Below are positions 1 through 43,941 of a DNA stretch of 43,941 nt, piece by piece. How positions within the stretch are numbered: the stretch's first letter is position 1; every line of letters starts with the position of its first letter. Source of the stretch: an uncultured Bacteroidales bacterium (lineage in GTDB: Bacteria; Bacteroidota; Bacteroidia; Bacteroidales; FEN-979); the NCBI GenBank assembly GCA_903926565.1, contig CAIYJU010000180.1, positions 1 to 43,941 on the forward strand, read 5' to 3'. The notes beneath the pieces are model-generated. The model did not search any database and was not told the origin of the DNA. It was given only the letters and a program-made list of their open reading frames with translations. A program made the translations under genes and the position numbers.

Positions 1-868
1 CCTGCTGCTGAGTCGAAGAATATGTTGACATAAGCAGCCCAAAACCAAGAATGGCAATGAGGTAAACAGACAGGAAGCCATAAAGCACCCACAGAGAACC
101 AACAGGAACAATGCCATAAACACCTCGTGCCACAACAAACAAACCAAGTGAGAAAATAAAAATTCCGATGAACCAGAACGGAATCAGTTTACCCAGAATA
201 AAGGTGAACTTCCCGATAGGGGTCACATTGATCTGTTCAATCGTCCCCACCTCCTTTTCTACAACAATATTGAGCGCACACATTATGGAACCTACAATGG
301 TGACTAATGCCACCAATAGTCCGGGAACCATGAAAAAAGGATAATTAAGGTAAGGGTTAAACCAGTTGAGGGATGTAATTTCCACCGCTGGCATCGCGCC
401 GATTCGTTGTGAAGGCATCCTTTTAAAATGGATGTCATAATTGAACGTGGAGATGATCTGGCTTAAATAGGCGCTCCCCACCGATGCTTTTGTGCCGTTG
501 ATCGCATTGACGGCAATGAACAGGTTCCCTTTTTGGTCCTTTACCAGATCTCTCTCAAAATGCCCGGGAATTTCAAGAATAAGATCGGAATTGTCTTTCT
601 GAAACTGCTGAAAAGACTCGGTAAATGAATCCCCGTAATCATTCATTATGAAATACCCCGATGCTATGATCCTCGCAGTCAGTTCTCTTGATAATGAAGA
701 ACGATCATGGTCGACAATGGATATATTGATGTTTTTGATTTCATAATCGGCAGCCAGCGGAAGGATCAGGAGTTGCATCAATGGCATGCCAACGATCATC
801 GGCAGAATAGTTTTATTGCGGAAGATTTGCCGGAACTCTTTCAGAAGAATAAATTTTAATGTTCTCAT
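1..868 (-). CDS. ABC-2 type permease (YhhJ/YbhR-like), 3' end cut by window
   Basis: This is the membrane subunit of an ABC exporter, and its C-terminus lies beyond the left edge. I translated the strand from the ATG at 868. It gives MRTLKFILLKEFRQIFRN followed by an N-terminal membrane segment, a periplasmic domain of about 150 residues, and then several hydrophobic helices. The segment VVEKEVGTIEQINVTPI just after the second helix is the typical ABC-2 permease coupling motif. The start codon overlaps the stop of the upstream permease as ATGA, so the two are translationally coupled and probably form a heterodimer. It is the last visible gene of a five-to-six gene efflux operon on the minus strand. 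The substrate is unknown. Confidence 0.88.
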   Translation of the reverse strand, partial: MRTLKFILLKEFRQIFRNKTILPMIVGMPLMQLLILPLAADYEIKNINISIVDHDRSSLSRELTARIIASGYFIMNDYGDSFTESFQQFQKDNSDLILEIPGHFERDLVKDQKGNLFIAVNAINGTKASVGSAYLSQIISTFNYDIHFKRMPSQRIGAMPAVEITSLNWFNPYLNYPFFMVPGLLVALVTIVGSIMCALNIVVEKEVGTIEQINVTPIGKFTFILGKLIPFWFIGIFIFSLGLFVVARGVYGIVPVGSLWVLYGFLSVYLIAILGFGLLMSTYSSTQQQ

Positions 869-1971
869 TCCAGACGGATTTTGAATTTGCGAATGCTTAC
901 TACAAGTAAAAATATTGTCATTCCTGCAAGAATGAGTGTTTCTTTCCAGATGGCTGAAAATCCCAGGCCTTTTATCATAATCGATTTTACAATGATATAA
1001 TACCATTTTGACGGCACAAAATTGGCAATCATCTGCAGCGGCCAGGGTATATTTTCCAGGGGAAACATGAAACCGGTCAGAATTAACACAGGCAACATCC
1101 CTCCGATCAGCGAAATGAGCATGGCCGTCTGTTGCGAGCTGGTCGAATTTGAGATAAGAAGTCCCAATGAGAGCGCAGTAAGTATCAGTAAAGAACTTTC
1201 AAAAAATAAAAGGAGAATGCTGCCATTCATCGGCATCCCCATGACGAAAACACTTAAAATCAGAATTACGGTGAGATTGACGAGGGATAACGCAAAATAT
1301 GGAACCGCCTTTGCAATGATGACCAATACCGGTTTGAAAGGTGAAACCAGTAAAACCTCCATCGTGCCCATCTCTTTTTCTCTGACGATGGAAACGCTGG
1401 TCATAAGCACGCAGATTAAAAACAGCACCAGCGCCATCACGCCCGGAACAAAATTAGTAACACCTTTTAATTCAGGGTTATAAATCATTCTTACATTCGT
1501 ATTGATCATCATCTGGCCCGTGTTGGACTGTTGCAGCTCCTTCTGGTAACCCATCATGATATTCGTTGCATAAGCCGTAAGCGTATTGGCGGTATTCGGG
1601 TCTGAAGCATCGGCGATGATCTGAACCTGCGCTTTTTTCAGATGCAAAAGGTCATTGTTGAAATTACCTGGAAAGATGATCGCCAGTTTTATGGTACCTT
1701 CCTGAAATGATTTTTCAAGATCTTCATGGCTCAGAATTGACTTTTCAACATCAAAATTATTGCTCGCCTCAATCGATTGAATGATACGGTGAGAGGCATA
1801 ATCATTTGCGTAATCACAGATGACGACTTTGGCGTTTTTTATTTCATTGGAGAGTGCAAAGCCAAACAAAATGATCTGAGCCACCGGCATTCCGAATAAC
1901 AGCAGCAGCGTTTTACTGTCGCGTGCAACGTGATAAAATTCTTTGCGGACGAAGATCAGGAATTGTTTCAT
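865..1971 (-). CDS. ABC-2 type permease (YbhS/YbhR-like)
   Basis: This 368-residue inner-membrane permease has one membrane segment near residues 23-41, a soluble periplasmic domain (about 45-165), and five to six C-terminal hydrophobic helices from about residue 173. The motif REKEMGTMEVLLVSPF at about 198-213 is characteristic of ABC-2 permeases of the YhhJ/YbhR group. It lies 3 bp after the ATPase gene and overlaps the next permease, consistent with a heterodimeric channel driven by the two ATPases upstream. The family exports drugs, dyes or lipids. The actual cargo cannot be read from the sequence. Confidence 0.9.
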   Translation of the reverse strand: MKQFLIFVRKEFYHVARDSKTLLLLFGMPVAQIILFGFALSNEIKNAKVVICDYANDYASHRIIQSIEASNNFDVEKSILSHEDLEKSFQEGTIKLAIIFPGNFNNDLLHLKKAQVQIIADASDPNTANTLTAYATNIMMGYQKELQQSNTGQMMINTNVRMIYNPELKGVTNFVPGVMALVLFLICVLMTSVSIVREKEMGTMEVLLVSPFKPVLVIIAKAVPYFALSLVNLTVILILSVFVMGMPMNGSILLLFFESSLLILTALSLGLLISNSTSSQQTAMLISLIGGMLPVLILTGFMFPLENIPWPLQMIANFVPSKWYYIIVKSIMIKGLGFSAIWKETLILAGMTIFLLVVSIRKFKIRLE

Positions 1972-1974
1972 TAT

Positions 1975-2721
1975 TTAATCGCTTTTGCGTTTTGCTCCCC
2001 GTGCCAGTTCAAAAAACACTTCATCCATGGAGGCCGCGTTAAATTGCTTTTTTAAATTGGCGGGTGAGTCAAGTGCTTTAATGACGCCATCCACCATCAT
2101 CGAAATCCGGTGGCAGTATTCAGCTTCGTCCATGTAATGCGTGGTAACAAAAACAGTGATGCCCCTGTCGGAAGCCGAATAGATCATATCCCAGAACTGC
2201 CTGCGGGTAACAGGATCGACGCCCCCTGTGGGCTCGTCCAGAAAAACAATTTTGGGATCATGTAAAATGGCAACGGAGAAGGCCAGCTTCTGCTTCCAAC
2301 CTAGCGGCAGGGATCCCACCAGTTTCTTTGCCTCTTTTTGTAATCCCAGCGTTTCAATCAGGCTTTCCGATTTTTCTTTAATCTGTTTGTCAGTCAGCCC
2401 ATATATGCCACCGAAAAAGCTGATATTTTCCAGAACGGTGAGATCCCCGTAAAGGGAAAACTTCTGGCTCATATAGCCAATATTCTTTTTTATCTGTTCC
2501 GTCTGCTTATAGATATCAAAGCCTGCAATGGTGGCGTTCCCCGATGATGGCATTGAAAGTCCGCACAACATACGGATGGCCGTAGTCTTACCGGCTCCGT
2601 TGGCTCCGAGGAAACCAAAAATTTCTCCTTTGTAAACATCAAAACTTATCTGATCGGTGGCAATGAAATTGCCAAAGCGCTTGGTAAGCTTGTCTGTTCT
2701 TATTACTACCTCGTCAGTCAT
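1975..2721 (-). CDS. ABC transporter ATP-binding protein (YbhF C-terminal half-like)
   Basis: This 248-residue nucleotide-binding subunit has Walker A GANGAGKTT (39-47), a non-canonical signature SLPLGWKQKL (137-146) in place of LSGGQ, Walker B IVFLDEP (158-164), and a switch His in VTTHYMDEAE. The degenerate PLGWKQ signature is typical of the second ATPase domain of the fused E. coli YbhF protein. Here the two ATPase domains are separate adjacent genes, and the preceding gene carries the canonical signature. The pair probably forms an asymmetric ATPase heterodimer with one strong and one weak catalytic site (inference). Confidence 0.92.
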   Translation of the reverse strand: MTDEVVIRTDKLTKRFGNFIATDQISFDVYKGEIFGFLGANGAGKTTAIRMLCGLSMPSSGNATIAGFDIYKQTEQIKKNIGYMSQKFSLYGDLTVLENISFFGGIYGLTDKQIKEKSESLIETLGLQKEAKKLVGSLPLGWKQKLAFSVAILHDPKIVFLDEPTGGVDPVTRRQFWDMIYSASDRGITVFVTTHYMDEAEYCHRISMMVDGVIKALDSPANLKKQFNAASMDEVFFELARGAKRKSD

Positions 2722-2722
2722 G

Positions 2723-3649
2723 CTAATTCATCAGGTTGATAAAGCAATCTTCAATTGTCGGTGTGATGCTTCTTATTTCGAGGTCGGCATGCTTCTCTTT
2801 TTGCTGCAACAGCGAGATAAGGCGTTGTTGAGTTTCTGATTCATTCCCGGAAGTAAATGTGATGTGATGAAATTCTCCGAAAGAGTTGCAGCTGCTTACC
2901 AGCTTGCTGTTTCGCAAATCTTCCAGCAAATGGCTCATGTTGCCGGCTTTGATTGCAAATAATTTTTGAGGGAATTGCTTAATAATTGCTTCAGGTTTGT
3001 TGATTGATAAAATGTTTCCGTTTTGTATCAGTGCGATGCGTTCACATAAGGTAGCTTCATCCATATACGGCGTGGAAACCAAAATAGTAATGCCCTGTTG
3101 TTTCAAACGTTTCAGCATTTCCCAGAACTCTTTACGGGAAACTGTGTCAACACCGGTGGTTGGTTCATCCAGAAACAAAACTTTTGGCCGGTGAATCAGG
3201 GCGCAGCAGAGTGCGAGCTTTTGCTTCATTCCACCCGAAAGTTTTCCTGCCCTCCGGGTTTTAAACGGTTCAATCTGGACATAGATATCCTCAATAAGTT
3301 CGTAGTTTTCCTCAATAGTCGTATTGAAAACAGTGGCAAAAAACAACAGGTTTTCTTCTACTGTCAAATCCTGGTATAATGAAAACCGGCCGGGCATATA
3401 ACCAACGTTATTGCGAATGGCCTGATAATCTTTTACTATATCCAAACCCATTACAGAAGCATTGCCGCTGTCGGGCAAAAGCAACGTTGTCAGCACCCTG
3501 AAGATGGTGGATTTACCGGCACCATCGGAACCTATCAACCCAAACAACTCGCCCTGATCCACCGAGAAAGAGACATCTTTCACGGCTTTTACTGCGCCTT
3601 TGTTGTAACTTTTCGAAATATTATTCAGAACGACATCTGTCATGGTCAC
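2723..3649 (-). CDS. ABC transporter ATP-binding protein (YbhF N-terminal half-like)
   Basis: This 308-residue ATPase has Walker A GSDGAGKST (40-48), canonical signature LSGGMKQ (137-143), Walker B VLFLDEP (157-163) and a D-loop TTGVD. After the ATPase core (about residue 225) there is an 80-residue tail of the kind found in drug-type ATPases. The start overlaps the end of the adaptor gene by 4 bp, and the next ATPase starts almost immediately after its stop, so all are one transcript. It works with the downstream ATPase and two permeases as the motor of a tripartite exporter. A second in-frame ATG two codons later is an equally possible start. Confidence 0.92.
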   Translation of the reverse strand: MTMTDVVLNNISKSYNKGAVKAVKDVSFSVDQGELFGLIGSDGAGKSTIFRVLTTLLLPDSGNASVMGLDIVKDYQAIRNNVGYMPGRFSLYQDLTVEENLLFFATVFNTTIEENYELIEDIYVQIEPFKTRRAGKLSGGMKQKLALCCALIHRPKVLFLDEPTTGVDTVSRKEFWEMLKRLKQQGITILVSTPYMDEATLCERIALIQNGNILSINKPEAIIKQFPQKLFAIKAGNMSHLLEDLRNSKLVSSCNSFGEFHHITFTSGNESETQQRLISLLQQKEKHADLEIRSITPTIEDCFINLMN

Positions 3650-4542
3650 TGAAATTTGATTTCACCGTACATCCCGATCTTATAACTGCCGTCGTTTTGC
3701 ACGGTCACTTTAATTGCATAAACCATGTTGGCCCGCTCGTCCTTGGTTTGAATTGTCTTTGGCATAAACTCGGCTTTATCACTTATCCAGGTGATCATGC
3801 CTTCAGTTTCCCTGAATCCACCTTTGCCATCATCGGTAAAAACTTTAACTTTTTGTTTGAGTTTAATAACCGGAAGCTGATTCCCGGTTATATATGCCCT
3901 TAAAATAATGGTTGTAAGGTCGGCAATCTTGTATAATGGCTTTCCAACCGACACCATCTCAAATGCATTGGCGTATTTGGTAAGAACGGTTCCGTTCACA
4001 GGATTGATGATCCTGCATTTGCGCAACTGGTCTTCAACCTGGCCAAGTTGAAATTCTACCGTGTTACCCTGCTCGGTGAGTGTGGAAGTTGTCGTGTTGA
4101 GAATGCTTTTCTGCGCATCAATTTTCGATTGAAGCACACTCACTCTTGTACTGGCATCATCCAGTTGCTTTTGAGATGCCACCTGCCCTTTCACCAGGTT
4201 CTCAATTCGTTTTTTATCACTCATTGCATTCTCAAGCTCTTTTTGGAGCGATTCAATCTGGGTTGTCACATCAGGCCGTCCACTCAAAATTGCTTTCCGG
4301 TTTTGCATCAGCTGCAACCTGGTCAGATGCAATTGTACGCTGTCAATATGGCCGACCTGCTGACCTTGCTGAAGTAATTGGCTCTCTTCCAGGTTCAGTT
4401 CAAGGATTTTTCCGTTGGCCTCAGCTGACACAATGGTCTCGGTAGCTTCAAATGTCCCTGATGCATCGCTTTGATTGTTTTTATTCTTGCACGATACAAA
4501 GAATAGTGCAAGCGAAAAAATCATTATAATACTGCTTTTCAT
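3646..4542 (-). CDS. HlyD-family periplasmic adaptor lipoprotein (YbhG-like)
   Basis: This 298-residue membrane-fusion protein links the inner-membrane ABC permeases to a TolC-like channel. The N-terminus is a lipoprotein signal peptide ending in a lipobox FVSC with Cys18, so it should be lipid-anchored. A biotinyl-lipoyl-like half (about 35-70), a long Gln/Lys-rich coiled coil (about 70-160) and the second lipoyl half (about 165-200, with the segment RIINPVNGTVL) follow. The beta-barrel region contains ADLTTIILRAYITG. It sits between the TolC gene and the ATPases, the usual order for this exporter type. Confidence 0.9.
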   Translation of the reverse strand: MKSSIIMIFSLALFFVSCKNKNNQSDASGTFEATETIVSAEANGKILELNLEESQLLQQGQQVGHIDSVQLHLTRLQLMQNRKAILSGRPDVTTQIESLQKELENAMSDKKRIENLVKGQVASQKQLDDASTRVSVLQSKIDAQKSILNTTTSTLTEQGNTVEFQLGQVEDQLRKCRIINPVNGTVLTKYANAFEMVSVGKPLYKIADLTTIILRAYITGNQLPVIKLKQKVKVFTDDGKGGFRETEGMITWISDKAEFMPKTIQTKDERANMVYAIKVTVQNDGSYKIGMYGEIKFQ

Positions 4543-4567
4543 ACGTTTATGATTTTTCTGATTGAAG

Positions 4568-5821
4568 TTAATTTCCGCTAATGGTTTTATAGTTATAAAT
4601 GCTCATGAGCAGCTGAATATAATGCAAAGCCATATTGCACTTTGCTTCGCTCTCCTTATTTATCGCATTGATCAGATCGTTCATCGAACACATCCCGCTA
4701 TCATATTTCAGCTGGTACGACCGTTTGATACTATTTTTAAGTGCTACTATTTCATTATCCTTCGCCATGATCTCTTTCTGCTTGTCAATTTCACTTGAAA
4801 CCTGTTTCAGTTGCAGCTTATTCCCGAACAAAAAGGCATCCTGCTGATTGCTGATCATCTCTGACTGGATCTTTTCCAGGTTTTTGGTTGTTGATATCTT
4901 GTAAATACCGGATGTATTCCATGAAATGCTTAATCCGGCCAGAGCGATCGAGGAAAGCGTGGTATTGCCCAAACTGATGCCTGGTTCAATTAAGGCTCCT
5001 ACACCCAGCACACCAATTTTAGGCATGTTGAGAACCTTGTTGAATGATGAGTTCGCCTCAATTAACTTAACCTGGCTTGAAAACAATTTTAGTTCAGGCC
5101 TGTTCATCGTAAAAATTGAGACAGATTCAGCTGTAACGGGCTTTTCAAGTGTCACATCTTCATTTAACTGCTCCCCGGTGAGACATGAGAGCATATCAAG
5201 GTACCCTTTCCGTGTATATCTGAATTCAATCTTCTTTTGCTCCACGCTTTGCAATTCCGATTTAACCTCATCCACATCGGTTTGATATGCAAGTCCGTTG
5301 TTCCGGGTGAGTGTAATATTAGCCAGGTTGCGTTCAAGATTTTCCTTCAGGATAGCAAGTTGTTTTAATTGTTCGTCAATAATCAGGATGCCGAAATAAA
5401 CCTGGTTCACCCTTTCCCTGATACTGTAAAATGAAACATCCGTATTCGCCCTGTCAACTTCTGATTTTGCCCTGGCAATCTCTTTCCGGGTATGCGTTGC
5501 GCCGCCATCCCAGATAACCTGGTTGATCTGGGCGATACCAATGAATTTGAAATCTTCCGACTCTTTTGGCTGCGTCCCGGGCAGGGAAAACGAAGGAAGT
5601 CCGCTGATGACATATGCGCCAATACCTGTTACGCTTACCTGGGGAAGGTAGGCTTTGTTTGCATTTGAAATGGTATAGTCCGTTGATTTTGAAATCAAAT
5701 CATATTGTTTGATAAGCGGATAATTGGCTTTGCTTTTTTCCTGGCACTGATCAAGGGCTAATTGTGCATGACCATAGAAAATAAATTGCATCAATGCAAT
5801 CGTCAGGATGAGTTTTTTCAT
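4568..5821 (-). CDS. TolC-family outer-membrane efflux protein
   Basis: This 417-residue outer-membrane channel protein has a cleavable signal peptide (about residues 1-19, ending YGHAQ), followed by alternating long alpha-helical hairpins and short beta segments of the OEP/TolC fold. Helical segments such as QSVEQKKIEFRYTRKGYLDML and the repeated second half near residues 330-415 fit the pseudo-twofold TolC repeat. It is the first gene of the minus-strand efflux operon, 25 bp upstream of the adaptor. No TetR-type regulator is seen before it. The next gene upstream is divergent. Confidence 0.88.
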   Translation of the reverse strand: MKKLILTIALMQFIFYGHAQLALDQCQEKSKANYPLIKQYDLISKSTDYTISNANKAYLPQVSVTGIGAYVISGLPSFSLPGTQPKESEDFKFIGIAQINQVIWDGGATHTRKEIARAKSEVDRANTDVSFYSIRERVNQVYFGILIIDEQLKQLAILKENLERNLANITLTRNNGLAYQTDVDEVKSELQSVEQKKIEFRYTRKGYLDMLSCLTGEQLNEDVTLEKPVTAESVSIFTMNRPELKLFSSQVKLIEANSSFNKVLNMPKIGVLGVGALIEPGISLGNTTLSSIALAGLSISWNTSGIYKISTTKNLEKIQSEMISNQQDAFLFGNKLQLKQVSSEIDKQKEIMAKDNEIVALKNSIKRSYQLKYDSGMCSMNDLINAINKESEAKCNMALHYIQLLMSIYNYKTISGN

Positions 5822-5922
5822 GCGTGATATAGTTAGTATCTCTTAAAATCTTTAATTAAGCATCTTTTCGTTCTCAAATATAAGCCAAATTATTTTTCCC
5901 CTGACTTTTGTCTTTCCTTTCT

Positions 5923-5930
5923 TACCTTTG
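5923..5930 (+). promoter_or_regulatory. Bacteroidota -7 box (TACCTTTG) for the amylase gene
   Basis: TACCTTTG matches the Bacteroidota sigma consensus TAnnTTTG. It places transcription start near 5935-5938, about 20 nt before the TTG start at 5957, and this supports that unusual start codon. No clear -33 TTTG lies at the expected spacing. The 135-bp divergent gap must also hold the promoter of the leftward efflux operon, which I could not place. Confidence 0.4.
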
Positions 5931-5956
5931 CCATCCATCGTATTAATCCCCCACCC

Positions 5957-7342
5957 TTGAAAAGTAATCTTTTTCTGCTCCTGTCCCTGTGGCTCCTCAT
6001 GGCCTGCAGCAAGGAGCCGGCATCCCCGGTCATCGACCCCGTTAAACCGCCCGTAACCGATTCAACCCCTTCGCAGTATGGCACACCGTTCGGCAATGTT
6101 CCCGACCGCGAAGATGTAGTCATTTACCAGGTAAACATGCGGGCTTTCAGCCAGCAGGCCAACTTTAACGGCGTTATTGCCCGGCTTGATTCAATAAAAG
6201 CACTGGGAGTGAATGTTATCTACCTCATGCCGATCTTCCCGGTGGGTTCGGTAAAGGCTTTTAACTCACCCTACTGCGTGAAAAATTACACAGAAGTGAA
6301 CAGTGAATTCGGAACCCTGGCCGACTTACGCAGCCTTGTCGATGGTGCTCACAGCAGGAATATGAGTGTCATCCTTGACTGGGTGGCAAATCATACCTCC
6401 TGGGACAATGGATGGATCACCACCCACAAAGAGTGGTACCTGCAGAATGGCACAGGGAATATCGTCAGTCCGCCGGGAATGGGATGGAACGATGTTGCCC
6501 AGCTCGATTTCACCAACGCAGCCATGCGCCTGAAGATGATCTGGAATATGAAATACTGGGTCTTCGCAGCCAATGTAGATGGCTTTCGTTGTGACTATGC
6601 CGACGGTCCGCCGCTCGATTTCTGGACGCAGGCGATCGACACCCTCCGGCATATTTCAACCCACAAACTGCTGATCCTTGCCGAAGGCAAACGCAGCTCC
6701 AATTTCCTAGCAGGATTTGATTACATCTTTGGTTTCAGCTATTACGGGCTGCTGAAAAACATATACAGCAGCAATGCCTCTGCCCTGCTGATCAACGACA
6801 TGAATAACTCGGAATATGCCAATGCATCCAATGGACAGCAGGTGGTGCGTTACACCACCAACCACGATGTAAATGGCTCCGATGGCACGCCGCTCAGCCT
6901 GTTCGGTGGCAGGCAGGGTTCCATGGCGGCTTTCGTGGTAACCGCCTGTATGAAAGGGGTGCCCATGGTGTACAACGGTCAGGAAGTAGGAACTCCATTC
7001 AAAATCGTTTTTCCGTTTACCGGGAGAAAAATCGACTGGACCCTGAACCCCGACATCATGGCCGAATATAAAAAGATCCTGCTTTTCAGAAGCACCAGTG
7101 CAGCAATGCGGCGGGGCCAGTTATCCTCTTTTGGCGATGCCGACATCTGTGCATTTACCAAAGAACTGGCGGGTGAGAAAGTCATGGTCGTTGCCAACCT
7201 GAGGAACAGTGTTATCAACTTTGCGTTGCCTTCCCCGCTGCAGAATACAATGTGGACAGATGCCATGACCGGCGAAAGCATTACGATGACCACAGAGTTG
7301 GTGTTACAGCCATACAGTTACCTGGTCGCGAGGCATTTTTAA
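5957..7342 (+). CDS. GH13 alpha-amylase-family lipoprotein
   Basis: This 461-residue glycoside hydrolase family 13 enzyme is exported as a lipoprotein (signal peptide 1-16, lipobox LMAC, Cys17). The four GH13 regions are visible: region I DWVANHTSWD (141-150), region II GFRCDYAD with nucleophile Asp213, region III LAEGKR with acid/base Glu243, and region IV TTNHDVNG with Asp304. It should cleave alpha-1,4-glucans such as starch or maltodextrins at the cell surface or in the periplasm. The chosen start is TTG at 5957. No ATG precedes the signal peptide in frame, and the -7 box lies just upstream. It is monocistronic, with no SusCD neighbours. Confidence 0.9.
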   Translation: MKSNLFLLLSLWLLMACSKEPASPVIDPVKPPVTDSTPSQYGTPFGNVPDREDVVIYQVNMRAFSQQANFNGVIARLDSIKALGVNVIYLMPIFPVGSVKAFNSPYCVKNYTEVNSEFGTLADLRSLVDGAHSRNMSVILDWVANHTSWDNGWITTHKEWYLQNGTGNIVSPPGMGWNDVAQLDFTNAAMRLKMIWNMKYWVFAANVDGFRCDYADGPPLDFWTQAIDTLRHISTHKLLILAEGKRSSNFLAGFDYIFGFSYYGLLKNIYSSNASALLINDMNNSEYANASNGQQVVRYTTNHDVNGSDGTPLSLFGGRQGSMAAFVVTACMKGVPMVYNGQEVGTPFKIVFPFTGRKIDWTLNPDIMAEYKKILLFRSTSAAMRRGQLSSFGDADICAFTKELAGEKVMVVANLRNSVINFALPSPLQNTMWTDAMTGESITMTTELVLQPYSYLVARHF

Positions 7343-7490
7343 AAATCATAAAGGGAGTGTTAAGAGACCCTTAATTGGACCTTTTTTCCTTACTTTTACA
7401 CTTTACGCCAAAATGTAGCGTCTATGGTTCAACATAGGCGCCACTCAAAGCCCTGTTCCTAACCGCTCATTAAAAAACTGATTGGTTACC

Positions 7491-7522
7491 TTGTTTTGAG
7501 TATCCATTTTTGAGTATATTTG
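7491..7522 (+). promoter_or_regulatory. Candidate promoter of the TPR/LuxR gene (TTG-N21-TATATTTG)
   Basis: TTG at 7491-7493 is followed after 21 bp by TATATTTG at 7515-7522, a good match to the Bacteroidota -33/-7 pattern. Transcription would start near 7528. This argues for translation from the ATG at 7546 rather than from the in-frame TTG at 7510, which lies upstream of the -7 box. Confidence 0.45.
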
Positions 7523-7545
7523 GCAGGTTCTATATATTTATCAGA

Positions 7546-9417
7546 ATGGGTACTTTAAACAAGTTTCTTCCACTCCTCCTGATCGCTTTCTTGTGTTGTT
7601 CACCATTGAACATGCCCGCACAGCCAGCAGCCGACAGTTTGCTGAATGTCGTGAAACATGCTGAAGGGGAGGCAAAGTTTAAGGCACTCAAGGCATTAAG
7701 TAAGCTTTACCGGCCCACCGACCCTGAAAAATCGCTGAAATTCGCCGAACAGTTAAAGATGCAGGCCGTGGCCATGCATAACCGTTCGCTTGAAGCTGAA
7801 GCAATGGTCCAGATGATCTTCCCCATGATCACGATGCAGCAGAACCGCAAGGCCATACTGCTGCTGCAGGAATGTATCCGGATATATGATTCACTGGGGG
7901 ATCCGGCCGGGAAAGCCATGGCGACCAACAACCTGGGGGCTGCCTGGTCCCAGCACGGTTCCATGGAGAATGCCATGTCATGCTATTTGGAAGTCCTGTC
8001 ATATTATAAAACCAAAGGCGATTCCAGCAACCTTGCCAGGGTTTATATGAATCTTGGCCTGGTATATGACCGTTTATTGGAACATGAGTTGGCCTATGAT
8101 GCGGCCATCAAGGCACTGGATATTTTTGTTTTAAAAAAGGATAACCAGATGGTGGCAAATGTATCGGTTAACATCGGGTTATCCCTGACTTCACTGCGAC
8201 GATACAAGGAATCAATGGACTATTTAACCAAAGCCCTTGATTTTTACGAAGCAGATTCCAATCGTTTCGGGATTGCTGTTACAACCACAAACATTGCAAA
8301 AATGTATAAGTCAGCCGGCGATTTTCGAAATGCCGGGACCTGGTACACGAGGTCGCTTCCGTACATCCGGATGATCAGCAACAAATGGGCGGAGGCAAGC
8401 CTTTTTTACGACCTGGCTGAGATGGACCGTGCGCAGGCGAACTGGAACCAGGCGCTCGCCAACCTGGCAACTGCAAACCGGATAAACCAGGAGGCAGGCG
8501 ACCAGCAGCTTCAGATGCAGCTATTTGAAGCAAATTACAAAGTGTATGATACCCTCGGGCAGGCCGGGCAGGCCCTCGCTTATTTTAAAAAATATGTGAT
8601 CCTGCATGATACGCTCATGTCAGTGGAAAAATCTAAAAGGATTGAAGAGCTTTCCATCCGTCTCGAATTATTGCAAAAGAACGAGGAAAACCTCCTGCTG
8701 AAACAGGATGTCAGGGCTACGAAACTAAGACTGCAATTGCTGATAGGATTTATTTTTGTAATCTTCCTTACTGGTTTCCTAATCATCAGGTTACAGATGT
8801 TTAAACACCGGACCCTGGAGCTGAAAAACACACTTGCCGAGCATGACAAGCAACTGAAGGAAGTTGAAACGCAAAAATTATCGGTCGATTTGCAGCTCAG
8901 GGATCAACAGTTGGCTTCCCTGACCAGGCAGAAACTGGTCGTCGAGGAGATGAACCGGATTGAACTTGAAAAAAGTCAGATCGAGGTGCAGATGAAGGAA
9001 CAGGAACTGGTCTATCAAACTCTTTTACGGATAGATCTCACACAGGTAAACCGTTCTGTTCAGGAGAAACTGCTTCCGTTTCAGCACAAATTTTCTTCCA
9101 AAGCCAATCAGAATGAGTTCCTCATGGCCTTAAAAGAAATCACCCGGGATGCAGAAAAGGACCCTATGGCCGATTTCGAGTTCATGTTCAGTCAGTTGCA
9201 TAAATCCTTTATCGATAACCTCATGATGCGTTGCAGCACGCTGACGCGAATTGAATTGCAGGTGTGTTCGCTGTTGAGGGTCAACCTTTCGACCAAGGAT
9301 ATTGCCCGGCTGCTGAACATTTCCGTGGGCAGCGTGGATATGTGTCGTCATCGTGTCAGGCAGAAACTCGCACTCGAACAAACAGATAATCTCACCACAT
9401 TCCTGGTCACACTTTAG
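7546..9417 (+). CDS. TPR-repeat transmembrane protein with C-terminal LuxR-type HTH
   Basis: This is a protein of 623 residues from the ATG at 7546. A signal peptide or first membrane segment (about 8-26) is followed by about seven tetratricopeptide-like repeats (about 50-360), a membrane helix (about 396-416), a long Gln/Glu/Lys-rich coiled coil (about 420-500), and a C-terminal helix-turn-helix in which LSTKDIARLLNISVGSVDMCRHRVRQK fits LuxR/GerE DNA-binding domains. The family is common in Bacteroidota and reads as a one-component sensor: a periplasmic TPR sensor, a membrane helix and a cytoplasmic DNA-binding end. Its target is unknown. It has no operon partner and converges on the ATPase gene downstream. 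Confidence 0.82.
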   Translation: MGTLNKFLPLLLIAFLCCSPLNMPAQPAADSLLNVVKHAEGEAKFKALKALSKLYRPTDPEKSLKFAEQLKMQAVAMHNRSLEAEAMVQMIFPMITMQQNRKAILLLQECIRIYDSLGDPAGKAMATNNLGAAWSQHGSMENAMSCYLEVLSYYKTKGDSSNLARVYMNLGLVYDRLLEHELAYDAAIKALDIFVLKKDNQMVANVSVNIGLSLTSLRRYKESMDYLTKALDFYEADSNRFGIAVTTTNIAKMYKSAGDFRNAGTWYTRSLPYIRMISNKWAEASLFYDLAEMDRAQANWNQALANLATANRINQEAGDQQLQMQLFEANYKVYDTLGQAGQALAYFKKYVILHDTLMSVEKSKRIEELSIRLELLQKNEENLLLKQDVRATKLRLQLLIGFIFVIFLTGFLIIRLQMFKHRTLELKNTLAEHDKQLKEVETQKLSVDLQLRDQQLASLTRQKLVVEEMNRIELEKSQIEVQMKEQELVYQTLLRIDLTQVNRSVQEKLLPFQHKFSSKANQNEFLMALKEITRDAEKDPMADFEFMFSQLHKSFIDNLMMRCSTLTRIELQVCSLLRVNLSTKDIARLLNISVGSVDMCRHRVRQKLALEQTDNLTTFLVTL

Positions 9418-9490
9418 TTCCGGCTTTCAGCGCTGGTGCTACATTAAATGTTATTTTAGTCATTTCCCACTGTTTCTGTTATGACCCAAC

Positions 9491-9508
9491 AGCCAATAGC
9501 CAATAGCC
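9491..9508. repeat. Short tandem repeat (AGCCAAT x2.6)
   Basis: AGCCAAT occurs twice head to tail and then starts a third copy, in the 121-bp gap between two convergent genes. It probably has no function. No clear intrinsic terminator is seen in this gap. Confidence 0.6.
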
Positions 9509-9538
9509 CTTCAGGAGAAATATATTGAAGCCGGGCAA

Positions 9539-10762
9539 CTACAGGTTATCGTTGGATAAAAAATCCTTCAGGTTAATATGCCTGATACCCTCTATGGTGT
9601 TCCCCTTGAAATCATCAAGACTCACCACCATTTTGGGATAATGATCAGAAATTTTCTGAAGGTTGCCAAATTCCCGATCTATGGTTTTTTGGGAATCAAG
9701 GCGCCAGGTAGCCTGAATATAAATTTTCTCATTCTGCTTTTTAGCTACAAAATCGACTTCCAGTTTTCCTGCCTGACCGGTTTTTACACTATAACCATGA
9801 TAACGCAAGTGATTAAAAATGGCGTTTTCAACCAATTTGTTCATATCAGAGGGCCTGAATCCGGCCAAAGCATTCCGGAGACCAAGATTTTCAAAATAGT
9901 ATTTTTCTCCCGTTTCAAAAATTCGTTTTCCCTCCAGGTCATACCTTTGAGAACGTTGAATAAGAAATGCATTGCATAAATAGTTTGTATAGGCTTGAAC
10001 CTGATTTGGAGCCAGGTTGGTTTGCCGGGATTTCAGGAAATCACTGATACTTTTGGAAGAAAAGATACTGCCGGTATGTTCTGCAATAAAACGAACCAAT
10101 TGATCAAGAAACCGGATGTTTCTTACACCATACCTTTTTATGATATCCTTATACAAGATGGTTGATACCAAAGCACCAAGATACTCATAAACTACATGTT
10201 CTTCGAGGGGAAGGTTATGGAGATAGGGCATACCTCCATACTTGAGGAAGTTCATTAAACTTTCATCTGTATTTTCAAGATTCTGGAATAGCAGGAATTC
10301 CATGTAACTCAGACTGTAAATCCTGAATTCAATATATCGGCCGCTAAGGTAAGTTGCCAGGTCGCCCGAAAGCAGGTTGGCGTTGCTTCCGGTGATATAA
10401 AGATCGTAATCATCATGTAACAAAAGACTTCGCAGCGCTTTTTCAAACTCATCTATATCCTGAATTTCATCAATAAAAAGATAGTTCTTTACCTTTTTAA
10501 CAGTATTGTCGTTTACGAACCGGATAAGGTCCGCTGCATTCCGGATACCGTCATAAGCAAAATCTTCTTTGTTGATGTAGATCACATTTGCATCGGGATA
10601 TTTTGACTGGATCTGCCTCATGATAAGAAAGAGAAAATAACTCTTTCCGACACGCCGCTGCCCGGTAAATACTTTTATCAGGGATTGATTGATGAAGGGT
10701 TCAAAAGCTGCCTGATAATGATCTCTTGAAATCAAACCGGATGGGAAAGAAATATTCTTCAT
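9539..10762 (-). CDS. AAA ATPase of the AAA_14/DUF4143 family
   Basis: This 407-residue protein (start ATG at 10762) is a P-loop ATPase with a C-terminal DUF4143 domain. Walker A is GQRRVGKS (34-41), Walker B LFIDE (95-99) and a sensor-like TGSNANLLS follows (124-132). The C-terminal part has KLEVDFVA followed by an IQATWRL strand, resembling the PD-(D/E)xK fold reported for this family. These ATPases are widespread orphans in Bacteroidota, and their biological role is unsettled. The frame stays open to 11068, but the extra residues lack family resemblance and the promoter-like element lies just upstream of 10762, so the shorter start is preferred. Confidence 0.85.
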   Translation of the reverse strand: MKNISFPSGLISRDHYQAAFEPFINQSLIKVFTGQRRVGKSYFLFLIMRQIQSKYPDANVIYINKEDFAYDGIRNAADLIRFVNDNTVKKVKNYLFIDEIQDIDEFEKALRSLLLHDDYDLYITGSNANLLSGDLATYLSGRYIEFRIYSLSYMEFLLFQNLENTDESLMNFLKYGGMPYLHNLPLEEHVVYEYLGALVSTILYKDIIKRYGVRNIRFLDQLVRFIAEHTGSIFSSKSISDFLKSRQTNLAPNQVQAYTNYLCNAFLIQRSQRYDLEGKRIFETGEKYYFENLGLRNALAGFRPSDMNKLVENAIFNHLRYHGYSVKTGQAGKLEVDFVAKKQNEKIYIQATWRLDSQKTIDREFGNLQKISDHYPKMVVSLDDFKGNTIEGIRHINLKDFLSNDNL

Positions 10763-10771
10763 AAAAAATAT

Positions 10772-10813
10772 ATGATTATAACTCTTGTCAAAAATACAAA
10801 AAGTTATAATCAT
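10772..10813 (-). promoter_or_regulatory. Inverted-repeat operator around the -7 box of the ATPase gene
   Basis: A perfect 11-bp inverted repeat, ATGATTATAAC (10772-10782) and GTTATAATCAT (10803-10813), has a 20-bp spacer, so the arm centres are 31 bp apart (about three helical turns). On the minus strand the spacer holds TATTTTTG (10789-10796), an exact TAnnTTTG box. A dimeric or cooperative repressor binding both arms would block this promoter. The regulator is not identified. Confidence 0.55.
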
Positions 10814-10996
10814 GTTGACAATAATCCTGGTTTCTGTCTGTTTTGAACCGTATAATTGATAATCAAAATACAGTTCCTCCCCCTTCCGGGCATCTTTCGG
10901 TTTTCTTTCATTCATTTTTAATCCATTGGTATTCAGGTGGTAGAAACATCGAAAGGAAGGCTTCCCTGCACTACAGCCCCTCCGCATTCTGCTCTT

Positions 10997-11024
10997 ATCG
11001 TATTGATAAATAGTGCGATACGAT
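10997..11024. repeat. 7-bp inverted repeat, possible operator
   Basis: ATCGTAT (10997-11003) and ATACGAT (11018-11024) are exact inverted copies separated by 14 bp. They lie about 45 bp upstream of the -33 element of the rightward promoter, where an activator could bind. The match is short enough that chance is possible. Confidence 0.3.
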
Positions 11025-11067
11025 TTGTTGTGAGATAATGTAAAGATTTTCGCCCTTCCCGGTCGCA

Positions 11068-11096
11068 TTGAACCGGAAAGAACCGCCCTACATTTG
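11068..11096 (+). promoter_or_regulatory. Promoter TTG-N18-TACATTTG for the receiver-like gene
   Basis: TTG (11068-11070) and TACATTTG (11089-11096) are separated by 18 bp, a close match to the Bacteroidota promoter pattern. The predicted transcript start near 11102 leaves a leader of about 20 nt before the TTG start at 11123. Confidence 0.55.
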
Positions 11097-11122
11097 CCGC
11101 ACCTGATTAAACAAGGTTTATT

Positions 11123-11536
11123 TTGACAAACGGCAACTTCTTAAAACCGACCATTCTGATCGCCAGGGAAAATCCGGGCGAAGACAACGACCTGGCTGGT
11201 TTGCTGCTGAATAAAAACATTTCGGTGATCCGGGTTGAATCGGGGAGTGAAGCCCTGCGCGTGTTTCAAACCAACCCTGCCATATCGCTTGCCTTGATCA
11301 ATGCCGATCTGCCCGGTTTGAACGGCTTCGACACAGCCCATGAAATCAGAAAGTTGTCGCCAAGCCTTCCCATTATTCTATTTGTTAATTACGTAAATAT
11401 CGAATCCATTCGCCTTTCCATCATGGTAGGCTGCACCCGGATGCTGCAAAACCCGGTTGACCCGGATGAGTTGGACACCATTGTTGAACAGTACCTCTTA
11501 AAACGCGAAGATTATGCTGAATCCATTGACAAATAA
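11123..11536 (+). CDS. Degenerate stand-alone response-regulator receiver protein
   Basis: This 137-residue protein has a CheY-like fold pattern (beta strand TILIAREN, then LALINADLPGLNGFD, IILFVNY and a QNPVDPDEL end), but every key residue is altered. The N-terminal acidic pair is Arg15-Glu16, the phospho-acceptor position is Asn60 (Asp62 is out of register), the conserved Thr/Ser is Val88, and the conserved Lys is Asn110. It is therefore unlikely to be phosphorylated in the usual way. It has no output domain and no kinase neighbour. The start is TTG at 11123, supported by the promoter upstream, and no better ATG is available. Confidence 0.72.
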   Translation: MTNGNFLKPTILIARENPGEDNDLAGLLLNKNISVIRVESGSEALRVFQTNPAISLALINADLPGLNGFDTAHEIRKLSPSLPIILFVNYVNIESIRLSIMVGCTRMLQNPVDPDELDTIVEQYLLKREDYAESIDK

Positions 11537-11546
11537 ATTTTTAACC

Positions 11547-12062
11547 ATGAAACATATACCTATGAAAACATCAGACAAAATAGCTGAAACCAACCTGACC
11601 CATTCAGTCGATTTCTATAGAATGCATAATCTGCAAAACCAATTAAACAACCCAGTCAACCTACTGTACAAAACAAAAAAAAACCTGCTGCTACTTGTTG
11701 CTTTAGCTGCATTTATGCTACTAAGCAGCGCTAAAACATATGCGGGAGACGTATATTCAACGCCACCGGGAATGGGCGCCAGTGTTACTACTTATTCTGA
11801 TTGGGGAGGGTATGGTTATTCGCCAGGCAAAAATTATTATTATTTTAATGGCTCTCCACAGTATGGCATTTATTTCAATTATAACAATAATGGCAACAAC
11901 AGATGGGAAATATGGCAAATTTCGCCAACTAACCGAATGGAATATTATAGCACGTCTAATGGGACTCTCCCTCCTCAAACAGGCTGGGTCTCATATTATG
12001 GAGCCGCCCCTGTACCGGTATTAAGCGGTACCAGCACTCTCCAGCTTTCTTTGTTCTTTTAG
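11547..12062 (+). CDS. Secreted T9SS protein, N-terminal part (frameshifted)
   Basis: This frame encodes a signal peptide with a strong hydrophobic core (NLLLLVALAAFMLLSS, cleavage after TYAG) preceded by an unusually long N-terminal extension, then an Asn/Tyr/Gly-rich mature domain. ATGs at 11547, 11562 and 11622 are all possible starts. The one at 11622 gives a more normal signal peptide. The frame stops at TAG (12060-12062), immediately where the next frame begins, and the downstream frame lacks any export signal. The two pieces are almost certainly one gene separated by a +1 shift at UUU-UAG. Codon choice here is more AT-rich than in neighbours. Function is unknown. Confidence 0.6.
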   Translation: MKHIPMKTSDKIAETNLTHSVDFYRMHNLQNQLNNPVNLLYKTKKNLLLLVALAAFMLLSSAKTYAGDVYSTPPGMGASVTTYSDWGGYGYSPGKNYYYFNGSPQYGIYFNYNNNGNNRWEIWQISPTNRMEYYSTSNGTLPPQTGWVSYYGAAPVPVLSGTSTLQLSLFF

Positions 12063-12066
12063 ATAT

Positions 12067-14004
12067 TTGAATTCTGACGGAGTGTCATTCACAAATGTCC
12101 AATCAAATTATTTACCAAGCATCACCATTGCTCCTCAGGGTGTTGATCCTGAGGATCCTGCATACAGTTTCGTAAACTTCGTAATAAATAATGGAACTAG
12201 TACATTGGCTTGGGATGCAGGTACAGAATATACAATGTTCAGTTTTATTGTTTCTAATGGTCTTGGCACACATCCTTTTTCACTTGTTAGCCTAGAACCT
12301 GCTTTCCAATATGGTTGTTATTATGAGCTAAATTCTTCGGATGACATTACGGATTATGCTAATATGTTTTATCCAGGCGCCAATAATTTAAACATTACTA
12401 GTTCTAGTTCAGGACTCTGGAAATATGCTACACAAAATCTCCAACTTGGTAAATGCTGGTTAACGAATGGTAATACAAGTTGGTCAGAAGGCACAAACTG
12501 GTCTGATGGTTCTGTACCTGCCTATAACCAGAACATTGCCATAATTGCAGGCGTAACACAGCCTGTAGCTGGTTTAGGCAGCGTATGCGGCACATTGAAA
12601 ATTGAGAGCGGAGCATCCGTTGAAGTCGCTGCATCAGGAACGTTAACTGTAAATGGCGATCTTGTAATTGAAGGTCCTTCAGGGTTATTAGTGAAATCGG
12701 GCGGCTCGCTTATTCAAAATTCAGCGGGCGTAGAAGCCACAGTTGAAAGGGATATTGCCGCCGGGAGTTCTCCACACGGATGGCACCTTCTCTCTGCACC
12801 GGTTGCCGCACAGGCTATACACCCCGCATTTACCAATGCTACCCCGGGCAATTATGATTTTTACGCATGGTGGGAACTAACCAGTCAATGGGTTAATTAT
12901 AAAAACATCACCGTTTCGCCTACCTGGGATGAAGCCAACATGCTCGGAGGAACCCCCGGGCATTTGAATTTCATTCCCGGAAAAGGATATCTTGTTTCAT
13001 ACGCAGCTGCAAGTACAAAACAGTTTAGCGGAGTCCTCAATAAGGATAATATCAGCGTTAGCGGACTTGCTGTAAGCGCGGGCGACTACAAAGGCTGGCA
13101 CCTGCTGGGCAATCCTTTTACATCAGCTATTACATGGGGCACCGGAAACTGGGCGCTATCCAATATTACTGCAACAGCAAAAATATGGAAGGAATCAACT
13201 GCTGCATATATTGACCTTACTTCCGGTTTGGGTATTATACCTTCGCTGAATGGGTTTATGGTAGAAACAACAGGATCAGGGGCGCTTACCATTCCAACTG
13301 ATGCGCGTGTACACAACACAACAACTCCATGGTATAAAGCCACCGACAATCCCAAAATCATTTTGCAGGCCAACGATCCCTCAGGACAAACTGCACAGGA
13401 GAGCATCATTATATCGGAAAACGCCGCAACTGCAGGATTCGATCCGGCCTTCGATTCGCATTTCCTTGCTGGTCATGCCCCGCTGTTTTATTCGGTAGCC
13501 GGCAGTGATCAATTGTCAACAAATGCCCAGCCCGAAATTGGCGGAGCCGTTCAGATTCCTTTCGATTTTATCAAAAATAACGGCGTTAACTTTACAATCG
13601 AAGCTAAATTGATTTCAAATTTGGCAGGTCCTGTAATCCTTAACGACCTTAAAACAAACGCATCCCAGGATTTAAAGGTCAGTCCGGTTTATAGTTTCAC
13701 CTCCGAAGCCGGAGATAATCCAAACAGGTTTATGATTTCATTCAGATCAGTGGGTATTGATGATAACAAAAACAGCAATTCATTTGCCATCAGCAGCACC
13801 GGCAAAACCATTATTGTAAACGCCAATGTTGACAACATCACGGGAAGCGTTAATGTTTACAACATGATGGGACAACTCATGGCGCAACAGTCGCTGAGCG
13901 GAGGGAAACTAACCAAAATCAACCTCGCCTCAGGTACTGGATATTATCTCGTTAAAGTAATCACCGCGGATAATTCTTATTCAGCTAAGGTTATTATTAA
14001 TTAG
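12067..14004 (+). CDS. Secreted T9SS protein, C-terminal part with sorting domain (frameshifted)
   Basis: About 645 residues continue the preceding frame. The first 90 look like the remainder of a cohesin-like beta-sandwich (VSFTNVQ ... EYTMFSFIVSNG). A beta-helix-like repeat stretch follows (about 170-230, GTLTVNGDLVIEGPSGLLVK), then two HGWHLLSAP/KGWHLLGNPF-type repeats. The last 70 residues form a type A T9SS sorting domain (VNVYNMMGQL ... GYYLVKV ... AKVIIN). The frame is open back to 12025, so the TTG at 12067 is not a convincing start and there is no signal peptide. It should be an exported, surface-attached protein if the frameshift is bridged or is an assembly error. Confidence 0.75.
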   Translation: MNSDGVSFTNVQSNYLPSITIAPQGVDPEDPAYSFVNFVINNGTSTLAWDAGTEYTMFSFIVSNGLGTHPFSLVSLEPAFQYGCYYELNSSDDITDYANMFYPGANNLNITSSSSGLWKYATQNLQLGKCWLTNGNTSWSEGTNWSDGSVPAYNQNIAIIAGVTQPVAGLGSVCGTLKIESGASVEVAASGTLTVNGDLVIEGPSGLLVKSGGSLIQNSAGVEATVERDIAAGSSPHGWHLLSAPVAAQAIHPAFTNATPGNYDFYAWWELTSQWVNYKNITVSPTWDEANMLGGTPGHLNFIPGKGYLVSYAAASTKQFSGVLNKDNISVSGLAVSAGDYKGWHLLGNPFTSAITWGTGNWALSNITATAKIWKESTAAYIDLTSGLGIIPSLNGFMVETTGSGALTIPTDARVHNTTTPWYKATDNPKIILQANDPSGQTAQESIIISENAATAGFDPAFDSHFLAGHAPLFYSVAGSDQLSTNAQPEIGGAVQIPFDFIKNNGVNFTIEAKLISNLAGPVILNDLKTNASQDLKVSPVYSFTSEAGDNPNRFMISFRSVGIDDNKNSNSFAISSTGKTIIVNANVDNITGSVNVYNMMGQLMAQQSLSGGKLTKINLASGTGYYLVKVITADNSYSAKVIIN

Positions 14005-14068
14005 GAATATTTGCAACACCTCGCAAAGGTTAAACTATTCAAACTTCTAAATCCACAAAATCAATCTT

Positions 14069-14311
14069 ATGAAATCAACTCTCAAACCCTTTATTTTCTC
14101 CGTGCTTCTACTCTGCCAAATGGCGATTGTTCAAATAAGCGTGGCTCAGCCGCCGCCGCCGGAAGTTAACGGCTCAATGACTAACGAAAATCCCCGAGAA
14201 GGAGGCGGAGCCCCCATCGACGGCGGGCTGGCTGTCGCACTATTTATGGTGGCCGGGTTTGGTGCATGGAAATGGTATAAGACGCATGAAAAATTAAACA
14301 TAAAAATTTAA
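14069..14311 (+). CDS. Small PID-CTERM-like sorted protein
   Basis: This 80-residue protein has a signal peptide (about 1-26, ending SVAQ), a short Pro/Asn/Glu-rich spacer, and a C-terminal GGGAPIDGG motif followed by a hydrophobic helix and a basic tail (WKWYKTHEK). This tripartite end is the PID-CTERM type found in many small Bacteroidota proteins and resembles exosortase or rhombosortase substrates. The mature part would be only about 25 residues. It sits 13 bp upstream of a polytopic membrane protein of unknown function and 64 bp after the T9SS protein. Confidence 0.7.
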   Translation: MKSTLKPFIFSVLLLCQMAIVQISVAQPPPPEVNGSMTNENPREGGGAPIDGGLAVALFMVAGFGAWKWYKTHEKLNIKI

Positions 14312-14324
14312 ACCCGGTCGGGAA

Positions 14325-15176
14325 ATGGAACAAAAGGGTTTGACCAGCACATGTGATGAGGGTCCGCTATCTAGGCGGACCCTCATTGAGCTGCGTCTCT
14401 ATTCAACATTCATGTTTGTCTTCGCAGCTTTGCTGCTGCAATTTTTACTTACGTTTCACACGGCATTCCTATTAAAAGCCTGTTCGTATCCTATCCGGAA
14501 CGGCCTGTTTACCATTAATTATTTATCGGAAAGCAGGGCAAACTGGACCATTGACCAGGTATTCCTGGTTTTTGGTTCAGGGCCGCTGATCGTTACTGCA
14601 ATCGGTTGGTTCCTGTTGTTTGTATTAAGAACAATCAGGTTTTCAAAGTGGAAAACAAGGCTCGCCTTTACCTGGATGGCCTTCCTGATGGTCAATGCCA
14701 TCCCCTGCGGCCTTGTTGCCGGGTTATTCTTTTTCGACGGAATAGGCATCCCTTTTCAATGGACGGTCGAAAGTGTCATGGCAAGGGTAGTGATTGCTAT
14801 TGCAGTTTTGCTGATCCTGGTAGTTTTCAACCGCTACTGGCTCCTGTTGTTTCTGAAAACATCCTTTTCTGCTGCATTTTTACATACCAGGGGCAACCAG
14901 AAGATTTTCCTGACAAACATCTATATCAGGCCCTGGATTTATGGCTTGATCATTCTCATGCTTTTTAACTGGCCGTTCTATAGCTTCTTCTGGCCGGCAT
15001 TTCTGATGAGTGTTGGATATTGCGCAATTCCATTTTCTAACCACAAACTGAAGTATCCCAACATCCGCGTCATGAAATCGGGAAATAAAATTTTCGCCTC
15101 CCGGATTCATATCTTGTTTTTCATCATGGCGATTGCCCTGGCATGGATTGCTGGTAACTACAGTATTAATTTCTGA
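14325..15176 (+). CDS. Polytopic membrane protein of unknown function
   Basis: I do not recognise this 283-residue protein. It has about seven hydrophobic helices (near 27-50, 85-105, 115-140, 153-172, 205-225, 228-240, 260-278) with basic loops between. No exosortase, rhomboid or transporter signature is evident: Cys, Arg and His residues are present but not in the exosortase order. The 13-bp spacing suggests co-transcription with the PID-CTERM-like gene. The first 20 codons contain a perfect 12-bp hairpin, so the true start or its regulation is uncertain. Confidence 0.6.
   Translation: MEQKGLTSTCDEGPLSRRTLIELRLYSTFMFVFAALLLQFLLTFHTAFLLKACSYPIRNGLFTINYLSESRANWTIDQVFLVFGSGPLIVTAIGWFLLFVLRTIRFSKWKTRLAFTWMAFLMVNAIPCGLVAGLFFFDGIGIPFQWTVESVMARVVIAIAVLLILVVFNRYWLLLFLKTSFSAAFLHTRGNQKIFLTNIYIRPWIYGLIILMLFNWPFYSFFWPAFLMSVGYCAIPFSNHKLKYPNIRVMKSGNKIFASRIHILFFIMAIALAWIAGNYSINF
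14356..14386. repeat. Perfect 12-bp hairpin at the start of the membrane-protein gene
   Basis: ATGAGGGTCCGC (14356-14367) and GCGGACCCTCAT (14375-14386) enclose a 7-nt loop. The hairpin begins 31 nt after the predicted ATG and is not followed by a T-run, so it is not a standard terminator. It could control translation or be a small palindromic repeat. Confidence 0.6.
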
Positions 15177-15330
15177 GGGCATCAATCTCACCCTTTGGCA
15201 GCATGTGACCAACATCTTTTCCATGCCCTTCGGTATCATCGTTGACAAAGATGCCAGCGAAAATATTGTCTCCAATGAATCCCCCCACTGGTGCACCTTC
15301 CGTGAATTGACCATCCGGTTTTTAATCTAT
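15166..15330 (-). pseudogene. Possible minus-strand gene remnant
   Basis: Reading leftward, about 53 codons up to TAA at 15166-15168 give a protein-like sequence containing FTEGAPVGGFIGDNIFAG and ending PKGEIDALRN. Upstream in the same frame the reading is broken by TAA and TGA codons, although the flanking residues (YFAGFID) still look protein-like. I could not assign a family. It overlaps the last bases of the membrane-protein gene on the other strand. Chance openness cannot be excluded. Confidence 0.3.
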
Positions 15331-15479
15331 GAAACCTGCGAAATAGGTTCACATTAAGTGATGAGAATTTTGCGTCACCTCCAGCCGGAACGTTGTTTAC
15401 TTGTATGAATTTTAAGTGTGTATGGAGGGAGCGAAAAAAACAAATAAAGACTAAATACTTTCGCTTTTACTTTCGCAAA
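15177..15479. other. Non-coding stretch before the tRNA
   Basis: Apart from the possible minus-strand remnant in its first 150 bp, I see no gene, repeat or promoter worth naming. The plus-strand open frame through it (to 15357) overlaps the preceding gene and has no recognisable features. Confidence 0.4.
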
Positions 15480-15516
15480 AGAAAAAAGCCACCCCAATTT
15501 TACTTGTAAGTGGCTT
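15480..15516 (-). terminator. Intrinsic terminator of tRNA-Arg
   Basis: On the minus strand AAGCCAC, an unpaired stretch of 17 nt, then GTGGCTT run into a T-rich tail (TTTTTTC). The two 7-bp arms are perfect (15486-15492 and 15510-15516). It lies 9 bp downstream of the tRNA 3' end. Confidence 0.65.
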
Positions 15517-15524
15517 ATTTTCAG

Positions 15525-15598
15525 TGACCCCAGAGGGATTCAAACCCCCAACCTGCTGATCCGTAGTCAGCTACTCTATTCAGTTGAGCTATGGGGCC
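15525..15598 (-). tRNA. tRNA-Arg (anticodon ACG)
   Basis: This 74-nt cloverleaf reads on the minus strand. The acceptor GGCCCCA pairs with TGGGGTC (one G-T), the D-arm is GCTC/GAGT, the anticodon stem GCTGA/TCAGC has loop CTACGGA with anticodon ACG, and the T-arm GGGGG/CCCTC has loop TTTGAAT. The discriminator is A and the CCA end is not encoded. ACG is normally edited to ICG and reads CGU/CGC/CGA codons. Confidence 0.93.
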
Positions 15599-15608
15599 AA
15601 TATTATGT

Positions 15609-15639
15609 CAAAATTCAAAATCAAATTTCAAATTTCAAA
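15609..15639. repeat. Imperfect AT-rich tandem repeat (CAAAATT/CAAATTT units)
   Basis: Several 7-9 nt units of the form TCAAAATT or TCAAATTT follow each other between the tRNA and its upstream promoter. A similar stretch occurs at 18070-18107 before the first ketosynthase gene. Such sequence is frequent in Bacteroidota intergenic DNA. No function is proposed. Confidence 0.45.
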
Positions 15640-15688
15640 GGATAAGAACGATATCATGCTGGTGTGATTGTCACTCGTTTTGAGGGTG

Positions 15689-15696
15689 CAAAGATA
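15689..15696 (-). promoter_or_regulatory. Candidate -7 box for tRNA-Arg
   Basis: On the minus strand the sequence is TATCTTTG, an exact TAnnTTTG box, about 90 nt upstream of the mature tRNA. It lies back to back with the rightward -7 box at 15719. No good -33 element was found. Confidence 0.35.
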
Positions 15697-15718
15697 ATAC
15701 TTTTTTCAAAATAAGTTA

Positions 15719-15726
15719 TACCTTTG
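15719..15726 (+). promoter_or_regulatory. -7 box (TACCTTTG) for biosynthetic block A
   Basis: TACCTTTG matches the Bacteroidota -7 consensus 52 bp upstream of the ammonia-lyase ATG, giving a leader of about 45 nt. A T-rich stretch replaces a clear -33 TTTG. It is the likely main promoter for the ammonia-lyase operon. Confidence 0.45.
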
Positions 15727-15777
15727 CAAATTTGATTTCCTGAGGTAAAATCCAGGCATGTAAAACGACTGAAAACA

Positions 15778-17328
15778 ATGATAAGCGTAGGAATACAGCA
15801 ACTTACTCCCGACGATTTCTACAAGGTTCTTTTCCTGGATGAGAAGATTGAACTCGACCCTCAGGCGGTGGAAAAGGTGAAGGCAAACTACCAGTTTCTC
15901 AAATCATTTGCCAAAGGAAAGATAATTTATGGAATCAACACCGGCCTCGGGCCGATGGCTCAATATAAAATAGAAGGAAATAACGAACTTCAGCTCCAGT
16001 ATAACCTGATCCGAAGCCACAGCTCCGGCTGTGGCACTCCCCTTCCCGAAATTTATGCAAAGGCAACCATGCTGGCCAGGCTGAATACCTTCCTGCAGGC
16101 TAAGTCGGGCATTCATATCGAAGTATTGGAATTACTTAAAGAGCTGATAAACAGAAATATAAATCCATACATCCCCGAACATGGAGGTGTGGGTGCCAGT
16201 GGTGATCTTGTTCAGCTGGCCCACCTGGCCTTAAACCTTATTGGCGAAGGCGAGATCTGGTATCAGGGCAAATTGCAGAGCACCAGGGATGTTTTCAAAA
16301 CTGAAAAACTCACCCCTGTTAAAATGCACATCCGTGAAGGGCTGGCACTTATCAATGGCACCGCAGCCATGACCGGTATCGGCATGATCAACATCGTGCA
16401 TGCGAAAAACCTGCTCGACTGGGCTGTGCTTGCCTCTTCCATGATCAATGAGATTGTGGAGTCGTATGACGACCATTTCTCCGACGGGCTGAACAAGGTA
16501 AAAACACATTACGGGCAGAACCAGGTGGCACGGATGATGCGTTCGATCCTGGTCGACAGCAAACTTATCCGGCGCAGGGCAGACCATTTGTACAACGGGA
16601 AAACTGAAGAGGTGGAGGTGTTTACACACAAAGTACAGGAGTATTACTCACTCCGCTGTGTTCCGCAGGTACTCGGCCCGATCCTCGATACCATCCTGAA
16701 TGCAGAGAAGGTGCTGATCAATGAGGTGAATTCAACCAGCGACAATCCAATTATCGACAGCGAGGCAAAAAACGTGTTCCATGGCGGTAACTTCCATGGT
16801 GATTATGTGGCCCTTGAAATGGATAAACTCAAAATTGCCATCACCAAATTGTCGATGCTGGCCGAACGGCAGCTCAACTACCTGATGAATGACAAGATGA
16901 ACCAGAGACTCCCCCCGTTCGTCAACCTGGGTAAACTCGGATTCAACCTCGGCATGCAGGGCGCCCAGTTCACCGCCGTTTCCACTGTTGCTGAAAATCA
17001 AACACTTTGCTTCCCGATGTCGATCCACAGCATCACCAACAACAATGATAACCAGGATATTGTGAGCATGGGCACCAATGCGGCCATGATGGCCAAACGG
17101 GTGATCGATCACACATATATCGTCATGTCGATCCATGTCATCACCATCTTGCAGGCAATCGACTATATGAAGTTCAAGCCAAAGCTCTCGGCTTACTCCC
17201 GTAAGAAATTCGATGACTTACGGAAGATCGTGCCGAAATTCACGGAGGATACCACCAAATACAAGGAGATACAGCAAATAGCGAACTATATTCTTGAAAA
17301 CAAACCTAAATTCCCCCTGGGATCTTAA
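15778..17328 (+). CDS. Tyrosine ammonia-lyase (aromatic amino acid ammonia-lyase)
   Basis: This 516-residue MIO-dependent lyase forms the electrophilic cofactor from Ala-Ser-Gly at 140-142 (HGGVGASGDLVQLAHL). Active-site segments NGTAAMTGIG, GGNFHGDY and NNNDNQDIVSMG are intact. The selectivity region reads LQYNLIRSHSSG (72-83). The Ser80-His81 pair looks HAL-like, but this exact context is that of the Flavobacterium johnsoniae enzyme known to be a specific tyrosine ammonia-lyase. It should convert tyrosine to 4-coumarate, the usual starter of flexirubins and aryl polyenes. It is the first gene of block A. A histidine ammonia-lyase role is unlikely given the neighbours and no hut genes. Confidence 0.88.
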   Translation: MISVGIQQLTPDDFYKVLFLDEKIELDPQAVEKVKANYQFLKSFAKGKIIYGINTGLGPMAQYKIEGNNELQLQYNLIRSHSSGCGTPLPEIYAKATMLARLNTFLQAKSGIHIEVLELLKELINRNINPYIPEHGGVGASGDLVQLAHLALNLIGEGEIWYQGKLQSTRDVFKTEKLTPVKMHIREGLALINGTAAMTGIGMINIVHAKNLLDWAVLASSMINEIVESYDDHFSDGLNKVKTHYGQNQVARMMRSILVDSKLIRRRADHLYNGKTEEVEVFTHKVQEYYSLRCVPQVLGPILDTILNAEKVLINEVNSTSDNPIIDSEAKNVFHGGNFHGDYVALEMDKLKIAITKLSMLAERQLNYLMNDKMNQRLPPFVNLGKLGFNLGMQGAQFTAVSTVAENQTLCFPMSIHSITNNNDNQDIVSMGTNAAMMAKRVIDHTYIVMSIHVITILQAIDYMKFKPKLSAYSRKKFDDLRKIVPKFTEDTTKYKEIQQIANYILENKPKFPLGS

Positions 17329-17340
17329 ATGATAAATTCT

Positions 17341-18069
17341 ATGAAATTCGCATTGGTTACCGGTGGTTCAAGGGGTATCGGAAGGTCGGTTTCTGTTAAA
17401 CTGGCAAAGATGGGTTTTTTCGTGCTGATCAATTACCAGCAAAATCAGGAGGAAGCCGAAATCACCCTGCAACAGGTCAGGGATGCAGGCAGCGACGGTG
17501 AGCTGTTGAAATTCAATGTGGCATCGCAGGAGGAGATCGAGAAATCGCTCGGAGCGTGGCAGGCTGCTCACGAAGACGCCTACATCCAGGTACTGGTCAA
17601 TAATGCAGGCATCCGAAAAGATGCCCTGCTGATGTGGATGAAAAACGAAGAGTGGCATGATGTGCTTGACACCAACCTTCACAGTTTCCTTTATGTGACG
17701 CGCTTTCTGATCAAGGACATGCTCATTCATAAAATGGGACGGATCGTCAACATCGTCTCGTTGTCAGGTCTCAAAGGACTGCCCGGGCAGTCCAACTATT
17801 CAGCTGCCAAGGCCGGTGTGATCGGAGCTACAAAGGCATTGGCGCAGGAGATTGCAAAGAAAAATGTGACGGTGAATGCCGTGGCTCCGGGTTTTATCAA
17901 AACCGACATGACCAAAGATCTGGATGAGGCCCAGCTGAAAGCCATGATCCCCATGGGAAGATTCGGCAAACCGGAAGAGGTGGCCGCCATTGTCGGGTTC
18001 CTGGCTTCTGAGGAGGCTTCGTATATCACCGGGAGTGTGATCAATGTAAACGGGGGGCTTTATACTTAA
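17341..18069 (+). CDS. 3-oxoacyl-ACP reductase (FabG-like SDR)
   Basis: This NADPH-dependent short-chain dehydrogenase of about 242 residues should reduce the beta-keto group in each elongation round. Visible are the cofactor motif TGGSRGIG near the N-terminus, NNAG at about 85, the catalytic Ser in VSLSG, Tyr-x-x-x-Lys in YSAAK, and the C-terminal GGLYT end typical of FabG. The ATG at 17341 gives the standard MKFALVTGG beginning. An in-frame ATG at 17329, directly after the lyase stop, is also possible. It is the only ketoreductase seen in the cluster. Confidence 0.9.
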   Translation: MKFALVTGGSRGIGRSVSVKLAKMGFFVLINYQQNQEEAEITLQQVRDAGSDGELLKFNVASQEEIEKSLGAWQAAHEDAYIQVLVNNAGIRKDALLMWMKNEEWHDVLDTNLHSFLYVTRFLIKDMLIHKMGRIVNIVSLSGLKGLPGQSNYSAAKAGVIGATKALAQEIAKKNVTVNAVAPGFIKTDMTKDLDEAQLKAMIPMGRFGKPEEVAAIVGFLASEEASYITGSVINVNGGLYT

Positions 18070-18128
18070 TTCAAAAATTAAAATGCAAAAGCAAATGTCA
18101 AATATTGAACCGCTTTTGATCTTATAAT

Positions 18129-19352
18129 ATGGGAAGAGTTGTAATCACCGGCATGGGCATCTATTCCGTTATCGGAAAGAATCTTGCAGAAGTTGAAGAT
18201 TCCTTGCGCAATGGGCGTTCAGGAATTATTTTTGACCCTGTAAGAAAAGAGATGGGATTCCGCTCGGCTTTGACTGGTATGGTTGAAAGGCCGCAGCTTA
18301 AAGGAGTTCTTGACCGGAGGATGAGGGTTGGCATGCCGCTTCAGGGCGAATATGCCTACGTCAGCACGGTGGAAGCGTTGAAAAATGCAGGTCTTGACCA
18401 GGCATACCTGGATGCGAATGAAGTTGGGATTATTTTCGGGAATGACAGCTCAGCGCTTCCTGTGGTGGAATCGGTTGACATACTCAGGCAACAGAAAGAC
18501 ACCATGATGATCGGATCTGGATACATTTTCCAGGCGATGAATTCGACTGTTTCGATGAATCTTTCTGTCATCTTCAAACTGAAAGGAGTCAATTTCACCC
18601 TCAGCGGCGCCTGTGCAAGCGGTTCCCATGCCATCGGCATTGGTTACCTGCTCATCAAGCAAGGTCTTCAGGATATGATTATATGCGGTGGCGCCCAGGA
18701 GATCAACCCGGAGTCAACTGCAAGTTTTGATGCCCTGAACGCCTTTTCAACCAGGGAATCGGAACCAACCAAAGCGTCCAGGCCTTTTGACCGTGACCGT
18801 GACGGACTTGTGCCCAGCGGTGGTGCAGCAACGGTAATTATCGAAAGCTACGAATCTGCCATGAAACGGGGTGCCACGATATACGGAGAGGTGATTGGTT
18901 ATGGATTCTCCTCCAACGGAGAACACATCTCCATGCCCAATGTGGACGGCCCGGTCCGCGCCATGGAAAAGGCAATTCTCGATGCGGGCATCAAACCTTC
19001 TGAAATAGATTACATCAATGCACACGCCACATCTACCCCGATGGGTGATAAAAACGAAGCAAACTCCATCGATCTGATCTTTGGCGCCTCCAGGCCCATG
19101 GTAAGCAGTACCAAATCCATGACCGGCCATGAGATGTGGATGGGGGGCGCAAGCGAGGTGATCTATTCGAGCCTGATGATGAACCACGGCTTTGTGGCAC
19201 CAACCATCAACCTCGAAAACACCGATGAAACCACCGCAAAGCTCAACCTCCCGCGAATTGCAATGCCCTGTGAAATCAATACATTCCTCTCAAATTCATT
19301 TGGATTCGGTGGCACTAACTCATCACTGATCATCCGAAAAAAATCGCGTTGA
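18129..19352 (+). CDS. Beta-ketoacyl-ACP synthase (FabB/FabF-type), complete triad
   Basis: This 407-residue condensing enzyme has all catalytic residues: nucleophile Cys162 in LSGACASG, His299 in NAHATSTPMGD and His334 in SMTGHEMWMGG, plus the C-terminal NSFGFGGTNSS. It condenses an acyl primer with malonyl-ACP. It stands apart from the other two ketosynthases of the cluster, which each have a KS-like partner gene, so it may handle initiation or work as a homodimer. A 59-bp AT-rich gap separates it from the reductase, and a promoter-like element lies at its 3' end. Confidence 0.9.
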   Translation: MGRVVITGMGIYSVIGKNLAEVEDSLRNGRSGIIFDPVRKEMGFRSALTGMVERPQLKGVLDRRMRVGMPLQGEYAYVSTVEALKNAGLDQAYLDANEVGIIFGNDSSALPVVESVDILRQQKDTMMIGSGYIFQAMNSTVSMNLSVIFKLKGVNFTLSGACASGSHAIGIGYLLIKQGLQDMIICGGAQEINPESTASFDALNAFSTRESEPTKASRPFDRDRDGLVPSGGAATVIIESYESAMKRGATIYGEVIGYGFSSNGEHISMPNVDGPVRAMEKAILDAGIKPSEIDYINAHATSTPMGDKNEANSIDLIFGASRPMVSSTKSMTGHEMWMGGASEVIYSSLMMNHGFVAPTINLENTDETTAKLNLPRIAMPCEINTFLSNSFGFGGTNSSLIIRKKSR

Positions 19353-19380
19353 TTTTACAACAAAAAAATCCTTATTTTTG
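19349..19380 (+). promoter_or_regulatory. Internal promoter before the ACP gene (TTG-N21-TATTTTTG)
   Basis: TTG at 19349-19351 overlaps the ketosynthase stop region and is followed after 21 bp by TATTTTTG (19373-19380). The transcript would start about 14 nt before the ACP start codon. It would allow separate expression of the ACP-acyltransferase-radical SAM part. Confidence 0.45.
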
Positions 19381-19399
19381 CATCGGTTAACCAAAACAC

Positions 19400-19651
19400 A
19401 TGATGCAAAACGATGAGATTATCAGGAAAATAAACCAGTTCCTGATCGATGAAATTGAAATTGATGAAACCCAGATAAAACCAACTGCCAGTCTGAAAAA
19501 AGATCTTGGCATTGACAGCCTTGATTTTGTTGACTTGTTTGTTATTGTTGAAAAGAAATTCGGCTTCAAAATGAAAGCGGAAGAGATCGCTGAGGTGACC
19601 ACTTTAGATGATTTCTATACCTATGTCATTAACCGCATCAATCCTAACTAA
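19400..19651 (+). CDS. Acyl carrier protein (first of two)
   Basis: This 83-residue four-helix carrier protein has the phosphopantetheine attachment motif DLGIDSLDFVDL, with Ser40 as the modified residue. Helix II and III sequences (DFVDLFVIVEKKFGFKMKAEEIAEV) are typical of type II ACPs. It carries the growing or starter acyl chain for the neighbouring ketosynthase and acyltransferase. A second, divergent ACP lies in block C. The specificity of the two for KS pairs or acyltransferases is unknown. No phosphopantetheinyl transferase is in the window. Confidence 0.92.
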   Translation: MMQNDEIIRKINQFLIDEIEIDETQIKPTASLKKDLGIDSLDFVDLFVIVEKKFGFKMKAEEIAEVTTLDDFYTYVINRINPN

Positions 19652-19656
19652 CCCGG

Positions 19657-20577
19657 ATGTCAGCATGGAAAGGCAAGACCCGCGGAGGGGTGCTGGGATA
19701 TAAGATATTTGTCTGGACCCTGAAAAACCTGGGGTTGCGTTTCGCATATTTCCTCCTTTCATTTGTCGTAGTTTATTTTGTTGCTGCCTCCGGGAATGCA
19801 TTTACCTCCATATTCCGTTTTTATCACCAAGTTTTAAAATACAGCCGTTTTAAATCTTTTGTCAGCATTTATCGCAATTACTACATATTCGGGCAGATTC
19901 TCCTTGATAAAATTGCCATGCTTGCCGGTTTTCAGCAAAAATTCACCTTCGATTTTGAAGGGGAAGAGCACCTTCGGAAAATGACCGATGGAGGATTGCT
20001 GATCAGTGCACACATCGGCAACTGGGAAATTGCAGGACAATTATTGAACCGTCTTGAAAAGCGCATCAATATTATCCTGTTTGATGCAGAGCACCAGCGT
20101 GTCAAGGGCTATTTGTCAGATGTGATGAGTACCCGCAACGTGAATTTCATTGTCATCAGGGATGATTTTTCACACCTGCTTGAGATCAGGCAGGCGTTGG
20201 CCGACAAAGAGATCGTTGCCATGCACGGCGACCGGTTTCTTGAAGGAAACAAGACATTGGTGCTCGATTTTATGGGCAAACCGGCCGCATTCCCGATCGG
20301 ACCGGTGAATATCGCCGCTAAATTCAGGGTTCCTGTTTCATTTGTATTCGCGGTGAAGGAAACCAGCAGTCATTACCACTTTTATGCAACGCCATTGCAG
20401 CAGGTGGCCTTTACAACAAATCTGAAGCAGCGGGAAGTAAATTTCCGGGGTGTTCTGGAAGTATATACGGCAAAATTCGAAGAGATCCTGCGTAAATATC
20501 CGCTGCAATGGTTTAACTATTATGATTTCTGGAAACTTCCGGAAGCCATGCCATTCGTGCCTCAACCAAAACCATGA
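19657..20577 (+). CDS. LpxL/HtrB-like acyltransferase
   Basis: This 306-residue membrane-associated acyltransferase of the lysophospholipid/lipid A family has the HxxxxE catalytic motif (His119-Ile-Gly-Asn-Trp-Glu124 in SAHIGNWEIAG) and a hydrophobic N-terminal segment (about 28-48). A GDRFLEG motif at about 190 is the second family block. It would transfer the acyl group from ACP to a lipid or sugar acceptor, as similar enzymes do in aryl polyene clusters. It starts 5 bp after the ACP gene and overlaps the radical SAM gene by 4 bp. It could also acylate a different lipid, since the acceptor is not visible from sequence. Confidence 0.85.
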   Translation: MSAWKGKTRGGVLGYKIFVWTLKNLGLRFAYFLLSFVVVYFVAASGNAFTSIFRFYHQVLKYSRFKSFVSIYRNYYIFGQILLDKIAMLAGFQQKFTFDFEGEEHLRKMTDGGLLISAHIGNWEIAGQLLNRLEKRINIILFDAEHQRVKGYLSDVMSTRNVNFIVIRDDFSHLLEIRQALADKEIVAMHGDRFLEGNKTLVLDFMGKPAAFPIGPVNIAAKFRVPVSFVFAVKETSSHYHFYATPLQQVAFTTNLKQREVNFRGVLEVYTAKFEEILRKYPLQWFNYYDFWKLPEAMPFVPQPKP

Positions 20578-21938
20578 CCATGGCGGGAAAAAAGCTACTC
20601 TTCGTTTCAGCAAACAGGCATGCCACCCCCTACCCGGTATATCCGCTGGGTATCTCCTACCTCAGCACGTATCTGAGAAAACGGCTGCCCGATTATGAGA
20701 TCAGGATCTTCGACTTCAACCTGCACACACCTGAATCCTTCAAAGCGTACCTGCTTGAATTTCAGCCCGATTATATCGGTCTTTCGTTAAGGAACGTGGA
20801 TGATGTGAATTTTTACAGCCAGGAGAGTTTTATCAGCGGATATAAGATGATTGTGGACATCGTTCGGGAAACCTCAACATCCATGCTTATCATTGGTGGT
20901 TCGGCTTTTTCAATATACCCGCGCGAACTGTTTGCCTTTTTTAATCCTGATTATGCGATTCATGGCGAAGGAGAAGAGAGCCTGTTCAATTTTCTCGTCA
21001 GTGTTGATGCGGGAAAACCTGACCTGTCCGTCGAGGGACTGGTATATCATGACGGCAATGAAATCAGGGTCAACGGGCGGAAAAGTTTCATCAAGACCCC
21101 CGATCTTAATTTTGACACCGGGTTGCTCGACTTTTACTGGGACAAGGCAGGCATGGTGAATGTACAGACCAAAAGAGGCTGTCCGTATAATTGCATCTAT
21201 TGCACCTACCCCCTTATTGAAGGGCATCATGTTCGAACTCTTGATCCGGACAAAATCGTATACACCCTTCGGCAACTTTATGAAAAGCATAACATCGACT
21301 ATGTTTTTTTTACTGACTCAGTATTCAACATCAGCAATAAATTCAACATTGAACTTGCCAATAAGCTGATTGAATCAAAGTTGCCTGTGCACTGGGGGGC
21401 CTATTTCTCCCCCCACAATCTTACTCTGGAGAATTTGAAATTATTTGCCCTGGCAGGATTGACACACATTGAATTCGGAACGGAATCGATGTCTGACACT
21501 ACCCTGAAAAAATACGGGAAACATTTTGACGTAGAGGAGGTTGTGCGTGTTTCAGATTATTGCAACCAGGCCGGCATCTATTTTTGCCACTTCATGATCA
21601 TTGGCGGATATGGCGAAACCGAAGAAACCATCAATGAGAGCTTTGAAAATTCAAAACGCATTGAGAATACGGTTTTCTTCCCGTTCATCGGTATGCGGAT
21701 CTATCCGGGCACAATATTGCATAAAATTGCCATTGAGCAGGGAATTGTCCGGGAGACAGATACCTTACTTGAGCCTGTATATTATGTTGCCCCAGGCATC
21801 AATTATGAAACCCTCAAGGAGCGTGCAGATCAAACCGGCCGGAGGTGGGTCTTTCCCGATGAAGACGTGGCAACCGTCATGAACCGCATGCGCAAGCGAA
21901 AACGTAAAGGATCTTTATGGCACCATTTGAAAAAGTAA
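20574..21938 (+). CDS. B12-binding-domain radical SAM protein
   Basis: This 454-residue protein has an N-terminal Rossmann-like cobalamin-binding domain (about 5-150; SLRNV and IIGGSAFS segments) and a radical SAM domain from about 190, with the [4Fe-4S] cysteines Cys203, Cys207 and Cys210 (CPYNCIYC). The DxHxxG motif that supplies the cobalt ligand in mutase-type domains is absent, as is common in class B radical SAM enzymes. Such enzymes often methylate unreactive carbons, and relatives occur in lipid biosynthesis loci. The substrate here could be the acyl chain or aryl head. It overlaps both neighbouring genes (4 bp and 22 bp). Confidence 0.88.
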   Translation: MTMAGKKLLFVSANRHATPYPVYPLGISYLSTYLRKRLPDYEIRIFDFNLHTPESFKAYLLEFQPDYIGLSLRNVDDVNFYSQESFISGYKMIVDIVRETSTSMLIIGGSAFSIYPRELFAFFNPDYAIHGEGEESLFNFLVSVDAGKPDLSVEGLVYHDGNEIRVNGRKSFIKTPDLNFDTGLLDFYWDKAGMVNVQTKRGCPYNCIYCTYPLIEGHHVRTLDPDKIVYTLRQLYEKHNIDYVFFTDSVFNISNKFNIELANKLIESKLPVHWGAYFSPHNLTLENLKLFALAGLTHIEFGTESMSDTTLKKYGKHFDVEEVVRVSDYCNQAGIYFCHFMIIGGYGETEETINESFENSKRIENTVFFPFIGMRIYPGTILHKIAIEQGIVRETDTLLEPVYYVAPGINYETLKERADQTGRRWVFPDEDVATVMNRMRKRKRKGSLWHHLKK

Positions 21939-22333
21939 ACATACCGCAGAAGCCGCCGATGGTCATGGTTGACAGGCTGGTTGAGATCGTCGGTAAAATG
22001 ACGGTAACCGCTTTCCTGATCATGGAGGACAATGTGTTTTGTGAAGATGGCACCTTCAGGGAACCCGGACTGATAGAGAACATGGCGCAGACAGCCGCTG
22101 CCGGTGTGGGTTCCAGGCCCGGGACTGAGTCAGACAAGGCACCTGTTGGTTTTATCGGGGGCATCAGGAACCTTAAAATCTATGACCTGCCGAAAGTCGG
22201 GCAGGAGATCATCACAAGGGTTACCGTGATGCACGAAATCTTCGACGCCACCATTGTTCAGGGTGATGTTTTTCTGAACGACCAGCTAATTGCATCATGC
22301 GAATTGAAAATTTTCTTAATAAAAGAAGAGTGA
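21917..22333 (+). CDS. Hotdog-fold 3-hydroxyacyl-ACP dehydratase (FabZ/ApeI-like)
   Basis: This 138-residue hotdog protein has the FabZ-like pattern IPQKPPMVMVDRL (9-21) and EPGLIENMAQTAAAG (49-63). In FabZ the dyad is His in PHRYPF and Glu in PGVLxxEAMAQ. Here Glu54 is kept but the His position is Gln11. It probably dehydrates 3-hydroxyacyl-ACP to build the polyene, but the substitution makes a reduced or partner-dependent activity possible. It overlaps the radical SAM gene by 22 bp and the next gene by 1 bp. It is the only dehydratase-like gene in the window. Confidence 0.85.
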   Translation: MAPFEKVNIPQKPPMVMVDRLVEIVGKMTVTAFLIMEDNVFCEDGTFREPGLIENMAQTAAAGVGSRPGTESDKAPVGFIGGIRNLKIYDLPKVGQEIITRVTVMHEIFDATIVQGDVFLNDQLIASCELKIFLIKEE

Positions 22334-22755
22334 TGGGAAATCCAGCAGATGAAACAAACGACAAGTCAACAGGCAATAATGAGTTGATCTACACCTATAA
22401 CCGGGAGCTTTTTTATCATTTCGATAAAGAAAAAGGGTTTACACAGAAAGTGGACTATCAGAACCCGGATAACCAGGTGATCATCAAACAGAGTTGGGAC
22501 GTTGCAGCGCAAAGGCTGGAGGAGGTGAGGCAATTGGTTTCAATTGGTAAACTGAGTCCCATCGCCTATTACATGGAAAAAATACTCATGGAGGTTCCCA
22601 TGCTTGCCGCCTATATGGAGATCTCCAAATGGCGGGTTAAAAGGCACATGAAGAGTAAAGTCTTTAAGAAGCTGAAGCCGGAAACCCTTTCCAGATATGC
22701 TGAAGTCTTTGGCATTCCTGTGGAACAGCTGACAAACACTGATATTTTCAGGTAA
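22333..22755 (+). CDS. Small HTH-like protein, cluster paralogue 1
   Basis: I do not recognise a named family for this 140-residue protein (ATG at 22333 overlapping the dehydratase stop as TGATG). The C-terminal half shares the pattern SPIxYYMEKxL...W-R-V-K-x-H...V-F-K-x-L-K...T-L-x-x-Y-A-x-x-F-x-I...Q-L with the protein at 32238-32633. The last 60 residues resemble an XRE-like helix-turn-helix (ISKWRVKRHMK, LSRYAEVFGIPVEQL). It may be a DNA-binding regulator or an accessory factor for the acyl-ACP machinery. An upstream ATG at 22297 is less likely. Confidence 0.72.
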   Translation: MGNPADETNDKSTGNNELIYTYNRELFYHFDKEKGFTQKVDYQNPDNQVIIKQSWDVAAQRLEEVRQLVSIGKLSPIAYYMEKILMEVPMLAAYMEISKWRVKRHMKSKVFKKLKPETLSRYAEVFGIPVEQLTNTDIFR

Positions 22756-22784
22756 AATTTCTCGTCAGTCATTCATCATCTCCT

Positions 22785-24443
22785 TTACCGGCTGTTTTTT
22801 CCCTGGCAAATGCGAATTTTTTTCGCGATGCGGCTCCTCTCCGTTTCACCGGGGATCACACAGTTTAATGCACGGGTATAAAAGGTCAATGCCCGGCTGA
22901 AATTTTTACCGGACATATAAAAATCACCCGCCTGCTCATACGCATCAAAAAAATCCGGATTCAAACTGATTAACATCGCCACATCATCGTCAGTGGCAGA
23001 ACGCAATATCAGTCGTTGTTTTATCTCCCGGTACTTTTGGCACCTTGGATAAGCGATCTTCAAAAAAACTGAATCTGCTGCAATATAGCCCGAATCAAAC
23101 GTTGATTTTGCATTGGCTGATGGCCCGTTGCTACCACTAATTTTATTCAGGTCATAGCAGAGAAACCCGCCAACCTGGTACGGTGAGGTGGAGACCCAGA
23201 ACTTCAGCTCTTTCGGATTAAAGATAATGGAATGATGCCCGATAAGCTGATTGATGGCTTTTTCATTACCCAGTCCGATACTGATGCCTTTAACACCCAG
23301 CGTGTCGCGGAGGATTCTGGCAATATCTGCAGGGGCAAACTGCTTCTGGCTGTTAATACACTCATTCACACGACGATACCTGTCACCTGAAGCAGTGTTG
23401 TTTCGCTGGATCACCGCTTTTTCTGAAAGACCGTATTGTTTGCTCTGAAAGTGGTTTGCAGAAATAATATAATCACCCTGTGCTTCATAAACAACCTGGG
23501 ATCCGGGCCGTTTTTCAATGATGACAGCCTTGTTGTCGGCAGCGGAACCTATCAGAAAGAGCTCAGAAACAAACACATCGTATTTCGAGGCGATGACTGT
23601 TGCTTCCCTGATATCCGCAGCATATTGGAGAATTTGCCTGGCGACCAGCGAAACCGGTGTTGCAGCTTTAAAAACAACATCGGAATTTGCGGCATTGATG
23701 GTGACGGTAAGGCCTTTCTCGTTCATACCCGACACCGCGCCCATCATTCCACCCCAGGTAACAAACGCATGAAAATACCCTGAATCAGGCCGGATAAAGG
23801 CAACGATTTTCTCCTTGGCGAATTCATCCCCGACATGAAAATCGAAATTACGGCCAAGCAGCAGGTTACCATCTGCGGTTTTGCTGTTCCATATTCCGAA
23901 AGAGGTGCAACCGACCATTCCCATGTTGTTAAGCATGTGGCCAAGATCATGGGCGCCATGATAGTTCAGGATTCGCTCATAATTGTCGGCAATGTAACTG
24001 AAAGAAGGTGATGCCGAAAGAGAGACGCCATAAATTTCCGCTTTGCACTCCCCGGGTATCGCCTTGTATAAGTTCAGGTCGAAAATGGAGATCACATACT
24101 TTAAGAAGTTCAGATAATAACTGGATGGAACGATCTCCCTGAGCCTGTCAACAAAGGCCTTTTCCTGTTTGTACATAAGCTCCCGGGTCAGCTGACCGGC
24201 TATGAGGCCGCGCTCAAACGGGTTCCCTTCGATATAGAGGGTATGAATACCCTGCTGCTCCTTTCTCAGCCAGTTGTTGCCTATCCTGGAAGTATTGGCA
24301 TCAACACGCTGAATTGTGTGCTTTTTATAAACATATTGCCTGGCCTCATTTTTAAAAATTGAGTCAACATACAGAAAAAAGCAGGTGATGAGCACCGAAA
24401 TGACCAGGATTGAGATTGCCACCCATTTTATAAACTTTTTCAT
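22785..24443 (-). CDS. C45-family autoproteolytic acyltransferase/hydrolase with TPR-like tail
   Basis: This 552-residue protein has an N-terminal membrane anchor (about 6-28) and an Ntn-hydrolase domain of the acyl-CoA:6-APA acyltransferase/C45 type. The presumed nucleophile is Cys179 in MVGCTSFGIW, freed by self-cleavage after Gly178, and the GRNFDFHVGD segment (197-206) is the family substrate-binding loop. The last 60 residues look like a TPR unit (YEQAGDFYMSGKNFSRALTFYTRAL). It could transfer or remove an acyl group by amide or ester chemistry at the periplasmic face. Similar genes accompany flexirubin-type clusters. It is the last gene of block B, converging on block A with only 29 bp between. 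Confidence 0.82.
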   Translation of the reverse strand: MKKFIKWVAISILVISVLITCFFLYVDSIFKNEARQYVYKKHTIQRVDANTSRIGNNWLRKEQQGIHTLYIEGNPFERGLIAGQLTRELMYKQEKAFVDRLREIVPSSYYLNFLKYVISIFDLNLYKAIPGECKAEIYGVSLSASPSFSYIADNYERILNYHGAHDLGHMLNNMGMVGCTSFGIWNSKTADGNLLLGRNFDFHVGDEFAKEKIVAFIRPDSGYFHAFVTWGGMMGAVSGMNEKGLTVTINAANSDVVFKAATPVSLVARQILQYAADIREATVIASKYDVFVSELFLIGSAADNKAVIIEKRPGSQVVYEAQGDYIISANHFQSKQYGLSEKAVIQRNNTASGDRYRRVNECINSQKQFAPADIARILRDTLGVKGISIGLGNEKAINQLIGHHSIIFNPKELKFWVSTSPYQVGGFLCYDLNKISGSNGPSANAKSTFDSGYIAADSVFLKIAYPRCQKYREIKQRLILRSATDDDVAMLISLNPDFFDAYEQAGDFYMSGKNFSRALTFYTRALNCVIPGETERSRIAKKIRICQGKNSR

Positions 24444-24446
24444 CTG

Positions 24447-25955
24447 TCAGCCATTACGGATTTTATCAAGCAGGAAATCCATCCCGGTCAACTCGCCGGA
24501 AGTGACAATTGCACTTAAGGATACTCCGAGAACACCGTGCATATTCAAATTCTGCCCGGTCAGTAAAAGGTTGGGTATCTTGGTACGGTGTGAAACAAAT
24601 GTTCTGAGTGGTTCCCGGCAGTCCCGTAATACTCCGTAGAGGGAACCATCCGGAGTTCCTGTGTGGTCGCGCCAGGTAAGCGGCGTTGTAGCGTGAAAGG
24701 CCCTGATACAGTTTTTGAAGCCGGGATGTTGCTTTTCAACGAATTCCAGAAGCCGGGATGATTTCTCTTCTTTGAAGGCTTCGTAACCCATGCCTCGAAC
24801 CGCGGGTTTAAACCCGCGGTTATGGGTACCTGCCCAGGGTCGGCACTCATCAAACCGCATATAGGTCATGATGGAAGCGGTCCGGGCAGTTCCATCCGGG
24901 CCTTCCGTCAGGAACATCGCATAATTTTCGGGCCATTTATCAGGTTGATAATCAATTCCATTCCAAACATTCTCAGGCCTCGAATAGTAATAAAGATTAT
25001 GGTTATGGTATGGAAACACTCCCTCTTTGAAAACAACATTTAAAACAAAGGCACTGGTGGTATTTTCAAACCCTGCAAGGCGGTCAAGGTAAGCCTTTCT
25101 GAACAGATCCGTCCTGGTCAAACCGATGGTGGTAACCGGATGCAGGTCAGAGATCACCCAGGTTCCTGAAAATTCCCTTCCATCTTCCGTGATTACCCGG
25201 CTGACCTTTCCCTCTTCAACGTCGATTTTGGTCACCTCCGCATTTCTGAGAATCATGCCTCCGGCTGACAGGATTACCTTTTCAAGGATGTCTGCAATCT
25301 GCATTCCGCCGCCTTCACAATGCCAGGCACTCTCAATGTAACTGTTTACAATCAGGGCATGGATGTAAAAAGGTGTCTGATCAGCAACACCGGCATATAA
25401 CCAGTTATTACCAGCAAGGACGTTCTGCAGCAACCTGTCTGAGACACATGAATTTATCGTATCCCGGGCATTGATGTCAAGCATCGGGAACTTATCTGTA
25501 AAATCACCCAGCCTGAGGTTGTACAGCGGGAAATATCCGCAGGCCTCCCGTATCTTTTCACAATATTTTTCAATGCCGGCACGCTCATCCGGGAATATTG
25601 CAGCCAGTTTGTCAATAAAGCGCGGATAGGTCTGGGCAAACGGATACACAGTTTTATCATCACCAAACTGTATCATATCAAAGCCATCCTGATCGAGGCG
25701 TTTCAGCTTTAATCCCGGGAGCAGTCCGATGTATGAGAATATTTTATGCAGCGTTTGCCCTTCATCCAACCCGCCAATATAGTGCACCCCGGTGTCAAAC
25801 AAGGCACCATCACGATAATAACTTTGAAGGCAACCTCCAATCCCGGCATTTTTCTCAAGAACTGTAACTTTATAGCCATTCTTCCCAAGGATGGCTCCGC
25901 AAAGCAACCCGCCGAGGCCGCTCCCGATAATAACCACATCGGAAAAATTATTCAT
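24447..25955 (-). CDS. FAD-dependent oxidoreductase (phytoene desaturase/CrtI-like)
   Basis: This 502-residue flavoprotein has an N-terminal Rossmann motif GSGLGG (11-16) with the ribose-binding Glu34, and the family segment GGCLQSYYRDGALFDTGVHYIGG. The C-terminus has the closing FAD motif near LLLTGQNLNMHGVLG. CrtI-type enzymes desaturate, saturate or isomerise long conjugated chains, so a polyene acyl chain is a plausible substrate. Residues about 377-390 are encoded by a near-42-bp palindrome that looks inserted in frame. It overlaps the fusion-protein gene by 8 bp and is followed by the C45 gene after 3 bp. Confidence 0.87.
   Translation of the reverse strand: MNNFSDVVIIGSGLGGLLCGAILGKNGYKVTVLEKNAGIGGCLQSYYRDGALFDTGVHYIGGLDEGQTLHKIFSYIGLLPGLKLKRLDQDGFDMIQFGDDKTVYPFAQTYPRFIDKLAAIFPDERAGIEKYCEKIREACGYFPLYNLRLGDFTDKFPMLDINARDTINSCVSDRLLQNVLAGNNWLYAGVADQTPFYIHALIVNSYIESAWHCEGGGMQIADILEKVILSAGGMILRNAEVTKIDVEEGKVSRVITEDGREFSGTWVISDLHPVTTIGLTRTDLFRKAYLDRLAGFENTTSAFVLNVVFKEGVFPYHNHNLYYYSRPENVWNGIDYQPDKWPENYAMFLTEGPDGTARTASIMTYMRFDECRPWAGTHNRGFKPAVRGMGYEAFKEEKSSRLLEFVEKQHPGFKNCIRAFHATTPLTWRDHTGTPDGSLYGVLRDCREPLRTFVSHRTKIPNLLLTGQNLNMHGVLGVSLSAIVTSGELTGMDFLLDKIRNG
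24786..24827. repeat. REP-like palindrome inside the oxidoreductase gene
   Basis: AACCGCGGGTTT is followed directly by its exact reverse complement, giving a perfect 24-bp palindrome (24798-24821). It is flanked by ACCCAT (24786-24791) and ATGGGT (24822-24827), a second pair of inverted arms. The reading frame of the flavoprotein passes through it unbroken. It looks like a small palindromic element tolerated as a surface loop. Confidence 0.7.
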
Positions 25956-28900
25956 TCGGCCTCCTTTGAAATACGATTACAAGGTTAGAGTTCCACTTCT
26001 GATGATCCATGATACGGGCTTGCAAACCAATATTTTCACCAAGTGTCACCATCTCCTCAGCTGAAAAAAAAGTTAGTTTATCCGTTGTTTTGTTGAATCT
26101 GAAAACGCGTGTGGACAGAAACTCTGTCAGGCGGGTAATGCCATGCTTTTTACCGTGATTACTGTCGCCGTCTCTAACAATGATGATCCCGCCAGGCAGC
26201 AATTGAGATGCATGGTTTGTAAATGTCCGCCTCCGCTCCTCCACCGGCAGGTAATGCAGTACATCACTGAAAATCACACAGTTTGCCGGAATTGCCTGAA
26301 ATTCATTCAGGCCTGCATGAACAAACCGGAGGTTTTCAGGCTTATCGAAACCACATTCTGCCACCTCCACTTTTTCTTCGTCATAATCAAATCCCGTGAT
26401 GTTCCTTGCGGGAGCCAGGTATGCGAGCATATAATCCATAAACCCATAACCGCATCCGGCATCGATGATCAGGCCCTCCTTTGGCACCAATTCATGGAAA
26501 AGCTGGTAATTCCTTTCCATCCGAAATTTTATTTTCATATACCATTCCAGCACAGGTCCCTTATACAGGAAATTGTTAACAACCCTTTTTCTTACAAAAT
26601 CAAGGGTGTTAATTTCTCCATTAACCAACGCATAGTGCTTTTTAATTAATCTCTGCACCGTTTTGGTTCGCTCCTGATAGGTTTCACCATGAGCCATGTC
26701 GTTATACTTCATCCTTGGAAGGACTTTAATGGTAAATGTGGTGCTGCGTACAACGAAGCTTCCTTTTGCGATACATTGTGCAGTATTATGAAACACGACC
26801 GGGGTAATATCAAGTTCAAGTTTTTCTGCAAGATAGAAAGCTCCTTTGTGGAACCGTCCAATCCTGCCATCTTTTGTTCTTGTGCCTTCAGGGAAAATGG
26901 CAATGGAATAGCCATCATCAATTTTTGATTTAAGGATATCAATGCCCTGATCGGCCCCTTCAAAGATCGGGTAATACCCTGCCATCCGCACCAGGTAGCC
27001 GAATAACGGGGAATTCCAAACCCATTGATTTGTCAGGAGGATAATTTTGGGACTCAGGCGCAGCATCGAAAGAATGTCGAGCACCGACTGATGGTTGGCC
27101 ACGAATACACATGGTTTGGAATAATCCGGTTTTTCGTCATATACAACCCGCTTTGTCACGCTGGTGATGATGTATATGGTAGCCCAGGCAAATTTACTGA
27201 TCAGCCAATTCAATATTTTCTGCGATCGTTTACGGAAAAACGGGTTTATCCTGATGAGCAGTAACCCTGAAATACTCAGAAACACACAGCCAAGAATGAA
27301 AAAAGTGTAAGCAACAACCGACTGAAAGAACGTTCCTAAACTGATCGGTGGTAACCCCTTGCTTACCGGTCCGCTCACAAACATCCTGAAAAGGAAAGGT
27401 TCAAGCACCTGGGAAACTACAACCACCGAAAGGATCCCAATGATCGAAACCAACGCAATCGACTGCAAGGCAGGGTGTTTGGCAATAAGCAACATGCCAA
27501 AGCCAATCAGCGTGGTAAGTCCCGAGAGTATGATGCTCATGCGGATCACCGGCATCGGTTTTTTCCTGCTTTTATAACCCTGCAACAAACCATCCATGGT
27601 AAAGATGCAGTAATCATCACCCAGCCCGAAAATAAATGTGGAGAGCATGATGTTTACAATGTTGAATTTGACGTGAAGCAAACCCATGATTCCAAGTATC
27701 CATATCCATGAAACAACCATCGGGATAAATGCAATGATGGCCAGTACAAATTTCCCGTACGTTAGCAGCAACGCTAAAAAAACCATCACTGCCGAAAAGA
27801 GAGCGATAAAATTGAAGTCATTCTGGATTATTGACCCCAGTTGCGACGAGAGAAAACTGTTGTCGAGGAGCCTGATCCCGGGTTGGTTCACGACCAGTGC
27901 CTCAACCTGTTTCTGCGATGTAACCGGAACTTTCAGCACAGTAACGATCGTCGCCATGGAAGGAGTCACTGTTGCAACATCTTTTGCAAACACCCTGGTA
28001 AGCAGTTGAAAATCATCCTGATTCATCTGCAGTGTTTTAACATTGAGCAGCGAGTAGAAATTATCAAAGGCATCTGCCCTGAATCCCGATTTTTTTCCTG
28101 ATTGAGTCAATATGGCTTGCAGCTTTGCTATTTTCTCAGGTGAAAAATATTCGCGCCACCGCTTTACGCGTTTCTCCTGTTCCATGGCAGAAGGGAGAAA
28201 ACCGGCAATACCGGTATATCTGACGGGTATTCCTGCCTGGTTCAGTGAATCTGCAAGATCCTTTATGTTGCCGGAAGAGTTCAGTGCCTGGTCGAAGGTT
28301 TGCCCATAAGAGATGACATACAATGAATGTTGCAGATTCTCATTCCCGCGCAGGTTCTGTTCTGTTTTCTTCAAGGCCGGCGACATGTAGTTCAGGTTCA
28401 TCAGGTTGCTGTCAAATTCGATATCACCGGCATAATGAAAAAATACCGGTGTCAGCAGGATGATCGCCCAACGCAGGTATGGCATCTTATCAAGCTGAAC
28501 CTGACCTGCATTCACAAGCCACTTTTTAGCGATTTTCCCTTCATGCACATCTTCACCGATTAAATGAGGAAGGAAAATCAGGGAGAAAAATACCGCGCCG
28601 ATGAGGCCAAACGCCCCAAGTAACCCAAAATCATACAGAATTTCAGCCTTCACAAACAGCAAACAGAGGAAAGCGCCAATGGTGGTCGCGCTGCCGATTG
28701 TCATGGGTTCAACCATGTCACCGACAACCTTTCTGAGATCAGGTTCCTGGAGCCTGTGCGTTAAAATGTGCAACGGGTAGTTAACGGCAATTCCCAGTAA
28801 AACCGAGGTTGCCCCGATGGCAATGAGAGAGATGTCAGGCTTAATTAAAGAGATACAACCGAGGGCAAACACCATTCCAAAAACAACAGGAAGGAAGATA

Positions 28901-29796
28901 AGCACCGGCGTTCGTTTCCTGCGAAACACAGAGGTAATAAGCAGAATAAGGGCAACGCACATAATTGCAAGCGTAATCGCCGCATCATGCTGTATCTGGC
29001 GGGCATTCTCAACAGAAACCGCGGTAGCACCCATAAAACCGCAATCGATGCCGGCAAACTCCTTTTGGCGGCTAAGATCCTCAACAAACCCTTCCAGTAA
29101 ACGGATCAGCTCCTTGTTTTTACCGGTTTCATTGGCAGGATTGGCTGGTTCTATGAATAAGACAAGATTTTTTTTGTTTTTGGTGAAAAAATAGCCATTG
29201 ATAATCTCATATCCTGTAGATTCTCCGAGTTTTTGCAAACGCAGGGCCACGGGATTTGAAATACCTGCCGGATCCCATGGCAATCGTTGCCGGGTTAGTA
29301 TCCCCGCTGGTGTGGAGAGTATCCTGGCATTTTCAGCCATGCGCTGATCCAGGTTTCCTGGCATAAACAACGAGTCAAAATGAGCATAGTCTTTCTCTTC
29401 CAGAAAATACGGGAGGTTTTTGAGTAACGCTTTGTAAACCTCTGTAAAAGGAAAATCATCGGGGCTGGCTGTAACCTTTTTCACCAGGATGCTGTCGATG
29501 GTTCTGATTCGTACCATCAGGCTGTCACAATAGGACATCTTAAGCTCTTCAGGAGATACCGCGGTGTCTTTTGAAGAAACGCTTACAACCAGCTTATCAA
29601 CAATATGGGTGTTTTGTAAAATTTTCCGGTATTCGCTGGTATGCTTATCCATCTGCAGCATCTTGCTGATATCTTCTTCAAATGAGACCCTGAGCGCCAA
29701 CCCGGTGAAAAGAAGGAAAACAGAGAGCAAGGATACCCGGAAAACTATTCGGTGTCCGGCAAAAAAATCGTACGATTTTAAAATCAGACCCTTCAT
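25948..29796 (-). CDS. MMPL-family exporter fused to PlsC-like acyltransferase and SAM methyltransferase
   Basis: This is a 1282-residue three-part protein. Residues 1 to about 820 are an MMPL/RND-type lipid exporter with two periplasmic loops and about 12 helices (LLGIAVNYPLHI at about 333 and FGLGDDYCIF at about 723 are the repeated transport motifs). Residues about 855-1060 form a PlsC-like acyltransferase with HxxxxD (His902-Asp907) and FPEGTR (968-973). Residues about 1080-1280 are a class I methyltransferase with the SAM-binding motif DAGCGYG (1113-1119). Aryl polyene and flexirubin loci normally hold these as separate genes or pairs. It overlaps both neighbours by a few bases. It should acylate and methylate the lipid at the inner face and move it outward. 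Confidence 0.9.
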   Translation of the reverse strand: MKGLILKSYDFFAGHRIVFRVSLLSVFLLFTGLALRVSFEEDISKMLQMDKHTSEYRKILQNTHIVDKLVVSVSSKDTAVSPEELKMSYCDSLMVRIRTIDSILVKKVTASPDDFPFTEVYKALLKNLPYFLEEKDYAHFDSLFMPGNLDQRMAENARILSTPAGILTRQRLPWDPAGISNPVALRLQKLGESTGYEIINGYFFTKNKKNLVLFIEPANPANETGKNKELIRLLEGFVEDLSRQKEFAGIDCGFMGATAVSVENARQIQHDAAITLAIMCVALILLITSVFRRKRTPVLIFLPVVFGMVFALGCISLIKPDISLIAIGATSVLLGIAVNYPLHILTHRLQEPDLRKVVGDMVEPMTIGSATTIGAFLCLLFVKAEILYDFGLLGAFGLIGAVFFSLIFLPHLIGEDVHEGKIAKKWLVNAGQVQLDKMPYLRWAIILLTPVFFHYAGDIEFDSNLMNLNYMSPALKKTEQNLRGNENLQHSLYVISYGQTFDQALNSSGNIKDLADSLNQAGIPVRYTGIAGFLPSAMEQEKRVKRWREYFSPEKIAKLQAILTQSGKKSGFRADAFDNFYSLLNVKTLQMNQDDFQLLTRVFAKDVATVTPSMATIVTVLKVPVTSQKQVEALVVNQPGIRLLDNSFLSSQLGSIIQNDFNFIALFSAVMVFLALLLTYGKFVLAIIAFIPMVVSWIWILGIMGLLHVKFNIVNIMLSTFIFGLGDDYCIFTMDGLLQGYKSRKKPMPVIRMSIILSGLTTLIGFGMLLIAKHPALQSIALVSIIGILSVVVVSQVLEPFLFRMFVSGPVSKGLPPISLGTFFQSVVAYTFFILGCVFLSISGLLLIRINPFFRKRSQKILNWLISKFAWATIYIITSVTKRVVYDEKPDYSKPCVFVANHQSVLDILSMLRLSPKIILLTNQWVWNSPLFGYLVRMAGYYPIFEGADQGIDILKSKIDDGYSIAIFPEGTRTKDGRIGRFHKGAFYLAEKLELDITPVVFHNTAQCIAKGSFVVRSTTFTIKVLPRMKYNDMAHGETYQERTKTVQRLIKKHYALVNGEINTLDFVRKRVVNNFLYKGPVLEWYMKIKFRMERNYQLFHELVPKEGLIIDAGCGYGFMDYMLAYLAPARNITGFDYDEEKVEVAECGFDKPENLRFVHAGLNEFQAIPANCVIFSDVLHYLPVEERRRTFTNHASQLLPGGIIIVRDGDSNHGKKHGITRLTEFLSTRVFRFNKTTDKLTFFSAEEMVTLGENIGLQARIMDHQKWNSNLVIVFQRRPNE

Positions 29797-30392
29797 AACC
29801 TGGTTAATGAGATGATCATTGTAAAAGGCAGATGTTCAAGTTTCATGAAAGATATGTTTGAAGTCCCTTCTTCAAAAACATATAGAAATTTCGAACTTAC
29901 CGACGTTCCTTCCATAACTCTGCCGGAGGTAAACAGATTGGACAGGGAGTCGGCAGTATAAATGATCTGCGTCTTTTTTCCCGGGGAGTAGGTGGTGGAG
30001 TATCCGTTTTGAGAATGTTCCACCGATAAATTTTTATTGCGTATCCTGACCTGGAACAGTGTGCCAAAATCATCGTATAATGTCTTTAAAAAACGCTTGT
30101 GGTTAACTTTAGGGAAGGCATAGTGGAGCTTGTAACGGGATGGATAAAGTTCCATGTCAAGCAGTTTCGGGCCCATCTCTGAGTTCATAACCAATCGTAT
30201 GGTAGAATCGTTCAATCTTTTTACCAGCAGCAATCCGCTGAAATGGAAGGTTTCAACATCGATATTCATCTGGTAGAGACCGACCGAATCAACGGGGTTA
30301 AATAACCCGGTCATTCCGGATTGGGCATGGAGGGAATTAATGGTTATAAATAAGATGATCAAGCAGTTAATGAATTTTAAACACCTCATCAT
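29793..30392 (-). CDS. Periplasmic protein of unknown family
   Basis: This 199-residue exported protein has a signal peptide (about 1-23, ending LHAQ) and a mature part of alternating beta strands (FSGLLLVKRL, TIRLVMNSE, LLDMELYPSRYKLHYAF) that suggests a LolA/LolB-like half-barrel. It has no lipobox Cys. APE clusters carry a small DUF3261 protein in this position, and this could be a distant equivalent, but I cannot confirm it. It overlaps the fusion-protein gene by 4 bp and the LolA-like gene by 26 bp, so the three are tightly coupled. Confidence 0.65.
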   Translation of the reverse strand: MMRCLKFINCLIILFITINSLHAQSGMTGLFNPVDSVGLYQMNIDVETFHFSGLLLVKRLNDSTIRLVMNSEMGPKLLDMELYPSRYKLHYAFPKVNHKRFLKTLYDDFGTLFQVRIRNKNLSVEHSQNGYSTTYSPGKKTQIIYTADSLSNLFTSGRVMEGTSVSSKFLYVFEEGTSNISFMKLEHLPFTMIISLTRL

Positions 30393-31011
30393 TTACAGGA
30401 TTATTGATTACTTTATTGTGAAAAATCAATGTTGTGTGATCTCCGGATGTCTCTGCCAATTCAATTTTATCAACGGCAACATCAATTTTCGAAATAAGAA
30501 TATCGATTCTCTCAAAAAGTGATTTAAGTAATTTTTGCCTGGGGATTAATACCAATTTATACACCCGGGCGTTTTCAGAAATCGTAAGATCAAAATCCTT
30601 TGAATTCAGCACGTTGCCTGTGAAACAGTCGAGGGTGAGCTGGCTTATCAGCTTATACATTTTGTTTGAATTCGCTGAAACGCTTGATTTCTGCTGATTA
30701 TTCCCGATGGTTATCTGGTCATGGTCCATCACAAACAGGAATTTGTAAGGCTTGCTGTATTCCATGCGCAGTCTGTTTTCCCTTTTATATGTAAATGTTC
30801 CCTCAGAGATAATTTTGTTCTCCAGCATGCTGATGCTTTTTTGCTGGGTAAAATCACTTTGAATGCTTGTAATGGCGGATGATCTGGCAGCAAACAACCG
30901 CTTAAATTCTTCGGTATTCTTCACAGGGGTATAACTTTGTGCTACTGCCACACGGCTCATCGTACACAATGCAATACAAATAAACATAACAGAAGAAATA
31001 ATTTGTCGCAT
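30367..31011 (-). CDS. LolA-like outer-membrane lipid carrier
   Basis: This protein of about 214 residues from ATG 31011 has a signal peptide ending VAVAQ. The mature part has LolA features: ITSIQSDFTQQKSISML, then GTFTYKRENRLRMEYSKPYKFLFVMDHDQITI and repeated antiparallel strands. LolA-type proteins carry lipids or lipoproteins across the periplasm, and dedicated copies accompany aryl polyene clusters beside MMPL exporters. It is the first gene of block B, so it probably receives the product from the fusion exporter next to it. The frame extends to an ATG at 31032, giving seven more residues. Confidence 0.82.
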   Translation of the reverse strand: MRQIISSVMFICIALCTMSRVAVAQSYTPVKNTEEFKRLFAARSSAITSIQSDFTQQKSISMLENKIISEGTFTYKRENRLRMEYSKPYKFLFVMDHDQITIGNNQQKSSVSANSNKMYKLISQLTLDCFTGNVLNSKDFDLTISENARVYKLVLIPRQKLLKSLFERIDILISKIDVAVDKIELAETSGDHTTLIFHNKVINNPVNDEVFKIH

Positions 31012-31200
31012 AAAAAGAGGTGATTTTAGCACTTGTTTAAGGTCAGGAAAGGGTTGTTACAGGACAGTTAACAAGATTCATTCTACATTAATAAATCTGA
31101 AATACAACGCTTTACATTTTCATCATTAAAAACAGGTGAAGATGCAAACTTAAGCAAAACTTTCAAGGTGTCTGAGGCAGAAATACATAATATTTATGTG

Positions 31201-31208
31201 TATTTTTG
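31201..31208 (+). promoter_or_regulatory. -7 box (TATTTTTG) for biosynthetic block C
   Basis: TATTTTTG is an exact TAnnTTTG match, with predicted transcript start near 31214 and the first start codon at 31229. No clear -33 TTG is found at the right distance, so expression may need an activator. The divergent block B promoter in the same 217-bp gap could not be placed. Confidence 0.45.
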
Positions 31209-31228
31209 CCGGATAAAAGTGCAGGATT

Positions 31229-32233
31229 ATGGTTAAACTTGAATTTGAGCACCGTCAGGCCGGGCATTGTGAAAGTGGTGTAACACGAAACCTGTTAAAC
31301 TATCATCATCTGATGATCAGCGAACCCATGGCCTTTGGAATAGGCGCCGGGTTGTTTTTCAGCTACCTTCCGTTCCTCAAGATGCAGCATGCCCCCACAA
31401 CCTCATTCAGGGTTTGGCCGGGACAGGTATTTGACCGGGCAACAAAAGAACTTGGTGTAACAACCGCGATTCACAAATTCAGGAATCCAAAGGATTCAAT
31501 GGATAAGCTCAATGAAGTATTGGAGCAGGGATACCCGGTCGGACTCCAGGTCGGAACTTTTCATCTGCCTTTTTTCCCCCCTGAATACCGCATGCATTAC
31601 AACATGCACAACATGATTGTTTACGGCCATGATAATGGCAACTATTTCATCAGCGATACAGTAATGGAACACCTGGTTGAAATTAATTATGAAGACCTTA
31701 TCCGCGTCAGGTATGCCAAAGGAGCGTTTGCACCGATGGGCAGGATGTATTATCCGACGCATGTACCCAGCGATATTGACATAAAGCCCTCTATAATCAG
31801 GGGTATTCGGAAAACTGCCAACAACATGATTGGAATCCCTTTCCCGCTTGTCGGGGTAAAAGGCATCAGGTACCTTGCCGGCCGCATGCGTAAATGGGAG
31901 AAAAATCTGGGTCCTGAAAAAGCCTCGTATTACCTGGGCCAGGTATTGCGGATGGAAGAGGAGGTTGGTACAGCCGGCGCCGGCTTCCGATTTATCTATG
32001 GTGCATTCCTTGAAGAGGCTTCAATGGTTTTAGATCAGCCATGGCTAAAGGAATTATCCATTGAGATGGGTGAAAATGCAAACAAATGGCGCGAGTTTTC
32101 CTATCTTGGATCCCGCAATTGCAAAAAAAGGGGTAAACCTGAGCAGTCGTATGATTTCCTGGCAGACATTCTGCTGGAAGTCGCCGGCCGCGAAGAGAAG
32201 ATATTTAAAAAGCTTTCTACAATAAAATCTTAG
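31229..32233 (+). CDS. BtrH-like acyl-ACP transferase, copy 1
   Basis: This 334-residue protein has a BtrH N-terminal domain. BtrH of the butirosin pathway transfers an acyl group from an ACP to an amine. A papain/C39-like triad is visible: Cys14 in AGHCESG, His127 in MHYNMHNMIVYG and Asp143 in YFISDTVME. The C-terminal half (about 180-330) is the helical second domain (FPLVGVKGIRYLAGRMRKW, GAGFRFIYGAFLEEA). It probably moves the aryl-polyene acyl chain from ACP onto an amino or hydroxyl acceptor. It is the first gene of block C and a paralogue of the gene at 32647. Confidence 0.8.
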   Translation: MVKLEFEHRQAGHCESGVTRNLLNYHHLMISEPMAFGIGAGLFFSYLPFLKMQHAPTTSFRVWPGQVFDRATKELGVTTAIHKFRNPKDSMDKLNEVLEQGYPVGLQVGTFHLPFFPPEYRMHYNMHNMIVYGHDNGNYFISDTVMEHLVEINYEDLIRVRYAKGAFAPMGRMYYPTHVPSDIDIKPSIIRGIRKTANNMIGIPFPLVGVKGIRYLAGRMRKWEKNLGPEKASYYLGQVLRMEEEVGTAGAGFRFIYGAFLEEASMVLDQPWLKELSIEMGENANKWREFSYLGSRNCKKRGKPEQSYDFLADILLEVAGREEKIFKKLSTIKS

Positions 32234-32237
32234 TAGC

Positions 32238-32633
32238 ATGGACGAAAGTCAGAATCCTGTATATAAAGACAAAGCTCATGGCCAGTTTCGCGAACTTTCT
32301 TACTCATACAAAGATGGAGGAAATTTCGATCAGACTGTCGGATTCCATGACCAGGTTGACCGTTTGGTACTGCAACAGGCCTGGGATCTTTTTCATGAGC
32401 GTATAGAAGCGGCAAAGCAACGCGTTCTTGCCGGCGAAGTCAGCCCCATCGTGTATTACATGGAAAAAAACCTGCTTGACCCTTTAAATCTCTCGATGAT
32501 GGCAGGATTTTCAGTGTGGCGCGTGAAATGGCACTTCAGACCCGGAGTTTTTAAACGGTTGAAAGAACCAACACTCCAAAAGTATGCAGCTGCATTTAAC
32601 ATCACCTTAGACCAGCTTAAAAAAGTTGATTAA
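32238..32633 (+). CDS. Small HTH-like protein, cluster paralogue 2
   Basis: This 131-residue protein is related to the one at 22333-22755. Both have SPIxYYMEK, a WRVKxH helix, VFKRLK/VFKKLK, then T-L-x-x-Y-A-x-x-F and a final Q-L. The C-terminal 60 residues look like an XRE-type helix-turn-helix, but no experimental family is known to me. Its place between two BtrH-like genes (4-bp and 13-bp gaps) suggests it acts with them, as an adaptor or a local regulator. The shared YYMEK stretch might be a protein-contact site (inference). Confidence 0.72.
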   Translation: MDESQNPVYKDKAHGQFRELSYSYKDGGNFDQTVGFHDQVDRLVLQQAWDLFHERIEAAKQRVLAGEVSPIVYYMEKNLLDPLNLSMMAGFSVWRVKWHFRPGVFKRLKEPTLQKYAAAFNITLDQLKKVD

Positions 32634-32646
32634 CTAATTATTTTTC

Positions 32647-33672
32647 ATGGACGAAATAAAAACCATCATCAATTATACACACCGCCAGGCCGGGCATTGC
32701 GAAAGTGGTGCTACCTCAAACCTGTTTAAATTCAATGGTCTTGACATTTCAGAACCAATGGCATTTGGTATCGGCAATGGCTTGTTCTTTAGTTACATTC
32801 CGTTTTTAAAGATCCAGTTTGCCCCTATGCTGTCGTTCCGCAACCTGCCAAATACCGTTTTTAAAAGGTCAACTACTTATTTGGGAATTGAGTCAACTGT
32901 ACTCAAAAAGATCAAGGATCCCAAAGAGGCCATGGACCTGCTTGACAGAAACCTTGAAAATGGAATACCAACCGGATGCCAGGTCGGTGTATTTCAGCTG
33001 ACTTTTTTTCCACCCGAATACCGCATGCACTACAATATGCACAACCTTGTTGTATTCGGAAAGGAAGGCAACAAGTATCATGTGAGCGACACGGTAATGG
33101 AACATCCGCAGTTGATCACTTACGATGACCTGCTTAGGGTCAGGTATGCCAAAGGCACCTTTGCCCCTGAGGGAAAGATGTACTGGATCAATCATGCTAT
33201 CGATAAGCCGGTTGATCTGAAACCTGCGATCGCCGTCGCGATAAAGAAGACCGTTTATGAAATGATCGGGATACCTTTCCCGCTCATCGGGGTGAAGGGC
33301 TTGCGTTGGCTGGCCCGCGACATAAGAAAATGGCCCAAAAAGCACGGCAACGACAAAGCATCCTTTTACCTTGGCCAAATTCTGCGTATGGCCGAAGATT
33401 TTGGCACCGGTGGTGCAGGATTCAGGTTCATTTATGGTGCATTTCTAAAGGAAGCCGGCGAATTGTTCAACAATCATGAGGAGTTACTGGAAGCGTCTGA
33501 CATGATGGGCAGGACAGCCAACAAATGGCGTGAATTCACCTACACGGGAGCCAGGAACTGCAAAAACCGGTCAAAACCCGAGGAAGATTACGGAACCCTT
33601 TCGGAGATGCTGCTCGAAATAGCCAATCATGAAGACGCGGTTTATAAGAAACTGAAAAAAATCAAACTTTAA
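32647..33672 (+). CDS. BtrH-like acyl-ACP transferase, copy 2
   Basis: This 341-residue paralogue of the gene at 31229 has a conserved triad: Cys18 in AGHCESG, His132 in MHYNMHNLVVFG and Asp148 in YHVSDTVME. The C-terminal helical half is also kept (GIPFPLIGVKGLRWLARDIRKW, GGAGFRFIYGAF). The two copies differ most around residues 60-110, likely the acceptor or acyl pocket. The duplicate suggests two acyl transfers, or a heterodimer. Its stop overlaps the start of the ABC ATPase gene by one base. Confidence 0.8.
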   Translation: MDEIKTIINYTHRQAGHCESGATSNLFKFNGLDISEPMAFGIGNGLFFSYIPFLKIQFAPMLSFRNLPNTVFKRSTTYLGIESTVLKKIKDPKEAMDLLDRNLENGIPTGCQVGVFQLTFFPPEYRMHYNMHNLVVFGKEGNKYHVSDTVMEHPQLITYDDLLRVRYAKGTFAPEGKMYWINHAIDKPVDLKPAIAVAIKKTVYEMIGIPFPLIGVKGLRWLARDIRKWPKKHGNDKASFYLGQILRMAEDFGTGGAGFRFIYGAFLKEAGELFNNHEELLEASDMMGRTANKWREFTYTGARNCKNRSKPEEDYGTLSEMLLEIANHEDAVYKKLKKIKL

Positions 33673-34424
33673 TGTCCCGGCAGCCCATCATTGAAATCAG
33701 GGAACTGACTAAAATTTATAAGGGAGCTGAAGAGCCGGCAGTGAATTCAATTTCTCTCGACATCTTCCCGAATGAAATCTTCGGATTGCTCGGACCGAAC
33801 GGCGCCGGTAAAACCACCACGATTTCCATCCTGTGCGGATTGTTCCCGGCAACGAAAGGAAGTGTAATGATAGACGGAATCGACAGTCATACAAACCTTG
33901 AAAAGATCAAACAGATCATCGGGGTGGTTCCCCAGGACATTGCCCTCTACCCTACCCTTACCGGCCGCGAAAACCTTACGTTCTTCGGCAACATGTATGG
34001 CATTTACGGTTCGGAACTGCGCGACAGGATCAACCACTATCTCAGTGAATTCGGTTTGGAAAAACATGCAAACAAAGTTGTGGGCAAATACTCCGGAGGA
34101 ATGAAGCGCAGGGTAAACCTGATTGCAGGATTGCTTCACGGCCCCAAGATTCTCTTTCTGGATGAGCCCACCGTTGGCATTGATGTTCAGTCGCGCCTGG
34201 TAATTCTTGAATATCTCAAAGAGATCAACAAGAAAGGTGTTACCATCGTTTATACATCCCACTACATGGAGGAAGCTGAAAATCTTTGCAACAGGGTGGC
34301 GATCATTGACAGGGGAAATATCATTGCACTTGGCAATCCAAAAGAGTTGCTGGAAGGGAAACCAGAGTTTAAAAACCTGGAGAACATATTCATCCACCTC
34401 ACCGGTAAAGACATGAGGGACTAA
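33672..34424 (+). CDS. ABC transporter ATP-binding protein
   Basis: This 250-residue ATPase has Walker A GPNGAGKTT (41-49), a Q-loop in VVPQDIALYPTL, signature YSGGMKRR, Walker B ILFLDEP and the D-loop VGID. It belongs to the drug/lipid export group that pairs with ABC-2 permeases, and the permease follows one base later. Within the biosynthetic operon it is likely to export or flip the product or an intermediate. Its relation to the MMPL exporter (alternative or sequential route) is unknown. Confidence 0.92.
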   Translation: MSRQPIIEIRELTKIYKGAEEPAVNSISLDIFPNEIFGLLGPNGAGKTTTISILCGLFPATKGSVMIDGIDSHTNLEKIKQIIGVVPQDIALYPTLTGRENLTFFGNMYGIYGSELRDRINHYLSEFGLEKHANKVVGKYSGGMKRRVNLIAGLLHGPKILFLDEPTVGIDVQSRLVILEYLKEINKKGVTIVYTSHYMEEAENLCNRVAIIDRGNIIALGNPKELLEGKPEFKNLENIFIHLTGKDMRD

Positions 34425-34425
34425 T

Positions 34426-35727
34426 ATGAGAAAATATTTGTCGGCATGTCGCAAAGAGTTGCTCCTGCTCATCCGGGATAAATCAGGCCTGGCCATGCTT
34501 TTTATCATGCCGGCTGTTCTGATCCTGATCTCTTCCATGATGCAGGAATTTGCCTGGGGTTCTCTTGCCAAAGATTCAAGCATCCCGGTCTTGTTCGTTG
34601 ACAATGATCACGACAGCCTGGGAACGAAGGTCAAAAGTGGCTTCAGTGGTTCCGATGCATTTCAGATCATTGACAGCCTCGACCACAAACCCCTCACCAC
34701 CGTCATGGCCAAAAACGCCGTAAAAAAAGGTGATTATCTCATCGCAATCGTCGTTCCCAAAGGCGCAACCGCAACCATGCGGGCCAACGTCCGTCTTTCG
34801 GTGGCAAAAGTACTCGCAGGCTTTGGAATGGGCAACCCGATGCTGGTCAATGGAATTTCATTCAGGGATTCCATCAATGTGACCATCTTTTTTGATCCGA
34901 CAGTTAAGAAAGCATTTAAGAATGCAGTGATCAGCTCAGTAAGGGAAAACTACTACAGGATTCAGACTGAATGGGTGTTTCAGAACTTCAACCAGGAGAT
35001 TGCCATCCAAATGCCAATGTATAAACCACCAAAAGAGGCGTTCAAAGAAATTCTTAAATTCAGGGAGGAATATCCTACCTACCGGGAGGTTGAACTGATC
35101 CCGAATTCATCACAGCACAATGTTCCGGCCTGGACAATTTTTGCAATGTTTTTCATTGTGATCCCCCTCACGCAAAGCCTGATACAGGAACGTGAAGGAG
35201 GAAGCCTGTTCAGGCTGCTTACCATGCCCGTCTCCTATATGACCCTGGTAATGGCAAAAGTTGGTGTTTACCTTGTAGTTTGTCTGACACAAACTGCAGC
35301 GATGCTGGTGGCCGGGATCGTTTTACTTCCGCTTTTCGGCCTGCCCATGCTGGTTATCGGTGATGAAATCCCCGCATTGTTCGTCATGACACTTATGGTT
35401 TCAATGGCAGCGGTCGGATATGGCCTGATGGTCGGAACGGTTTTCAAAACCCATCAGCAGGCCGCAGCATTCGGTTCTATTTCGGTGATCATCCTTGCGG
35501 CGATCGGGGGCCTTTGGGTTCCCATCTACCTGATGCCGGCATCCATGCGCGCTTTATCCCTGCTCAGCCCCATGAATTGGGCAATTACGGGCTATTACAG
35601 CATTTTTCTGCGGGGCGGAGATTTATGGCAGGTCGCACCTCAGGCGATCAAATTGCTGCTGTTCTTTTTATCCACTGTGATCATCACAGCGGTTTATCAT
35701 AAATATAAAAGACCTGTGAACAGTTAG
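34426..35727 (+). CDS. ABC-2 type permease
   Basis: This 433-residue membrane subunit has one N-terminal helix (about 20-38), a large periplasmic domain of about 190 residues, and five or six C-terminal helices starting near 235. IQEREGGSLFRLLTMPVSYM (about 250-270) is the ABC-2 coupling segment. It forms the channel for the ATPase immediately upstream. The size and layout match the permeases found in flexirubin and aryl polyene loci. It is followed after 2 bp by the thioesterase gene. Confidence 0.9.
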   Translation: MRKYLSACRKELLLLIRDKSGLAMLFIMPAVLILISSMMQEFAWGSLAKDSSIPVLFVDNDHDSLGTKVKSGFSGSDAFQIIDSLDHKPLTTVMAKNAVKKGDYLIAIVVPKGATATMRANVRLSVAKVLAGFGMGNPMLVNGISFRDSINVTIFFDPTVKKAFKNAVISSVRENYYRIQTEWVFQNFNQEIAIQMPMYKPPKEAFKEILKFREEYPTYREVELIPNSSQHNVPAWTIFAMFFIVIPLTQSLIQEREGGSLFRLLTMPVSYMTLVMAKVGVYLVVCLTQTAAMLVAGIVLLPLFGLPMLVIGDEIPALFVMTLMVSMAAVGYGLMVGTVFKTHQQAAAFGSISVIILAAIGGLWVPIYLMPASMRALSLLSPMNWAITGYYSIFLRGGDLWQVAPQAIKLLLFFLSTVIITAVYHKYKRPVNS

Positions 35728-35729
35728 CT

Positions 35730-36143
35730 ATGGAACTCTCTGATCGGAAAGAAATCATCGTAAGGTTCTCGGAAGTTGACTCCATGCGCATCGTTTGGCA
35801 TGGCAATTATCTTAAGTACTTTGAAGATGGCAGGGAATCATTCGGCCTCAAATACGGGCTGGGATATCTTGATGTTTACAGGCATAATGTGATGATCCCG
35901 TTGGTCAGGATAAATTGTGACTATAAACGGCCATTGGAATGCGGTGATACTGCGGTTGTGGAAACCCGATTTATCTCAAGCGAAGCCGCTAAAATTATGT
36001 TTGAATATACAATTTACCGGAAAAGGGACATGGAGGTATCTGCAACCGGAACATCCACACAGGTTTTCCTGACTCCGCAGGGCGAGCTTTTACTCACTGC
36101 CCCGGAATTTTTCATCGGATGGAAAAAGAGATGGGGAATATAA
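35730..36143 (+). CDS. Hotdog-fold acyl-ACP/CoA thioesterase
   Basis: This 137-residue 4HBT-type hotdog enzyme has the family motif EVDSMRIVWHGNYLKYFEDGRESF, with the likely catalytic Asp17 and the conserved His24 and Tyr27. Such thioesterases in aryl polyene clusters release or proofread acyl chains on ACP. It may free the finished polyene acid or clear stalled chains. It lies in the middle of block C with 2-bp and 11-bp gaps to its neighbours. Confidence 0.85.
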   Translation: MELSDRKEIIVRFSEVDSMRIVWHGNYLKYFEDGRESFGLKYGLGYLDVYRHNVMIPLVRINCDYKRPLECGDTAVVETRFISSEAAKIMFEYTIYRKRDMEVSATGTSTQVFLTPQGELLLTAPEFFIGWKKRWGI

Positions 36144-36154
36144 CTAATCATGGC

Positions 36155-37327
36155 ATGAAACCAGTTTACATCCTGAACGACAATATCATTACATCCCTCG
36201 GATTCACAACCGCTGAGAATGCTTCTTCATTGGACAGCGGAATAATCGGCATCCGCACAATCAATGATCAGGAGTTTTACCCTGGCCAGATTCAGCTGTC
36301 GCTGGTTGACACAGTGCAACTGGATCTGAAATTTTCGGCTGTTTTAAAAGTTTATCAAAAAAACATACCGGCTGACTCCTTTACGCGGCTCGAAAAGTTA
36401 TTTATTCTCTCCATTCATGATGTCATTAAAGACCATATTGTTATAGCAAAAAATGCCAGGACACTGCTTGTCATTTCAACAACAAAAGGCAACATTAATT
36501 TGCTTGAAAACCGCTTTAAAGCCATTTTTAGTCATAAAAGGCTCTATCTATGGGAATTAGGAAGGATCATCAGGCAGTTTTTTGGTTTTGTAAATACGCC
36601 GGTGATTATCTCGAATGCCTGCATTTCGGGCGTTGTGGCCGTGATGACTGCCACCAGGTTTCTTCAGTCAGGAGCATTCGACCATGCTGTGGTAACCGGT
36701 GGTGACATTGCATCAGAATTCGTGATATCCGGCTTCCAGTCATTCCAGGCACTCAGTACCAAACCGTGTAAGCCATTTGACCTCAACCGTACCGGCTTGT
36801 CACTTGGTGAAGGATGCGGGACAATGCTCCTCTCAACAATCTCCGGAACTGCTGAAGTATCTCCTGTGCGGATCGCAGGTGCTGCTACCACCAACGATGC
36901 CAATCATATATCAGGCCCTTCCCGTACCGGGGAAGAACTTAGCCATGCCATTAAAACGGTCATGAAACAGGCCATGGTTGAACCCGGGCAAATCAGCTAC
37001 ATTTCTGCTCATGGTACTGCAACATCATTCAATGATGAAATGGAATCAAAAGCTGTTGAGCTCAGCGGACTTGCGCATGTTCCGTTAAATAGTTTCAAAG
37101 GATACTGGGGACACACGCTTGGGGCTGCGGGACTTGTTGAGTCTGTTGCCGCTGTATTTTCACTCAGAAACAATACACTTTACCGTTCGGCCGGTTTTGA
37201 AATCCCCGGGGTTTCAGCTCCGGTAAATGTAATCACGACAAACCACCCAGCGTCGTTAACCAGCTGCATTAAGACCGCCTCAGGTTTTGGAGGATGCAAT
37301 GCAGCAATTATATATCAGAAAGACTAA
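36155..37327 (+). CDS. Beta-ketoacyl-ACP synthase, paired with a Cys-less partner
   Basis: This condensing enzyme of about 390 residues has an intact triad (numbered from ATG 36155): Cys156 in SNACISG, His286 in SAHGTATS and His320 in YWGHTLGAAG. The middle segment KPFDLNRTGLSLGEG is typical. The N-terminus MKPVYILNDNIITSLG fits the family, so I chose this ATG over the in-frame one at 36119, which would overlap the thioesterase gene. It is followed one base after its stop by a short ketosynthase-like gene lacking the nucleophile, suggesting a KS/chain-length-factor heterodimer as in ApeO/ApeC of aryl polyene systems. Confidence 0.87.
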   Translation: MKPVYILNDNIITSLGFTTAENASSLDSGIIGIRTINDQEFYPGQIQLSLVDTVQLDLKFSAVLKVYQKNIPADSFTRLEKLFILSIHDVIKDHIVIAKNARTLLVISTTKGNINLLENRFKAIFSHKRLYLWELGRIIRQFFGFVNTPVIISNACISGVVAVMTATRFLQSGAFDHAVVTGGDIASEFVISGFQSFQALSTKPCKPFDLNRTGLSLGEGCGTMLLSTISGTAEVSPVRIAGAATTNDANHISGPSRTGEELSHAIKTVMKQAMVEPGQISYISAHGTATSFNDEMESKAVELSGLAHVPLNSFKGYWGHTLGAAGLVESVAAVFSLRNNTLYRSAGFEIPGVSAPVNVITTNHPASLTSCIKTASGFGGCNAAIIYQKD

Positions 37328-37328
37328 A

Positions 37329-37979
37329 ATGAACCGTATCATCACTGCATACAGTGTTCTTCATGACAACAAGGTCATCGTGAATGGCAGGCTCCTGTTT
37401 TATCAGGAAAATATTACTAAATTTGCAGACTTTGTGAAGGCAGTCTTCAAGCAGGAGCAATTTTCGTACCCCAAGTTTTACAAAATGGATTCCATAAGTA
37501 AACTTGGTTTTCTGGCTGCTGAACTGGTTTTAAAAGAAAAGACAATTGCAGGTTACAGCCCTTTGGAAGTGGGTATGGTAATGTCTAATTCAAGTTCAAG
37601 TCTTGACACAGATATTACTCATAACGAAACGATTAACAACCGTTCAGCCTTTTTCCCAAGTCCTTCTGTATTTGTTTACACCCTTCCCAATATCATCATC
37701 GGGGAGGTTTGTATCAGGCACCGGATCAAAGGTGAAAATGCCTTTTTGATCTCTGAGACATTCGATGGCAACCTGCTTTGCGATTATGTCGATGAGTTAT
37801 TCAACAACGAGCGGGTGGCAGCCTGTTTGTGCGGATGGGTCGAAGTATTGGGTGACAGGAACACTGCGATGGTGGTGTTGGTTGAAAATTCAGAACAAAG
37901 CCAGGTCAGCGAAAGATCCGGTTTAAAGCCGATGCTTTTTAATGCAGAGAATCTCAATTTTATTATGAAACGTAACTGA
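37329..37979 (+). CDS. Truncated ketosynthase-like protein (ApeC/chain-length-factor type)
   Basis: This 216-residue protein from ATG 37329 covers only the N-terminal half of a ketosynthase. SISKLGFLAAELVL, VGMVMSNSSSSLDTD and FVYTLPNIIIGEVCIRHRIKG align with the region leading to the active-site Cys, but the elbow reads ISETFDG, with Phe145 in place of Cys. The His-containing C-terminal half is missing. Short Cys-less proteins of this kind act as chain length factors in aryl polyene clusters (PF13723 type). It probably dimerises with the complete ketosynthase encoded just upstream. Confidence 0.82.
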   Translation: MNRIITAYSVLHDNKVIVNGRLLFYQENITKFADFVKAVFKQEQFSYPKFYKMDSISKLGFLAAELVLKEKTIAGYSPLEVGMVMSNSSSSLDTDITHNETINNRSAFFPSPSVFVYTLPNIIIGEVCIRHRIKGENAFLISETFDGNLLCDYVDELFNNERVAACLCGWVEVLGDRNTAMVVLVENSEQSQVSERSGLKPMLFNAENLNFIMKRN

Positions 37980-37988
37980 ACTGATATT

Positions 37989-38243
37989 ATGGATGAATTG
38001 ATTTTAAAATTAAAGAAAGAGGTCATTGAGCAATTAAACCTGGAAGAGACCACGCCGGAGGATATCAATCCTGATTCACCATTATTTGGTGAAGGCCTTG
38101 GCCTCGATTCTATTGATGCACTTGAACTGATTGTTTTGCTTGAGAAAAATTACGGAATTAAGATAGAAGATCCCAAGGATGGTAAGAAAATTTTCTTCTC
38201 CATCCGTTCCATGGCCGAATACATCACAGAGCATAAAAAATAA
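37989..38243 (+). CDS. Acyl carrier protein (second of two)
   Basis: This 84-residue ACP has the phosphopantetheine site GLGLDSIDALEL, with Ser41. Helix III has an inserted DPKDGKKIF stretch and an Ile/Met-rich face that differs from the first ACP, so it is not a simple copy. The longer loop before the site (EGLGLD) resembles ACPs of Bacteroidota flexirubin loci. Placed between the two ketosynthase pairs, it is likely the elongation carrier, while the first ACP next to the LpxL-like enzyme may serve loading or transfer (inference). Confidence 0.92.
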   Translation: MDELILKLKKEVIEQLNLEETTPEDINPDSPLFGEGLGLDSIDALELIVLLEKNYGIKIEDPKDGKKIFFSIRSMAEYITEHKK

Positions 38244-38249
38244 TCCCCG

Positions 38250-39497
38250 ATGCCGCAGCGGATATTCATCACCGGGTATGGCATCATTTCAAGCATTGGA
38301 CACAATTCAGGGGAGAACCTCTCCTCGCTGCTCCAGTCAAGACCCGGACTGGGGAGGATTCGTCATGTCGATACCCTTCTCAAAGATGAGCTGCTCGTTG
38401 GCGAAGTTAGTTGCACACATGATGAACTTATTTCCCTCGCAGGAATCGACGCAGCTGACGGCTACTCAAGAAATGCCTTGCTGGGTATCATTGCTGCGCG
38501 GGAAGCCTTTGCTCATGGTGGTCTTGATAAACACCACGATCTGAAAACCGGGTTGATCTCTGCAACTACAGTCGGAGGAATGGATCGCAGCGAACGTTAT
38601 TACCTCGATTTCCTTAGTAACAACTCCCGCAATGCCTATATAGATTCCTACGATTGTGCCGACAGTACTGAGAAAATCGCCAGGTTGCTGGGGATTCATG
38701 ATTTCGTAACCACCATCAGCACGGCCTGCTCTTCAGCAGCCAATGCCATCATGCTTGGAGCAAGAATGATTCGCAGCGGCCGCCTCGACCGTGTGCTGGC
38801 CGGGGGGTGTGAATCACTCACGAAATTTCACCTCAATGGGTTCAATGCACTTAAAATTCTTGACAAGGAACCCTGCAAACCATTTGATCAGCACCGTGCT
38901 GGCATCAACCTTGGAGAAGGCGCAGCCTACCTTGTTTTGGAGTCGGAATCTGGTCTTGCAGTGACGGGCAATACGCCAATTTGTGAACTTGCAGGCTGGG
39001 GCAATGCATGCGAAGCATTTCACCAGACAGCATCCTCGCCGGATGGCATCGGTGCTTACCTTGCCATGAACGCAGCCCTCTCGATGTCGGGTCTTGAGCC
39101 GGCAGCAATTGATTATGTAAATGCGCATGGTACCGGTACCGACAACAATGATGTATCAGAAGGCAGAGCACTGGAAAGGCTTTTCAGTAAAAACATGCCC
39201 AGGGTCAGTTCAACAAAGCCATTCACAGGACATACCACCAGCTGTGCCGGTTCAATAGAAGCCATTTTGTCGGTGTTGTGCCTGGAACATCAGGTAATCT
39301 GGCCAAATCTGAATTTTAAGGAGCAAATGCATGAACTCTCTTTCTCCCCGGTTGAAGAACTTTTGACAACCATACCAGTAAATGTGGTTATGTCAAATTC
39401 TTTTGGATTTGGCGGTAATGATACCTCTTTGATTTTCAGGAAAGTAAATAACAATAATGATACCTCATCCCCTGCACCCCTTCTCCTTAGGGAGTAG
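38250..39497 (+). CDS. Beta-ketoacyl-ACP synthase, complete triad, second pair
   Basis: This 415-residue condensing enzyme has Cys160 in STACSSAAN, His293 in NAHGTGTDNND and His328 in PFTGHTTSCAG, all intact. GGCESLTKFHLNGFNALKILD and KPFDQHRAGINLGEGAA are standard KS segments. The normal C-terminus is NSFGFGGNDTSLIFRKV. The last 15 or so residues are Asn-rich and then read into a palindromic repeat that supplies the stop codon. A Cys-less ketosynthase-like gene follows, so this is probably the second KS/partner pair of the cluster. Confidence 0.9.
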   Translation: MPQRIFITGYGIISSIGHNSGENLSSLLQSRPGLGRIRHVDTLLKDELLVGEVSCTHDELISLAGIDAADGYSRNALLGIIAAREAFAHGGLDKHHDLKTGLISATTVGGMDRSERYYLDFLSNNSRNAYIDSYDCADSTEKIARLLGIHDFVTTISTACSSAANAIMLGARMIRSGRLDRVLAGGCESLTKFHLNGFNALKILDKEPCKPFDQHRAGINLGEGAAYLVLESESGLAVTGNTPICELAGWGNACEAFHQTASSPDGIGAYLAMNAALSMSGLEPAAIDYVNAHGTGTDNNDVSEGRALERLFSKNMPRVSSTKPFTGHTTSCAGSIEAILSVLCLEHQVIWPNLNFKEQMHELSFSPVEELLTTIPVNVVMSNSFGFGGNDTSLIFRKVNNNNDTSSPAPLLLRE

Positions 39498-39514
39498 GGG
39501 ACGGGGGTTGAGGT
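39462..39514. repeat. 53-bp REP-like palindrome over the ketosynthase stop codon
   Basis: CCCCTTCTCC (39477-39486), loop TTAG, GGAGTAGGGG (39491-39500) form a 10-bp stem with one T-T mismatch. Outer arms ACCTCA (39462-39467) and TGAGGT (39509-39514) and mostly paired C-rich/G-rich strands between extend it to 53 bp about the same centre. The TAG stop lies in the right arm. Confidence 0.65.
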
Positions 39515-39537
39515 TATTTAGCTAATTCAACCGGAGG

Positions 39538-40602
39538 ATGGCATTTATAAACGGCATTGGTATTATTTCCCCGCAACGGACAGCGGATTCAACAGCTTTT
39601 CTGTCGGATGTAATGGAATATACAGCAGATTACCTGACGTGTATTGAGCCTGCATACAGAACCTTTATTGATCCGCTCCAATCGCGGCGAATGAGCAGGC
39701 TGATGAAAATGGGAATTGCCTCGGCAAAACTTTGCATGGCTGAATCAGGTGTTGAAATGCCTGATGCAATCATAACCGGGACCGGGCTCGGAAGTGTTGA
39801 GGATACTGAAAAAATTCTCGGGGAGATCACCAAAGAAGAAAGATTCCTCAACCCTACCCCGTTCATTCAATCTACCTATAACACCATAAGTTCACAGGTG
39901 GCAATTCAACTGAAATGTCACAGTTACAACTCAACTTACGTTCATCGTACTTTTTCGTTTGAGAGTTGCCTGCTCGACGGACTCATGCAATTGGAGGAAA
40001 AATCAGCAACAAATTTCCTTGCAGGGACCATTGATGAAATGACCATGAACCATCTTCAAATTACCCGCCGTGTCGGGCAATGGAAGATGGAACCCGTTAA
40101 CAACCTGTCGCTGAAAGATGTAAAAACTCCCGGCGCCCTTGCCGGAGAAGGCGCAGCTTTCTTTATGATGGGTGCAGAAAGGTCCTCATCGACGTATGCT
40201 GAATTAACTGATGTAGCAACCTGTTATAACCTCAACGGGTCGTTTGCCTCCGCAGAATTCCTGCCGGGTTTCCTTGCAAAAAACGGATTGTACCCTGCAG
40301 ATATTGACATCGTTCTTTTGGGCGTGAACGGGGATTGCAGCAACGATCCAATCTATATGCAATTTGCTGATCAGTTGTTCCCCGCCGCTGCACAAGCCTG
40401 GTTCAAACACCTTTGCGGGGAGTACCATACTGCTGCCGGCTTCGGCCTTTATGTTGCAGCAAATATCCTGAAAAACCAGGTCTGTCCTGAGGTTTTAAAA
40501 TTATCGGCCAAAAAACCTGTACGATTAAAAAACATCCTGATTTACAATCACTTCAGGAACATTAACCATTCGTTTATATTGATCCGGGGGTGCTATGAAT
40601 AA
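39538..40602 (+). CDS. Ketosynthase-like protein lacking the active-site Cys (chain-length-factor-like)
   Basis: This 354-residue protein has an overall ketosynthase fold pattern: FINGIGIISPQ at the start, ITGTGLGSVEDTEKILGE and NPTPFIQSTYNTISSQVAIQL. The nucleophile elbow reads HRTFSFESC (137-145) instead of STACASS, so no Cys lies at the expected position (Cys144 is out of register). The first catalytic-His block is LLGVNGDCSND, without His, while GEYHTAAGFG keeps the last one. It is therefore not a normal condensing enzyme and is most likely the partner of the ketosynthase at 38250. Its last 8 bases overlap the next gene. Confidence 0.82.
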   Translation: MAFINGIGIISPQRTADSTAFLSDVMEYTADYLTCIEPAYRTFIDPLQSRRMSRLMKMGIASAKLCMAESGVEMPDAIITGTGLGSVEDTEKILGEITKEERFLNPTPFIQSTYNTISSQVAIQLKCHSYNSTYVHRTFSFESCLLDGLMQLEEKSATNFLAGTIDEMTMNHLQITRRVGQWKMEPVNNLSLKDVKTPGALAGEGAAFFMMGAERSSSTYAELTDVATCYNLNGSFASAEFLPGFLAKNGLYPADIDIVLLGVNGDCSNDPIYMQFADQLFPAAAQAWFKHLCGEYHTAAGFGLYVAANILKNQVCPEVLKLSAKKPVRLKNILIYNHFRNINHSFILIRGCYE

Positions 40603-43600
40603 AAAGACTTTCTTCTCTCTGCTGGTATTACTGCATTTAATATCATTCAACCTCTCTGCAAAGGCTGGAACCGGAGATACCACAACAATCAGCACATTCA
40701 CCTTCGGGTCTCCCCTGGAAGGAAAATTTCTTTTCCCTGATAATTCTCACCGCTGGAGTAAAATTCTAATGGAATACACGCTGAAATGCAATCCGGCCCA
40801 GGTTCCTGCATGCGGTGAATGGGATTATCTGACATACACTTACCTCTACCGGCATACGGGGAAATGGGATTCAACGAGGTATTCCCATGCCAACTATACC
40901 ATCAACGGAACCACTCCCGATTCGCTGTTATACATGAATTCAACGGCCTGGTCATATATACCCTGGTTTGAATGTTTTAATCAAACCCTGCCAACATCAA
41001 CTGCATTAACCGGCGACAGCATCAATGGTTCCAAGGTTTTTTTCAGCAATGACGGTACAGATTCAAGATCGCAGGTGATTTATTCTGCAACTGACCTGGT
41101 TCAGGCCGGACTGTTGCCTGGCCAGATCACAGGAATGCGATTCAAATTCTTGACGGTGGGAAGTCCCCTTGATAAACTCCGGATCAGGATTAAGAACACC
41201 ACAAATGACACTCTGAATCCGGTTAACGTTGAATCCGACGGATTTACTGAGGTTCTTCTCAGAGACTGGCAGTTTGTTTCACCCGGCTGGCAGGTTATAC
41301 CCTTCACATATCCCTTTCAATGGGACGGCACCTCGAATGTGGTCGTGGATCTGAGCTATGAACGGCGATTGCCGGGTACCTGGAACGAATTATATTCCGG
41401 AACCCCTTTACATCCTTCCATCGTAAGCGCTTCAACAGACGACCACTATCTGAAATTCAGGGACATGGATTTCGTAAGTGTCCCCGGCGACGTCTTTTCC
41501 GCACTCGACAGTGCTGTAACCATTGCATTCTGGCAGTATGGAGATCCGCTGCTGCAACCACAAAACGGCAGCATCTTTGAAGGCCTTGACAGTGCCGGGC
41601 ATCGTGTGCTGAATGTTCATTTACCATGGAGCGACAGCAAAGTTTACTGGGATGCCGGCCATGATGCGACCGGTTACGACCGGATCAGCCAGATGGTGAG
41701 CGACCCTTCAAAGTATCGTGGAAAATGGAATCACTGGGCTTTTACAAAAGATCTGAGCAAAGGCAGGATGAAGATCTACCTGAATGGTCAGCTGCTGTTT
41801 AACCAGGGTTCACGACGCAAGCCGCTGAAGGGCATCAAAACTTTCAGGATCGGCAGTGATGGTTCAGGCACTTCAAATTTCTATGATGGTTTTATCGATG
41901 AGTTTTCGATCTGGAACAAAGCACTCAGCGACACCGCCATCAGGACATTCATGTATCGGGATATCGCAACCAGTCACCCTGATTATGGCCACCTTCTGGC
42001 CTATTATCAATTCAATTCTGCAGATGGTTTTACAGCAGTTGACGCTGCACCCGCCGGACATCATGCAACGCTGGCAGGATATCCTGAATGGCAGAGCTAC
42101 AAAGGCAAAGACCTTTTCAGAAATTTCAACAGAAAATATGAGCAGCCATGCATCGTTTTTGAACAGGGAAATTACAATCCCGCTTCACTTGATTCAACAT
42201 TTAAAGTTGATACAATTGCGAAAGCACCGATCATGATCGTGCTCTTCGGAGATACCCTCCATCCCTACCAGGCAACTGATACACTTGCCAAATATCCTGC
42301 CTGGTATTCCAATTATCTTTATAACCCGCAGGGAACAGCCATCGATTCTGCACTTGTTGTTCCCGATGCAATATTGCGAAAGAAGGACTACACCTATTTT
42401 GGCAAACCCTTCGAAATACTCGAGCGGTATGAACTTGCCCGGTATATCACCCCTTACGGGAACAATCTGAGCCTCGGAAATGGCTGGACATGGTTATTTG
42501 ATCTCACCGATTATGCCTCCCTTTTGCACGACTCTGTTCACCTTTCGGCCGGTAACTGGCAGGAACTGCTCGACATGAAGTTCAGAATGATCGAGGGAAC
42601 GCCACCCAGGGAGGTACTTGGTATTAAAAACATCTATTCCGGTAATCATGGCTATGCCGATGCCTCTCAACATAATCTTCCGCCGGTGAAGGTAAAGATC
42701 GACACAAATGTTCGAAATGCACGCCTGAAAATGAGAATAACAGGCCACGGGTTTGGTGGCACCCTGAATTGTTCAGAGTTCTGCGAACGCACAAACGAAC
42801 TGCTTATTAACGGATCACATGCGTACAATCATGTTGTCTGGCGTGCAGACTGCGGACTGAATCCACTCTATCCCCAGGGAGGCACGTGGTTGTACGACCG
42901 GGCGGAATGGTGCCCGGGGGCAGAGGTACGGACAAAGAATTTTGAATTATCCCGGCTCATCGTTCCGGGCGACTCCATGACGATCGATTATGATTTGCAG
43001 CCAGGCTATACATGGGATGGGCAGGGAAGCTGGCCCTACTATGCCATCGAATCGCAGCTGATAACGTATGGCAAACCAAATTTCCGGCTGGATGCAGCAA
43101 TGGAAGAGGTACTTGCGCCAAACAACGACAAATTCTATAACCGCTTCAATCCGCTGTGCGGCAGGCCACTTATCGCCATAAAAAACAACGGATCCGACAC
43201 CCTCCGGAGTTTGGTCATTGAATTCGGCCCTGCCGGGGGAAAGACCCAATCATTTAGATGGACAGGGCGCCTGGCATTCCAGGATACTGCAAGGATTCAG
43301 CTGCCTGCAATAGACTGGACAGAGTGGAACGGCGGGGATAACCGCTTCCTTTTTCACATTACACTGCCAAATGGCGGTGCTGACGAATATACGGCCAATG
43401 ACAACATGAGCGCCCCTTTTGTTATTCCTCCAACGTATCAGAACCAACTCGTATTAAAATTCAAAACGAACCATCTGGCGGCAGCGATCTCATGGGTTCT
43501 CACCGATCAGGACGGAGTTGCGGTATATCACAGTGCCCCCATGGAAAACAACACCATTTACCTGGATACTTTTAACCTTTCAAAAGGATGCTACAGGTTA

Positions 43601-43941
43601 ATCATCCGGAATACCGACGGAGAAGGGCTGAATTACTGGGCCAACATGCCTCCCTATGGCAACGGAACTGCCGGATACGCACAGATTTTAAGCATGTCAG
43701 GTCAGATGGTAAGATCGTTTCAGGGGGATTTTGGAAGGGAGATTGCACAAAGTTTCACGGTGGGTATGACCATTGATGTTCCTGAACTTAACCCGGATGG
43801 TTATGTAAACATTTACCCGAATCCAACATCAGGAAAATTCACAATTTCGCTGATTCTCAATCATGTACAAAAAGTAACAGTTGTTGTAAATGATGCAATG
43901 GGAAATGTGGTTCATAAATGCATTAACACTGTTGGGGAGAG
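40595..43941 (+). CDS. PNGase F-like secreted protein with LamG domain and T9SS sorting domain, 3' end cut
   Basis: I translated this frame from the ATG at 40595 to the window edge, about 1115 residues. It has a signal peptide (about 1-22), an N-terminal PNGase-like region (CNPAQVPACGEWDYLTYTYLY), a laminin-G-like sandwich in the middle (about 275-450, WNHWAFTKDLSKGRMKIYLNG) and the PNGase F C-terminal hallmark WRADCGLNPLYPQGGTWLYD near residue 750. The end begins a type A T9SS sorting domain (VNIYPNPTSGKFTISL), cut by the window. PNGase F cleaves N-glycans from glycoproteins. It is probably secreted and surface-bound. Its start overlaps the last cluster gene by 8 bp, an odd coupling of a degradative enzyme to the polyene operon. 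Confidence 0.85.
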   Translation, partial: MNKKTFFSLLVLLHLISFNLSAKAGTGDTTTISTFTFGSPLEGKFLFPDNSHRWSKILMEYTLKCNPAQVPACGEWDYLTYTYLYRHTGKWDSTRYSHANYTINGTTPDSLLYMNSTAWSYIPWFECFNQTLPTSTALTGDSINGSKVFFSNDGTDSRSQVIYSATDLVQAGLLPGQITGMRFKFLTVGSPLDKLRIRIKNTTNDTLNPVNVESDGFTEVLLRDWQFVSPGWQVIPFTYPFQWDGTSNVVVDLSYERRLPGTWNELYSGTPLHPSIVSASTDDHYLKFRDMDFVSVPGDVFSALDSAVTIAFWQYGDPLLQPQNGSIFEGLDSAGHRVLNVHLPWSDSKVYWDAGHDATGYDRISQMVSDPSKYRGKWNHWAFTKDLSKGRMKIYLNGQLLFNQGSRRKPLKGIKTFRIGSDGSGTSNFYDGFIDEFSIWNKALSDTAIRTFMYRDIATSHPDYGHLLAYYQFNSADGFTAVDAAPAGHHATLAGYPEWQSYKGKDLFRNFNRKYEQPCIVFEQGNYNPASLDSTFKVDTIAKAPIMIVLFGDTLHPYQATDTLAKYPAWYSNYLYNPQGTAIDSALVVPDAILRKKDYTYFGKPFEILERYELARYITPYGNNLSLGNGWTWLFDLTDYASLLHDSVHLSAGNWQELLDMKFRMIEGTPPREVLGIKNIYSGNHGYADASQHNLPPVKVKIDTNVRNARLKMRITGHGFGGTLNCSEFCERTNELLINGSHAYNHVVWRADCGLNPLYPQGGTWLYDRAEWCPGAEVRTKNFELSRLIVPGDSMTIDYDLQPGYTWDGQGSWPYYAIESQLITYGKPNFRLDAAMEEVLAPNNDKFYNRFNPLCGRPLIAIKNNGSDTLRSLVIEFGPAGGKTQSFRWTGRLAFQDTARIQLPAIDWTEWNGGDNRFLFHITLPNGGADEYTANDNMSAPFVIPPTYQNQLVLKFKTNHLAAAISWVLTDQDGVAVYHSAPMENNTIYLDTFNLSKGCYRLIIRNTDGEGLNYWANMPPYGNGTAGYAQILSMSGQMVRSFQGDFGREIAQSFTVGMTIDVPELNPDGYVNIYPNPTSGKFTISLILNHVQKVTVVVNDAMGNVVHKCINTVGE

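Follow-up and report, generated by a model that had tools for sequence, protein, structure and literature searches.

A flexirubin-type gene cluster of an uncultured Bacteroidales bacterium with a B12 radical SAM enzyme in the DarA-DarB slot

Gene content and layout

We analysed a stretch of 43,941 nucleotides from an uncultured Bacteroidales bacterium (the window). It is an entire contig (43941/43941 bases) of a 210-contig draft genome that is 93.84% complete, and sequence immediately outside it is therefore unreadable. A flexirubin-type cluster occupies three blocks, 15778–22755 on the forward strand, 22785–31032 on the reverse strand and 31229–40602 on the forward strand, with gaps of at most 59 bp within blocks and many overlapping frames. 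The cluster is real, as FlxA, FlxB, LolA2, LolB2 and two DarH proteins exceeded their NCBIfam cut-offs. This is in agreement with a first-pass annotation made from the sequence alone, which had called an aryl-polyene/flexirubin-type cluster and whose gene content and coordinates were supported by Pfam and NCBIfam matches across the window.

The first forward block starts with the tyrosine ammonia-lyase FlxA, providing the 4-coumarate starter (15778–17328; NF053541, 830.6 bits, cut-off 700), and the ketoreductase FlxB (17329–18069; NF053542, 402.4 bits, cut-off 340). These are followed by ketosynthase KS1 (18129–19352; Pfam KS N and C), acyl carrier protein 1 (19400–19651; PF00550, 44.6 bits), an LpxL-like acyltransferase (19657–20577; PF03279, 38.6 bits) and a B12 radical SAM enzyme (20574–21938; TIGR04072, 415.1 bits, cut-off 360) with the CxxxCxxC motif present as CPYNCIYC. 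The block ends with a FabZ-like dehydratase (DH, 21917–22333; weak FabZ match, 33.1 bits), homologous to the DH found after DarB in 17 loci carrying DarA and DarB (DarAB loci), and DarG1 (22297–22755; NF053536, 102 bits, cut-off 70; under the narrower NF053545 with 109.9, cut-off 170).

The reverse block encodes a C45 autoproteolytic acyltransferase/hydrolase (22785–24443; NF040521, 194.9 bits, cut-off 85), a CrtI-like flavin oxidoreductase (24447–25955; CrtD/CrtI models under cut-off, best 97.2 bits), LolB2 (29793–30392; NF053540, 83.7 bits, cut-off 60) and LolA2 (30367–31032; NF053544, 196.8 bits, cut-off 125). Between the oxidoreductase and LolB2, a single frame (25948–29796) encodes a 1282-residue fusion of an MMPL exporter, a PlsC-like acyltransferase and a methyltransferase (PF03176, PF01553, PF13649), so the latter two are not the separate genes they had been taken for.

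The second forward block comprises DarH1 (31229–32233; NF053550, 415.7 bits, cut-off 300), DarG2 (32238–32633; NF053536, 113.7 bits, cut-off 70; under NF053545 with 113.1, cut-off 170), DarH2 (32647–33672; NF053550, 398.8 bits), both DarH being BtrH-related acyltransferases, an ABC ATPase (33672–34424; PF00005), an ABC-2 permease (34426–35727; PF12698) and a 4HBT thioesterase (35730–36143; PF13279). Then come KS2 (36119–37327; PF02801/PF00109), a chain-length-factor-like KS partner (37287–37979; fabF, 16.8 bits only), whose homologue at the matching position in Patiriisocius (L129) is 37% identical, acyl carrier protein 2 (37989–38243; PF00550, 41.3 bits), KS4 (38250–39497; PF02801/PF00109) and a second partner (39538–40602; PF13723, 37.3 bits). 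Reading the sequences by eye confirmed the earlier count of three ketosynthases with the active-site Cys (KS1, KS2 and KS4) and two partners lacking it. The two small proteins starting at 22297 and 32238, unnamed previously, belong to the DarG family (NF053536); the predicted structure of DarG2 (pLDDT 76.6) is confident in its helical part and uncertain in its N-terminal hairpin.

Profile matches thus place the type II KS, KR, DH and ACP polyene machinery in the window, which presumably also resembles gammaproteobacterial aryl polyene (APE) loci. With the flexirubin clusters of Flavobacterium johnsoniae and Chitinophaga pinensis (flx and dar; genes taken from PMC3992019; gene order compared with Patiriisocius, L038 and L129) it has in common the TAL, KR, KS/partner pairs, ACPs, DH, thioesterase, LpxL-like and LolA/LolB proteins, the MMPL fusion, CrtI, C45 and the DarG-DarH-ABC genes, with FlxY elsewhere in its own genome. 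In contrast to these clusters, DarA and DarB were not found in its genome or family, a B12 radical SAM enzyme lies in their slot, and the genome adds a TE-ECH-ECH-KSIII-rSAM-3HCDH-KS-ACP-AT cassette.

The DarA-DarB slot and its companions

The absence of coumarate ligase and phosphopantetheinyl transferase genes noted in the first-pass annotation holds for the window but not for the genome, where the ligase FlxY is found on contig C67 (NF053551, 702.3 bits, cut-off 520) and two phosphopantetheinyl transferases on contigs C157 and C11. As these genes sit on other contigs, their absence from the window is meaningless. The reported absence of DarA and DarB, on the other hand, extended well beyond the window: neither was found by a genome-wide search, and across 43 genomes of the same family (32 of which have a completeness of 90% or more and a contamination of 5% or less) no DarB exceeded its cut-off and no DarA matched at E <= 0.001. 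Three PF08541 FabH-type genes (contigs C157, C15 and C174) were rejected as DarB since the DarB reference gave no tblastn match to them at 1e-4; the C157 gene looks like an ordinary FabH and the C174 gene adjoins PreA. NF053537 was rejected as DarA because it belongs to another family. A single window lacking darAB would not be odd by itself, since the flx and dar loci of Chitinophaga pinensis lie apart (PMC3992019). DarAB loss is also not unique to this family, as among 15 other FlxA genomes both genes occur in nine (three of them titled Bacteroidales), neither in four and a DarB-like frame only in two.

All 17 DarAB loci show the order LpxL-DarA-DarB-DH. They derive from 16 records, one of which contains two similar copies (L042 and L043); L067 and L068 are almost identical. 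In 11 of 13 loci, namely the window plus 10 of its 12 related loci, the order is LpxL-rSAM-DH. The radical SAM here is the TIGR04072 enzyme, whose frame in the window shares 4 bp with that of LpxL and 22 bp with that of DH. One further comparison was made leaving out L030, L043, L068 and L078. TIGR04072 exceeded its cut-off in 14 of the 15 genomes from the window's group compared with 0 of 15 other FlxA genomes; the 15 genomes of the group overlap the 43 family genomes under other handles (e.g. G017, G058), so the two sets are not independent. Since no DarA or DarB was found and a B12 radical SAM enzyme occupies their slot, the cluster is likely not a classical flexirubin cluster. A literature search found no paper joining flexirubin with radical SAM, and among the matches listed in further searches no title concerned this pathway. 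The nearest solved relative of the slot enzyme is a tryptophan C-methyltransferase and, according to a section of a preprint, B12 radical SAM enzymes with known non-methylating chemistry are small in number (PMC13142503).

We took a census of DarG and DarH in 54 FlxA loci with at least 9.3 kb to the right, omitting L018, L020, L021, L028, L030, L045, L051, L066 and L078 for short flanks or partial FlxA. DarAB loci (n = 17) carried DarH in 17 and DarG in 16 cases, radical SAM loci (n = 9) carried DarG in nine and DarH in eight, and the 28 loci with neither carried no DarG and no DarH. In the census loci, DarG and DarH therefore occur only together with DarAB or the radical SAM enzyme. Three dar operons without a link to flx (L107, L138, L139) likewise contain BtrH-like DarH, and a BtrH-like protein is included in the Azoarcus dar cluster as far as its description in PMC3949708 goes. 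Because BtrH-like DarH regularly accompanies DarA and DarB, the BtrH pair is no argument for an amine head, and this reading was rejected; nor does the pair speak against a flexirubin, whereas the radical SAM replacement does. Of the earlier proposal of a head-modified, non-classical product based on the radical SAM enzyme and the BtrH pair, only the first basis stands. Residues C14, H127 and D143 were invariant across 12 aligned DarH and are putatively catalytic. As the enzyme joining polyene and resorcinol, FlxW has been named as a guess only (PMC3992019).

A second locus with a divergent ketosynthase III

Contig C67 carries, besides FlxY, a DarH (DarH3; 327 bits, cut-off 300), a DarG-like gene (54 bits, under the cut-off of 70), four radical SAM enzymes and the KSIII cassette. 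The latter consists of a thioesterase, two crotonase-fold ECH, the KSIII, a 3-hydroxyacyl dehydrogenase (3HCDH), a KS, an ACP, a malonyl-transferase-like AT and more B12 radical SAM enzymes. The best NCBIfam match of the KSIII was the StlD/DarB family (103 bits against a cut-off of 450; second model 85 against 550) and its best PDB match StlD (5gk0, 51 bits). With both scores under cut-off and His and Asn replaced, it lies outside the StlD/DarB family proper. DpgA-type and HMG-CoA-synthase-type assignments were rejected given these best matches, and a beta-branching cassette, suggested by the two ECH, was rejected since the KSIII is not HMGS-like.

The 43 KSIII frames comprise 32 distinct sequences, from which 20 were chosen for alignment and tree building with 11 DarB and seven FabH-type sequences (L084, L087, L098 and L121 gave no row). 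KSIII formed one group (support 100/99) and joined DarB against the FabH-type rows (100/100), though the branches leading to KSIII and to DarB are both very long, at about 2.5 changes per column, and the tree program issued a long-branch warning. The active-site Cys is kept, while DarB residues His297, Asn332 and Glu152 are replaced by Asn, Tyr and Ser/Gly/Asn, respectively, in 20 of 20 KSIII; all three are retained in 11 of 11 DarB, and His and Asn in seven of seven FabH-type sequences.

In five relatives from four genera, the window half and the C67 half form one supercluster, with the KSIII cassette and the flx genes reading in the same direction. Among the 43 family genomes, FlxA was found in 37, KSIII in 37 (a lower bound, as it was counted with a DarB model) and both in 32, with five having KSIII only, five FlxA only and one neither; such joint presence alone shows little. 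Ten of the 32 genomes with both have them on the same contig and strand, 21–44 kb apart. In the window's genus this was a single contig in one of 15 genomes with both (G057), a low rate that results partly from fragmentation; in G058, however, the contig of FlxA continues for about 61 kb beyond this gene and KSIII lies on another. Outside the family, a genome of family f98 (G356) has the radical SAM slot and the KSIII cassette on a single 1.28-Mb contig, and the cassette also occurs in families f13, f28, f40, f47 and f120, where no FlxA was seen in the stretch examined. Shared neighbourhood is no proof of a shared product.

Proposed pathway and its alternatives

Judged by its genes, the polyene branch is intact, with FlxA, FlxB, KS/partner pairs, ACPs and DH in the window and FlxY on C67, and the DarAB companions DarG, DarH, ABC ATPase and ABC permease are retained. 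We therefore favour, with fair confidence, a flexirubin-type pathway that has had its DarA-DarB branch for dialkylresorcinol replaced and yields an aryl-polyene ester whose acceptor is not made by DarAB. 4-Coumaroyl-CoA would be elongated to an aryl-polyene acyl-ACP, from which DarH, through its conserved Cys, His and Asp, would transfer the polyene to a hydroxyl group on an acceptor lipid. The ECH/KSIII/dehydrogenase cassette may build this acceptor without DarB and DarA, and the B12 radical SAM enzymes may finish it by ring formation, oxidation or C-methylation, none of which would need O2. The MMPL, LolA/LolB and ABC parts would carry the pigment to the outer membrane. Flexirubin serves as a chemotaxonomic marker; the finished pigment here, as deduced from the genes, is probably new, since the resorcinol genes are replaced by B12 radical enzymes and an altered ketosynthase. 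More tentatively, at least two uncultured Bacteroidales families might make a new class of aryl-polyene lipids without oxygen, in which B12 radical SAM enzymes and the His/Asn-less KSIII, acting non-decarboxylatively or by acyl transfer, create the acceptor ring while DarH still forms the ester. A lineage with DarG and DarH but without DarA and DarB uncouples ester formation from the synthesis of the resorcinol, which makes both steps testable.

A true flexirubin could still be made if the divergent KSIII did the job of DarB (cyclohexanedione formation) and a radical SAM enzyme the aromatisation of DarA, just as oxygen-free BchE and AcsF represent swapped enzymes with an unchanged product. The grouping of KSIII with DarB, its best matches and the retention of DarG and DarH are in line with this, and ECH and 3HCDH could provide the enoyl and 3-oxoacyl partners. 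However, the consistent replacement of the three DarB residues and the long branches behind the grouping make this route rather unlikely. We consider even less probable an aryl polyene that is free or bound to a lipid and lacks a special acceptor; the radical SAM enzyme would then do no more than C-methylate or oxidise the polyene or its ring, and the product of the KSIII cassette would be an unrelated lipid. Known flexirubins do have a methionine-derived ring methyl (PMC3992019), the nearest solved relative of the slot enzyme is a C-methyltransferase, some FlxA genomes lack DarAB entirely, and other families have the cassette with no FlxA in view. Yet the 28 census loci without DarAB and radical SAM also lack DarG and DarH, of which the window keeps two each, and the cassette runs co-directionally with the flx genes in five relatives. 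That darAB merely fell into an assembly gap, as a 210-contig draft of 93.84% completeness might suggest, is nearly excluded by its absence from all 43 family genomes, by the slot itself, which is sequenced and filled by overlapping frames, and by the single-contig superclusters in five relatives and G356.

The favoured ester pathway has partial counterparts in known systems. In the sections of PMC3949708 that deal with arcuflavin, a xanthomonadin-dialkylresorcinol hybrid of Azoarcus BH72, polyene genes lie in two physically unlinked clusters and a BtrH-like protein and an ABC transporter are listed with the dar genes; in contrast to our system, its starter derives from chorismate, not tyrosine, DarA and DarB are present, and the covered part of its gene table contains no radical SAM enzyme. 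Whereas the C67 KSIII resembles the StlD/DarB ketosynthase-cyclases in grouping and best structural match, it differs in its scores and lacks the His, Asn and Glu of DarB. The 'ladderane' FASII clusters of anammox bacteria and Desulfotalea, as described in part of PMC2649909, combine FabF paralogues with radical SAM enzymes and phytoene-desaturase-like oxidoreductases and also contain a phenylacetyl-CoA-ligase-like protein and a glycosyltransferase. The likeness is one of gene content alone and gives no evidence of ladderanes; the window, unlike these clusters, has TAL, DarG and DarH. The likeness includes the slot enzyme, whose model TIGR04072 is named 'rSAM_ladder_B12'. In the lineage studied here, enzymes of this model gain a defined pathway context.

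Flexirubin-type genes in the window and its genome

The cluster extends over 15778-40602 in three blocks, on a contig (C180) that makes up the entire window and belongs to a draft assembly of 210 contigs (4.69 Mb, 93.84% complete). FlxA (tyrosine ammonia-lyase), FlxB, LolB2, LolA2 and both copies of DarH, a BtrH-related acyltransferase, exceed the cut-offs of NCBIfam equivalog models for flexirubin/dialkylresorcinol biosynthesis, and both small window proteins score above the cut-off of the broader NCBIfam DarG family model. The predicted structure of the DarG protein at 32238-32633 combines a low-confidence N-terminal hairpin with a confident, all-helical C-terminal part. Two of the five ketosynthase-like proteins are missing the active-site cysteine, in agreement with the Cys-less ketosynthase partners described in the first-pass annotation. 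The B12 radical SAM protein at 20574 is a TIGR04072 member (415 bits, cut-off 360) whose frame overlaps the preceding one by 4 bp and the following one by 22 bp, and it is therefore part of the core operon. At the contig ends, we observed a separate, truncated exporter set (2-5821, minus strand; two ABC-2 permeases, two ABC ATPases, HlyD and an outer-membrane efflux protein) and a truncated PNGase-F-like, laminin-G, T9SS-sorted protein (40595-43939) overlapping the last ketosynthase partner by 8 bp. PNGase likewise lies downstream of the cluster in two other loci (L132 and L136).

The coumarate ligase and phosphopantetheinyl transferase, noted as missing from the sequence of the window, are present on other contigs of the genome. 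FlxY, the ligase, is encoded on a second contig, C67 (702 bits, cut-off 520). Its neighbours there are genes for an ABC permease, an ACP, an O-methyltransferase and a sulfotransferase, a third DarH, which scores 327 bits against a cut-off of 300, and a DarG-like gene, which at 54 bits stays under the cut-off of 70. For the phosphopantetheinyl transferase, C157 carries a gene of the AcpS type and C11 a 240-residue frame that gives a second match to PF01648. The sulfotransferase-family protein (PF13469, 110 bits; C67 28548-29639, equivalent to L128:8548-9639) lies between ACP and FlxY and adjoins the third DarH; G356, a genome of another family, has a homologue with 43% identity next to its DarH3.

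Occupancy of the LpxL-DH slot

Since the flx and dar loci are apart in Chitinophaga pinensis (PMC3992019), the dialkylresorcinol enzymes DarA and DarB were searched genome-wide. Profiles built from 10 Flavobacteriaceae sequences (DarA) and from 10 Flavobacteriaceae sequences plus one from Aureispira (DarB) were run on 30 FlxA-bearing genomes, 15 from the window's group and 15 others. Every genome of the window's group came out without DarA; with the threshold set at E <= 1e-10, a weak DarB-like match (best 7e-17) appeared in five and none in the remaining 10. Across the window's family (43 genomes of eight genera, 37 with FlxA), neither DarA nor a DarB over the cut-off was found. Among the other FlxA genomes, nine carry both genes, including three titled Bacteroidales (G023, G024, G026), two carry a DarB-like frame only (G005, G025) and four gave neither in the profile search (G007, G027, G028, G033). 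The DarB-like domains of G005 (C12:89591-90697, 385 bits) and G025 (C36:13312-14415, 350 bits) lie in frames of 629 and 658 residues, and without any DarA match in either genome they possibly represent a third solution for the acceptor. The DarA match in G023 (C18:10011-10919) contains one in-frame TGA, which may point to a broken gene copy or to a misassembly.

Gene order was compared among 63 FlxA loci. All 17 DarAB-bearing loci show the order LpxL-DarA-DarB-DH, and 11 of 13 loci bearing the radical SAM gene, the window included, show LpxL-rSAM-DH; of the exceptions, L017 is rearranged and L026 has no detected LpxL. DarAB and the radical SAM gene occur together in none of the 63. TIGR04072 scores above cut-off in 14 of the 15 genomes of the window's group, the fifteenth (G022) having pieces on different contigs, and in none of the 15 other FlxA genomes, two of which (G008, G030) hold weaker relatives. 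Further, among the 54 loci whose right-hand flank reaches 9.3 kb or more, DarH and DarG accompany DarAB (17/17 and 16/17) and the radical SAM gene (8/9 and 9/9), and neither occurs in the 28 loci having neither DarAB nor rSAM. DarH also accompanies darAB genes unlinked to flx, arranged as DarB-DarG-DarH (L107), DarA-DarB-DH-DarG-DarH-ABC-ABC (L138) or DarA-DarB followed by DarH-ABC-ABC (L139). The radical SAM gene therefore stands in a dar module missing DarA and DarB. Loss of darAB is not unique, because several Flavobacteriaceae (Gelidibacter, Winogradskyella, Christiangramia, Gramella, Salegentibacter) have FlxA loci lacking DarA, DarB, DarG, DarH and rSAM (L053, L055, L056, L059-L063, L065, L070, L074, L076, L079); in three such genomes (G027, G028, G033) the genome search gave no DarA or DarB match whatever. 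The unusual feature is the replacement of darAB rather than its loss.

The KSIII cassette

C67 additionally encodes a FabA-like dehydratase, a 4HBT thioesterase, two ECH proteins and KSIII, a divergent ketosynthase III, as well as a 3-hydroxyacyl dehydrogenase, a haem-binding protein, KS, ACP and an AT resembling malonyl transferases. Four radical SAM proteins accompany them: an HpnJ/BchE-like B12 enzyme, a second TIGR04072 relative that at 330 bits falls short of the cut-off, an HpnR-like protein and a fourth member. KSIII clusters with DarB against FabH-type sequences (support 100/99 for KSIII and 99/98 for DarB, on long branches), its closest solved structure by sequence is StlD, and the active-site cysteine is retained. 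Relative to DarB, all 20 KSIII sequences compared, which represent seven families, have His297 replaced by Asn, Asn332 by Tyr and Glu152 by Ser, Gly or Asn, and another alignment gave 32 of 32; all three residues are kept in 11/11 DarB sequences, and His and Asn in 7/7 of the FabH type. A role as plain DarB therefore appears doubtful.

One long cluster joins both halves in five relatives that represent four genera (G040, G060, G061, G065, G071), running from FlxA through KS genes to the KSIII cassette on one strand, with two further radical SAM genes on the opposite strand in G040 and G071, where the stretch includes them. In two of these superclusters (L172-L175), LpxL and the slot radical SAM protein are fused in one frame, of 776 residues in G040 (C11) and 759 residues in G065 (C23), a fusion that would functionally tie the radical SAM protein to the cluster. 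Of the 32 family genomes having both FlxA and KSIII, 10 carry the two genes on a single contig in the same direction, at a distance of 21-44 kb (1/15 in the window's genus vs 9/17 in other genera). Joint presence itself shows little since both genes are so common in the family (of 43 genomes, both 32, KSIII only 5, FlxA only 5, neither 1).

A second family, f98, includes G356, in which a 1.28-Mb contig carries FlxA, FlxY, the KSIII cassette and an rSAM gene placed between LpxL and DH; stretches of G272 (LpxL onward) and G172 (rSAM onward) agree with it, and DarAB occurs in none of the three stretches read. In the FlxA tree, the window's family forms one group (18 rows, 100/98) and f98 is unplaced, so that the cluster may have had one origin or two. 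A sample of 393 genomes from the order yielded KSIII in 18, spread over seven families. In f13, f40 and f120 it lies near C45 together with genes for GT, MMPL and CrtI, and in f47 it adjoins radical SAM, AT, KS and dehydrogenase genes; none of these close neighbours was recognised in f28. In the stretches inspected, five families have the cassette without visible FlxA, which counts against a link between flx and KSIII. One record titled Alphaproteobacteria (L028) carries the Bacteroidales cluster with an FlxA nearly identical to that of L027, and is probably a mislabelled or contaminated MAG.

Putative pathway

As neither DarA nor DarB was found, the cluster is not classed as flexirubin, though it would function like a flexirubin pathway. 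By homology, a coumarate starter would be followed by polyene assembly, DarH (Cys14, His127 and Asp143 conserved in 12 aligned sequences) would act as an acyltransferase and the export genes would mediate outer-membrane export. The acceptor for the polyene is inferred, as is the product. A search of open-licence papers returned none combining 'flexirubin' with 'radical SAM'. The closest solved relatives of the slot radical SAM protein are a tryptophan methyltransferase and AprD4, and methylation is therefore a possible activity. According to a preprint (PMC13142503), the known non-methylating B12 radical SAM enzymes (BchE, OxsB, HpnJ, PbsB and a ladderane synthase) all carry out ring formation or rearrangement, and BchE functions anaerobically. 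Lake record names such as 'LacPavin_0419_WC70L' would fit a putative oxygen-poor habitat.
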